64,000 nt of DNA. Source: Thermothelomyces thermophilus ATCC 42464 (Eukaryota > Ascomycota > Sordariomycetes > Sordariales > Chaetomiaceae). A model generated the notes under the pieces. That model ran no database searches, had not been told where the DNA came from, and saw only the letters and a program-made list of their open reading frames with translations. The number at the start of each line of letters is the position of its first letter. Positions within the stretch are counted from its first letter, which is position 1. The position numbers and the translations under genes are program-made. The stretch lies in assembly GCF_000226095.1 (NCBI RefSeq), contig NC_016478.1:2470001-2534000 (forward strand). Direction: 5' to 3'. Positions 1 to 64,000 of this stretch are shown here, one piece after another.

Positions 1-816
1 ATCAAGTGTGGCTGTTCATCTATCCATGCTCCTTGGATGGCAGAAACCGGCTGGAGCATGCGTACGCTCGGTTTTCCGATCTCCGGTTCATCGGGTAGGC
101 CCTGGTGATTTGGGTTTGGCACGGCGAATGACGGCGTTCGCGCTGATGTGGCGCATGTAACCCCACGCAAGTGGCTGCGGCGCCAAGCTTCGGGACGACG
201 AGGTGTACGAAGAATCTCCCGGTCCAACCAAGTTCACCCGACATCAAAACCTGGATCAAACCTGCATCCAACTTCTCTCAGAAGCCTCTAGTAGTGACTC
301 TCGGCCTGTAACATTCACTGGACAAGATTCCGAGGCTGAGAATTTCGGTATTATCACGGTATATCGATTACTGGAGCGCGCCATTGTCACGAGATGCGGC
401 TGCCGCTCCCGTCCTCGTGATAGGCAGCATCACATGACCGTAGACCGCTGACACCAGGACATTCCGGGTTACTTCATCTTTTTCAAATTCTTCGTATGCT
501 TGGATTCTCGAATCATCTGTTGGGGGATTAAGTCAGAGCCCCAATGACAAAATCGCCGGACGTTGTGCTCCGTCGACAGTGGTCTCCCGAATGTATAGAC
601 TACCTTTCATGCTTACGCAGGTATTCCGTATCTTGAAGCTAGCGTAAGTAACTAAGGTACCTTACCTATGTACGGACGTACAGTACATACGCACATACAT
701 AGTAGTGTACACCAGCAGCGACAACGACTCGCGTTCGTGTTCTTGGCGAGCGCGGGGCTGTCGCAACCATCGGAGTTTAGGTGGGTACTGGGCCCGACGT
801 GCTGTTTGATTCGCTC

Positions 817-842
817 CAGCGATCGGCTTCAGCGATCGGCTT
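817..842. repeat. 13-bp tandem duplication
   Basis: The unit CAGCGATCGGCTT occurs twice back to back, followed by a third partial CAG. It is a simple short duplication in non-coding DNA with no sign of function. Confidence 0.9.
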
Positions 843-3037
843 CAGCCCCGTGTCGATGCCCTCCCACACTCCTCCGCAGAAAAAGTTTGATCCTGCCAAA
901 ACCTCACAACGAACTAACATCCGGCGATCCGAGGCTGGGTAGCTTCACAAGTTATGCGCGCAACGCAAAAAGTGAAGGATACTTTCTATCATCTCCGGGC
1001 CCGTGGCTATTCGTTGACTCAGCACTGACCGCGGGGAGGAGCCGGGTGTCCTGGTGAAACGCTTCAAGGTCTCGGTAAGTGCGGGGATAGTTGCCCCAAT
1101 CTACGGACTGCGGACGCCGACAAGGACCAGGACTCGGGAAGGAGCAAGTCACATTCCTTCTTCCCAAACGGCATCCTCCGCATCCTCAGCCATGATTACT
1201 CGCGCAGACTCAAGGATCACGATTGAGGATGGAATCAACATGACAACTGGCCGGGCGCACTGCGAGTGCTACGCGGCGGGGGCTCGACTAGATAACGCCG
1301 CTGCCTCCAGTCGAATGTGTCAAACGAGGTACGAGGCATAGTACACAACGGAGTGTTTTGTGTATTTGATAAGCTAGGCTGTGTATGCATATACTGTACT
1401 GTATATATGTACATACAAAGCGATACGTTACACACCCTCCAAGACTGCGGCCTACACCTACACTCCACTTCGGCGGTCCATAACACACTACCTGACACTA
1501 ATCTGTAGTGTACTGCGTAATGAATCTTACGGCTCGACGGGCATATCCTTGCTCGCTAAACAACCCGTAAGAGTGAATCATCTTCTAGCCGTCTATTACT
1601 CTACACAGACCATCGCTCAGCGCGGCTCCTAATACCTGCTCGCTGCTGCAACGTGGTGTACATACACACCCCGGCCCGTCTCTTGTGCACGGGACTTGAG
1701 TTGGCGAACAGGGTTGCCGTCAGAAGACTCATCGGGGCATGTCGCACCAAAGCTCCACGTGTCGCGATCCAGCCGGTTGCGCGATGCTTCTGGGCCGCTG
1801 CCACCAATCTCACCTCTCGTAAACATATCCAATACCAGCCGCGGATGACTAGGACTTTCCGGGACCGGGCTCGCAGTCTATCGCATCCGAGAGAGAGAAA
1901 ATTGTTACATGTCCGATTAGTCGGGAGTAGTTGTCCGCACTCCGCTGCAGTGTATGTAATGTACAACACTAGTGTAGCGTACAGTACATGGTTGATGGTA
2001 CGGAGTAGACCGAACCAGAGCTCGCGCCTTTGCGCCGCACCAAGAAACCGGCTGCTCCCCCCCCCCCCTTGTGCCACGCATCTGCCGGATGGATCTCGGC
2101 CCACCCTGTCAATCAGAGTTGGCCAATGAAAATGTGACACCGCTCTCCAATAGCCTAAGCCAAGAGAGATGCAGATCTTTTCCCTTCCCCACCGTGGCTT
2201 GGGCAGGCGTTGCTGTCGGCGCCCCCGTGGTGTATGTACACTACCGATCTCCTGGGAGAGACCGTTTAGTTAGCTCTCGCTTGCGCGTGCAACCGCCACC
2301 CGAGAGGACCACGATCCTCAGGCCGACAGGGTCCAGCTCCGCTGATCGTTGCGATTTCCAGCTTCGAGGAGCTCCCTCTTGAAACCGCACAGCTTGGAGC
2401 TCGGGACACCGGAGTTGAGCCCGTATTGGGTGATTCGACGAGATGCCGCTTTCGAGGCTCGTTCGGCAAGACGTCAAAGGAGAGTCCGTCAAGGCGACGC
2501 AATCCCAATCCGCCTGCTGCACTACCTTTGGCAGATACGCCACGCTCTCCGTACACACCTTTTGAGTCACACACCGCCAGAGATGCATTATCAGAGTTAG
2601 CTCGACTACGCGATGTCGGCCTCGAGGTTGGCATGTCTGGTTGCAGACTTGGTTCGCTATGTCGTTTATTTTTCGCTCGAAACTCGGAAGTGATGACATT
2701 CCGGCCGAGGGCAAGAATGCGCGGTGGTAATATATTCCGTCAATCGTGCACTGTACACATACATACCATAGTACCTAGCTTAGGGACCTACGTTACAACA
2801 AGGAACGTGCACGAAGTAGTCAGTGATGCGAATTCCTTGGCTGTCGTCGAGGACAGACAAAAGCGATACCGAACCAAATCCTAGTAGTCATCGTTCATGG
2901 TCGTTGTGGCTGTTACGCATGTGGCAGTCACGGCCGTTGAAAGGCGGGAGAATATGTAACGAAAGAGAAAAAGAGAAAAAAAATTTTCCCTCCGTACCAC
3001 GTTGACGGAAAGGACGGAAGGAGCTAGATGCAGATGC

Positions 3038-3060
3038 AAAAAAAAAAAAAAAAAAAAAAA
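3038..3060. repeat. Poly-A run (23 A)
   Basis: Uninterrupted run of 23 A on the plus strand in the gene-poor spacer, after a purine-rich stretch. It could be a simple homopolymer or the tail of a decayed retroelement; I see no target-site duplication or reverse-transcriptase remnant beside it. Confidence 0.9.
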
Positions 3061-4229
3061 TTCTTCCCTCCTTCCCGACACCGCGGGTATGCGAGCGAGG
3101 GAACAAAGCCAAAATAGTGTTTCACTTTGACGTTGCACCACAGGGCCGCTCATGCAGGTCATTTTTTTGCTTAACCAGAACGCTAAAAATGGGAAGCGAG
3201 AACACTAATCCATAATCATCAAATAAGCACCGTTGGCCTTGGAAAGCGAGAAGCGCAAACGGGAAGCGCAAATGGGAATTCGCTTGTCTCGATCTGTGTG
3301 GGTCCTCGGGACACGCCGAAATCGTAAAGGCGCTGACCCGATGCCTCGACGCTACTGGGCGGAATCGGTCTCGGCTCCGATAGACCTCTTGTTCGTCTTT
3401 GCAATTGCAGGACGCGCAACCGCCCGCCGAATCTTTCCTTTTGAGATGCGATCGGTAAGGTCGCTCCCTGTTGCCATGTGCTCGAGCTTTTGGTTTTGTC
3501 TCGAGTGTTACACGTACTCCCGTACCGTACAATGTCTGTGCAGGTCTAGTGCAGGTAACTCGGTACACCGCTATACCATCGTGCGCAACAAACCGGGTGC
3601 TCTTTAACAGTATGGTCATTTGCAGGATAGTATACAATATGCATATGTTGCTGTATCTTCACCGACCCGAACCAGGGCACTGTGCGTAATTGCGCTCTGT
3701 CCCCCGAAGGGAGCATCCAGCCCAGGACACCGAGACTCTGGTCGGCGATTATATGATTTGATTACAAACAACGGTAAATCCCGTCCTCCTTGCCGGTGTA
3801 CTAAGAGGGAGAAATGATTAGGAACGAAAAAAAAATTCATCCGATTATCCTATTGCCTCAGGTACGTACACGTAGTGGCGCAGACCAGCTATTGGACGAA
3901 ACCTTCTCCTGTCCGTGGCACGGAGCAGTCAATGGGCATTTCACACAGCACTTGTATGTATGTACCGATCCGTACATACATACTTCTCATATATACACTA
4001 CACACTGCAGCCTTGTTTTGGTTCAAACGCGGATGCGACGCTACACCGTCCACGACATCCTCGTCATCGCTGACGACCCCTTACAAGCACCCTTCGCAAC
4101 GAACCAACGAATAAGGAAAAAAGGGGGGGAAGGAGGAGGGCTCAAAAAAATCCTGAAAAAAGGGATGCGATCCCAGTTGTTGCCTACCACACTTACGCTG
4201 TAGTGTCTGTACGAATTAGTGTCCTACAC

Positions 4230-4245
4230 TACGGAGTACTCCGTA
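4230..4245. repeat. Perfect 16-bp palindrome of the dispersed TACGGAGTA family
   Basis: TACGGAGTACTCCGTA reads identically on both strands and is the most complete copy of the short motif scattered through the spacers of this window. It contains inverted CGG triplets separated by six bases, the general layout of sites bound by some fungal Zn2Cys6 regulators. That last point is inference. Confidence 0.85.
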
Positions 4246-5548
4246 CTCTGTCCTGTCGCTGCCGCTTGGTCCTGCTCTAGTGTACGGATCGCTCGCAATC
4301 CACGCATCCTCTCGTCGAATCAAACAAGCCGGCCGAAACCCCCCGGCCGGCCCCATCCGGCCCGAGCTGGCCCTACCCGCATGGCATGGCGCCATGGCGG
4401 CGGGGCAGTGGCACAGCGAAGCTGAACCCCCCGGGCCCCCTGCCCAGCCAAGAACCGACAGCTTGGAACTGCCCCTGCGCGAACAGGGGGAGCCAAAAGG
4501 GGAACAGAGCAAACGCAAGAAGGGGGAGGTGCATGTTTGCGGCGCAGGGGGCGCAAACTCCAATCTTCACATGCACAAAGATTGCAGGCGGGTGTGTTCC
4601 GCAAAAAAAAAAAAAAAAAGCCTCCCCGTATAAGTACGGAGCAAAATCCGTAAAGTCCAATGCAGTAGGTTCCATTGGGAGCGCCCACGTGAGCACCTCG
4701 CAGCAATTTGACAGCGGGAGCCCAGGGATAAGAAAAAAGCTCAATCTCTGCAAGTTTGTCCAGCTGGCCGAGATCAAAAGTGCCAAACTGGGTAGGAGAG
4801 TTGTGTGTGTACGTACCTCAGGTATGTAAGGTACCTAAGGTACCTAGGTACAGTACACTGCCGGGGGTGTGTTACGGAATCTGTTGGGCCTCCGATCCCC
4901 GCCAGCCGATCCAACCGTTCTTGGACCCCACCGAGGCCGGCAGCCCGACCGGGCCGCTGAGGTGCATCGGTAGACGCCAACGGCATGTCCAGCCCCGGCG
5001 GTCCAGAACACGACGGGACGGAGGCCAGAACCTCCACGTCCTCAGCTGGGTAGCTGACCGGTTATACTCGTATCTGGTTCGTATGTAGGATCATCGTCTA
5101 GGTGCCTCACACAGCGTTAGATCGCAGGCGGTCAGGCGAGCATGACGGGTATATCAGGCATCAATATGTTGTTCTTTATCCTTTTGGGAAGGAGGACCTC
5201 AGTTTAGTCAGGAACGGCAACCACACCACAGGAACACTGCGTAGCTAAGTCCTTTGCTTTCTCCTTTCATTTTGGAAACGCGCAAGAAGGGTGAGAAATT
5301 GGTATATTCAACCGACAAGTCCGGCCCCATGCTAACCAAGAACAACAGGGTCCAGCAAACCTCCCCCTTTCTACTCCTCCCCACCATTCCATGTGTCCAG
5401 CAAATGCTACGCTACAACACCACCCTCCGATCCTTCCTCCTTTAACACCCTCCTAACTATCACTTCTTTGTTTCACGACCTTCGTAGAAACCATATCAGG
5501 CTAGGCAGAGCCGGCCTTGAACCAAGTAACCGGCAATCAGTTCGAACA

Positions 5549-8500
5549 TTATATGATGATGAGCTGCAAGGTGAAACAAAGTATAAGTCAGCCGGAACTG
5601 CCGATAAAGAGAGAGAGCGAGAAGGAAGGGGAAAAAGGGGGGGGGAGGGAAGTAAAAACAAAGCTAACCTGAATCAATTTCTCCGTCAACATCACACACT
5701 TGCGATCGACCTGCTCCGGCTGCGCCAGCGTGAACGAGCTGCTGCGCCAAAGTCCGCCAAAGCCCATGTCCTCAAGTATGGCGTTCAGCGCCGCGTTGGA
5801 CCCCTCGAGCGAAGTCGGGAACCGCGGGTTGGATGTCAGCGTATGCAGCAGCTCGTGCGCCGCCTCGAGCGTGGCCGAAGACTGACAGTGAAGCAGGATG
5901 TCGTCCAGAAGGTTGATTATGGGCGCGCATCTTTCACACACAGCAATTAGTACATACATCGTCAAAGATAGACACAAGTGAGAGCCGGGAGGGAAAAAGG
6001 GGGGGGGGTCTAATCTTACAGATGCATAACCACGCCAGGCCGGGCCAGCGCGATGCGGTTCAGCCACTGCAGGCTGCGGAGCTGCACCGCGTCCTCGAGA
6101 TACTGGAAGTCGACCAGTTCAATGGCCGTATTGAGCAGGAGGTCTTTGTCCTTGAGCCGCGCCAGATCCTGCTCGGCGCGCAGCGCCGCCGGATCCAGCA
6201 AGCTTGTCGCACTGACATTGATGCCCGCTGCCCACAGGTGCTCGCGCAGCTCATCGGCTGACGCCGTGCGCGCCAGGATGAGAGCCATGTACGGCGATGC
6301 GGCAAGGTCGGCTACGTTTCGCTCGGCGCGGCTCGGCGTCGCGCGGTCCGACGCAAGGCTGGTCTTGGTGCTACTGCTGGGCATGGTCATCTCCAAGAAG
6401 GTGGACAGGACCCGTAGGGTGGTGGGCTTGGTGACGGCGTCCGTCAGCCCCCGCACGAGACACGCGCACGCGGCGTAGTGGAAGTTTTCCGGGTTGAAGT
6501 GAATCCCGTAGGCTACGTCAAGCGGTATCGCCGCGTCTTCCAGTTGGAGCCGGCCCTGCAACAGATACGGCACCACCTTGTCCCCGCCGACGTACATGTC
6601 GCCGGTCGTGCTGATGTTGGTGAGCACCGCCTCGAGGAACATGGCGGTACAGTTGAACAGGTTCGACGGCACCAGCCGCAGCAGCGAGATGGCGAGCCAA
6701 AAGAGCTGCAAGCCGTAGCGGGAAGCTGACGGTAGCTTGATCATCATCTTGGACAGCGCCGTGATGATGGCGACCAGCATGTCATTGTTGCTGTCGTCGC
6801 CGAAGCGGGCCACGCTGCTCCGTAGGGCGACGAGAACCTGGTACAGCAGGTCGTCATCAACCTCCTCTCGCGCGAGGCACCCCATGACGGTGAAAGCCCG
6901 CGGCTGGATGGCGGGGTTGTTCTGGAAGGCGGTGCTCGCCACCAGGCTCATCCACCGTGAACGCCATGCGTTCGCCAGGTCGACCGACGGCGCCGCGACG
7001 GAGCATGTCTCGAAGAGAATCGTGGCTAGGTTCTCGGTCGCGGTCAAGGTCGGACCGGCCTCCTGGTTCGTCGAGATTGACGCTCCGTCCCGGATGAACG
7101 TGACCGAGTTGAGAAAGATGTCGTTCTTTGGATCCGAGAGCGTCTCTATCGTGGCCTTCAGCTTGCTGAGCCTGTTCTCGTCGAGCGCGAACGAGGTGCA
7201 CGCCGAGTGGATCGTGTTGATCAGCAGCCGCTGGACGACTACCCTGACGTCCGGCATGCCCGTGTTCGCGAGCATCGTGACGATGTGGAAGATCTCCGGC
7301 ATGTACATCTGCGCCTGGATGGCGCTGTCGAACGACAGCACCTGGCAGAACTGCAGCAACACGCAGATCTCGTTCCACACTGCGTTGTCGGGCAGGTACC
7401 TGGTCGTCCGCAGCGATGAGCGGTTCATCGCCTTCCGCAAACGCGTGATGACCTTGCCCCTCAGGGTGATTGTGCCAATCGCGCGGGCAATCGACGTCAG
7501 GGTCTCGGTCTGCTCGTCTTCGAAGCCGAGACTTAGCGCCGCCTTGATGATCTCGTCGAGGAAGATGTCCAGCAGCACCTCGTCCTGATGGATCACAGGC
7601 CACACCGACTGCTCCAACACAAACGTCAGCGTCGGGTCCGACAGCGCAACGTCTATCAGCTTCCGGAACAGCGAGGCGATCTTTTCCCTCCCCTTTTCGC
7701 CCTCGGCCTCGCCCGCCAGCAACGACGTCCGCAGCCCCGGGATCCACGGCGCCATGTAGGCCAAGCTCAGCGGCTTCTGCTCGTCCAGGAAACTGTCCCA
7801 ACCGACAAAGAACTCGTTCAAGAAATCCGCCGTGAGCTGCGGCTCCGTCTCCGCGAGGCTCTTGCTGATCTTGATGATGAACTGCGATGGGTCAAGCGGC
7901 ACCGAGATCTCCCTACTACTCAGGAGTTGAGACGCGGCCTTAAACTTGAAGGCCTTGCACAGGGCGCTGAGCAGGTTGTACGACGACAGCCGCAGCACGG
8001 GGTCGGAAGTGGCGAGATTCGTCAGAGCTAGGTTCAGCAGCGTTCCTGGGACATCCTGAGGCCGGATGAGCCGCTCAAACGACTTTGTCGCCCTCGCGTC
8101 CTTGGCGTACTTGATCTTGGCCGCGCGGATCGCCTGCAGGATCTCGGTCTTTTTAGGGCTGGTGAAGTACATGACGATCCTGCCGCTGTCGGCCCTGAGG
8201 CCGAATGCCGAGTCGTCTTCTGTCTGGATCGAGGTGGGCGCCTCATCGACATCGTTTAGCCGGAAGATATCGTTGACGGTCGTGCTTAGGCCGAAGCCGG
8301 GTATCTCCTGCTTCTTAGTCGTGGTGACCTGCACAAACTGGCTGCCGACCTTGATGACAACGTCAACTTTGCCCTTGGATTTGGATAACCTGGTGACCGG
8401 CTGAAACAGGTAACGCTGGTCTTTCACCACGTTGATTGTCTCCTTGGGCAGGTGCAATTGGCTGAGGTGGAAGTGCACCTGTAGATCGTTGACGTTGCCG

Positions 8501-9961
8501 ATGAGATGGTACTCGACATTTGCCGGGTTGAACACGCTCGACTCGTTCTTGGACGCAACCCGGAGCATCCGTCTGAAGCATTTCCTGGACGCGCTATTCA
8601 GGTTGTAGATGTAAATCCGTGCGAGTTGCTGGGTCAGCTCCCGGGGAGCAAGCGACTCGATCTTGTAGAACAGCTCGTCCTTGGGTTCGTCATGCCCGTT
8701 GTAGTACGTCGAGTCGATAAGCAGGCCGAACGGGCGGTGCCACAGTCGGCTGGCAATCTTAAGGTAGCAGTACAACAACGTGTCGAAGTCCATGGAATCG
8801 CCGTCGATGTAGCGCAGGATGATGCAGATGATCGACAACCCATCTTTGCTCTCCCCGCCGTCGTAAACGGCACGGGATGTGAGGAACGACTCGGAGGTCT
8901 TGAAGGCGTTGCGGAGCATGAAGTCCTGGAACCTGGAGTAAGCCGGCGGGCTGTTTGTCGAGATGTGCGGGCGATTCCACGTCACGGCCAGGGGAGGCGG
9001 CCCGAGATTCATGATGAGGTTCCTCAGCGGCTCAAGTACTGGAGACCGACTCCTCGTCGACTCGGCCGGGGACCGCACAAACTCCCTCTTCTCCTTGGAG
9101 GCGAGCCGCTGGCGCACATGGTCCCAATGTTCGTACAGAAACCTGTGGAGGGCCACGCAAGAGCCAAACTCAAAGGACTCACTCGGTTTAGGTGGTGCCT
9201 CTACAGCAGCTGGCGCAACCTGCTTAAACTGTCAGCCAAACATCTAACCAAAAGGTTAGCAAAAGATAGTAGCACCGGTAGACGTACCGAGATGTCCCGC
9301 AGAAAGGTGGTTACGTAGTAGATGTTGTTTGTCAAAAAGTCAATCAACGGAAACATATAGGGTTCCTTGGCGCCGAAGAGAACGTTGTTCGCTAGGTTCT
9401 GAATGACCTTGGCGATGAGCAGCAGCCCTCGGCGCATCTCCTTTGAGGGCGGTGTTGCCACCAGGCCCTCGACCTCGGGTGCGACAATCGCGGGGCAGAA
9501 AAAGCGCAGGAAGATAAACGCCCCGACAGCCGTGTACTTAGCGTCGGGGAACCTCTCCACGACCGCTTCCGATATCTGCGCTTGGTCAGCACATCAGACT
9601 CGCCAAGGGATCTCGGCAGCCTCGACATACGATGTTGCAAATTCTGCGAAACGACGCAGGAATGTTCGACGCCGAGGCGCAGATATTGTCAATGAAGACA
9701 CGCGCCACGATCTGTAGGTTCTTCGCGTTCGTCTGCAGTTCCTCGGGTGAACCGACCCGGGCTGGATCAAGCTCCAGGCTCAGGTCCTCGGCGGTCATCA
9801 TGAGCCTCTCGACGACGTTTTGAAGCGTGTCTCTGAGGTAGCCGGCACCCTTCCACTTGGCGTAGATGGTCAACATCTTGGTTGCCACGCACGTCCGCCG
9901 GAGCAGTTCCGACTCGTTCTCTGCGTTCTCGTCAGCTAGAGAGTCTCTTTTGTTTTTCTTT

Positions 9962-9992
<31 letters not shown>

Positions 9993-12900
9993 CGCCGACG
10001 GAAGGGAAACGAAACGACCCACCTGTCTCTTCAATCTCCTGCTTGATCAAAGCCTCGAGCAACACGAAACTCGCCCCTCTTGCCTCGAAGATATTGAGCA
10101 GCGAAATGGTGAGCTCGTCCACCTCGTGACTCGGACAGACAGCGCTCATGGCCAAGGCCAAACTCGGATCACTCGTGAGCAGCTGTCCACTTCGGTTAGC
10201 GGGCCCCGGGATGAAAGTAATGTCGACGGACTTTGTACTGACCTCTAGCAGCTTATCGTACTTTTCGTTCACTGCGGCATCACTCAAGTTGTTGAACTCG
10301 GTGCCCTGGACGAGGATGTTGTACAGTACCCTGACAAAAGCAGTCCTAATGTCCGTACTCTCGTGGTACCCTATGCTCAGCGAGTGCTTAAGCCCAACGT
10401 CGATATTCGCGCTGAGGAGGTTGGACAAGATCGTGATGGCCAGGTCTGACGTCGATGCCTCAGCGTCACCGCTGCTGCTGGAACCGAAGTGGTATTGGCC
10501 ATGATACCCGTTATGATGCTCGCCCGCGCGACCCAGATCGGAGCCCCTGAAGTCCATGTTCAGGAGCGATAGGAATCGGTTGAAGTACGAGTGGAACATC
10601 TTGGATTTGTGTTCGCTCATGCCGACGTCGGTCTGCCCATCGCTCGGCTGGAGGGGCAACCTGAACGTGAGCGTGGCAAGGGAACGGAGACAGGCCTTGT
10701 CGAGGTCCCGCTGAACGCGGGCCATCTCATCCTGGCGGCCGCTGCTCTGAGACGCGGAGTCGCTCGGGGATCGCGCCCGGGAGATCCAGCGGAAAATGTA
10801 TTCGAGCAGCTGGTTGCGGATACGCACGTCGTCGCGCAAGTTCAGCTGTTCCTTGCGCTTGGTCACGGCTTCGACGAGCTGGCAAATCTTGATCTTGACG
10901 CGGAGGCTGTTGGCGGTGTCTGGGACGCCGTCGAGGCTCTTGGCAAAGTTGAGACAGAGGGCGCCGAGGTGGAGGCCGGACGCGGCGCCGAGATCCGAGG
11001 GGGTGTCGAGTCGCTCAACGAGGACCTTCAGGAGAGAGGAAGACTGCTCGGCGAAGATGATGTCATTGTCCTGGCCTTTGACGGTTGGCTCGAGGGCGCC
11101 AGTGAAGAGCACGTCCAGCTCCGTCTCGAGCGCCTTGAAGAGGGGTTGAAATAGCGATGGCGGCACCTCGCAGGAGAGGACCTCCCTCATGGTCTCGCGC
11201 ACCCGGACATTGGCACAAGCCAGCAGCTGGATGCTCAACCTGAGATAGCGCGTCAGGAGAGGCTCCTCGTGGTTCCCGGATGACACCCGGTCGATCCACT
11301 TGAGGCCGCTGATTGCAGGCTCCTCGAGGTTGGCGGCCTGCTCGGCGGTGCAGATGCCTCCCATCGACGCGAGGAAGCCCGAGTAATTCCGCCACTCGGC
11401 CACCATCCTTTCCGGGACCGCTTGGCCAGCGCCGCCTTGGGAGATCTCCATGGAGAGATGCAACCACTTGTCAAAAACAAACTCCCAAGCATCGAGTATG
11501 CCGGCGCTGGGATACTGCATCTTCCGCAGGAGAGTTCTGATTCTCTTCTGGAAGGCCACAATTCCGGTGAATCTGAACTCGCGCGACCCAATCTCGCCAA
11601 AGATCTCACCGTTGCGGAGAAGTGTCAGCGACGTCTTCGCCGTAGCCGGGGCCGTGTCTATGAGGCGGCATTCTTCGAGGAAGGTGCTGATGCACGAAAC
11701 CACGGTCTGGCACGCCGCCATGTCCGCAGAGCAGAGCGAGACCAGGAAGAGCTTCTCCAGTTTGCTGGAGGCAGCGGTGCGCTCGGGTATATCGTCAGAG
11801 GTTTGAGCCAGCTCCTGTGCATGGTTAGGAAGAAATCCCGCGAACTAAATAAATCTTCGAGACCCCGATATGGTCCCACATACCGGGATCGACGTCAGCA
11901 GAAGCAATCTCGACTCAAGATACCCGTTGATCGACTGGAGTGCTTCGGCGGTGCAGGGCAGCCTCGCCTTATCGCAGATGGATATAAGAATGAGCGACCT
12001 GTTTCTTGTATTAGCCCTTCCCTTGCCCCGGTTGCCTCGCAAAGGCGCACCAAAACATACGTCAATCTCCAGAACTTGGTCTTGAACGCCTTCGAGCTCA
12101 GACCCTTGGACGACCTGATGTTGCGCAGGAGGCCCTCCTTGGCAAACAAGCGCCTCGCGACGCCCGTTGCCAGCCGCCTAACTGACTCGTCGGCGGCGAC
12201 GATGCACGAGATGAGAGCGCCCAGGTTCTCCTCGTAGAATTGGTCGCGTTCATCCCGGTCCGCGGGCGGACCCTCGAACAAGGTCATGGGCGAGGCGTCG
12301 AGGAAGTTGAGGAGGTTGCATACCATGCTGATCGACGGGGCGCTCTCCACCGCTTTGCGCTGCGCGCTTTGTTCTTCAATGTACCCGTCGGCGAGAAGGT
12401 CGGCCATGGTCTCGGGGAAGTCAGTCGGCTATTACTGACAAACAGGGAGCATAGAGATGGACGTGACTCCCCGGGGGGGGGGGGGGGGGGAGAGAATGGA
12501 AGGGGATCTCTCTCACCTGCAACTGGCCTTGGATGAACGCACTCGCGGCGGTGAAGAGAGGTTGGTACTCTTGGCTATTCCCCAGCCGCGCAAAGTGAGC
12601 GCAGGCTTGTATGACGGCGATCTTGAAGCTCTGTGGGGCCGACGATGAGAGGCAGGAGACGGCGAGCGTGTCGACCGAGTGCTCGAAGTTGAGATGGGTC
12701 AGCGACACGAAAGCGGCCGTCATGATGTCCTGATCATACGCGGCACCCTCGGCGCCGGGGGCGAACCGCCTGAAGACGGCGTCACGCACCTCGTCCTGCA
12801 CGTCCATGGCGTAGCTCATGAGCCCCGAGTCGCTCTCGGCGTCGAAGTGCCGCGCGACCCTGAGCAGCAGGACGAGGCAGTAGGCGGCCTGCTCGTTGCG

Positions 12901-14199
12901 GTTCCGGAGTGCCTTTCTCAGGCCGTCCAGGAACTGCACCTTCTTGGCGATACCCGCCCCCTTGGAGTCGCGCATGTTGCTGGCGACCTCGAAGACGTCC
13001 GGCTGCAGGAAGAGCAGCGTCATCTGCATGGGGTACATCAACGCCTTGCGGCGTCCGCTGTCGCCGACCGTCAGCGTCATGTCGAACAGGGTATCCGGCG
13101 CGTTCTCGCGGCGCCTGGGGTTGCTCATGGAGTGCAGCTGGACGAACTCGGCCGGGTACCTGTCCAGCCAGCGGGTGATGATCTGGGGTATGACCACGGC
13201 GATGGTGTTTTGGAAGGACTTGCGATAGTGCAGGAAGCCGGAGCAGAACTCCTGCACGACGAGACTCAGCTTCTGGCTGTCGACCCAGAAGAACGAGACG
13301 AGGCGCATCATGATGAGAGCGGCGCGCTCCTCCTCTGCCGAGGCGGAGCTGGGGGCGGCACCGCCCTGGGTGGGCAGATTGGTCCGGGCCGAGTACATGA
13401 CGCCCCGGAAGAGGTCGAAGGCGGCGGGCCAGCTCGATGCCGTCACGTACTCCATAATGAGCTTGATGTTTGTCTCGATGGAGCCGGCACGGGCCTGGAG
13501 AAGGGTGCGAGTCTCGGGCGCCTCGCCGGAGGAGGAGCCGGCGGAGAGAGGTGTTCGCGTGGGCTCTTCGACGGGCGAGGGCGTCACATGTCTGGCCGAG
13601 GATGAGTCGTCGAGTATCGCCTTGGCCGGGAGCGAGTAGCCGTCCGGAATGGGCTCGAAGAACACCTTGATGATTTCGAACAGGCGGTGGAGCTGCACAT
13701 CGCTGACTGCCTCGGGGGGGTAGAAGGCGGCCCGCTGAGAAGGGGACAGCGGGGCTTCGGACGCGGCGGACGGGCTCGACCGGCCGCCGGAGCCCTTCAA
13801 CCGGTACCAATTGCTGGCGCAGCAGTCGGCGATGAGCTCGAGGACGTAGAGTTCTGAGAGGAGGACATGGGGCGGGTGTGACGAGACAGCGCTGTGCGGG
13901 CGGATGAGGTCCTCGAGCAGGCCGAGAAGGGCATCGAGGATGAGGCTGATGGAGGTCGCGCTGATCTTGACGAGCGTGGCGCGGGTGATGGAGACGATGT
14001 CGTCTTGGGAGAAGTCCTGGGTTGGCGTGCCGGTGCGGTGGGGGAGCTGTACGACGGGCACCGTTAGCGTTATCGGTCCATCCATCCACGGGGCTTCCTA
14101 CGTGTCTCCATGATGGCACGGAATGGGGGAATGGGGAAAACGCACTCTCGTGGTCAGCCTGTCCACCAGGCAGCCTACCAGGCCGGCATCGCCGTTCAT
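5549..14199 (-). CDS. ira1: Ras GTPase-activating protein, Ira/neurofibromin (NF1) family
   Basis: Stimulates GTP hydrolysis by Ras and so dampens Ras/cAMP signalling. Ten-exon model (about 2642 aa): 14199-14146, 14046-12517, 12428-12061, 11998-11884, 11814-10023, 9935-9631, 9575-9288, 9219-6020, 5930-5669, 5563-5549; all junctions are GT-AG and in frame. The RasGAP domain lies at about 1285-1485: an arginine-finger-like LLRRTC at about 1297-1302 and the signature FLRFFCPAI at 1410-1418. A Sec14/CRAL-TRIO-like segment (LLIDSTYYNGHDE, about 1650) follows, as in neurofibromin. The start is chosen at MNGD, because splicing its 18 codons to LPHRTGTP gives a family-like N terminus, whereas the downstream in-frame ATG lies inside the first intron. 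The final 15-nt exon (LIII, stop) is the least certain part. Length fits the fungal family. Confidence 0.93.
9936..10022 (-). repeat. Tetranucleotide microsatellite filling a RasGAP intron
   Basis: This 87-nt intron of the RasGAP gene is largely (GAAA)n-like on the sense strand, unlike the pyrimidine-rich repeats in other introns of the window. Read through, it would add a Lys/Arg/Glu-rich stretch in frame, so the splice assignment matters for the protein model. Confidence 0.8.
12429..12516 (-). repeat. RasGAP intron containing a long poly-C tract
   Basis: Sense-strand intron with donor GTGAGA directly after codons for QGQLQ, an uninterrupted run of more than a dozen C, and acceptor TAG. The intron removes in-frame stops before the next exon begins at PTDFPET. 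Confidence 0.85.
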
Positions 14200-15607
14200 T
14201 GTTCGTTGACGAGAGCAGGACTGGCCCGGCGCCTTCTCATGATTGGGCCCCCGTGATTTTTCTTCTGCGTTTTCTTTCGCTATGTCCGATCGACGGCGTC
14301 AAGGGCCCTTGACCGCACGCGGGGGCCTTTGCCGGGTTGTGTACGCAGGCTCGGTACTAGTCAACCTTTCGTGGTTCAAGACACGTCCCTGTTCGCGTGG
14401 CGGCCGAAACGGTCTAAGCGTCGCGCTGCAGTGCACGGAGAGCCGGTCCTGCGGCAGTCGTCGGCAGTGAAAAAAAGAGAATACGGTACCCTGCGGGTTC
14501 GGGTGTCGGGCCGGAAGACGGGACGGAGGGGAGAGAAAGGGAACTAGAGGAAAAAAGAGAGAACCCGAGAGCGCGAGGTGTGCAGGTGGAAGAACAGGAG
14601 AATGGGATTTGGGGAGTTTTATTTTTTTTATTTTTCTGTTCCCTTGCACAGGTTCACCAACGGGGAGGCGCAACTTTGCCGGATATGGAGGTCAGTGTGG
14701 CCAAGGTAGGTAGGTAGCTCTGCGGATTGCGGCAGGCGGGGGGAGAGAGTAGTAGACGCCAAACCGGAGCGGGGACCCCTGCTAATCTCGCAAGCTCAAT
14801 CAACTAGGGTGGGCCCCCCGGCCGAAGTGCTCCCTCTCCTCCCCCAGGTTGCGAACCAGCCCCCCAGCTGGAGCCAGCACGCTCTGCACACTGCGAATTG
14901 GCCGAAATCTAGCTGATGGCGCTCCGGCGCAAAAGCATGCCGCTGCCGCACACCGCCCGCCATCTGCCTCGGAACCCCTGGTCGTGAGCAGCCAGTCTAA
15001 AAGCCCATGGGGGTAGTTAGTTGATGTGATTTGCAGAAGGCAGATGAAGCAACTGCATACGGAATATCTTCTCCCGATTATGGGACAACAAACGCAGTGC
15101 ACACGAGGTGCTAGCATGCAGAGGAATGATAACTTGTCGACATACTTGATGCTCAAATCCCGTGTGGATGCATTACTGTATTGTACTGTACAGCGCATTG
15201 GAGCTAAAAAGGTGAGCCTGACTTATCATTTCTAATGCTGCGGCAGCAGGAAAAACGCATGCGCAGGATCCATCACGCTACGCCGCGCTATGTGATGCAA
15301 CCCTTGGTTGCCCGCTGTGCGTCGATGCAACTGGACACACAATCTGTCGGATTGGGATTCTCCGACCTCAATTCACCTAGGCAGTCTGTCCTGTACTGGC
15401 GCTTGTTGACCGCAGTCACTCCTCGAAGCAGTTGGTTGACCTGAACAATAGTAGTGGCAAGAGAGTAGGAGTTTTGGCATTATATTGCCATGTATTCCGT
15501 ACATCCTGACGCTTTCCCCTCTGTGAACTCCGAAAAGAACCCGCCCCCATTATTAGTCCGACCTATGCAGATGACACTAACGTCCATTGACAAAGTCACC
15601 GAACTCC
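14200..15607. other. Spacer between the RasGAP promoter side and the rat1 3' end
   Basis: Both flanking genes are on the minus strand, so this contains the RasGAP promoter/5' UTR and the rat1 3' UTR. A purine-rich stretch lies at about 14480-14640. TGTATTCCGTACATC at about 15489 is related to the dispersed TACGGA-type motifs. No gene seen. Confidence 0.6.
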
Positions 15608-18600
15608 CTATCGCCTATACCCTCGCGAATCGTGGTAATTCCTTTCGCGATAGTCACCCCCGTACCTGCTGTCGTGACGTCGATCCTGACCCTGGCTCTG
15701 AGGCGGACGGTAACTTCCCTGATAACCTCCTTGGTGACCACCACCCTGGTATCCCCCATACTGCGGCGGACCGGGTGGTAAGTAATTGTTCCGGTAACTC
15801 TGACCCCCGTACCCCTGGTTGCCGTATCCTTGGCCGTAGCCACCGCCAGCGACGTAGGCGGGAGGGGGGGGGGGAGGCACGCCGATGCCGAAACCGGGAT
15901 AGCCAGGCGGCGGCGGCGGCGGCCATGACTGCGGAGGAGGAGCGGGCGGCTGGTAGCTACCATAGCCGGTGCCATACCCGCCGGCGCCGCCACCGTAGCC
16001 GTTTCCATAGCCGCGATCTTGTTGCTGATAACTTCCCTGGTCACGTCCACCTCCACCGCGAGGTGGTCCGCCAGCATAGTTGATCCTGTCTCCCCGCCCG
16101 CCACCATTGTAGTTATTCTTCAATGGGACGCCTCCGGAGCTTCTCCCGGCATTCCGCCCCTTGCTCTTCACGAAATCGATGTCACTCCTGTCAAGTGCGA
16201 GCGGGGGCAGCTTTACGCCGCGAAGAAGCATCGACTTGTGCATGTGGGAACTGCTGGGCATGATGTAGTACACGCTATCACACATGTTAGCGAGGTGACA
16301 CTTTGAATTTGGGCCATAGAAAGTATTGATGTAGATAGATAGATAGAAAGAAAGAAAGAAAGAAAGATAGAAAGAAAAAAAAAAAAAAACGAGAGAAAGC
16401 AACTCACGTTAGTGAACGGTCATAGTCCACGTCCGGCATGGTGTTCCGTTCCAGCGGGTACACGAGAGAGCCATGCGGGACGTAGCCCTCGATCTTCTCG
16501 ACCTTGCCGGCGAGCCCATTCGTCCGCTTGGGATCCAGCTTGAACTTGGGCACGCCCTGCTTCTTGGAGTAGAAGTTCGTCGTGATATCTTCGTAGAGAC
16601 CGGGATGAGCATCCGAGATGAGGAGGACGTCGCGGCCGGGTACGTTGCGCGCTTGGTCTTCGGGACTCAAAAGATGCTCCTTGGTCTTCATGGCGGCCAG
16701 CAGGCGGGGCATTTCTATGAAGGGCAGGAGGGCGACACCCTGCCACGACATCTTCTTACCGTTAAGGTCAATCTCGAACTCCTCTGGGTAGAAGTCGAGG
16801 ATCGGGCTGTCTTCCTTGGTCATCAAGTCATGGTACACCTCCGGGATGGCATGGCGGGAGGCCGCCGGGAGGACGCTCATGAGCTGCTCGAAAGGTCGTG
16901 ATATCCTGCCTTTCTCGAACTTGATGGTCATCTTGTCCAGGTCGACAAAATCAGCCGCGAACGGGGCGTAGTGGTAAGGGTAGAACCACTCCCACGAGGG
17001 ACAACCCTGAAAGTAGTACATTAGCACCCAGGCGAGGCCCTCGACGTATGCCCGGGCAACCTTGTGCCGGAAGGCGATGTCCTTGGGGTCGACCTTGAAC
17101 TTTTGCTCATAGTAACGGTCGGCATATCCCTCCTCCCAGAGCCGGACCGTGTCGACCGGGCCATCCTCGCTCGAGGCAGCCGCAGGGGCCTCGGTGTCCG
17201 AGGTGGCATCGGCATCCGTGGTGCTAGCGACATCATCCTCGATGAGCTCCGCCTTGCGCTTCCCGAGGGCTGAAGGTGGGGTTTTCGTTGCCTCGTCTCC
17301 CGCCTTGGGCTCCTCGTCTCCGTCCTGCTTCTCCTTGGCTTGTGCCATCAAGCTCTGAATCTGGCTCTTGATCACGCTTGCAGCGCTCTTGTTGGCCACG
17401 TTGGCCTGGTCCACCGCACGACGGTTCACAACCATATCGTGCGTGATGACGGGTTTGGGAATGCTCGCGACCGGAAACAGGTTCATTCCCGGGGGGGGTC
17501 CATTCGCCTCTGGCGCCCCCTTTCGCCCCCTGCCACCGAGCGGCGAGTCTTGGTTCCCGCCCTTCCCGTTGCTCTGCTGGTTGAGCTTGCGCCTCTTGAA
17601 GCTGGCCTCTCGCCGGTCCTCAGCCTCCTTCCGCCGCCGGAAGATGGCGTCCTCCTGCTTGGCAAGGCCGCTGAGGATGTACTGCGCGCGCCGGAGGTCC
17701 ACGTGTCCGTCCTTGGTCACGTAGCCACCCATCACCGGGAGATTGTCTCTCCAGATGGCCATGAGGGTCTCAATACCGTTTTCTCTGATTTCGAGGGCAG
17801 GCAAGTGAGGCAGGAAATCATTTCCGACGAAGAAGCACATAAAGACCCAGTCGTCGATGGCGCGCTCCAGGTCCCAGCGGAACGGGAGATTGGGGACGTG
17901 CAGCTCAATGGCAAGATACTCACGCAGGATCGAGACATGAAGCCAGATGAAGGGTTTCAACGGTTCGACCTTGCCCTTCTCGTCAAGGTCGCCGTTCTTC
18001 TCCTTTGCCTCACCTTTGCAATTCCGCTCGTCATGGCCGGTCTGGCCGCAGAGCTTGCACAATCTGGGCTTGCTCTGCTGGAAGAAGACGTCCTCACGCA
18101 GGACACGGAAGTGCGGCTCGTGGGTGGCAAGCCCCAGCATGATGAGGTCGGCGTCCAGGCCGTAGATGACGTGGCGAGTGTTGGGGTCGTGCTCGGGCGA
18201 GTTGCGCTGCGAGCGGACAAACTCCATGATCTTGTGCTCGCCCTCACCGGGAACGGTGGCATCGGAAATGATGACCTTCAACTTGGCCCACGCGGGATCC
18301 GTATTGAGCTTGTAAGCGCACCAGTACCGCAGACTCGCCGCCAGGATGTCCATGAACGGAGTGCCAGGAGTGATGGAATTGGAGTCGAACGCTTTCTTGA
18401 CGACAGCCTCGACCGACTCCTCCTTGGTGGCGTCACTGCCGTTTTCCTTCTTGAGCATCTTGAGGAGCTGCTGCTTGCCCTCCTCCTTCTCCTTGGCGTC
18501 CTGTGCGGCGCGGAATCGGCGGGATCGCTGCTGGTTCATCTTGGCTCGGGGCGCAACACCATCTATTTGGCACGGATTAGCGTCAGTCCATCCCGGTTTT

Positions 18601-18947
18601 GGTACGGTGACAGACATTGGGAGTAGTGATAACTTACCGACAGCAATCATGAGGACTTTGCGGGGGCGAACCATGTTGACGACGCGATCGGTGTATTTGA
18701 AGACCTCTATCATCATTTCCTCTTCATCCCTGGGCGCGGGCTTGTCCTCCGGATGCGAGCAAGGGTGCACGATGCCGTTCATATCTAGGTACAGGTTGTC
18801 GAACTCCTCGCCATTTGGGTTAGGTTGCGTCGTATCGACCGGAACGACAGTGCCATCTTCCAAAACGAGAGGCTTTTCCTCGATCACGGGAGAGATGATC
18901 TTGGGGTACTTGGCGGAAAGCCACCTGAAGGCGGCCGGAATACCCAT
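15608..18947 (-). CDS. rat1: Nuclear 5'-3' exoribonuclease Rat1/Xrn2
   Basis: Degrades RNA 5'-to-3' in the nucleus, acting in RNA polymerase II termination and in rRNA/snoRNA processing. Three exons (18947-18638, 18562-16408, 16274-15608; about 1043 aa). The XRN N-terminal nuclease region is intact: YLDMNG at about 53-58, the first intron spliced to give AVDGVAPRAKMNQQRSRRF, SDATVPGEGEHK at about 203-214, and GLDADLIMLG at about 238-247. A CCHC zinc knuckle (CKLCGQTGHDERNC, about 272-285) is typical of Rat1 and absent from cytoplasmic Xrn1. The last exon encodes a Gly/Tyr/Pro/Gln-rich tail of about 200 aa after HKSMLLRGVKLPP. The second intron (133 nt) is mostly simple repeats; its removal is required, because the open frame stops just after the donor. 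Confidence 0.96.
16332..16390. repeat. Compound microsatellite in the second rat1 intron
   Basis: Plus-strand (GATA)n then (GAAA)n then about 16 A; on the transcribed sense strand this is a long T/C-rich tract lying between donor GTGAGT and acceptor TAG of the 133-nt rat1 intron. Confidence 0.9.
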
Positions 18948-20247
18948 GGTGAGAGACTCGTCACGGCGTTACTCCTCAAGTGTAAGCAGCCCGTGGTCGA
19001 TGCTGGGGTTCGGAAAGCGGTCAGTCTGATTGCGCCTAGCCAGGGCTATATATTGCAAAAAGCAGCGCTTGGTGTGGGTGATTGATTGGAAGCGTCGCTA
19101 CGTTTATGTACATGAGGAGGCAATTCGATTCGAAGTGGTCGACGAGGCGAGGTGATTCGGGGAGTCGCTCTTCATACAAGCAGTCTGTTGGCTGTGAGTC
19201 GAATCGAAAGCGAACCGGCGAACACCAGATCGTTTTCCCGCAGAGGAAGAAAACGAAGATAAAAGATACTCGTTCCCTCGGATAGATCGCGAGAGAAAGA
19301 TGCTCTCTTTGATCCGATTCCCAGGACTAGCCGGGGAGGATTTCGGATGTTGAAAGGGAAAGAAAACGGGAGGCGATGCGACAAAGGCGTGCGCGTTTCG
19401 TAGTCGCAGGCGAACGTGCCCTGCTTTCCAAGAAAATCTTCCCGTATTGGTCGCTCGTGGGCTACTAGTAAGTGGTGGCGGAGCTTACAACGTGTAACTG
19501 CTATTGCGATACGGAATTCTTGTATTTCGTACGGTGAATATGGATGCGAATACTTGTAACGTACGTACTAAACCTGCCACTCCGTACTCCGACAAGAGAT
19601 CGCTCCCTACTTCGTACGTTGGTATCGTGTCAAACACACACATAAAACGTACCGGATACATTGACCCGTAGGTAAAGTATGGAGCATTTCCGTACCTTAC
19701 CAAGTACGATACTGATATTCCGTATGTACGGTAATTGAGTGCACACGGGGAGACTCGAAAACGGTGAAACTGGTTGAATGGCCCCACTGTATTTTTTTCA
19801 CAGCGGAGCTTGACCGCAGCTTGCAGGTTGCATCCCGGTCAAGTCCCCATTTCAACGACTCGAGCTCCACGACAGCGGGCAGTGTACGGAATACTGCGTC
19901 TTTGCGTAGTTGGTATGTACATACACCTGTCCACACCGCAGTGCCTATTTGCTTGGCTTCCCGCACGACAATCACGACAGATGCGAAAGGGGTGTTGTGG
20001 GATTGGTCATTGGTAGGAGAGAAGGAATCGTGAAACGGTGCGGTCTCTAACGACGACTGAAAAGAATCGAAATCCCAGACTCGAACGAGGACAGGCTACT
20101 CCGTAATCCGTACACTACTACACTATCAGACAGTTTCCACACCTGACAACCGGTCGGTCGAGCCGTCGCCGCAGAACAGAGCCGATGCTCCTCCATGGCA
20201 GCTTCTCATAGCACTTCGCCGCCCCGCCGCCCGCTAGTACCGACGCC
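18948..20247. other. Divergent promoter region between rat1 and uso1
   Basis: Holds both promoters. TACTCCGTA at 20097-20105 and TAATCCGTA at 20104-20112 overlap; further GTACGTAC and TATTCCGTATGTACGG stretches lie at 19560-19735. Two short upstream ATGs (20185 and 20195) precede the uso1 start. No gene seen. Confidence 0.65.
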
Positions 20248-23200
20248 ATGTCTATGTTCTCGACCATCACGACCGCGCCGGCCAAGCAGTCGGTGAGCGA
20301 GACCATCCCCGTGCTCAGCGGCCGCCTGAGCACCGCGACCCTGCTCGAAGACCGCCGTGCCGCCATCCTCGGGCTGCGCAGCTTCGCGAAACAGTATCCC
20401 GCCTCGGTCGCCTCGGGTGCCCTGCGCAGCCTGATCGGAAGTCTCAGTCGCGATGGCGAAGACGTGGACACGGTCAAGGTGGCGCTGGAGACGCTGCTGA
20501 TGCTGTTCAGCCCGGATCCGGACAGCCCAGAAGCCTCGGAGGAGATTGCCCTATGGGTAGCCGACGAGTTTACTCAGCGGCACGAGAACATCGCCTTGCT
20601 GCTGGGCTTCTTGGGTCCGGAGAAGACCGATTTCTACTCGCGGCTCTATTCGCTGCAGCTACTGTCGGCCATCCTGTCTGCCCGGACCGAGAGGACGGAG
20701 GAGTGCGTCGTCAACACGAGCGACGGCATCCCCCGGCTCGTGGCGGTGCTCGAAGATCCGAGGGAGGCAGTCCGCGACGAGGCCATCGGGCTGCTCACGG
20801 ACCTCACGCCCACGTCCAACGTGATCCAGAACCTGGTCACCCTCGAGAAGGGCTTTGCGCCCATATTCGACATCATCGCCAAGGAAGGCGGCCTCGCAGG
20901 TGGCGCGAGGGTGGTGGAGGATTGTCTCATCCTGCTGGCCAACCTTCTCCGGCTGAACCCGCTGAACCAAACCATGTTCCGGGACATGGGCCATGCTGCG
21001 GACATCAGTCGGCTCTTGAAGGAAGCCTACAAGGGAGGCGGGGACGACCAGGAGGTCGCGCAGTGGGTAGAGGTGCAGCGTAACAGGAATGTATACGCCA
21101 TGCTTGCCGTCATCCGGCTGCTCATCGTGCCCGGCGCAGCGGGGACGTCCCTGAATCAGGAAGCGTTGGCCGGCGACCTGGTGTCCGGCGGGCGGACCCG
21201 CGCGCGGGGAGGCCCGGTCCTAGAGAGCACTCTCCAGATTGCCTTTTCCCACGTTGCCGAGCTGCCGATCAAAGCAGAAGCTCTACTAGCCTGCGCTGAC
21301 ATGATCAGGGGCAATGCTGACGTACAGACGAGGTTTGCCGGCCTCCAAGTGCCGTCACCGCTCGCCGCCCCGATCGCCAACGGCCACGCGCACGCCGCCC
21401 AGATCAACGGCGTTCCCAAGGTCTATATCATCGACGGTCTGTTAGACCTGGTTCTGGCCGTACACTCGCTGCCGGCGTTCGACCTGCGCATGGCCGCATG
21501 TACGTGCCTGAAGGCGTACTTTTACAAGCACGCCGAGATTCGGATGCACTTTCTCGACCACGCAGTCCGGACGCACAAGGCGCGTGCTGACGATCTGACC
21601 AACGCCCTGACGATCCTCCTCCAGCCCGACCCGGAGACGGCCGCGGCGGATCCATACAGGTACTGGTTCGCCGCCGTCCTCATGCTCCACCTCTTGCATG
21701 ACAACCCGGAGACGAAAGCGCTGGCGATGAGCGTCACCGAGGGCGACGAGGCCAGTGGCGAAGAAGTCGTCACCAGTATCCAGACCATGACGGCGCACCT
21801 GCTCAGCAGCGTCGCCAAGTCGGAAGACCCGCGCATCAGTATCGGCTACCTGATGCTGTTGCTGTGCTGGCTGTTCGAGGACCTCGACGGGGTGAACGAC
21901 TTCCTGGGAGAGTTTACCAATCTTCAGGGCCTGATCCAAGCGGCGATCGAGAACCCCAACGGCGACGTCATGGTCCAGGGGCTCAGCGCGATGCTGGCCG
22001 GCGTCGTGTACGAGTTCTCGACGAAGGACTCCCCCGTCCCGCGCGAAAAGGTCAAGGAGATGATCATGTCGCGCATGGGCCGCGACCGCTACGTCGACAA
22101 GCTCTCCAGGCTCCGCTCCCACCCCTTGATGCGCGATCACGAGGTGATACCGCAGAAGCTCGAGCCGGCGCCCGACCAGAAGCTGCCCGACGTCTTCTTC
22201 GACGACACCTTTGTCGAGTTCTTCAAGGACAACTACAGCCGCATCCTGCGCGCCATCGACCGCGACCCGGACTCGGAGACGTCCGTCATCACCAACGGCG
22301 TGCAGAAGGGCGTCTCCCGCAAGCTCGTCGACTCCCTCAGGGCCGAGGTGGCAGACAAGTCGGCGGCGCTGCAAGAAGCCCAGACGCAGACGGCGTCGCT
22401 GGCGGAAGAGCTCGCCCGGGAACGGACGGCGCACGAGCGGGCCAAGACGGCCCTCTCGGCCGACCTGGCCGCGCTCCGCCAGCAGGTCGCCGCCAAGGAC
22501 GTGGCCCTCCAGTCGGCCGAGGCGACGTCGGCGCACCTCGCCCGCCAGCTGGCGCACGAGCAGCAGGAGCACCAGCGGACCCGGGCCGAGGTGGCGCGGC
22601 TCAAGACGGTCAACGCGGCGCTCCAGCAGGGCCACGCGCAGGAGGTGGCGGCGCTGCAGGCGCAGGCGCGCGCCAAGGAGGACGAGGGCCGCCGGCAGGC
22701 CGAGGCGGCCAGGAAGGCGGCCGAGCAGGAGGCGGAGCGGGTCCGGCGGCGGGCCGAGGCGGAGATGGCGGACCTGCGGGCGACCATCAGCCGGCTCGAG
22801 GTGGACCTGATGAAGGCCAACAAGGCGCGGGCCGCGGAGGAGGAGCGGGCCGCCAAGCTGGAGGGGTCGGTGACGGACAAGGAGGAGGAGCTCGGCCGGG
22901 CGGAGGGGAGGGCGAAGGAGGCCGAGCGGAGGGCTGGCGAAGCGGAGGAGAGGGCCAGCGAGGCCGAGGGCAGGATCGAGGAAGCGCGGTGCGGGGTCAA
23001 GGAGGCCGAGGAGAGGGCGAGAAAGGCCGAGGCGGAGGTGAAGGAGCTGAAGGCAAGGTTGAGCAAGACGGAGAAGGAGGTTGAGGAGGCGAAGAAGGAG
23101 GTCAAGGCCAAGGAGGAGGAGCGGAAGGGTGCGCAGAGCGAGCTGGATGACATGCTGGAGGTGTTTGGGGACCTGGAGGAGAAGGTGACCAAGTACAAGG

Positions 23201-23367
23201 TGAGCGGCTATCCCTCCTGGCCTGTGGGCGCGGGCGCGTGATGGTTGGTGGGAATTGGCTAACGGCGACTTTAGGGACGGCTCAAAGAGCTCGGACAAGA
23301 AGTATCGGATGGTGAGGAGGAGGAAGAGGACGAGGAGGACGAGGATGGGGATCAAGACGATGAGTAA
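20248..23367 (+). CDS. uso1: Vesicle-tethering protein Uso1 (p115 family)
   Basis: Peripheral Golgi protein that tethers ER-derived transport vesicles before SNARE-mediated fusion. Two exons, 20248-23199 and 23275-23367 (about 1014 aa). The first ~650 residues form the armadillo-type globular head (ETIPVLSGRL, then LEDRRAAILGLRSFAKQYP, characteristic of the family). About 690-980 is a continuous Lys/Glu/Ala-rich heptad coiled coil. The second exon adds GRLKELGQEVSDGEEEEEDE..., the acidic C-terminal tail expected for p115/Uso1, so the intron is well supported even though the first frame stays open for 14 more codons. A second ATG lies two codons after the chosen one. The protein is shorter than yeast Uso1, as usual in filamentous fungi. 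Confidence 0.95.
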
Positions 23368-24187
23368 CAGGGTAACGACAATGGAGACGAAACACAGGGG
23401 AGGGGGGAAGGTTTTACAAATGTCGTTCCCAAAACGGTGAGTTCGAGGGCTGTGTGAGCTTGTCCAAATATAAATACGTCAAAAGAAGGGCGAGGGTATA
23501 TATTGTGTGCATTTTACTAGCGGGCACGAGAGCATCAATTCTACGGATTACTACTACCACAGTTACCACTGCGGCAAGACTTGGCCAAGGTGGCTGGACT
23601 GGCGCACAGAGCTCACTATCCCGTCTCATCAGCAACGAGGAGCGACAGAGACGGGAATGGGTTCGGAGTGCCCTGAAGCTGCTCAAAGAGGAGAGAAAAG
23701 AAAAAGAAAAGAAAAAAATATCTGGGATGTATGATGAGCAAGGAAAGGGCACTGAGTTGGTCCAAGACAAACTTCTGAAACACCGATCGGTATGGACATG
23801 TATGCGCAGTATCAGTATTGGATATATATTGCTGCTGCAGGTATGCACAACCATAATTACATACAGAACATACTTGGGGCACCGGTTTGGGGTGCTATAT
23901 AGATTTAGTTGCAGAGCCTCTGCAGGCAGGTTGTCTTTGCCCCCCGCACCATTTTCGAGTTTTTGATCCACACTTGGATAAAACTCGACTTCCCGAAAAA
24001 GAAGGGCCGCTTTCTTGCGTTCCGCCTGCACATTTCAACTTGTTGGGAAGCACCTTTTTTCCAGCATTTGACTTGGATTTTCATTTTCTTCATTTAGCAT
24101 TATATTTATTCCCTGATTTCTTGCACTCATATTTTTATGTTAGAAGTGTCTTGCGAAAGGGAGGAATAATTATACCAGGACGGCAAC
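23368..24187. other. Spacer between uso1 and rmt3
   Basis: Contains the uso1 3' UTR and the rmt3 promoter. The 130 bases before the rmt3 ATG are AT-rich with many T runs. No conserved reading frame in either strand. Confidence 0.6.
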
Positions 24188-26125
24188 ATGGCCGAAGCCT
24201 ACCCACGCTCCGACTCGTCGTCCGGCTCGTCTTCGGACAACGACGAGGACTGGCTCGACAAGCCCGGCGAGGAGGACGAAGACGACCAGGAGCAGGTCTC
24301 TGTCGTCTCTCTGTTTGACGACAGAGTCTTTCCCGACGCGCCCTCGATGCTGGCGTATTGCAAGGACAAGTTTGGATTCGACTTCCTCGCCGTCCGGGAC
24401 TCGCTCGGCCTCGACTTTCACGGATGCGTGAGGCTCATCAATTTCGGTGAGTCTTGTTATTTCCCCAACGCCAGAGTGCGTGTAAAGAGTCACTTCAAAA
24501 GATGCCCTTGCTGACGGTAGAACCATAAGTGCGCCGGAGCGTCAAGCAAGGGACTGCCCTCCCTCAGAAGATCACAGCGGACCATCTGGCCGACGACGGG
24601 CTGCTGATTCCCGTGCTAGCGGACGATGCGCTAATCTTTTGCCTCGATGACCTGCCCGAACCCGGAGTGGGCTCAAGGGGTGCTTCCGGTGCTGGTGATG
24701 CCGGCACCGCGACCAAGGGCAAGCAGGCCGCCCAGGCGGGCGGCGAGGGTCCCGTCGTGGAGGAGCTGCTGCAGAAGAATGCGCAGCTGCAAGCCGAGCT
24801 GGAGCAGCTCGCCAAGCAGTTCAACAGCTACCGGCTGGCCGTTGAGCAAACGCTCGACAAACGCTGGGGGGTGGATGAGGAGGAGAACGACAAGGCCGAG
24901 TCGTCCAAGGCAACACCCGCCCCCGCGGCGGAGGAGAAGCCGGAGAAGGACGAATCGGCCTATTACTTTGAGTCTTACGATCACAACGGTATGCATTCCC
25001 CATCCTCCATTTTTTTGTTTTTTTTTTTTTTTTTTGTTTTTCCAGGCCCAGCCAAGATGGAAAACAAAATTAACGGATCGACGACAAACAAACAATACAA
25101 AAGACATCCACGAGACCATGCTCAAGGACGCGGTGCGCACCGACGCCTACCGCGACTTCATCTACGGCAACAAGCACCTCTTCGCGGGCAAGACGGTGCT
25201 GGACATCGGGTGCGGGACGGGGATCCTGTCCATGTTCTGCGCGCGGGCGGGGGCGGCGCGCGTCTTCGCCGTCGACAACAGTGCCATCCTCGACCGGGCG
25301 CGCGAGAACGTGCTGCGCAACGGGCTCGGCGACGTCATCACGTGCGTGCGCGGCCGCATCGAGGACGTGGTGCTCCCCGGAGGGGGCGGTCCCGGCGGGG
25401 AACCCGTCCAGGTGGACATCATCGTGTCCGAGTGGATGGGCTACTGCCTGCTGTACGAGGCCATGCTGCCCAGCGTCCTCTTCGCCCGCGACCGGTACCT
25501 CAAGCCGGGTGGGCTGCTGGTGCCCAGCCACGCGAGCATGTGGGTTGCGCCCGTGTCGGACCCGGAGTACGTGGCCGAGAACGTGGACTGGTGGAGGGAG
25601 GTGTACGGCTTCGACATGCGCGCCATGCAGGCCGGCATCTACACCGACGCCTGCATGACCGTCATGCCGCCCGAATCGGTCTGCGGCGAGGCGTACCCCT
25701 TCCGGATGCTGGACCTGCACACGGCCAAGGTGGAGGACCTGTCCTTCGAGACCGAGTGGCGGTCGACGCTTTCGGAAAAGGCGGCGGACGGCCTGGACGG
25801 ATTTCTCGTGTGGTTCGACTGCTTCTTCGCCGAGAGCCGCGACGAGGTCGTCGACGCGAAGCTCACGGCCAAGGAGTGGGCGGCCCCCGGGCGCGAGCGC
25901 GTGGCCTTCACTACCGGCCCCTACGGTACACCGACGCACTGGAGGCAGGGGCTGTACCTGATCGATAAGGGCAAGGCCAAGGAGATCGAGGTTGGTCCGG
26001 GGAAGAAGCTGGAGGGCGAGATCCGCTACTCCATCCCCAAGGGTCATGCCCGTGGACTCAACATCAGGCTGACCTGGGGCCTTGAGGGTGGCGAAAAGCA
26101 GGCCCAGACGTGGCTGTTGCATTAA
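24188..26125 (+). CDS. rmt3: Protein arginine N-methyltransferase 3 (PRMT3/RmtB type)
   Basis: Type I PRMT that methylates arginine using S-adenosylmethionine; PRMT3 orthologues act on ribosomal protein uS5/Rps2 in the cytosol. Three exons: 24188-24446, 24530-24988, 25104-26125 (about 579 aa). N terminus: acidic stretch, then the region matching the PRMT3 zinc finger (SLFDDRVFPDAPSMLAYC ... GLDFHGCVRLINF, about 37-86), in which the usual first two Cys ligands are Ser and Asp. A coiled-coil-like linker precedes the catalytic core: SAM motif VLDIGCGTGIL at 271-281, AVDNS at 295-299, double-E loop SEWMGYCLLYEAML (E349, E358) and THW at 517-519. All catalytic elements are present. The second intron contains a T-rich tract, and an earlier CAG acceptor would break the frame. 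Confidence 0.95.
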
Positions 26126-26355
26126 AACCGTCGTCGTGATCATTCGTTGAGAATGACCAAAGACGACAGTTGGGGGGGGGGGGTTGTTTTGCACCGGGAA
26201 AATAGACAGCATTGCAGTTGGATACTTTCATTGTAATTCCAAGTTGTTCCCCCCATCTTCAACGCCATTAAAAGAAACACGTTCTCCAGAGTCGCTTTTG
26301 ATGCCCGTCGATCCGGGACTCCAACTCGATCAGGCCAAGGCATCTGTCTCCATCC

Positions 26356-28833
26356 CTATGCGAGATGAGGGACGCCGGCGCTTTCCATGATCAGACACAC
26401 AATGCTCAAGAAGCCTTCGCCAAGGATGAAGCCCTATAGCACCCGTTAGCGCCGACCCGACCAGGCGGCCGACCAGCTCCCCAGGACCAACAAAAACAAA
26501 AGAGAAGAAGGTTTGCACGACGACTTACGGAAGCGAGCACAATCAGCGGCGTGTCCTTCCAACCCATCGTGGACCGCCACCACCAGCCAAACAAGCCCCC
26601 GATGGTGCGTGCCAGCGTGAAGGAGGGGACATTGTACATGCCGACGGCGACGGCGATGCCGCCGGGGATGAGGGCGTGCCAGCGCGTGCCCGTCGTCCGG
26701 ATCCGCAGCGCGGTGGTGGCGGCAAACAGGACGGCAGCGCCCAGGGCCCACTCCTTGGCCATGGGCGGGAGGCCCTTGCCGGTGACGAGGCGGGCAGTGA
26801 AGATCCAGACGTACCCGGTAGGGACCTGGAACAGATCGCCGGGGATCTGGTACACTCTGGGCCCCGGAAGGTAGTAACGTTAGCCTGGCGCACAGCCATT
26901 TCCCACCCGCCCCCCGCGCCTTTGCGGAGACGGCAAGGGGGAAGGGAAGAGGGGGGACGACTCACGAGGTATACATGCGATAGATGAAGGTGCTGACAAG
27001 GGCGCCGGCGGTGGCACCAATGACCTGGCCCCAGAACTGAGCCTTGGGAGCGGCTCCGAGAAGGTGGCCGGTCTTGAGATCCTGCATCATGTCTCCGGCC
27101 TGCAGGGCGCCGGCCTCGGACACGGCGCCGGCCACCAGGTTGATCAGCACGCTCGACTTGTTCGACTGGGGGATGATGAAGGCGAAGAACAGCTGGGCGA
27201 GCTTGCTGATGCCCGAGACGGGGTTCAGGTCGGTCTCGCCCTGGGCTCGGACGCCCATGATGCCCAGCAAGAGGGCCATGAAGACGGCCGTGACGGTGGC
27301 GTAGAGCGGGACCAGATCGCCAAAGACGATGTGGGTACAGGCGATGCAAAAGGCAATGGACAGGACGAGGCCGACGGCGACGAGACGGTTGCTGATTTGC
27401 TGGTCGGGAGGCGCATCTTCCTCCTCTTCTTGCGCCTCCTCCTCATCATCCTCAGGTCTGCCGCCGTCATCCGGCGCCGACCCGTCCTCGAGGTCGCGTG
27501 ATGGAGCGGCGCGGTCGGCGTCGGAGACGGAGCTGATCGAGGTATAGCCGGCGTGCGTCTTGCGACCGACCAGCGTCTTCACGCGGCCGGCTACGAGCTG
27601 GGCTTCCGGGAGATACTGCCTCGCAGAGCGGAAGGCGAGGTAGCCCAGACTGACGATGGCGTCGGCCAGCATGATGGCGAGCGAGACCCAGACGATCCAG
27701 CCCTTGCTGCCGTTCTCCCAGTCGTCGACGGGCGCCGGCGCCCACCCTCTGCTCTTGGCCAGCGGCGAGAGGATCCCCCAACCGACGATGGCGCCGAGCA
27801 ACATGTGCAGCGTCGTGGCCGGGCCCATGATAATTCCCTGCCCGACGTAGGCCAGGCTGGGGTTGAGCGTCCACAGCCAGGTGGTGGCCGCGGCGGACCC
27901 AAAGACGGGGACGTTCCTCAGCACGGGCAGGAAGTAGGTGGCGAGGGTGAAGACGGCCGACACCAAGAAGCAGACAAGCAGCAGCCTCACATTCCGCCTC
28001 CACGACTCGGCACGCTTGGTTCCCTCCCCGTCCGCCTCCGCCCCATCCCCGACCCTGGCGGCGGCGGCGGCGGCGGCGGCGGCCCCGGTCCCGGCGCCGG
28101 GCTCGTCTTTATCGCTCACGGCCAGGCTCGCGAAGCCGCCGCTGGTGTCGCCCTCGCCGTCCCTCGCCTTGCCGTGCAGGACGCTGATGAGGACGGCGGT
28201 GCTGAACCCGGTGGGGAACTTGAGGCGCTCGCGGATGATGACCTGGCGGCGCAGGGGCACGGCGAAGACGACGCCAAAGTAGCACAGGCCCAGGCTCCAG
28301 AGGATCAGCTTGGGCCAGCCGAGCACGACCGGCCCGCGCTCCTCCGGGGTCAGCAGGAAGTTCATGGCGGGCAGGACGCCGACGAAGCCGCAGCCGAGCG
28401 GCATGATGGCCATGCTGCCGGCGACGGTCTGCACCAGCACGTTCTCGACGGGCGAGAAGGGCACGCCGCCTTCGCCGAGGGGGAGGAGGTGTGCGCGCAG
28501 CAGGCGGAACAGGCCGAAGCCCATCAGGGACGCCGGCATGCTCATGGTGCTGACCCAGCCCGTCTGCAGGCCAAAGTACATGTTGGAGAAGCAGATGACC
28601 AGGCCGACGGCGAGCCCGACGAGGACGCCGCGGGTGGTGAAGGAGGCGCCCTCGATCTCGATCTGCTTGCGAGGGTGCGACCGCGGAGACAGCGAGGCGG
28701 ACGAGGACGCGGACGCGGACGGCGACGGGGATGAGTACAGGAGCGGGGTGCTGGCATCGTGGTCCGCGCGAGGGGACCCCGTTTCGGGTCCGGCCCCGGA
28801 TACGGTCTCCGCTCCGGTCTTGGGTCCGGTCAT
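26356..28833 (-). CDS. Oligopeptide transporter (OPT superfamily) membrane protein
   Basis: Predicted proton-coupled transporter of the OPT superfamily, which moves small peptides, or metal chelates in the YSL branch; substrate and membrane cannot be read from sequence. Three exons: 28833-26966, 26856-26529, 26433-26356 (about 757 aa). The N-terminal ~60 residues are Ser/Pro-rich and cytosol-like, followed by many hydrophobic segments starting at TTRGVLVGLAVGLVICFSNMY minus its edges. Family signatures seen: NPVSGISKLAQ and SEAGALQAGDMMQDLKTGHL, then YTSVYQIPGDLFQVPT across the first intron. A central hydrophilic loop carries an acidic run, and an earlier loop has a poly-Ala tract encoded by GCC repeats (28051-28083). 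The last exon is only 26 codons and gives a terminal hydrophobic segment. It is convergent with rmt3. Confidence 0.9.
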
Positions 28834-29737
28834 GGTTCGGGGGCGTCGGGTCCCGCCGAGAAGTGTTGTGGGCGCGTCTTGGCTGGGGATTGGTTCGAGA
28901 TGAAATGAGAACGACGGAGTAGGAAAAAAAAAACGAAAAAGAAAAAGAAGACAAAAAGGGAAAAAAAATGGAGGGAAGAAAGGGCAAGTGGAATTACCGG
29001 CCGGCTACATTAATGGATCGGCGAAACCGGGTCGAACTTGATTGATGCCGGCAATGCGGCCGTCGATGATGGTAGATGTAACTAGCTGAAGTGTTCGGAG
29101 TTAATTATTAGTGTAGTGGAAGACGCCCTTGCGATTAGGTACCGAGACCAGTGCAATGCTATTGACTGATCAACCTAACCGAAAAAGGCAGCCGCATTCA
29201 ACACCAACCTCGCCTTTTTCAGTTGCCCATGCCCGAGTCCTCCGTGCGTGTTCACATCTTCGGAATATTTTTGTGCATGATCCGTTTATCGTGCGTATTC
29301 GACAAGAGGCACCCGATGGTGCGAGGAGGAAACACACTACCTCGTCCGTAGCTGTATTTTGTACAGTACATATGCGGAACAGCAGACAACATGAGAGTTC
29401 TAGCACAAGTTTCTGCCTGAATGAAGCCAAGGGAGCTAACTAACTATGGCGAATGATAACGGATATTTACAGTACATACAGTACATACAGTACGTGATTG
29501 AGCGCCGTCTTGCCAGCAAGGCAACTATGACTTGATACAACTACTCCGTACGGCATGAAGAACCCCCTCTCCCCCATTTTTTTTTACCTGCCATGTTGTG
29601 CTCAACCTACAACCTCTTTACTCCAATTTGTACATCAAAAACAGAACCAAGCAACGCTACCAATGCAAGAAGATTACATAAGGGAGACTTCGTAACCAGG
29701 CGAACCTACCCGACCCCCATTCGCACCCATCCCCCCA
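28834..29737. other. Spacer between the OPT gene promoter and the rav1 3' end
   Basis: Holds the OPT promoter and rav1 3' UTR. TACTCCGTA occurs at 29542-29550, and a 9-bp tandem repeat at 29471-29493. No gene seen. Confidence 0.6.
29471..29493. repeat. Tandem AGTACATAC repeat
   Basis: Unit AGTACATAC twice plus AGTAC. It belongs to the GTACATAC-type runs that recur in the spacers of this window. Confidence 0.85.
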
Positions 29738-29870
29738 TTAGAAGCCAAAGCTATCCAACAACGAGTTCGCATCTGGCTCCTCAAACATCGTCGGAGGCGC
29801 CTGCTGCTTCGGCAGGTGCCCGCCCGACTTCATCTCAGCCGGCAAGTGCTGCTGATTTTGTTGTTGCTGT

Positions 29871-29902
<32 letters not shown>

Positions 29903-32900
29903 TGTATTGCATACCTCGCTCGCCACCTGCGGCAGAATAGGGAGATCGGCCACGACCAGCGATTCCCTCCTCCGGAGCAGTCTGAGTGGGTTGACTTCGC
30001 CGCCCAGACCGGCCACAGGCCCTGCGGGCTGAAGGAACTCCCAGTTGCGGACTATAAGAACACGAGCGTCGACGGTTAGGCACCTTTCTTACAGATCAAA
30101 GTAAAAAAGAACAACAACAAAGAAGAGACGTTGGGGACGGGGGAAAAGGGGGGACAAAGTATCTTACCCAGATCCAAGCCCAACAAGTCACAACCCATCC
30201 GATCGTACAGTTTCGCGCTATGCAGGACAAACTCCCACTCCACCTTGGGCGTCACTTTGCTCGCGCCCCGAAGCGTCTGCAGCGTCTTTTGCCGGAGCTG
30301 CGAGTACAAGATGATCAGCGCAGGATCGTCCGTCAGGAACAGTCGCGACTTGAGGTCCGGCGACCCGGGCGTTTCGAGCAGCGTGTATACCGGCGTCTAT
30401 CGCATTCGTCCCCATGGTCAGCCAACCGCATTCCTCGATAACAGCATCGGTGAAGACGGTAATGTCGTGAAAGCAATCGAGGGGGGGAAAGGGGGGGGGA
30501 CACTTGTCAACCGTTTCTCCCTTCTTATGTTTAATTTTTTTTCGAATCGCAGGTAGTGAGAGAGACTCACAATCAGAGCGCGCACGGCCATGTCCCTCCG
30601 ATGGAGCATCCAGAACGCCCACGAGGCCAGCCAGCGGTTGCCCTCCTGGGCAGCTATCGAGAGAACTTCCTCCTCGAGGAGGCGCCGGAGCACCGGCCCA
30701 TTATCGCCTTCGTAGACGCGAGCCACTGCGATGGCGAGCTGCAGGTCCTTGAGCTGCTTCAGGCACACGTTGACCGCGTCCTGCAGGTGGTCGGCGAGGA
30801 GGAAGAAGGCGGCCGCGTATTCTGTGTTGTCGTGTGTCAGCTTCTAAGACAAGGTCGCCGCCAGGAGGCTTCTTGCGGGGACGCTTACCAAATCTCCGCT
30901 TGCTCATCAGCGCGTACGCGTTCTTGAGCGCCACCGTCCGCCACTTGGGGTCGTCAAAGTTGTTCGCCAGCAACCGCTGCGTCGCGCCCTGCTCGGGGTT
31001 CCACGCAGCCATGCGCCATAAGCCCTGCAGGATCGCCTTCTTCTTGAGCGCGAGGTAGTAGAGGCTGCAGTTGATCGGGTTCTTGGGCTCGTTTTTGGTG
31101 TACTCGTTGCGCGCGATTACCTCGAATTGTGCTTTCTGGCGTCCCTAGTCGTCAGCAACTCCTCCATTCCCCCTCTTGGGACGAGTTTCTAGAAGGCCGT
31201 CCGAACTCACCACCGCTGCGTTATCCGCCAACCACATGAATATCCCGCTTTCCCTCGCATCCTTCCAGAGCATCCGCCCCTGATTCTGCCTCGACACAAA
31301 GTCTACCAGCACATCCTGACTCGTGGAGTGATAAGCCCAGTTGATCTCGCGCCAGCCCAGGTGGATCTCGTCCGTCCGGCCCTTGAGCAGCGCCTGCTGC
31401 CGGAAGAAGAGCATGAACCGGGCGCCGTTCTCATCGAGCGAGCGTCGCTGCTTCTCGACCAGACCGACGCATTCGATGATGTTGACCAGCTGGATCTGCT
31501 CGTGGCCCGATAACTGCGCGATGTTGATGTGCGTGAGCCGCTCGTTGATCTCAGCCGCGACCTCCTCCGAAAATGGCTCATCTCCTTCGTCATACGACAT
31601 GCGTCGCTCGAGGTACTGTCCGGGATCCTTGTTTAGCGACGTCTTGGTAGTCTGCCCCTTGTCAGCACACATCGAGCCTGGAAATTCGATCGGGGGGCTC
31701 GCAAGGTACGGAAAGACGCACGTGATCGACGGCGTAAAAGTCTTCCAGCGCCATCCCCAGGTAATCGTCCAGCTCGTCGCCCTCGACCCAGAACTTCAGC
31801 GTCCGATACAGCGCCATCAGAATGGCATGCACGAGCACGATCTTGCCCGCTAGGATACACTGGCTCAGAAACTGAGGGTGAAACACGGGCAGCGGGCCGT
31901 TCAGCCTCTGCACGGCGTTGAACAGGTCCCAGTGCTTCTCCCCAGCGCGACGCTGCGGCAGCCTCAGGCTGGTCACGAGCGAGCTCGCCGCGTCGAAACG
32001 GCGGTCCTGGACGAACAGCTGATTGCCGGCACCGATCACCAAGTGGCCGTCGCCGAGCCAGACCGAGTCGCCGATGGGGTGGGGCGTGAAGTCGCGGATC
32101 GAGATCTCGAGGATCGCGGCCCAGGCGGGGCCTTTATTGAGGTAGTCGAAGCGCATCTGCGAGAGGAGTAGCACGCGGTGGGGGAAGCCCACGGCCAGGA
32201 TCGACTGCATGTCCGGCGTCGACGTCCAGTCCAGGTCTCGGATCGTGTGCGAGTTCTCAAACTCCTGCGCGTACTCGAGCCGGGCGCCGCCGATGTCCCA
32301 GATGGTGAGCGCCGACCGCGAGGCGTTGACCAGCGCCGCCTTCTTGCGCGTGCTGCCGCTGACGAGAGCCGGGTTGGACACGCCTGTCTCCATCGAGCTG
32401 GTCGACAGCCATTCAACCCGGTCGTCGCCGTTGTGGCCGACGCGGGCGGTCCAGAACTCGACCCGTCCGGTGTGGGTGTACGAGATGGCCACGTCGCGAG
32501 CAAAGACGTCGAGGAAGCCGGATACGTGCGGCGCGGTTCCGGCTGGATCGACGGGGAGGACGTAGGCAAGGTCCCCCGCGCCCTCGAGCGCAAATCGGAC
32601 GAGCTCACGGATCGAGGGCTGTTGCTGCTCGGTTCCACTGGTCCCGTTTATAGGAGGAGGGGTGGCCGCATCTGTACGGGAGTAAAATGGAAATTTGACC
32701 TCCCAGACTACCCCTTTCTTCTCCGACGTGATGGTCGCGACATGCGCTGTGGTGTAGTCCTCGACTTTTCGCCTGGGAAGGACCAGCAGGCAGAGCGGCT
32801 TCCCAGGGACCTCATATCGCTGCTCGGCTAGCAGTACTGGTGTCGAGAACCGGCAGTCCCAGAGCGAGATATCCTCGTGCTTGAGGAAGACGACAAACCG

Positions 32901-34561
32901 ACCGTTTCGGAGCAGGCACATCCTGTGGATATGGCCTCGCTCTGGGATCACCGCTTGGCATGCGAGGCCCGTCCGCTCGGCGGCCGGGTTGTGCTTCCAG
33001 ATCACTCCCTGCCCATTTTCCGTCCGTGAGACGATCGCCCTGCCGCTGAAGTTGCGTACGATCTTCCGTATTGGTGCCGAATGTCCCGTCCATACGCATC
33101 TATGGGCCAGCCGCTTCCTCTCCGGATTCCGATCGAACAAGGCAGCGATATTGCTGCGATAGACCTCAATCCTCCCATCGAAGAAGTGCAGCAGGAGATG
33201 CAAGTGCTCTCCAGACTGGCAGTAGCTGTACGCCTCAACGTGTGGAAGCTCCGAGTGCGAGCTTCCCCTCAAGAAATCAAGATCCGAAGAGACGACTTGG
33301 GCCACGTTGAAGATGCTGGGCTTGCTCGGTTTGCCCCCAATATTCTCCAGTGCCCACGCCGCCATGCGGCCCCGGCCATCCAGAACGACGCAAATCTCCG
33401 GACTCCGGTTTGCAACCTTGATGAGCTGCTCCAGCGCGGCGGCCTCGTCCTTCGTCTTCGTCCCCTCTTGGACAGCCTTCTCGGTCGCGGCCGACAGGTC
33501 GCCACCATGCATGACGAATGCCCAGCGCAGACTGTTATCCGATGTGGGAGACCCAGGTCCCTTTGCGGGTGGGATAGCGTCCCTCAGGTCGAGAGTCCCC
33601 CACAGCTGCAGGTGCTGATGCCCATAGCCGTCCGAGCCTGCCCAGACCCGCAACACGTTATCCGCGCAGAACGTATACAGCGCATTCTCGATGGTCTGGC
33701 CGACGTGATGGGGTCGCCGCCATTGGATCCCCGTCACGGGCTGCGGATGCCTCAGGTAGAGGAAATCGAACCTGACCTCGCCAGTTCCGTAACTTAGCCT
33801 CCGCCAGACCTTGACCAGCCGGTCATACTCCCCCACCGAGGCAATGTACGCTGAGTCGTACGACAGACTAGCCCGCCGGACGGGGTTGGCAAGCCTCTTC
33901 CGCCAGGAGCACTCGGGAGTCGCCAGGTTCGACGAGGTCTGGTATAGCTCGAGGCTGGAGTGGGCCACGAGCAGCTCCTCGGACGCGCCCCAGGAGAGGG
34001 ACACCGCCGGCCGCGGACGGTCCTCGCCCACCTCGGCTCCCCCGCTCTCCTCTTCTCCCTCATCGCCGACGGGAAAGCTCGTCTGCAAAGCCCACTGCAA
34101 CAGCGCATCCACCTCGCCCCTGCCCGCTCCCAAGGGCCGGTACACCCTCACCACGTGCCGCGTGCACACTGCGATCTTTCCGGACGCCTCGTCTAACGCG
34201 ATTGCCTGCAACGGCTCGGGATCCTCGTCGTAGACCGTCTGGAGCAGTTCGTTGGGCGCGCCCAGAATAACGAGGGCGTTGCCGGTGATGTAAGCCTGGG
34301 GCGCGTACCCAGCAAAGAGTCAGTTAGCTGGCGCGGGGCAGAAGCAAATGCGGACGCAGGGAAGAATGGCAATGCCATCAGGCGAAGAAAGAGAGAGGGG
34401 GGGGGGGGATAATAATAATAATAAAAGGAAACAAAATGAAAAAAAAAAAAAAGGAAAGGAAAAGGAAGGTAGGCACTTACCGTAATTCGCCTCCCATTCC
34501 AGCAGCCCGTCGCCAGCGCCTGGAGGCGCGACTCGGGCCTGCCCGGCAGGACGGCGCGCAT
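29738..34561 (-). CDS. rav1: Rav1, RAVE complex subunit regulating V-ATPase assembly
   Basis: Core of the RAVE complex, which promotes reassembly of the V1 and V0 sectors of the vacuolar/endosomal proton pump; same family as animal DmX/rabconnectin. Seven exons: 34561-34481, 34295-31722, 31651-31211, 31135-30889, 30821-30571, 30396-30168, 30051-29738 (about 1378 aa). The first exon (MRAVLPGRPESRLQALATG) joins AYITGNALVILG, matching the family's LPGRP start. WD40-type propeller repeats span roughly the first 700 residues; the Rav1 C-terminal region covers WREINWAYHS, NEYTKNEPKNPINCSLYYLALKKK, WRMAAWNPEQ and LVRNWEFLQPAGP. The tail has a Gln-rich run encoded by CAG/CAA repeats (about 29850-29905). 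The acceptor of exon 4 could alternatively be 9 nt upstream (31144). Intron 1 (185 nt) contains poly-C, (ATT)n and T runs. Confidence 0.94.
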
Positions 34562-35750
34562 CCCTGGTTCTGTTCTATCGGTAGGGCTTGTCCTGCAAGG
34601 ACATTTCGAATTTCCGGCGTTTCGAAAAACGGGCGGGGAACTGCGAAGGCTTCCCGGCAGTTTGGCTGTCTCGCGAGGACGCCGCGTCCGAACGAGGATG
34701 CGTTTCGTCGGGTTAAGGGTATGTAACTGGGAGGCCAATTGCCACTCAGTGGCTGCAACCGTGGATGCAGCAGATACCTTAAGTAAGGTATACGGAAGCT
34801 ACCTAACTCCAGGACGATGCGGGAGCCGTGCGCGTGCGTGACAGGGCCAGATCCACTATAACTAAAACCAAGCACTATGAACGCTCCGCAAGTAATCCGT
34901 ACTGTACTGTACAGTACAGCACTTCATCATGGGATACACTACGGAGTAGTTACTGGCATGTTATGATTACGCTAGTGCTCCCCGGCCGACGATCACAGGG
35001 AGACCCTTTATCGGGCAGGTTGCTCTCTTCTGCAGAGCTCTTGCAGGACTCCGGAGCTTCAACGGCACCGCTCTCTTACTGATCTCAAGTATTTAGTGCT
35101 TCAGAATTTTCCAGCAGTTTCCTATCCCAGTGCAACCAGACATTGGGCGGTTAGTCTGGTATGTACATACATACACGCGCAACAATACGCTACGCTATCT
35201 TGCTCGTCATCTGAAGCGCGTGTGCTGAATCGACAGAATCTGGGACCACTTGCTGCTCGCCTTAGATAATAAAGGCTCGGCCGGCATCCCCTTCAGGAAA
35301 CCCTCCAGTCCATACCTTGTCCGGAATACTCAGTCCACAAGTGATTCCCTGTGGGATGGGAACGCACGTGGATCGAGCCGGCTGCCTATTTCGAGAAGGG
35401 ACTCAGGGAGGGTGAATGAAGTATTTCTGCAGCGGGAAGTAGACTCGCATAGGTTATCCTCGGGCCTACATCGTCAGAGATGTCTGCTATAATATGATTG
35501 ATTATCATCAAAGACGACTCAGGACCCTAGTTCAAGGTTCGAGTCAAGTGACTGTGTGATATATAGATCCCAGGACGCCTCCACTCCTCCCAGCAAGTTA
35601 TCGTGCCCGGCTACCCTTTATACGTTTATACCCGCGCCATCAACCGCACTGACCCGTGATCCGTATTCCTACGCCCAGCCCTTGCCATATACAACCCGAT
35701 TCCCGGACCGCAGAGTCAACAACACGAACACACACAAGAACAGAAGGACA
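34562..35750. other. Spacer between the rav1 promoter and the tag1-like 3' end
   Basis: Holds the rav1 promoter. TAATCCGTA at 34893-34901 runs straight into an 18-bp palindrome (34902-34919), followed closely by TACGGAGTA at 34940-34948; a GTATGTACATACATAC run lies at about 35159. No gene seen; a GGTTCGAGTC near 35535 was checked and is not part of a tRNA. Confidence 0.6.
34902..34919. repeat. 18-bp perfect palindrome CTGTACTGTACAGTACAG
   Basis: Reads identically on both strands. It lies between two copies of the dispersed TACGGA-type motif, upstream of rav1. Confidence 0.9.
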
Positions 35751-38584
35751 TCAGAACCTAACCCCCGCGCCAATACCTCTACCCACATACCAAAGCCGTT
35801 CCGTCCACCTCCCCAACCTAACACTCACTCCCGCTTCCCCGTCTAGCTTCAGCCTCCCGCCCAAAGCCTCCCTGACCTTGTCATACCCGACCGAGTCCAT
35901 TGACCACTCGACCGGCAGTCTTGGCGTCACCGAGACCCCCGGCGGCACCGCAAACGGGAGGAAATACTCGATCCTGCCAATGGGCTCGGTGTGGTTATAC
36001 AGCGCCGTTGCGTTGACCGAGTCGATGAAGATGGCGTTGTGCAGAAGAGGAGATACCAGAGTGAAAGTCGCAGTCGAGGAAAGGATGTGGAAGGTTGCGT
36101 CACGGATAAAGCGCGGTTGCTCGTCTTCGTCTTCGTCATCACCGTCGTCATCATCACTGTCCTGGCCGGGGAACCGGAGTCGTGGGGCGGGGAGCGTAAA
36201 GTTCAGGCGAGCGAGAGCCTCGCCGAGTTGCGGCAACGACGGAATGGTCCCGCGGTGAGTCCGTAAGGTGACGTTTGTGCTGTATCCGGAGATGTATCTC
36301 GAAAGGAGGTCGCGCCCATGACGGACGCCTTCTTCACCGCCCATTGATGGACTCCACCTTGCTGAAATCGTCAGATTCGTGTTGTTGCCAGACTTGATGT
36401 TGATGTTTCTCGCAAAGGCCTCCCCGATGGTCGTCCCGTTGCTTTCCACGAATAGGCTGACAAACGGGACGCGAGCCGAATAAGGTGTGGGATTTGTGAC
36501 GTTCACCAACGCTTGCAGTGAGAGGGAACTCGAAGTCGTGTCGATAATTTGAATTGTTCCGACTTTTGGCAACGTGGAACCCAGAGTGTCGTTTCCCAGA
36601 GCTAGGACGGGCTGTACGTTAGTTCTGGCGTTCTCCTTCCAAAGCGAATATACGGGCCGAAGGACCGACTTCCACCTGGGGCGACTGACGATGTAATCAA
36701 AAAGATGACGGACGTTTTACTGGGATTTTCCCCTCCGCGGGAATGGCCTTGACAACGAGCTCGCCCAGTACCGTTTGCACTCTGACGTTAACGAGAGCCT
36801 TGACGCTCAGTATGACCTCGCGGCCGCTAAAAAGGAGAGCCTGGATGACATCGGTTAGAACTCCGGGGTCGGTGATGTTAAGCGGCACGTCCTTGATGCG
36901 CGATTGTATCTTCAGCGTAGCTTCATCATCCTCCGTGGCCGGGATCTGCGTCGAATTCGCTTTTTGCCACTCCTCAAGGTGAAGCTCTCCAAGTTTATCG
37001 CCTTTATAGAACACATCTGCGTCTGCTCCAATGTCGGTGACATTCAATGTGAATTCCATCTCAGAAGGGAGCCCTGCAAGAACCAGGATTGTCCCCGAAA
37101 CCCTCGGGTTTGACTCGGGATCGTCGGGGTTCGCTGCCGGGTCCGGCATTTTGAAATAGACGTCTGTCAGGGAGAAGCTCCGGACTAGATTGTCGAACGA
37201 ACGTCCAGGGAACGGTATAGGCACGGTAATGCTCGATAGGATCTCCGCAAGCCAATCCGGCGTGTCGCCGGCCGGCTCCTTTTGGCCCCGGACGAGGACG
37301 GTGGCTGTTTCGCCGTCAAGGTACTTCTTGAACAGCAAATCCAAGGGCGAAGAGTCTGAGTTGGGGCAGAGGTGGGTGAGTGAATCAGGCAACTCTCGTA
37401 CAAGGCCGTACGCATTCACGATTACATCTGCATGGGGCCGCACGGCTACGCGGCTGGTGGTGGCAGCCGCAGCAAAGATGGAGGGATCGTCAGGACTGCA
37501 TCCCGGCACAAGAATCTCGAAGCCGAGTTCGGGAACATCGAACGACACCGGATATTGGTTGAATGACTGAACCGTGGCTTCGGCCGCGATTGCGTTGCGC
37601 GCGCCGGGAACGGGCTGCTCCTTGAACTTCATCCTCGTGATATTGTATTCGGGCATGTGAGGCAACTCGCTGCCTGCACAGATCATCAGTAACAATCCAA
37701 CAACATAGTTAATTGTAGTCGGTTGAAAACCCGTCCGTGGTTCAAACAAGAGACTTCTGTCCAAGATACAAGGAGGCGAATGAACGATAGAGAGATTGAC
37801 CTTCAAATGTCAGAGATTCCACGATGGAGTGCGTGCCAAGTGGAATGATCCCCGTCCTGAATTGGACATCGGCTTGCCCTTGAATCCGGACGCTGCTCAA
37901 CCTCCCTTTCAGCCACTCGTTCGCGATCGTTCGAATGCCGTCAGCATCGCCAGGGGCAAGGTCGGCCACAAAGTCCACTTCATTGTTGTAGCCATCCACA
38001 ATGCAGGCCTTCAGCGGGGGCAAGCCTGCAGTGCCGAGAAGAACATTGTTATACTCGGGCAGATAAACTCTGATCTTCGTCTCGCCCGTCCCAAGCTCCC
38101 TGGCAACCCATGTGACTGCCCTACCGATCCGCCTGACGTGTTCATTCGCGACGCGTTGTGCATCAACTCGAAAATTGGCCTGTATCCTAGCGCGGATGCC
38201 GTTGGACGTGATAGACTCGAGAGACAGATTCGTGGGTTCAATAACGACCGCCTCTTTCGCATACTCCTCAATGGCGGTGGGAACGATAAATGCGAAGAGC
38301 ATGATAGCAAGCGTGAGGGATGCCAAGACAATCATGGCAATGACCGATGGCCATCGTATTGATTTCCCCTTATCAGACTTAACCGAAGCTGCGCGTGTGT
38401 TGCGCGAGGCGATGGACGTTGTATCCTCATGATGAGCGTCATCTCGGTCGCCATCGAACCGGGGCGTGGTTGAACTCGATAGTAGCGGGGTCGACTCCAG
38501 CAACTCGTCTCGTTCGCCAGATTTTGGAGTTCTGTTGCTGCCCGCAGCGGCAAGGAGCGGTGAACTCTCTGAGTCAGGCATCAT
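35751..38584 (-). CDS. tag1: Tag1-like vacuolar membrane protein (DUF3712 family)
   Basis: Resembles yeast Tag1 (YLR173W), a vacuolar membrane protein linked to ending of autophagy; databases also label relatives pre-rRNA processing protein. Three exons: 38584-37801, 37673-36721, 36611-35751 (about 865 aa). A Ser/Asp-rich N-terminal tail of about 75 residues is followed by one strong membrane segment (about 79-103, VIAMIVLASLTLAIMLFAF) and then a long region of repeated LEA14-like beta domains (NLSLESITSNGIRARIQANF; MPEYNITRMKF; IQIIDTTSSSLSLQALVNV) with several N-x-S/T sites, suggesting a single-pass protein with a lumenal C-terminal bulk. The start is the first of two adjacent ATGs; the longer open frame upstream has no ATG. 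Family assignment is good, precise function is inferred. Confidence 0.85.
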
Positions 38585-39573
38585 GAGGTATTGTTCTGGC
38601 AATGTGCGTTGCTGAAGAGGCGATGGATCCCGAAGTGGATGTTGTCCCACCAAAAGCCTAGCACTGCTGATGATGTAATTAATGGTTTGCCTGCTTCGGC
38701 CTAGGACATCGCGGATGGATGCGCGGTTTGTCTTGACAACGCAGGAACGATGCGCTATTTGTTAATAGAAAAATTCCCCGTCAAATCCGACAACGAGCAT
38801 AACTGCTTGGGAAACTAAGACGTTGATAGTACACCTCGTGATGAGGATTGGGTCGAGGTGAAAGAGCATTCCAAGGGACGAGGCGCTGGTGCTGTTTCGC
38901 TGGAGAGGTGAAAGGGGCGCCCGATCAGCCCAGCGGCTGTTTCCGCCTTTTGGGATACCGCTCATTGGCTGCGGCCGGCATCAGCTCGCTGGCCCAGTCC
39001 AGGCACCGCTTCTCGGCCCAGGTCACGACCCCGGAGTGTCGGGTGGGGACCTCTCCAGCCACGGGCCAATAGACCATCGCCGGTTGTCAGCTCTCAGTGC
39101 CAGTCCGATATCAGGCAAGTGCCATTTCAAGGTTGAATGCTCCCAGAACCTCTTTTCTAGATAGCTTGACTCTTACTCGAATTGAGAATTAGACAAAATA
39201 TCTAGCAGCTCCAATGATGAACTCGGTCGCTCATTTGATCTCCTGGTGTTTCAAAGTCCAAAAAACGGCCCATTTTGCGCGCCGACTCGGAGAGATTTAG
39301 GCTGATAGAGGCGTCCAGGGTACGACTTCCTGGGCTAGCGAATTCGGCTAAGCCATCAAGGTTGTGCATCCATCTTTTTTTTCTGGAGCTTCAACGTTGA
39401 GTCATGAGTCTATTATACCTGCAACCATCGAACCCTGGCAATCCAGAAAATCGATTTGGCTTCTCGTATCACTCTTTCCTTGAGCGATCCAAGACCAAAC
39501 ACGCACAGACTTGTAGTAATTGGGTCGTCCCTCCCAGCTTAAACTCCGAGAAGCTTCAAGTGGTATCGCCGCC
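38585..39573. other. Divergent promoter region between the tag1-like gene and ornithine carbamoyltransferase
   Basis: Contains a perfect TGAGTCA near the ornithine carbamoyltransferase side. None of the dispersed TACGGA-type motifs are found. No gene seen. Confidence 0.65.
39398..39404. promoter_or_regulatory. Candidate Gcn4/CPC-1 site upstream of ornithine carbamoyltransferase
   Basis: Perfect TGAGTCA, 170 bp before the ATG at 39574. Fungal arginine genes are classically under cross-pathway (general amino acid) control through this element. The match is seen; binding is inferred. Confidence 0.6.
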
Positions 39574-40807
39574 ATGTCTCCGCGTGTCGCCTGCCGCACC
39601 CTCAAATCCGCAATGGCTCAATTTCAGACTCGCTCTCTCTCCGGCGCCGCCGGGCCCAGGCATCTTCTCTCCATCAGCGACCTCAGCCCAGCCGAATTTA
39701 CAAAACTCGTTCTCAATGCCTCGTCCCACAAGGCGGCAGTCAAGGCTGCTTTCGCCGCCGGCGAGCAACCTCCGAAACCGCTGCATGGGTCATTGACCGG
39801 CAAGACGGTAGCCATGATGTTCAGCAAGCGCAGCACCAGAACCCGCGTCTCAACAGAAGCAGCCGTGCAACTAATGAACGGACATCCAATGTTTCTGGGC
39901 AAGGACGACATCCAGCTAGGCGTATGTCTCCGTACCCCTCTTCCCCTTGCTTCCCCGGGCTATCCCTTTCTGCCCTGCCTAGCTTTGCCTCCAATTGACC
40001 CGCTGTCCAGGTGAACGAGTCCCTCCGTGACACCTCTGTCGTGATCTCCTCCATGACCTCGTGCATGGTCGCCCGCGTGGGCGCGCACAAGGAGGTCGTC
40101 GACCTCGCCGCGCACTCGTCCGTGCCTGTCATCAACGCGCTATCCAACGACTTCCACCCGCTGCAGACCATCGCCGACTTCCAGACCATCCACGAGCACT
40201 TCCCCTCCCGCACGCCCTCCGATTCCAGCCTCGGGCTAGAGGGCCTCAAGGTCGCGTGGGTGGGCGACTCCAACAACGTGCTCTTCGACCTGGCAATCGG
40301 CTGTATCAAGATGGGTGTCGACATTGCCGTGGCCTCGCCCCCCGGGTACGGCATTCCCGACGCGATGAGGCAGCTGATCCTGGCCGCCGGAGAAGGCGTG
40401 GCCAAGCCGGGCCGGCTCACCGAGACGCAGGTGCCCGAGGAGGCGATCAAGGACGCCGATATCCTCGTGACCGACACGTGGGTCTCGATGGGTCAGGAGC
40501 AGGAGACCCAGAAGAGGCTGAAGGCGTTTGCGGGTTACCAAATCACCAACGAGCTGGCCAAGCGCGGCGGCGCCAAGCCCGACTGGAAGTTCATGCACTG
40601 CCTGCCTCGACATCCCGAGGAGGTTGACGATGAGGTCTTCTACGGCCCCAGGTCCCTTGTTTTCCCGGAGGCTGAGAACCGGCTCTGGGCTGCTGTCGGT
40701 ATGTGCCATTTCCCCAATCTTGAAATGGGGATACAGCGAGTTTTACTGACTCTCTATCTACAGCTGCTCTGGAGGCGTTTGTGGTCAACAAAGGGAAAAT
40801 TCTGTAA
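39574..40807 (+). CDS. arg12: Ornithine carbamoyltransferase, mitochondrial precursor
   Basis: Makes citrulline from ornithine and carbamoyl phosphate in the mitochondrial matrix, a step of arginine synthesis (Neurospora arg-12, Aspergillus argB). Three exons: 39574-39921, 40011-40698, 40764-40807 (about 359 aa, usual length). The N terminus is basic and Ser/Arg-rich with no acidic residues for about 35 residues, as expected for a mitochondrial presequence. Carbamoyl-phosphate loop STRTR at 87-91; ornithine loop DTWVSMG at 271-277; catalytic HCLPRH at 312-317. The last exon encodes only [13 protein letters not shown]. The ATG has a strong context (GCCGCCATG). It is convergent with ilv6, with only 214 bp between stops. 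Confidence 0.97.
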
Positions 40808-41021
40808 AACGAGGAATGGTTGTTACAGAGATTCCAATCAGACATTGCTTTGAAATGGCAGGCGTGATTTCAGGAGTTGGGTCCCTTAGAAAAAAAGTTC
40901 AATACCAAGTGTATTTTCTCAACCAACTTAGAGATGGCCGATCTTGACTCGCACCAGATAATTTTATGATTAATACATGATGAAAACATTTGACCCACAT
41001 CCGCCGTACATGTTAACTACG

Positions 41022-42054
41022 TTAGCCAGGGGGCAGCTGGCTGGCATCAACAACCTCGTCGGCCTCCTTCGTGGGTGTATCGTCGTCGGGTCCATACAAA
41101 GGCGAACGAGGCAGAGCCATAAGACCGGTCCGAGCCGACTCGAGGATGCCGAAAGGAGCGATGAGTTTCAGGAAGGAGTCTATCCTTGATGGCTTGGCGG
41201 ACCTGTGAGATTGTTCGGTTAGATATGCTGCAGCAGAGAAGTGCAAAGGGCCGCGGGTGGACTTACACCTCGACAATGCAGCTGTTGGTGCTGATATCCA
41301 GAACCTTCCCTCCAAACTGGTGTGTAAAGTAGGTGATGCTCTTCAGGTGTTCGTGCTTGTGGCGCAACGCCTCACTAGCAACCAGCTTGCTGGGGTGGAA
41401 GTCCTTGGCCGTCTCCGAAAGCTTGGCCTCGCTGGCTTCTTGGCCGTTGGCCTCCCCCTCGGGGTTCTCGGCCGTCATCTCGCGGTGATGAGCGAGCAGC
41501 TCCTCAAAGTACTCGGGCCCGAGAATGTTGATCTTTGCCAGAAGAAGTTCGCGCTGCACGAGCGGAGATCCGGTATAATCCAGCACAGCCCAGACAGGAA
41601 CCAGGTCCTCCAGCTGCCGGCGCGCCTGCTCAACAACGCCGTCTTGGCCCGTGAGCACGATGGTCATGCGCGAGAGATCCTCCACTTCGGTGCTGCAGAC
41701 CACGAGCGAGTCAATGTTGAAACCGCGGGCTGCAAGGATACCGGAGACGCGCGAGAGCACGCCGGGCTCGTTCTGGACCAGGCAGTTCAGGACGTGCCGC
41801 TTGGGCGGAGCGGTGGAAGGGGTCGGGGTCTCGTAGAGGATGTTGGAGACGGCCGCCTGGGCCGACGACCATGCTGGCGGCTGGTCGACGGGGAGAGGAG
41901 CTTGTCGGCGGCGGATAGCCTTGTAAGCGATGGCTGAAGTCGAGCTGCTCGTGTGACGAGCGGTGATTGATGGTCCCAGACGGGGAATATCTCGAGCCTG
42001 CGTCGCTATCCTCCGCCATGCCGGCGAGGTGGCGAAGAGGCTACGAGACGCCAT
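41022..42054 (-). CDS. ilv6: Acetolactate synthase regulatory (small) subunit, mitochondrial
   Basis: Regulatory subunit of acetohydroxyacid synthase, the first common enzyme of isoleucine/valine/leucine synthesis; it confers valine feedback control on the catalytic Ilv2 subunit. Two exons, 42054-41267 and 41202-41022 (about 322 aa). Arg/Ser-rich, acid-poor N terminus consistent with mitochondrial import. ACT domain at about 87-160 (HVLNCLVQNEPGVLSRVSGILAARGFNIDSL shown in part: NEPGVLSR and GFNIDSLVV), followed by the AHAS C-terminal domain (LLLAKINILGPEYFEELL; ITYFTHQFGGKVLDIS). The second exon restores the conserved end SAKPSRIDSFLKLIAPFGIL. An acidic insertion (about 193-212) is typical of fungal copies. 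Confidence 0.96.
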
Positions 42055-42794
42055 CTTCAGGAATCAATCGAGAGCCCGGAGGGCTTGTCCGCTGAGGAAA
42101 AAGGCGCAGTCCCGATGTTCACCCCTCAATCTAATAACACTCGAATGTCAGAGGAGGATCGTCACCTGGGTGACTCACCGTCGGACTGGCGAAGAAGAGG
42201 GAGAAAATGATGATCGTGTCACACCGCGGTAAGCAGCGCCGGTTGTGGAGGCTGGCGAGTTCGCATTGGCCAATTCTAACGCCCGAGTCCGGCGCAGCTC
42301 CGACTCCGGTGCATAGTAGGTCCGTGCACGGCTACACTACAGTACGGAGTAGGCCCAGTCTCTCCAATCTCCACGTGGCCCAGGTCAAGCTCACTCCAAT
42401 GCGGACACGAACGGAGAATCCATCTACCGTCTCCGTTTGTGGGGTGGTTGGAACCGGTCGACTACTTGTACGACCCGAAGCTCTATCCGTTTTAAGGTCC
42501 AGAGATAGCCCTCTGATAAGCCGTCGCTTCGTACAGTGTTATTCACGCCATTAGCGGATACTGCACTGTACGGCCTGGGCCCAACAGCCTTGTGGATTTT
42601 CCGGACTGGGTTACTCCATATTCAGAAGTTTTGCGACAACGGGAGCTCACGACACCTCCTCTTATTAATTACATTAGTGGCGTCCCACGATCAGTTGCAC
42701 CGCAAGTGAACAGCTGATAGAACATTGCTCATATTCTTCAGTTTGGCGTTAGACCTTCTTTTTCGATCGGTCCTTCGCGGAGCATCTACACGCA
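42055..42794. other. Divergent promoter region between ilv6 and the KH-domain gene
   Basis: Holds a perfect TGACTCA on the ilv6 side and one TACGGAGTA at 42343-42351 about midway. No gene seen. Confidence 0.65.
42171..42177. promoter_or_regulatory. Candidate Gcn4/CPC-1 site upstream of ilv6
   Basis: Perfect TGACTCA, 117 bp upstream of the ilv6 ATG. Branched-chain amino-acid genes are common targets of this regulator. Match seen; binding inferred. Confidence 0.6.
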
Positions 42795-44834
42795 ATGGAC
42801 GACACAGAGCGACGCAACGTGAAGCGCTCTCGCTTTGACCAGACCGAGCCAGAGCCTCGACGCTCCCGGTTCGACCGCCGTTCCCGCTCGCCCCCGGCGC
42901 GCAAGCCTGATTCGGGCCGGGATCGTGAGCGCAGCCCTCTCTCGAAACCTCGCGATGCACCTGCACCCACCGACTCCAAGTCTCCTCCCGTGGACCCCGC
43001 TGCTGCCGCCGGTAAGTCAGCCTAGCGTAGCTCTCAGGGTTCTTGTCGCTTTTCCTCGTCCGTCGCTGACTTCAGATCGTAGCTGCTGCGGCCGCCCGAA
43101 TCAATGCACAAATCCAAGCCCGTAAGGGCATCCAGCATGTCGACGTCCCTCCCGTGCGCTCGAGCTCCGTCACCAGCAACAAGGCGTCGACTGGCTCCGG
43201 TGCCAGCACCATCAACGGGGAGATGTACATTTCCGATGGCGACTATATCAAGGATATCGAGGTCAACGACTTGCGCAACCGATACCTTCTTACAAAGGGC
43301 TCAACTCAGAAGATGGTAATTATTCCTTGGTTGTCATCGGACTGATACATCATCAGCTCCCTGTCATGGTCTCCATGGCGCTCTTGTGCGGGACAGTCTT
43401 GCTTACTTGAAGCATGATAGCTCGCACAGACACACCCTCTTTTGCATCTGCTGACCTCCGCTGCCTGATCTAGATCAAAGAAGAAACTGGTGCTGGTACG
43501 CCAACCTTGAACCTTTTTTTTCGAACTCATGTTAGAGGACGCCGGTTGACTAGATGATTTTCAAAGATGTTACCACGCGCGGAAGCTACTATCCGGACAA
43601 GAACATGGCCACTCCCTCGGTATGTGGCTCGCCCCTTTGTGCAGAGTCAATGCTAACGTGCAACACTAGAATCCGCCGCTTTATCTCCATGTTACTAGCA
43701 CGACAAAGGAGGGCCTGGAGAAGGCCGTGGCCAAGATTGAGGAGTTGATGAAGCAGGAGTTGCCACAACTCGTTGACGAGCGCCGTTTCCGTCGGCGAGA
43801 GCAGGAGCAGCACGTGGAGAGAGACGAGTTTGGTCGGGTAAGTGGGAGCTCAAACTCTTCACCCTGTCGGCGAACTAACCGCAGACAGCGCAAATGGCCG
43901 GAGGAGAAGATCCCCATTGGTCTTGAACCGATCCCTGGCTTTAACCTCCGTGCCCAGGTTGTTGGACACGGCGGAGCCTATGTCAAGCATATCCAGCAAG
44001 AAACTGGCTGCCGAGTGCAGATAAAGGGCCGCGGATCAGGCTATATGGAAGCTTCTACGGGCCGAGAGAGCGATGAGGACATGTTTTTGCATGTTGCGTA
44101 AGTCTTTGCTGGAACCCTTGTATTCGGGCACGTCCGTCCCAGCTCACACGATTCAGGGGTCCGGATCCCAAGATGGTCGAGAAAGCCAAGGAGCTTTGCG
44201 AAGATTTGCTGGCCAATGTCAAGGAGCAGTACGAAGAGTTCAAGAGCAGGCCGCCCCGTGGATACGGCGGTGGCGGATATGGAGGTCGCGGTGGTGATTC
44301 GTACCATGGTTACAATAGGGACACCCACCATCATAACAACAGCCACAGCTACGGAAATTCGCCTGCGCCTGGAGCTGCTGCCACAGCCACCCCACCAACA
44401 TCTACTGGCACCCCTGCGTCGGCCGCCGACTATGCTGCGCAATATGCCCAGTATTATGGCACTGATCCGTATGCTGCCTATGGTGGCTACCAGGCATACG
44501 TTCAAATGTACCAGCAGTGGGCGGCTGCGCAAGCCGCTCAGGCCGGGCAGGCCAGTGCTGCTCCGGGTGCCGGGGGTGCCGCGAGTGCTCCGGGCGCTCC
44601 GGGTGCTCCCGGCGCTTCGGGAGCATCTGGAGCTCCGGGTGCGTCGGCGTCCCCGCCGCCTCCGCCTCCAAGTGAGGCTGCTCCTCCTCCGCCCCCTCCT
44701 TCCGCGGCCCCGCCGCCGCCGCCTCCGTCTGGTCCCCCAGGTGCGAGCGGGTACAACGCGGTATGTCTGGTCTGATCGATGATGTGCATATCGTTACTGA
44801 TGTCTTTCAGGTCCCTCCGCCACCCGGGCTCTAA
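42795..44834 (+). CDS. KH-domain RNA-binding protein, KHDC4/BLOM7-like
   Basis: Probable splicing-associated RNA-binding protein. Eight exons: 42795-43011, 43083-43315, 43474-43495, 43567-43619, 43670-43837, 43889-44097, 44157-44760, 44811-44834 (about 509 aa). N terminus is Arg/Ser-rich. A first degenerate KH region covers NDLRNRYLLTKGSTQKM-IKEETGA-DVTTRGSYYPD, split over three exons; a second KH has a clear GxxG loop (GHGG, 257-260) in GFNLRAQVVGHGGAYVKHIQ. Two KH regions with this spacing resemble KHDC4. The C terminus is Gly/Tyr-rich then Ala/Gly/Pro-rich with poly-Pro. Exon 3 is only 22 nt and exon 8 only 24 nt; frames agree at all seven junctions and several introns are as short as 50 nt. 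Confidence 0.9.
43474..43495 (+). other. 22-nt microexon of the KH-domain gene
   Basis: Encodes IKEETGA plus one base, flanked by TAG and GTACGC. It supplies the conserved helix after the KH loop, so skipping it would both shift the frame and destroy the first KH fold. Confidence 0.85.
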
Positions 44835-45439
44835 GCAACCCGGCCACTCTGGCGAAGGCTTGAGGGCCGCTATTTCTCTATTTCGCATCGAATTTTCGCG
44901 GATCTGGGTTGTTTCCCAAGGGAAAAGCAAGATCTCTAGAATGGGGCAAGGGACCGTCTTTATGTAATCGAAACCATCTGTCTTCATGCGTCTGCGGTCT
45001 GACTTCTCACAGGGGGCTGCGTTTACAGGTATAGCTCGCGAAAAGTTGCCATCCCGTCCCTGGTATCGCGCACGGCGTTATGGTTGATGTCAAGGTATCA
45101 ATGCCAAGCTGAGATGAACATGTAACGCAAATCTCAGCTCCTGTTTCGTTGGCAGTAGCAGATGTATATAGTCCAGCTCACCCTCTCTTACACCGGAATT
45201 TGATTAGATCAACAAGCTTGTGACCATATTTGTCGACGATTTTCAGGAGGTGAAGTTTTCTTGGGGTTGAACAGCTTCAAGGTCGGGCGTCTCGCTCCAA
45301 GTCAGGCCCGTGCCCTTGCTAGCCAGGCTACCTTTAGTTACACTATCCATCCGGTTAGCGGGGCACTTCGCCCACTCAGCGTCACCCACTCCCCCAACTC
45401 TGCTTGGCCGCGCCATGTGCATCGCCATGGTTGCCCACC
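44835..45439. other. Spacer between the KH-domain gene and TRAPPC13
   Basis: 3' UTR of the KH gene and promoter of the next gene, same orientation. No motif of the dispersed families and no gene seen. Confidence 0.6.
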
Positions 45440-46739
45440 ATGAGCCATCAACGATACCCATCCATTGATGCTGTCAAAGAGCCACACTCTGTGTCGCTAA
45501 AGGTTCTGCGGTAAGTCAAGTTCCTAAACATGCCACAGCCTGGCACCGATCTCGGCTGATCACCCTGGTCGACGCAGCCTCTCCCGCCCTTCCCTCGTCG
45601 CCCAATATCCCCTTCTGCCACCCCCTTCCTCCTCCCCCGACGACCCTCTCTCCCACCAGCCTCCCATCCCCGCCTCCCTTGCCTACAGTCACCATGGCGC
45701 CGGCGGTGTCATCCCACCGACAAATCCGGCCCCCTTCGTCTTGAGCCCCATCCTCAACCTGCCCCCGTCCTTCGGCTCGGCCTACGTCGGCGAGACTTTC
45801 AGCTGCACGCTGTGCGCCAACTACGACGTCCCGGAGGACGGTACGGGGGCGGGACCAAAGAAGAGCATACGCGACGTGCGCATAGAAGCCGAGATGAAAA
45901 CACCCAGCAGCAGCAGCAGCAGCAGCAGCAGCGCCGCCGCCGGCGCGTTCCCCGCGATCAAACTGCCGCTATACCCGCCCTCAGCATCGCACGCCGGAGA
46001 CGAACACGGAGGCTCTGGAGGAGGAGGAGGAGGAGGTGGTGGTGGTGGTGGTGGTGGTGTCGACCTCCCCTCGCCAGGGACGTCGCTGCAAAAGATACTC
46101 TCGTTCGACCTCAAGGAGGAGGGCAACCACGTGCTGGCGGTCACGGTGTCGTACTACGAGGCGAGCGAGCTCTCGGGCCGCACCCGGACGTTCCGCAAGC
46201 TGTACCAGTTCGTGTGCAAGGCGTCGCTCATCGTGCGGACCAAAGCCAGCCCGCTGCCGGCTGTTGGCCCGGGGGAAGAGCAGGGAGAGGGGGAGGAGGA
46301 GGAGGAGGAGGAGGAGGAAGAAGAAGAAGAAGAAGAAGAAGAAGGAGAGAAAGACGAGGGGGAAAAGGGCGGCCGAGGGCGGCCGAGGCTGAGGAGGCGG
46401 TGGGTGCTGGAGGCGCAGCTGGAGAACTGTAGCGAGGAGGGCATCTTGCTGGAGAGCGTCGGGCTGGAGCTGGAGAGCGGATTGAGGTACGAGGATTGCA
46501 ACGACTGGCAGGGCCATGCCGACGGCGGGGCGGTGGGTAGCAGGATGAAGCCGGTCCTGCAGCCCGGGGAAACGGAGCAGGTCTGTTTCGTCATCGAGGA
46601 GGAAGGGGATGCGGTAGTGCAGGAGGTCGAGGGGCGGGTGGTGTTTGGGGTTTTGCAGATTGGGTGGCGGAGCGAGATGGGAAATAGGGGGTTCTTGTCG
46701 ACGGGGAAGTTGGGCACGCGGTTTGTGAAGCCGAAATGA
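45440..46739 (+). CDS. trappc13: TRAPPC13-like protein (DUF974), TRAPP complex subunit
   Basis: Subunit of TRAPP complexes, which act as Rab/Ypt exchange factors in Golgi and autophagy traffic. Two exons, 45440-45510 and 45578-46739 (about 410 aa). Exon 1 encodes MSHQRYPSIDAVKEPHSVSLKVLR and joins LSRPSLVAQYP; the core signature is LNLPPSFGSAYVGETFSC, with later matches FRKLYQFVCKASLIVRTK and the C-terminal LGTRFVKPK. Three low-complexity insertions interrupt the conserved fold: poly-Ser (AGC repeats from 45906), poly-Gly (about 46008-46059) and poly-Glu (about 46294-46343). These are repeat expansions within one exon and explain the spurious open frames nearby. Open through all repeats, so the gene is not broken by them. 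Confidence 0.9.
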
Positions 46740-49700
46740 GAGAGCTCGAACACGAATGAACGGCGAGAGGAAGGTGAGAGGTGAGTGATGGGCTCTAGCA
46801 GTCCGCTTATTCATGGGCTACGCCAGAGGTTCTAAAATGGCAAGAAACCAGCGGGTTCGTTGAACGGCAGCTGGTTGGGACTGACGACGCCGCGATATTG
46901 ATTGCTCTTTAGCAGCTTGGGGTGGATCCGGTCCCGACGAGCACCAAGTAACGTAGACGGTGCTCGTTGAACCGAGTAACTTTTGTTTACAGAGAGCGCA
47001 GTAACATCGCCCTAGCATTGGGACGATTGCAAGGCTGTCCTTCGTGTTAGGTCCTCCAGAGGACCCTCTGACGCGAATCCACCAAGTCGGAAGAGAAAGC
47101 GACATTGGGCGAAGCTACCTCAGTTAGCTCCTCGACTCATGGCCAAGCCTCGGAAGAAAAGGCCAACAAATTCATGTCGACTGTTCCAACGCTTGCGTGG
47201 TACCAAAAGATGGACCACGTGCCCCCTGTTCTCTCGCTATCCTCCTGATGTGTTCCAAGTACGGATCGGTCAGGTTGGCTGGCCCAGAGCCTCGGCATCC
47301 CGACATTCCGGGACGCAATCTTCTTGGCCGACAGGCCGGCGTTTGATATTGGCATGATTAATCCGTACGCCAACCAGAATTCCCACATTGTCTCGGCTCC
47401 TCCCGTGGACACAAAACGCGCCTCCTAGGTTGCCGACGGGAAGTGGGGGCCCGCTCGAGTTCGCTCTACCCTGTTTTCTTCGACATCGTCTTCAACTGCC
47501 CGCCGGCTTTCCCAATCTCCTGCGTACGCAATCATAGCTTGCGCCTCTGGAGATCCACGTCGTGCAAGTGGAGCTTGTAGCCGCTAAAAGTTCCCTACTT
47601 CCCTACACTACGAGTAAGGGACGTACTTGAAATCCATATCGCGATATGGCGCTCTACCCTTCTGCCTACGTTACGTAGTATACGCACCACTACTACTACT
47701 ACAGACGACCACCCAATAAGTAGGCTGTCTATAGCCGAGTTATTTCAAGCCTCGAATAACACAACGGCCGGGATAGGACAGCAGGTAAAACCTGGTTTCC
47801 GGAGATGCCATGATAGTGTACGGATTACATACTGTATCACAGATTACTCCCGTACATACATACACTAGAGTAACAGTCAGCAGCATCATCAAACGGGTCG
47901 GCAAATCCCAGGCTCCGTTTGTACCATTTAGGCAGATGCTGTGTCATCATCGTACGTCGCTGCTGTGCCTCACTCAGGCGCCCGAAAAGGCTCGGTTTAG
48001 CAGATTTGGGAACAAGGAAAAGGAAAATCTCAACAGCATGCTGCCACAGACAATTGTGGAAGGCGACCAGTTTCGGGAGCTATGTTCGGCCTGGTGTCTG
48101 CTGGCTGGATCCGAGTCTCAACTAACAGTTTTATTAGAGTATTAACCTGAAGAGTTGCCTGTTTCGGACACTTCTTTGACCGGCCTCACCAGCTGGTTGG
48201 TTCACCCCCTCGCCAAGAGGAAACAGTCCCGTCGTTAACATTAATATACTGCACATCAATCGCAAGATGAGTTGAGCGTTGGTTCTTGCATGCGGTATCT
48301 GCCGTCAACACGATTTTTTTTTTTTTTGGAGAGGGGGATGTAGCTATGGATAAAATCAGCGGCTCGGGCACACGAGGCGCTTGCGCTCCTATTCCGTGCA
48401 TACACTACGCGCAGGTACGTACCCTACGTACTGGGCAAGCTACACTACCACAGTACAGAGTGTAATTCGCACACATCTCCAGCAGTGGGGAAGTCGAACC
48501 GTGGGAGGACGATCAGTGACGAAGCCTGCCCGTCTGCCCGGGGGTCCCTGATCTGTGGTTGCTCTCCACACACACACGAGTGAAACTTCCTTGGAACCCT
48601 TGATATTGCCGAGGAAGGTTGCATTCCCACGAGTCCGTATCGGGTCTAGATCGTCGCCCGGGACGGCTGCGATGCGATTGTGAGAATCCAACCAGATGTC
48701 CGGAGGAGTATGTACAGAGTACGGATTACTAGTGTACTCCGTACTCGTCGGCGTTTGCGGGATTACCGAAGAGGGTATCGGCAGCATCTCTCTGCATCCC
48801 ACCGCAATCATCGAGCTCGCTCCCCTGCCCTGCCCCTGGAGTGACGGTTGGAGGTGACCTAACAAACTACTTAGTGTATCTAGGGAACGGTGCAGCATGC
48901 GGCTGTCGTGGTGGCAGCGAGCTGTGTCGCATCCGCGCGTGTTTCAGGTCCATTCTATGTATCTTGTTCATCTTTGTTGATCGACCGAAGGCGCCCTGTC
49001 CGCGAGATTCTGTTGCCCGTCCGATGCTAAAAGGCCAAAGACGCCGCCATCGATCTGGCGGGTTCGCGATCCCCCGCTTTTTGATGTTTCGTGACGTGGA
49101 GGACAGGATCTTGAACGACGTGGAGCTCCCATGCGGCGCCCCAACACAACAATCGAAAAAAGAACAACAGCTTTGCTTCAGCCAGGTCTTCGGGGGGTCG
49201 GCCAACTCAGGTTCGATCATATCTGTCCCACCTTTACAGAGTAGTTATTCAGACGCGTCGGCTGCATGGAAGGAATCCGCTGCACGAGGTAGACGCTGGC
49301 GTAACCCCCAAAAAGGGGATCGCCCATCCATCTTTCCATCAACCAGCTGTACGGGATGCAGCGTGCTGTAGTGTACGGAGTAATCCGTACTCGGTACACT
49401 ACATTACTGTGTACTGTGCGTACCCAAGGTAGGGGCGTTGGCTGATGTGTAAGGGGTACCTAGTCAGCCAATGACAGCTTCGAGAGTTAACGCGTACGAA
49501 CGGCGCGTTAACCTGCATGAAGGCCACGCGAAAGGCAGTTATCGACACCCATTCCGAGAGCGATGGGATTCGACACTCGTTACTGCAGTACTGTACTGTG
49601 TAGTGTAGTGTAGGGGACCGAAACCCACAACACAAGAAGAGAAGAGAAACCGGAACGCTTTCGCGATACGCCTGTCGGCACCCCCGTCCGCTCTCTTGCA

Positions 49701-51279
49701 TTCGATCGGCGCGTTTGCTACCCGTTTCGGAGTTTTCGGGGGGTGACCCTGGATACTCCCCCAAGCCCCTCCACAATGATGCTTTGGCCCACTCGAGAAG
49801 TGCCTCGTGTTTGGGGGAGAATCGCCTGAAATCGGAGAGATTGGGTACCTGCATGTCGACGACGGAGACACGGCAATTGTTTCGTCGAGCGGTTCAGTAG
49901 GCTGGAATCGAAGCTCTGAGCAGCCAACAGAACTTGTTTGTGTAATAACGTATGTGCTGCATTGGCTTGATGTCGACTAACTATGCCCACACAGACCGGT
50001 GGCCTTGACGTGCAGCGGCGTTATGTGGGAGACCTTGCGAGATGTGGGCAACCCCGACTCTGGGCAATCATGGGCAGGTTAGTTAGGTGGCTCGGAAAAC
50101 GTTCGACTCCAGTCGTTAGCTGCCTCCACTTTGGTCGAAGAGGTACATACATACTATGCTACATTCGTTACCTACACTAGTGTGAATTGGCGGCTGTGAG
50201 GAGGACGCGCTAGGGGATGCCCGCTCCTAAAATAATAAACCAGAGGGGTACTGAGTATCCACATGTTTGCCCGACGATAAAAGGGAAAAAAATATCGGTG
50301 GATGCCTTACGCGTTGTCCAGCTCCCGAGCGTGAGCTTGCACGCACCGGGTATCGGTTGATCGCTCTTCGGGGGGTCAGGAAGCGGTCTGGACTGGGCTG
50401 TCGCTTCGGAGGGGCCCTACACTTACTTGGGGTGTAATTATGTGCTCAGTGTAATACTGTGTAGTTACCGCATTCGTACGCGTGGTAGCACAAAGCCCGA
50501 CAAGACCCATGGCGGCTGGGGCCAGCAAGGACGCTAGACAACGCAGGGGCTTGAGGAGGGTGCGGCACCTCCTGCAGCTCAATTCCAGGGGTAGAGGTTA
50601 GGCCTAAATGCAGATGCAGATGCAGAGCGGCAGGGGCTCTAACGAACCCGAAAAAAAGTGAGATCGCGCGACAACTTCAACAAGTGCACCCCAGAATCGT
50701 TTCTTTAGCTTTACCGCGAACTCCGTGACCGAGATTGAATGCTCGGGGAGAGATCGAACCTCACGTAGGAAGCGGTGGCCCTCAATTTTTCTCTATCCCA
50801 GCTCCTTCCATCGATTTATCCTCATCCGCCGCCTGTTCCCCGTTAGCTCCCAGTCGACTCTCGAAGAGACCCGAACACGACCGTAGTTTCCGACGCTCGT
50901 TTGTCCTCTTCCGTCCGATATCTGTTCCAGTACTGGGCCCCGGTGCTTCTCTCTCGTGCTGTAAAGGTCGCACATTAGCAGGCGGGGGCCGTTGACTCTG
51001 GCCACCCGCCGTCGGGATCGGGCAACACCAGACCGCTTGTTTCACGGTTGCACAAACTCGCCGTCACCGACTTCGTTGTTGGCTGATGCGATTACGAGTT
51101 CTTGCCGATTCACACGAGGGCAACAAATAAATCTGACCCTCGGCAGCTACACAAAAAGATAACCGCTCGGGCTCGACCGTCCGTATCCAGTCGGCCGGAG
51201 CAGAACACCGAATATAAACAAGGAGAAGAAAAGGAAGATAACAGAACAGGGAAAGCGGCTTGCTGGGAGATAATGTATC
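46740..51279. other. Gene-poor stretch between TRAPPC13 and the DENN gene
   Basis: 4.5 kb without a convincing gene. It holds one probable relic (47048-47428), five copies of the TACGGAGTA/TACGGATTA motifs (47359, 47819, 48720, 48735, 49374-49389 overlapping pair) and GTACATACATAC runs near 47853 and 50141. Open frames of 150-176 codons near 48440-48898 (minus) and 48841-49371 (plus) overlap one another and show no family resemblance. The last part must contain the DENN gene promoter. Confidence 0.6.
47048..47428 (+). pseudogene. Possible decayed protein-coding fragment, family not recognised
   Basis: One frame reads protein-like on both sides of a single in-frame TGA: before it, ASEEKANKFMSTVPTLAWYQ and KMDHVPPVLSLSS; after it, SGWLAQSLGIPTFRDAIFLA and FDIGMINPYANQNSHIVSAPP. 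Composition and codon use look like real coding sequence, but no start, no splice pair that removes the stop in frame, and no domain is recognisable. A TGG-to-TGA change would fit C-to-T mutation of CpA on the other strand, the context of repeat-induced point mutation; that is inference. It could also be chance. Confidence 0.3.
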
Positions 51280-54200
51280 ATGGACAACTCCTCCGCGCCG
51301 CTCGCCGACTACTTCTGGATTGCCGGGATAGAGCATATTACCTACGATGATCCTCTACCCCAGCAACCCCAGCAGCTGGATGATACGATTGCTGAGGATG
51401 GTGAGGGAGAGAATAACGAGAGCCCGGTAACGACCCCGTCGCGTGCCACGGCTCGGCATTCTCGCCAGAATTCGGCCAATCGCATTTCCACCCTGTCCAA
51501 GCTCTCGCTGTCGCCCTCGATCTCCGGCGAGGGCCGCGTGTTGGAAGACATCGATGGCCACACTAGGAGCAACCGGAGCAGCGCAACCATCCGGCCGATA
51601 CCTCCGCCGAATCTCGGAGACGAAAACACCAACGAGAATGGCAGTACCGGTGTCAACGGCTCCGGCGGGGGAGAGGGGATCGGGTTCGACGGCTTCCCGA
51701 CCGACTTCGACTTTGACCAGGCTCTCCTCAAGTTCGCCGCGGAGCGGGAAGACTTCCTAGATGATCTCACATTCAGCGCCGGCGCAAAAATCCACACGAG
51801 ACCACCGATGGTCAACCCGAGAACCGAGAAGCTGAAGGCCGACGACGCCGACGCGAGCGGAAGGAAGAGCCCCCTCCGCAGCATCCGGGGCAGCATCCGA
51901 GGCAGCATCCGCCGCAAGATGAGTTTTAGGGACATGAGCAGCGTGAGGAAGCAACCCATGCCTCCGAGAGCGGGTAGGTACACAGGCGAGACGTGCGTGC
52001 TCTGATATGGCGAACGCTTCGCAACTGACACATTGGGTGCCGTGTAGCTTCGGTTCGCACGGCTAGGCGCCTGAGCAATTACAACTCGGTCATCCCTCCG
52101 CCCGAGCCCCTGAACCTGGACCCCGACATGCACCCGCTCAAGAGGCGCTTCGAACCGGTCCTGCTCGATAGGTATCCCCAACGGGATGCTTCGGCGGAGG
52201 AGCTGGCCAGGAGGGGCAAGTTCCCGGACTACGTACCCATGTTTGCCTTCCCCAACGACATCCAGATCGTGTCCTCGGACGAGCGCCCGCGGTCGACATG
52301 GCACGGGTTCACCATGACCTCGGACGACAACTCCAAGATTTACGGCATCACCATCATTGTCTGGACAGCATTGAACGCCGAGGTGGCCGAGGAGGTAGAG
52401 AAGCGGTGCGAGCGGTGGCGGCAACGGCACATGAGCAACGAGGAAAGGGAGCTCGCTGCCAGTCTGGGCGGTCGCCTCGCCGCGGAACGGGCGCATCTCT
52501 CCCAGCTCCTGGCTCAACTGGGCACCCTGCCCTCGGGATCGGCGGCTAGGGAAGCCATCGACGAACAGATCAGCGCCGTAGAAGAGAAGATTGCGCTGAT
52601 GACGGAGATGTTGCGGCCGCTGAGACACGGCGCGGCGTCCAAGATCGACGGCCTGACGGCCGGCGAGACGGGTCTCTGGACACCGCGCGCGTTCGGCATC
52701 CTCGGCAGAGACCCCTCCAAGATGGGCTTCTGGAAGGAATGGCTCAGGGCGGTCGTCGTTCCCATGACCGACGGCAGTGTGTTGCGGGTAGCGCCCAGCT
52801 CCCCCAAGGTCGGGCGTTGGCAACCGCTGGAGCGCTACGTCGTCAACCTTTGCACCGAGGCCTTCAGCCCACTAAGCTCCCTGACCCAGGTGGAGCTGAG
52901 TGTTCGCGAGCTGCGCCTGTACGCCCGGAAGGAGGCGGCCAACGAGATTCCGGGATCGAGGACCATCGATATCTACGCCCTCTTCCGGTGCCTGTCGCTG
53001 GAGAACATCGTGCTCCTTTTCGAGTACGCCATGTCCGAGGCCCGCATCATCTTCCTCTCGTCACACACCGGCATGCTGCATCTTGCGTGCCATGCGCTCG
53101 CCAACCTTCTCTACCCGCTGAAATGGTCGAGCATCTTTATCCCGGTGCTGCCGGCGCGTCTCATTTCGGCGCTCGAGGCGCCGTGCCCTTATATTGTCGG
53201 AGTCGAGAGACGGTACGAGAAGATTGAGCTCCCTGAGGACGACTACGTCCTCGTTGATCTCGACAAGGACGTCATCGACGCGACGGCGCAACCTGTCAGC
53301 TTACCGCGGCAGCACCGGCGCAAGCTCTTGTCCTTGCTGCAGGTAGCTGCGCCTCACCGTCTGCGGTATGGAGTTGCCCCCGGGCCCCCTCCGTATGCGA
53401 TTGAAGCCTTCCCGTACGATGCGTTCTCGGCCGAGAGCGAGGCGATCTTCAACCCGGTTCCGGTCAAGAGCACGCTAGGTAAATGGGTGACCCAGAACTC
53501 GTCCACGTTTGCCGAACCGGACCCGCCCAATACGATCCGCACCCCTCTGTTCAACGCCTTTGCAAAGGCGAAGGTCGACCCGAGCAAGCCAGAAAGGCCG
53601 ACAACTTCCAAGTCGAGCAAGGGCAGCCCCCCCTCTTCTGTGTCGCCCGTCTCGATGAACTTCCCGCCGATGCCCACGACCCCTGTGTCGCGCAGCGACT
53701 CTGGATTCGCCCAGACTCTCAGGGAGAAGAGGTCCGGGCACTTCGACGAGAAATCTAGGCGCAGCTCGTCGTTCGGCATGGACAAGCACCACCCACCAAT
53801 GCACAGGCCCAGCCTTCCGTTCCTCAACGGCCACAGTCAGAACCTGTCGATCTCGGCCATCTCGGTTGACTCTCAGTCCTCGTTCGGGGGCTATGCGCCT
53901 TCGACGTATGCCCAGTCGACCATTGCCGCGTCGACCATCATGCCCAACATGATGGTCCAACCGGTTCGGAACACAGAGAATACCGTCTGGGTGGAAGGCC
54001 ACTGCTTCAACTGGGCGGCGGCCGAGGTTAACTCGAACTGCACCATCTGCGAAGAGCGCTCGGAAGGAGACGGCCTCTTCAAGTGCAGCGGTTGCGGCTG
54101 CCTGTCCCATAACCGGTGCCTGGGTTTCGTGTCACTGGTATGCCCCGCGGCTTTCCATGCAGACCGCGTGCGGGCAGCATTTGTCCGCTGCCTGGCTAGC

Positions 54201-54927
54201 CTTCTGTATACCTACCGCAAGCACCTCGGCCGGCCGAGTCGCGAGCAGAAGGCCAACGGTCAGCTGTACGCCTTTGATATGGACGGATTCATCCGCAGCC
54301 TGCCCTACGACCAGCAGGAGTACGCGACGATGATGCGGGACACCCAAGGTAAGCCCTCCTTCGCCCAGTTTTCCCGCCTGCTTAACGAGACTAACACGGA
54401 AACCCCCCCTTTCTCACCCTCCAGCTTTCAACGAGTTCATCCACGAGCGCGAACGGAACCCCGCCAGCGACCCAGCGATCCGCCTCTTTGACGAGATCAT
54501 TCTCGCCAAGAAGGCCCGTGGTCGCCCGGCCTTCTCGGCAGGCTTCTCCCGCCTCTCCACCTTACGCGCCTCTCACGGCTTCTACCCGGGCTCCAGCAGC
54601 TCCTCCGGGGGAGGAGGAGGAGGCGGCTTCACCGCGCCCAGTGCCGCGGCCGCGGGGCGCGCCGCCAAGGCACCCGGGTACCTGACCGACACGTCGGACC
54701 ACATCTGGCGCACGGCGTCGGTGCCCGTGCCGTCGGCCAAGTTCCAGGGCGACTACAAGAGCATCGTGACGCGCGTGCCGCTGCGCCTCGAACCGGCGCT
54801 GATGAGGGAGCCCAGGGCGATCCAGGGCGTGCCCAGGCCGTCTGAGCAGGGCAAGGTGAAGAAGCTGGTGAGGAAGCAGGTCGCTAGCATGGTGGGACCC
54901 CCCGCGGGGTTTCGGGCTCAGGAGTGA
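51280..54927 (+). CDS. DENN-domain protein with an internal C1 zinc finger (putative Rab GEF)
   Basis: DENN proteins usually activate Rab GTPases; the target here is unknown. Three exons: 51280-51973, 52048-54348, 54425-54927 (about 1165 aa). After a Ser-rich N terminus: uDENN at about 265-370 (FEPVLLDRYP, YVPMFAFPNDI, WHGFTMT, IYGITIIVW), a charged helical insert (about 370-430), cDENN at about 490-640 (EARIIFLSSHTGMLHLA, PLKWSSIFIPVLPARL). A C1-type finger follows at about 883-930 with spacing H-x12-C-x2-C-x11-C-x2-C-x4-H-x2-C-x7-C, all ligands present, and then a dDENN-like helical end (AFDMDGFIRSLP ... LFDEIILAKKARGR). The C-terminal exon ends in a basic tail with Gly and Ser runs. The C1 finger suggests membrane or lipid association. 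Confidence 0.92.
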
Positions 54928-56020
54928 GGATTAATGTTGAGCCCCGGTTAATGGACCTCTTAGGTTGCCTAAAACAAAAAGGAGGGGGGGGATTTTATGC
55001 TCGGCCTGGGGTTGGGTAGCCCGAGGATGTGTGCATAGCAACGGAAGCGTTGGGTTTGGAGCGTGAGTTTGCTTGGCTAAGGAGCGACGGGACTCCGAAA
55101 GAACCCCTCTTAGAATCAATCGGCCATCGACACGGAGTTTTTATCATGGGGCGTTTTCTAGTCCGCGAAATTGGTTGTTTTGGGGGGGGGGGGTTGGTGG
55201 GGTGGAGATTCCGATGGTATGCCGTCTCTCGGTTTGTCTCGAGAGGAACAAGGCATGGGGAAAAACAATGTGTAACATGTTTTTTTGTACGATAGGAGTT
55301 GTAATCTCTCTGTTTTCATTTGCCCTTTCCCGTCCTCGGGAGGGGGAGCATTGGACGGGTGGGGACTCGGTAGGACGGATGGGTGGAAGAAGGTCGCATA
55401 AAATAAAGGATAGCTCGCTGAGTATCAGCATCTCTTTTTTTCCTTTCCAAGGTTTTACACGTTTTAGAGAGATTAGGGGTCGTTGGTTGTTAGTTAAGCC
55501 GGACGCCCACTTGATAGATGGTGGACGGGTGGAGGCGAGCCAGAAAACAAGCCACGAGCCTTTCAAGTCAGATTGAATACAAGGTTAGATATATCTCGTC
55601 AAACACCATGGCCTGACAGCATGGCTCAACAACTGGACAGGCTATGACGTTGGTCCAGACGGCCTTGACAGGTTTGTGGGTATCTGACGCGGATCTTGCA
55701 TTATTATGAATTCCCCCTTCTTTCCCTCCGTCGTAGCCGTCCGGGTCAACATTCCGGCTGCTGACATGCGTTCACACGTAAGCACAGAGCGTATCCGCAA
55801 AACGTGGAGCAAAAAAAGTTGCTTCCGAGAGCACGCCAGCTGGGCTTTGAATAGTGCAGAAAATGAATCCATTCCCGGTGTCATCACGGAACCGCGCAAG
55901 CCATTTCCCTGACCTTTCCTGGCCATTCCATACAAAACCCGCTCGGCTATATCCTATCAACGCCATGCTTTCCCGGCTAAACCCATGCCGACTTTGCTCA
56001 TCCAAGAATCCCTACGCCCT
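54928..56020. other. Spacer between two convergent genes (DENN protein and ypi1)
   Basis: Both 3' ends face this region. It contains a G12-13 run near 55180 and T-rich tracts. No gene and no copies of the dispersed TACGGA-type motifs seen. Confidence 0.6.
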
Positions 56021-56654
56021 CTACGGCCCCTGTGGCCTCTCGTCCCCTCTCCCCTTTCCGCTGTCATTGTTCCCATCCTTCCTCGGTTTGTCGTACCTCG
56101 GCATCTTCTCGTACGCATTCGGGCTTGGCTTCCGTCTCCTTGACCTCTTCCCATGACCCCTTCCTCGGTGCAAGTGAGAGTGGCCGTCACAATCATGCCC
56201 ATGGTCGTGCTCGCGGTCTCGTGATTTTTTCCCGCTCCCGCTGTCGACGTCGGAGTCGGAGTCGGAGTCGGAGTCGGACGAGTCGGACGAGTCGGACGAG
56301 GAGGAAGAGTCGCTGGACTCGTCCACGCCGCGCGGGCGATGGTAGATGCAGCAGACTATATTGTGTTGAACAACCGGTGTCAGTCACGCTCGGCCGACAT
56401 ATATGAGTGGGTGATTAGAAGTTGTGCGTTCGAGTCTGTATACCTTTAGACTTCTTCCTCCCTAATCCCTCATTGTCCACCACATCGGACCGCCATTGTA
56501 CCGATCTCCTCGTCGGTGCGTGTGCGCCGCGCAGACGGAGGATGGCTTGCGGTTGGGTCTGGGTTTGCTGGTTTGTGGACTGCGCGGTCTGGGTCTGGCT
56601 GAGGGTTGATTGAGATGGCTGTTGTAGCCGCGTTTGTGGGCTAACAGAGGCCAT
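56021..56654 (-). CDS. ypi1: Ypi1-type protein phosphatase 1 regulator (PPP1R11/inhibitor-3 family)
   Basis: Small, mostly disordered nuclear regulator of protein phosphatase 1 (Glc7). Two exons, 56654-56444 and 56355-56021 (about 181 aa). Signature: RSVQW at 50-54 (the RVxF-type PP1 docking motif) followed by DVVDNEGLGRKKSK and, across the intron, VCCIYHRPRG (71-80); this block defines the family. The N terminus is Gln/Ser/Thr-rich; after the core come Ser/Asp dipeptide repeats encoded by a 6-bp repeat, then a His/Lys/Arg-rich tail. The intron is essential, since the first frame stops 10 codons after the donor. Length is typical of filamentous fungi. Confidence 0.94.
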
Positions 56655-58173
56655 CTTAGTAGTGAGAGTCAGGGATGTTACGGGCGTAGTTGTCGGTCAA
56701 TATTGAACTGCGGTGACCTTGCGTGGTCGGCTATGATGGCGATTGTTTGCTAAGTACTCCGTACCCCGCAGTCGTTTGTTCGGAGATGTTGTTCGGAAGA
56801 GAAAGTCGAAATGGCTATCAAGGTTCACGGCAAACCTTAGATATACACCGAGGGAGGGACAAATGTGTTTAGGCAGCCGACTGCGCTTTTGCACTGAGAA
56901 CTGGGAAGCGGATGATCAAGAAATTTGGAGGTCGGCCAAGTTGGGTACAACTCGAACCTACATACTCCGTACTGTTGCGAGTCACCCCACGCCGCAATGC
57001 CAGCGCACAGACGTTCGGCAGCCGGTTGTGTGGGGGGGTGACGATCTTTGGAAATGACCCCAGTATTCTGGAACCTTGTCTCGGACCCTGGGACCGCCTG
57101 GCGTGACCAAAGGCATGCACAATGAGCATGGCACCTTGCATGACAATGTTGTCCGCACCTGAAATCATGTCTGCTGATGGACTCCGAAAGAAGCTATGGT
57201 TGATTGCTCAAATGACATGTGTGGCGGGGCTCTTTGATGGAAGCTCTCTAGAAATCATTATACTAATTAATAATAGGCCATTTCGAGCAAAATCCACTTA
57301 CACATTTATTCTGCCCTACGTCCTCTAATGTAAATAAAGAAAGTATTCTCAAGCACAGACTTACCTTTAACCCGTAAAGACTAATCTGTCCACAGCACTT
57401 ACACGTGTATCTTCCAACTGCTCCTAACGCTGGCAGCTTGTGCTGTCAGGTGTTGTCCTGCTGCTGCTTCCCGATGCGGGGATGAGGCTTCGTCTGTTTG
57501 GGTCACTCATAGCTTAGAGTAACAAGCCACTGAACTAGGAGAAGGACCTTCAAATGAAGCACTGAGTCACTCCTTGTGTTTCCTTCGTGAGATGAAGTGC
57601 CAGTGAACGTGCCAGTGAACGTGCCACCAGTCTCGTCTTCTGGACTACGTCGGCCAGCGGCCTGGTTACTCTGCCGACTTTCGCGGTTTCCCGTAAGAAC
57701 AGAGCGACCATGAAGCCCTTCACGTTCACCCTCACGACCCGTTGCAAATCTCGGCGTCGTGACGTGATCCCTCTTCTTCTACTCCTACTAACCACTTAAT
57801 CCCATCTCATTCAAGGCCCGGCGAGCAGTAATATAGATCTAGGTTGTGTCTCACTGCAGGAGGCAACCGCGGAAGGCAAGCAGCATGCCGAGCTTGCAAA
57901 CAGGCAACTTGAACTCTTGCCGATACAGTGTTTTTGCTTTCCACTAGTGGATGAATGAAGTCACTTACGGCAACCAAAAAGGCAGCCACGACCCACGCCC
58001 ATCACTGAAAGCTGGTCGTGCGAGGCCGGCTGCGACTTCCCTTCCTCGTCGCCGCCCACCTTGACTGACTCAACCCACTTTACCAGCGGACCGAGATAGT
58101 ATCGTCGTCTTGCGCGTTCTTCCCATCCAAGAAAGGCAGTCGCTGAGGCAAGCAGGCCCCTTCCTTTCCCGAC
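56655..58173. other. Divergent promoter region between ypi1 and the DUF726 gene
   Basis: TACTCCGTA at 56755-56763 and 56963-56971, a 12-bp tandem repeat at 57597-57626, and TGASTCA matches at 57563-57569 and 58066-58072. No gene seen. Confidence 0.6.
57597..57626. repeat. Short tandem repeat, 12-bp unit GTGCCAGTGAAC
   Basis: Two full copies plus the first six bases of a third, in non-coding DNA. Confidence 0.85.
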
Positions 58174-60533
58174 ATGATGGGCGTCTTTAAAGACGAATCG
58201 CAGGCGCCCGATGCTGATAATCAACCAACTCCCCACGCGGTCGAGAATAAAACAGAGTCAGCGACAGAACATCAGCGAACTGTCGGCGAACACGCTACCG
58301 AAATGCCCCCGGGCGGCAAGCCGCGGCTCAACACGCTGCGGCGCGAGGTCGACTTAAGCTCGCTTTTGAACTCCGGCGAAAAGACCGAGTTGACGGCGCT
58401 CGTTGGCAGGGTGACCGAGTCTATGCTCAAGGATCTCACCCAGCTGTTCGATCCCGTTCGTCCCGACGGCAAGGCGGAGGCAACGCGCACCACCTTCTGG
58501 AGCAGATTGCCTAATTACCTCAAGGATCTGAGCCTGGGCGACCCTTCGAATGGCGCCCAGGCCCGTGCCAACCACGTGGAGAACGTCAAGCCCTCTAGCT
58601 CCAAGAAGACGGGTAAGGCCCAAGACAAGCGCGGCGACGCCCACAGTGCTGCTGGCGCCCCGAACCGAGAAGAGAATGACGTGGTGCCGCGGCTTCAGGA
58701 GCTGAAGAAGGAGGCTCTGCTGCATTTCAAGAAGTGGCAGGTGGCTGTCAACAAGAGGATCAACGACATCTCGATCAAGAGAAGCCCGGATTCCCAGCCT
58801 GACCCGGCATCTGCTGGCTCAAAAAAGCGTCCGCCGCTCAATAAGAGAGGTAAATCAAGCGGTAGGGCTCTCCCACCCGGCGCTCGGCCTTTCAGTCTGC
58901 TGACGAGGTCACAGGTCCAAAGACTGCATCCACGCCAGCCATTATCAGCCTGGAAGCGGACCCTGTTCTGGTACAGCTCTACCCGCCCGTCCCGACAACG
59001 CTCTCATCTTGGCCCGCCGAGAAGAGGTGTCTCCTGCTTCACGCGTTGCTTCTCCTGCTGTTGTCCATCGAGAATTATGGCGCGTATACCCGCACTCTGC
59101 TCCAGAGGATGACATCGGCTCTTCAACTGCCTCTGCGCGTCCTCACCGAAGACGAGCTCAGGGTGTGCGGTGCCTTGGCCCAGATTGCCAAGGACATCCC
59201 ACCCGAGTTTCTGGCACCAAAGAGGAGTGAGGATAACAAACCCCCTAAACGGTGGAGGGCTGGACTGGGAGGAACATCTGCAGCCACTATTCCGGTGTCG
59301 GCCAGCGGCATGGCCGCAGCACTTGAGGCAGCCCGTATCGGATCCGTTCTTGGTATTGTTGGGATTCCGGGCACGGCCGCAGCGAGTCTTCTTGGTATTA
59401 TGGGCGAAAATAGCCTGGCTGCAGGGCAATTGTTTGGCATATATGGCACCAGGAACCCCGGCAAGATGATGGATCACTACCTCAAGGATGTCGGTGACTT
59501 CGCCTTCCTACCGCTCCGCGGTTCGACGGGCGAGAATCTCGAGCTTGGGAAGATCGCCCCCGAAAGCCGCCGTCTGCGAGTCATCCTAGGCATCAGTGGA
59601 TGGCTGACAAGCAAGGACGATGCAATAAGTCCTTGGCAGTGCTTGGGTCACCAGAGCGAGGTGTACGCTGTCCGATGGGAGCTCGACGCCTTAGGGAAGC
59701 TGGGAAGCTCGTTCGATACGCTTGTGCGGAGCGCGGCATGGTCCATGGCAAAGAAGGAAATCATGGCTCGGGCCAGTTGTGAGCCACGCACCAGGCCCCC
59801 TAGCCGCTCTGCCATGATGGCTAACCAGCATGGGCCAGTATTCTCCAACTTGATAGACAGTTACTGGCCGGAGAGCCTGCTCAGGATGAGCAAGATCATC
59901 GACAACAATTGGAATAACGGCATGGTTCGCGCCGACAAGCTCGGTGCTGCTCTCGCCGACGTCATCATGAGCAAGGCGCAGGGTGAGCGCGGAGTTTCGC
60001 TGATCGGTTATAGTCTCGGTGCCCGTGCCATCTACGCCTGTCTGATGTGTCTCGCCGAGAAGCGAGCGTTTGGACTCGTAGAGAACGCCATTTTGATTGG
60101 GACGCCGGCACCATCCGAGCCTCTGGCGTGGTGTGCCATGAAGAGCGTGGTGCCTGGTAGGCTGATCAACGTGTATTCGGAAAACGATTACATCCTCGGG
60201 TTCCTCTATCGGACTGGTAGCATCGAGTTTGGCCTTGCGGGTCTGCAGCGCATCATCGGGGTTGATGGCATCGAGAATGTGGATGTCACTGCTAAGGTCA
60301 GTATCCACCCTCGATACCAATACCTCGTGGGCAGCATCTTGCGACACATCGGTTGGGAAGACACGGACACGGCACAGATTGCCAGGGACGAGGCCGAGAT
60401 GTCTTTCTATGACGACCGCAACCGGAAGCACGAGGAGCGACGGGACGCAGTGGAGCTTAGTAAAGTGGCAGCCAACAAGGAAAATGGGCAGGGGATTATC
60501 CGGACCAGAATGCGGAAGAAGAACAAGAAGTGA
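58174..60533 (+). CDS. DUF726 alpha/beta-hydrolase membrane protein (TMCO4/Mil1-like)
   Basis: Member of the DUF726 family (human TMCO4, yeast YFL034W/Mil1), predicted lipase-like hydrolases tied to internal membranes; no substrate can be stated. Two exons, 58174-58849 and 58915-60533 (about 764 aa). The first ~230 residues are charged and low-complexity. Exon 2 starts PKTASTPAIISLEADPV and reaches a hydrophobic run (LLLHALLLLLLSI), then a Gly/Ala-rich membrane-like hairpin (AALEAARIGSVLGIVGIPGT). The hydrolase core has ILGISGWLTSKDD, and the nucleophile elbow GYSLGAR with Ser about 592, then NAILIGTPAP and NVYSENDYILGFLYR, which carries a likely catalytic Asp. The Lys/Arg-rich C terminus is cytosol-like. 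Start is the first of two adjacent ATGs. Confidence 0.9.
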
Positions 60534-60899
60534 GATGGCGGGTCAGATACGGTTGTCGGGTTTGCTTGAGGCACACAAGTCTTGGAGAGGCTGGCTTTAG
60601 TAGGAGGATAAGCGGCAGAGAAGGTTATGGTATCTATGTTCATTGTATTAGCACGCGGCGCTTTAGCCCCAGTGGGCATTATCTGAGAGGACTGACAGCA
60701 TAGCCTGATGATGATGATGATGATGATGCTTGGGCCCCTGTAGCGTCGACTGATTTGTTGGTGACCAGGACAAGCCCGAATAAGATGAGAACACCGCTTC
60801 TCTCCCCGGAGAAGCACTGAAGAGGGTCCAGAATTGAACCCATAGCGTTTGCCTCGCTTCAACGTCCTTTTGGCGTTCTGCGCGCGGCACACGCCAAAG
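60534..60899. other. Short spacer between convergent DUF726 and gatC genes
   Basis: Contains 3' UTRs and an ATG-repeat microsatellite at 60706-60728. Nothing else seen. Confidence 0.6.
60706..60728. repeat. Trinucleotide (ATG)n microsatellite
   Basis: About seven to eight perfect ATG/GAT units in non-coding DNA between two convergent genes. Confidence 0.9.
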
Positions 60900-61613
60900 T
60901 TACGACCCTCGGTCGAACCCTTCCACAAACCCATTGCTCGTAGCAGCAGCGCCCTTCCCGCTCCTTACAACGAAATATCTCCCGACTTTTTCCGCCGCAC
61001 ACCCCAGAACATCCCAGTCCTCCACGCCCTCGATCTGCTTCTGCCCCTGCCCGCCTTTTCCCCCAGACGTCGTCGCCGTGCCCGTCCTCCTCCTCCGCGG
61101 GCGTCTGCAGCGGCCCACGACCTCCTCCTCGGCCAGCGCGTGCCGGAGGGTGTCCACGGTGACGGTGGCCTCGCGCAGCCCCGCGGGTGTCTCGTCGCGG
61201 ATCGAGGGGAGCGGGTCGACGCCGTCGGTGTCGACGCGCTGGACGTCGCGCACAAAGTGCAGCTGCGCGTCCAGGTCGGCCAGCATGCGGCGCGCCTCGG
61301 CGTCGTCCGCGGGCTGCGGCAGGGCCGAGAGGCGGAGGAGGTGGCTTAGCTGGTCTGGCGTGATGGAGGGTTCTTTTTGTGGTGGTTGCGATGATGAAGG
61401 CGATCGTGACGCGGACGGCGGGAGGAGGGTGCGGACCGACCAGGTCGGCTTGGAGAGGAGGGCGTAAGGGTCATGTTGCGGCCGGTGGGCGTCGTGGTGG
61501 GACGGCTGAGAGGAGGACGAGGAAGACTGGCGGGTTTGGCCGGTTTGGCGGGATAGGAGTCGCAGTGTCCCCGCGAGGCGCGGCAAGGCGCGGCACGGCC
61601 ACGGGCTGGCCAT
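60900..61613 (-). CDS. gatC: Glutamyl-tRNA(Gln) amidotransferase subunit C, mitochondrial
   Basis: Part of the GatCAB-type amidotransferase that converts Glu-tRNA(Gln) to Gln-tRNA(Gln) in mitochondria. Single exon, 237 aa. N-terminal ~35 residues are Arg/Ser/Leu-rich with no acidic residues, consistent with a targeting presequence. The GatC core lies at about 82-165: SITPDQLSHLLRLSALP, then LHFVRDVQRVDTDGVDPLPS and RDETPAGLREA, matching the helix-loop pattern of bacterial GatC (about 95 aa). After the core is a basic/Gly-rich insertion, then a conserved-looking end (WDVLGCAAEKVGRYFVVRSGKG). The upstream open frame has no better ATG. Confidence 0.9.
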   Translation of the reverse strand: MASPWPCRALPRLAGTLRLLSRQTGQTRQSSSSSSQPSHHDAHRPQHDPYALLSKPTWSVRTLLPPSASRSPSSSQPPQKEPSITPDQLSHLLRLSALPQPADDAEARRMLADLDAQLHFVRDVQRVDTDGVDPLPSIRDETPAGLREATVTVDTLRHALAEEEVVGRCRRPRRRRTGTATTSGGKGGQGQKQIEGVEDWDVLGCAAEKVGRYFVVRSGKGAAATSNGFVEGFDRGS

Positions 61614-62190
61614 GTTTGCTGCTGCGACCTTGTCTGGTTTGCGGTATTGGATCGTTTCCCGAGAGGCTGAGACGAGATAGGTTCGAAGCTTAAGGCGGAG
61701 CTGCGAGCGTACAGTACTGCTACGTTGGTGTACTCTGTAGTGTGCTATCAAGTACACGTACACCTAAGGTTGGGATTAAACTTTGGTTCGTGGACGGAAT
61801 TTACAAATTATTGGATAAAAAGACCGCTTTCCTACTTGGACAGACTTTACTGCGTACGGAGTACGGATTACACTACTGATGTGCGGATCCGTATGTACGG
61901 TACATACATACAAGTAAGTACTCCGTATGGTAATCTTGAAATCACGCTAAACTGATAGGGAAGTTCAAACGGGACCCAACGCGCAACACCTGGCGTCATA
62001 GCTTCAGCCCTGTAAGCTTTGAGAAAGTCCAGTTGGCCCACACGCCCCGCCCCCTCTAACGCATAGGCACGGCTTGAGCGACTGGCGGTATAATACACTA
62101 CAGCAACGCGACCACACGATCCTTGATTGACAACGAACCCCCTCCCCTGTGTACCAGAACCCTTCAGGAAATCACTGAAACGACGACACC
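61614..62190. other. Divergent promoter region between gatC and sec17
   Basis: Carries a dense group of dispersed motifs: TACGGAGTA at 61855-61863 overlapping TACGGATTA at 61862-61870, a GTATGTACGGTACATACATAC run, then TACTCCGTA at 61919-61927. No gene seen. Confidence 0.65.
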
Positions 62191-63333
62191 ATGGCTCTCG
62201 ACCCACGCGCGCTTGAAGAGAAGGTGCGCCCTCCTTTCCCCCTCATCTCCTCGGCGTTCGTTGTACCCCTCGCACAGCTACTGAACAACTTGATGCACCG
62301 CAGGCCAAGAAGACGCTTCAGAGCGCAGGCGGAGGTTTCAGCTTCTTCAGCAGCAACAAGGAAGAAAAGTATCTAAATGCCGCCGATCTCTACGTCCAGG
62401 CGGCCAACGCCTACCGGATGGAGAGGATGAGTACGTCGGAGCGAGCGCCCACGCGATTGCCAGAGTCGTGCTGACCCTCCCCCCCCCCCCCCCCCCGCGG
62501 GAAACAGATAAGGAAGCGGGACAGTGCTTCGAGGCGGCGGCCAAGATCCACCAGGAGAAGTTGAACGAGCCGGACGACGCGGCCAACCAGATGGTCGACG
62601 CCTTCAAGGTCTACCGCAAAGACTACCCCCAAGACGCCATCCGCTGCATCAAGGCGGCCATCGCCCGGTACCAGGCCAAGGGCAACTTCCGCCGGGCGGC
62701 ATCCCACCTCGAAAACGCGGCCGAGCTGCTCGAGGAGACCGGTGATCGCAAGTCCGCCATGCCGTTCTACAGCGACGCGGCGCGCTTCTACGAGGAGGAT
62801 GGGGCGAAAGCGTGAGTAATAATTCACTGCGCTCCTTCAAGTTTCTTTTTTCCCCCCTTCTCTTTTTCCCCGTTTACTTCATCTGGGGTTGAATTATCCA
62901 TTGACGCTGTCGCGATAGTCTGGCGAACAAGAACTGGCTCAAACTGGCCGATGCTGCCGGTTTGGACGGCGACTACTTCAAGGCGGTGGAGCACTACGAA
63001 AAGGTGGCCGACTCGTCCCTCGATAACCAGCTGATGAAGTACTCGGTCAAAGACTACTGGTTCAAGGCGGGCATTTGCATCCTGGCGACCAAGGACCTCG
63101 TCAGTGCGCGCCGAAACCTAGAGAGGTACAAGGAGAAGGACCCGTCGTTTGCGACGCAGCGAGAGTGCCAGCTCCTTTCGGACTTGATCGAAGCCATCGA
63201 AGCTGGGGACCAAGAGGTATTCACCGACAAACTGTATGCATACAACCAGATGAGCCCGCTCGATAAGTGGAAGACCGAGATCCTGCTTAGGATCAAGAAC
63301 CAGATCGAAGAGGCGGACAATGAGTTTTCTTGA
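62191..63333 (+). CDS. sec17: Sec17 / alpha-SNAP, NSF adaptor for SNARE disassembly
   Basis: Cytosolic adaptor that recruits the NSF/Sec18 ATPase to SNARE complexes so they can be taken apart and reused. Four exons: 62191-62223, 62304-62430, 62508-62811, 62919-63333 (292 aa, the same length as yeast and animal alpha-SNAP). The helical TPR-like sheet is visible: KYLNAADLYVQAANAYRMER, AAKIHQEKLNEPDDAANQMV, DAIRCIKAAIARYQAKGNF, DAARFYEEDGAKALANKNW and the conserved C-terminal DKWKTEILLRIKNQI, which contacts NSF. Exon 1 encodes only 11 residues (MALDPRALEEK). Intron 2 contains a run of about 18 C directly before the acceptor region. Confidence 0.97.
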
Positions 63334-64000
63334 GTGGTACTGCCTTGATGGTGTTGGCGTTTGGGATTATAGAGCAAGTAATCGATGGCCCGGGCAAACC
63401 CAGAAAGTTACAAGACTTGAATCACTGTGTGAGAGAGAGAGATTGGCTGCTTCGAAGGCCGTTAGAAGTGTGCCTGGTTGAATACGAACGGCAGGGGCCT
63501 ACTTAAGCCGCGCGGACGACTCCCGTGTGGCCTTTACCCCGACACAAGAGGCCCGTCTGAGTACGCTACAGGGCCTACTGACAAGCTTGAATCCGTGTCC
63601 CTGGTAAAGCTACTAGGTACTCACGCCTACTGACGCGGTTACAGCACACTGCTGAAACATTGTGGTCGGCCTGCATAATGAGCAACACATGGGCGATGTC
63701 GCTGCCTACCTATGCTCCGCATCCTGCTCATATCGTCTCCGCGCTGCACCTTGTCCAGAGAGAAAGGACAGAATGATAGGGTATGGGGAAATGGTATTAT
63801 CTCCTACCTCAAATGGCAAACACCCACGGTGCGAGAAATCTACCTTGAGCATATATGTGGTGGCGGCCGTGGTCCGCTGCTAGTCCGTCGTGGAAGCTAC
63901 TCATAGCTCTGTTTCTCGGTCGACTGTTGGTCGGTCCCAGATGCTGAGTCTGTCTGTTTGCGCATTGCCCGCTGATAAACGAGCTCGATGGATGAACATC
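63334..64000. other. Downstream of sec17 to window end
   Basis: Holds the sec17 3' UTR. No recognisable gene or repeat; open frames here are short and overlapping. Confidence 0.6.

What the first reader, a model, noticed from the sequence alone, without database searches (positions are those of the whole stretch)
4230..61927. A dispersed 9-bp motif family, TACGGAGTA/TACTCCGTA plus TACGGATTA/TAATCCGTA, restricted to spacers
Seen: TACGGAGTA or its complement starts at 4230, 4237, 20097, 29542, 34940, 42343, 48735, 49374, 56755, 56963, 61855 and 61919 (12 copies). The variant TACGGATTA or complement starts at 20104, 34893, 47359, 47819, 48720, 49381 and 61862 (7 copies). None lies in a modelled exon or intron. 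For one 9-mer on both strands about 0.5 copies are expected by chance in 64 kb. Copies often overlap or pair (20097/20104, 48720/48735, 49374/49381, 61855/61862). The two sets share the core TACGGA. The full palindrome contains CGG-N6-CCG, a layout used by some Zn2Cys6 regulators; function is inference. Alternatives are remnants of a short mobile palindrome or a structural element.
Basis: partly seen in the sequence, partly recalled or inferred. Interest (0 to 1): 0.75.

Follow-up and report, generated by a model that had tools for sequence, protein, structure and literature searches.

The report
Dispersed fungal promoter word, probably regulatory
A nine-letter DNA word is repeated thousands of times in this mould's genome, was never found inside genes in the sample checked, and is most likely a protein docking site for gene control that has already been met in other moulds.

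Summary
Observation real, slightly under-counted: 13 TACGGAGTA and 8 TACGGATTA in the window, 0.12 expected of each. The window lies in a 38.74-Mb, 7-contig genome, fungal by its genes. There TACGGAGTA occurs 2845 times against 163 read backwards, TACGGATTA 2287 against 433. In a 314-kb sample 0 of 51 copies are coding. Position 7 takes mainly G or T. Copies overlap at a 7-bp step, direct (142) or inverted (89), at least tenfold over a rough expectation. The preferred longer word GTACGGAGTAC (688 against 11) is the SomA ChIP-seq/EMSA motif of Aspergillus fumigatus; TACGGAGTA is also a ChIP-seq motif in Ustilaginoidea virens and the Tardis Starship target. Best reading: a widespread cis-regulatory site, bound by SomA/PtaB or a C6 zinc-cluster protein. 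Not proven here: promoter bias is only suggestive (2 of 47 in convergent spacers; p = 0.05, or 0.22 with clusters collapsed), and a DNA-level origin of TAC/GTA palindromic words remains a rival. Mobile-element remnant is disfavoured. New here: genome-wide numbers, G/T degeneracy, pairing, co-clustering with other TAC/GTA words. Known kind; moderate interest.

The parts
1999..2007 (+).
4230..4245 (.). TACGGAGTACTCCGTA, perfect 16-bp palindrome of two overlapping copies; 1 of 29 in the genome
20097..20112 (-). TACGGATTACGGAGTA, direct 7-bp-step pair (copies at 20104 and 20097)
23542..23550 (+).
29542..29550 (-). TACGGAGTA
34893..34901 (-). TACGGATTA beside a GTACTGTA/TACAGTAC inverted repeat
34940..34948 (+). 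TACGGAGTA
42343..42351 (+). TACGGAGTA in a divergent spacer of 755 bp
47359..47367 (-). TACGGATTA
47819..47827 (+). TACGGATTA
48717..48746 (.). quasi-palindrome GAGTACGGATTAC-tagt-GTACTCCGTACTC holding TACGGATTA (48720 +) and TACGGAGTA (48735 -)
49367..49403 (.). quasi-palindrome TGTAGTGTACGGAGTA-atccg-TACTCGGTACACTACA holding TACGGAGTA (49374 +) overlapping TACGGATTA (49381 -)
56755..56763 (-). TACGGAGTA in a divergent spacer
56963..56971 (-). TACGGAGTA in the same divergent spacer
61855..61870 (+). TACGGAGTACGGATTA, direct 7-bp-step pair in a divergent spacer of 790 bp (Gta3-like gene / SNAP-like gene)
61919..61927 (-). TACGGAGTA in the same divergent spacer

Best explanation
TACGGA(G/T)TA, in its fuller form GTACGGAGTAC, is a dispersed cis-regulatory word in gene spacers of this ascomycete. 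It is read by a sequence-specific nuclear protein; the known candidates are the SomA (Flo8/Som1 class)/PtaB complex and a C6 zinc-cluster protein. Single copies serve as one site. Copies overlapped at a 7-bp step, direct or inverted, serve as double sites. With over 5000 copies, and functionally mixed genes beside those of the window, it acts more like a general promoter or chromatin-organising site than a switch for one regulon. Shown here: number, sequence constraint, coding exclusion in the sample, pairing, and identity to a published bound motif. Inferred: protein binding in this organism, promoter function, and the general-factor role.
For: Counts of 2845 and 2287 against 163 and 433 for reversed words. 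GTACGGAGTAC 688 against 11 reversed and about 178 if flanks were independent; it is the reverse complement of the SomA motif GTACTCCGTAC, reported for 119 of 476 ChIP-seq peaks, with EMSA and a mutated-probe control (PMC7667024 passages). SomA also binds a meaB promoter fragment holding it in vitro (PMC10900910 passage). TACGGAGTA is one of six ChIP-seq motifs listed for UvCGBP1 in U. virens (PMC8344781 passages). Noncoding in 51 of 51. Position 7 genome-wide: G 2845, T 2287, A 673, C 325, against reversed controls 163, 433, 502, 154. Direct pairs 142, inverted 89, against rough expectations of 5-14 and 3-7. 20 of 81 listed TACGGATTA places lie within 500 bp of a listed TACGGAGTA place, 3.3 on shifting (+ strand rows of contig 1, not corrected for spacer restriction, which would roughly double the expectation). 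One PtaB-type LIM_bind match; SomA/Som1 relatives of N. crassa and M. oryzae are in a published alignment (PMC4631450 passages).
Against: Promoter localisation is weak. By spacer length alone 2 of 47 copies in convergent spacers has p = 0.08. Against composition-matched words (147 of 1029) p = 0.05, and 0.22 when copies within 100 bp count once (2 of 36); the distance of such clusters to the predicted gene start does not differ from control (p = 0.45). Position within tandem spacers is not significantly skewed (n = 26, p = 0.22). Other TAC/GTA words are as enriched and cannot all be SomA sites. In A. fumigatus 357 of 476 SomA peaks lack the reported motif, and UvCGBP1's EMSA-confirmed site is AGGGG, so recovery in ChIP may be indirect. 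One-mismatch neighbours are mildly raised (356 per word against 206) and the three CpG-changed words more so (1473 in all against 466 reversed), so some decay or looser use exists. Nearby window genes show no common theme (15 of 19 scanned segments had a Pfam match). Binding, expression and conservation of sites were not tested in this organism, and its SomA gene was not searched.
Confidence: 0.58

Rival explanations
1. A family of short TAC/GTA palindromic words (TACGGAGTACTCCGTA, TGTATGTACATACA, GTACTGTACAGTAC, ACACTAGTGT and the like) arises in spacers through replication or repair on quasi-palindromes (template switching), with no bound protein; coding selection removes them from genes.
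For: Several such words are equally enriched. Noncoding 12-bp palindromes 134 against 54 in order-3 simulations, coding 44 against 45.5. 25 of 50 copies have another TAC/GTA word within 100 bp, against 12.5 +- 2.6 for same-spacer random positions. Foldback score >=9 at 9 of 50 copies (18%) against 0.4-0.9% of controls. Coding exclusion alone does not separate this from a regulatory site.
Against: At most about 9% of the 5132 copies are in overlapping 7-bp pairs, and 41 of 50 sample copies show no strong foldback. GTAC as a tetramer is hardly enriched (1.07). A mainly G/T choice at position 7 is not expected from such a process. Part of the palindrome excess comes from AT-rich stretches (four-letter palindromes 81 against 49.5). 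The 9 foldback copies are 5 distinct loci.
Confidence: 0.2
2. Remnants of a short mobile element or MITE whose ends carry the word.
For: Dispersed, both strands, often paired. 3 of 51 copies overlap (2 wholly) a stretch repeated elsewhere in the sample. CpG-changed forms TATGGAGTA, TACAGAGTA and TATAGAGTA together number 1473 against 466 for their reversed words, as ageing copies would give.
Against: 48 of 51 copies show no repeat over the word in 409-bp neighbourhoods. Flank columns beyond the first two or three bases carry at most about 0.4 bits. The changed forms are not symmetric as decay would make them: in the first 100 places there are 68 exact, 15 TACAGAGTA, 4 TATGGAGTA, 13 TATAGAGTA.
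Confidence: 0.06
3. Target-site footprints left by Starship insertions (Tardis-like).
For: Tardis target site TACGGAGTAG, 9-11 bp direct repeat, word overrepresented in Af293 (PMC12153272 passages). DUF3435 captain-like matches exist here: 5 matches, all on contig 6, 2 of the 5 with in-frame stops (counts are lower bounds).
Against: Thousands of copies against 5 captain-like matches. No TACGGAGTA in the 4 fetched DUF3435 loci, one TACGGATTA place in the two that overlap; the loci are 3.2-3.6 kb and element ends were not traced. The paper suggests that the word may be some other highly conserved genomic sequence that Tardis targets.
Confidence: 0.03
4. A nucleosome-organising or replication-related structural element (a fungal general regulatory factor site without a classical activator role).
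For: Copy number near one per two genes (gene number recalled), mixed neighbouring genes in the window, and recovery in ChIP-seq of unrelated factors.
Against: No chromatin data available here. It overlaps with the main reading and differs only in mechanism.
Confidence: 0.13

Closest known systems
SomA-bound motif GTACTCCGTAC, Aspergillus fumigatus (PMC7667024, PMC10900910; passages seen)
   Same: Identical 11-mer on the other strand, GTACGGAGTAC, 688 copies here; the 9-mer core is the same.
   Different: Different class of ascomycete (if the recalled identification is right); here the T variant is nearly as common; binding untested; direct and inverted 7-bp pairs not mentioned in the passages I read.
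Tardis Starship target site TACGGAGTAG / overrepresented CTACGGAGTA in Af293 (PMC12153272; passages seen)
   Same: Same 9-mer, genome-wide overrepresentation, same suspicion of a transcription factor (C6 zinc-cluster) site; JASPAR UN0291.2 is cited there, I did not see the matrix.
   Different: No Starship shown at any copy here.
TACGGAGTA ChIP-seq motif of UvCGBP1, Ustilaginoidea virens (PMC8344781; passages seen)
   Same: Same 9-mer, in a filamentous ascomycete, in a ChIP-seq set with 74.5% of peaks in promoter regions.
   Different: UvCGBP1 is a C2H2 protein whose EMSA-tested site is AGGGG; the 9-mer may mark a partner.
Zn2Cys6 (C6 zinc cluster) inverted CGG sites (general knowledge, recalled)
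   Same: TACGGAGTACTCCGTA contains CGG-N6-CCG.
   Different: Only 29 perfect G/G palindromes beside 2845 TACGGAGTA copies; extended 9-11 bp specificity beyond CGG.

Membership tests
SomA-bound GTACTCCGTAC element | the 11-bp word | tested here: met
   688 copies, reversed control 11
SomA-bound GTACTCCGTAC element | location upstream of genes | tested here: inconclusive
   45 of 47 in divergent or tandem spacers, but p = 0.05 raw and 0.22 clustered against matched words, 0.08 by spacer length
SomA-bound GTACTCCGTAC element | bound by SomA | not testable with these tools
   needs ChIP or EMSA in this species
SomA-bound GTACTCCGTAC element | SomA and PtaB encoded | tested here: inconclusive
   one LIM_bind (PtaB-type) match, E 7.4e-62, one stop inside the six-frame match; SomA itself not searched
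Zn2Cys6 inverted CGG site | CGG triplets at fixed spacing | tested here: inconclusive
   89 inverted and 142 direct 7-bp pairs, at most about 9% of copies
Zn2Cys6 inverted CGG site | bound by a C6 zinc-cluster protein | not testable with these tools
   prediction cited in PMC12153272 only
MITE / short mobile element | copies share sequence beyond the word | tested here: not met
   48 of 51 copies lie in no stretch repeated in the 314-kb sample; flanks near background
Starship (Tardis-type) insertion repeat | word flanks an element with a captain gene | tested here: inconclusive
   0 TACGGAGTA in 4 short DUF3435 loci; element ends not traced; the copy-number mismatch makes it an unlikely source

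The most novel reading that the evidence does not exclude
TACGGA(G/T)TA is the recognition word of an unrecognised general regulatory (pioneer-like) factor shared by filamentous ascomycetes. It would set open chromatin at thousands of promoters, work with companion words (GTACATAC, GTACTGTAC, GTAGTGTA, CACTAGTG) in compact modules, be recovered as a by-product in unrelated ChIP-seq studies, and be exploited by at least one Starship as a landing site.
Probability: 0.3. Interest if true: 0.78.

Novelty: new member of a known kind. Interest (0 to 1): 0.5.

Why it matters
Ten searches of an open-access library were made; several listings were capped, and TACGGATTA was not searched as a term. Genome-wide numbers, the G/T rule and the 7-bp pairing in another fungus make one conserved, very abundant site plausible. 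They also give a simple test of whether filamentous fungi have a general promoter factor that has not been named.

Tried and rejected
Rejected or not helpful. (1) Chance or composition: rejected by shuffles, reversed-word counts and permuted words. (2) MITE: flank BLAST and flank information, with the limits told below. (3) A decay cloud as evidence: the 26 other one-mismatch neighbours average 356 copies per word against 206 for control words, and the three CpG-changed words sum to 1473 against 466, so a mild cloud exists; it does not decide between looser binding and ageing. I lean only on the position-7 pattern and, weakly, on the asymmetry of the CpG-changed forms (15 against 4 in the listed rows). 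(4) General GTAC enrichment: only 1.07. (5) Orientation relative to the downstream gene in tandem spacers: 15 against 11 for all copies, 15 against 6 with clusters collapsed; not tested further, no claim made. (6) viral-contig scan for GTACGGAGTACTCCGTAC: 0 hits, uninformative. (7) ATAC-seq paper PMC8419926: neither CGGAGT nor TCCGTA in its main text; its supplements were not consulted. (8) SntB paper PMC11537487, FvCon7 paper PMC12430421 and AtrR paper PMC6414702: in their main texts the words occur in primers or probe primers. (9) Fitting copies to a regulon: neighbouring window genes are mixed (19 segments scanned, 15 with a match).

Limits. Gene models come from a home-made codon model, not an annotation; 4 of 51 copies (window 1999, 4230, 4237 and one in C1) lay outside modelled spacers and were dropped from the 47. 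The sample is 314 kb of 38.7 Mb and includes AT-rich gene-poor stretches; searches use the 50 copies in GC >= 45% context. Species name (Thermothelomyces thermophilus) is recalled from genome size and contig number, not tested. Place lists were cut at 100 rows by the tool, so, the pair-order tally and the form tally use listed rows only. The expectation for 7-bp pairs is a rough density estimate. Papers: passages only for the nine named by PMC number in this report; all others were seen as search listings.

Full report
WHAT IS THERE. The two 9-mers are in the window as described, plus one missed copy of each: TACGGAGTA at 13 places and TACGGATTA at 8, against 0.12 expected for each by dinucleotide shuffling. 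The window is G000:C7:2470001-2534000 of a 38,744,216-base genome in 7 contigs. Of 19 coding segments scanned, 15 match Pfam families, eukaryotic and in part fungal (XRN exonuclease, Uso1, Rav1, Tag1, Gta3, TRAPPC13, DENN, SNAP and others). Size and contig number match what I recall for Thermothelomyces (Myceliophthora) thermophilus; that name is recalled, not tested.

GENOME-WIDE. TACGGAGTA occurs 2845 times against 163 for the same letters read backwards; TACGGATTA 2287 against 433. The second (frequent occurrence in exons) fails in the sample: with a self-trained codon model over window plus 250 kb of the same genome, 0 of 51 copies overlap coding sequence, where length share alone would give 6e-13. 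Coding exclusion by itself does not prove function, since other noncoding repeats share it.

ANATOMY. (a) Position 7: G 2845, T 2287, A 673, C 325, with reversed controls 163, 433, 502, 154, i.e. 17, 5, 1.3 and 2.1 fold. G and T are a transversion pair, while the transition partner A is near its control; this looks like base readout by a protein, or two words used side by side, rather than decay. Against this, other changed forms are not absent: 26 further one-mismatch words average 356 against 206 per control word, and the three CpG-changed words sum to 1473 against 466 reversed (4318 minus 2845, and 629 minus 163). (b) Flanks: G before and C after are preferred. GTACGGAGTAC has 688 copies against 11 reversed, where 178 would follow from independent flanks. 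Beyond the first two or three bases flank columns carry at most about 0.4 bits, and 48 of 51 neighbourhoods of 409 bp show no repeat over the word within the sample. (c) Pairs: TACGGA(G/T)TA overlapped at a 7-bp step occurs 142 times in direct and at 89 places in inverted order, reversed controls 0; rough expectations are 5-14 and 3-7. At most about 9% of copies are in such pairs. In the first 100 listed of the 142 direct pairs the order G-then-T is commoner than T-then-G, 33 to 6 (tallied by hand; p = 1.4e-5), in line with the preference for G before the word. (d) The two variants share neighbourhoods: 20 of 81 TACGGATTA places lie within 500 bp of a TACGGAGTA place, against 3.3 after shifting, at most 10 in 500 shifts (listed + strand rows of contig 1 only). 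(e) Larger modules: 25 of 50 copies have another TAC/GTA word (GTACATAC, GTACTGTA, GTAGTGTA, CACTAGTG) within 100 bp, against 12.5 +- 2.6 at random places of the same spacers, and 9 of 50 copies sit in a strong foldback (score >= 9) against 0.4-0.9% of controls, though these are five distinct loci.

WHERE IN SPACERS. Of 47 copies in modelled spacers, 26 are in tandem, 19 in divergent and 2 in convergent spacers; by spacer length p = 0.08. Against composition-matched words (147 of 1029 in convergent spacers) the deficit has p = 0.05, but 0.22 when copies within 100 bp are counted once (2 of 36); the distance of these clusters to the predicted gene start does not differ from controls (p = 0.45).

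WHAT IS KNOWN. Ten paper searches were made. In A. fumigatus the SomA ChIP-seq motif is GTACTCCGTAC (119 of 476 peaks), confirmed by EMSA with a mutated-probe control (PMC7667024, passages), and SomA binds a meaB promoter fragment with it (PMC10900910, passage). This is the reverse complement of the 11-mer preferred here. TACGGAGTA is one of six motifs listed for UvCGBP1 ChIP-seq peaks of U. virens (PMC8344781, passages). The Tardis Starship of A. fumigatus targets TACGGAGTAG; its authors note that CTACGGAGTA is above the 99.99th percentile of k-mers in Af293, suggest a site such as a transcription factor site, cite a C6 zinc-cluster prediction, and call it a subject for future research (PMC12153272, passages). 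SomA relatives of N. crassa and M. oryzae are in a published alignment (PMC4631450, passages), and this genome has one PtaB-type LIM_bind match.

MECHANISM. Most likely the word is a cis-regulatory site read by SomA/PtaB or by a zinc-cluster protein, used singly or as overlapping pairs, at so many places that a general role is more plausible than a single regulon. Shown: abundance, constraint, pairing, coding exclusion in the sample, identity to a published bound motif. Inferred: binding and effect in this organism. The strongest rival is that TAC/GTA palindromic words in general are generated by a DNA-level process: other such words are as enriched, and 12-bp palindromes are in excess in noncoding but not in coding DNA (134 against 54; 44 against 45.5). 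The mainly unpaired state of the copies and the position-7 rule speak against that as the whole story. Mobile-element remnant and Starship footprint are unlikely as origins.

VERDICT. Observation confirmed. Interpretation partly supported (regulatory site likely; specifically a Zn2Cys6 palindrome not shown). It is a new member of a known kind: the word is in print for other ascomycetes, while the genome-wide grammar given here is an extension. Interest is moderate, higher if one general factor lies behind it.

Noticed in passing
window and G000:C1:1000001-1100000, C1:2500001-2600000, C5:1000001-1050000: Other noncoding words as enriched as the finding and palindromic or half-palindromic: GTACATACA (37 noncoding, 1 coding), GTACAGTAC (17, 1), TGTAGTGTA (18, 0), ACACTAGTG (12, 1). 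TGTACATA resembles a Puf-protein RNA site (recalled), not tested.
   Followed up: partly
window 49367-49403 and 48717-48746: Two 30-37 bp quasi-palindromes built from these words, about 620 bp apart in one 4.6-kb tandem spacer.
   Followed up: partly
G000:C6:2937976-2939277, 3817740-3818159, 2826043-2826423: Five DUF3435 (Starship captain-type) matches, 2 of the 5 with in-frame stops, all on one contig.
   Followed up: no
G000:C1 about 2580000-2600000 and C5:1000001-1020000: AT-rich (GC 0.37-0.39) stretches with few or no modelled genes, sharing a 408-bp repeat at 85.5% identity, RIP-like in look.
   Followed up: no
genome-wide, listing: Direct pairs TACGGAGTACGGATTA outnumber TACGGATTACGGAGTA 33 to 6 among the first 100 of 142 listed.
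   Followed up: partly
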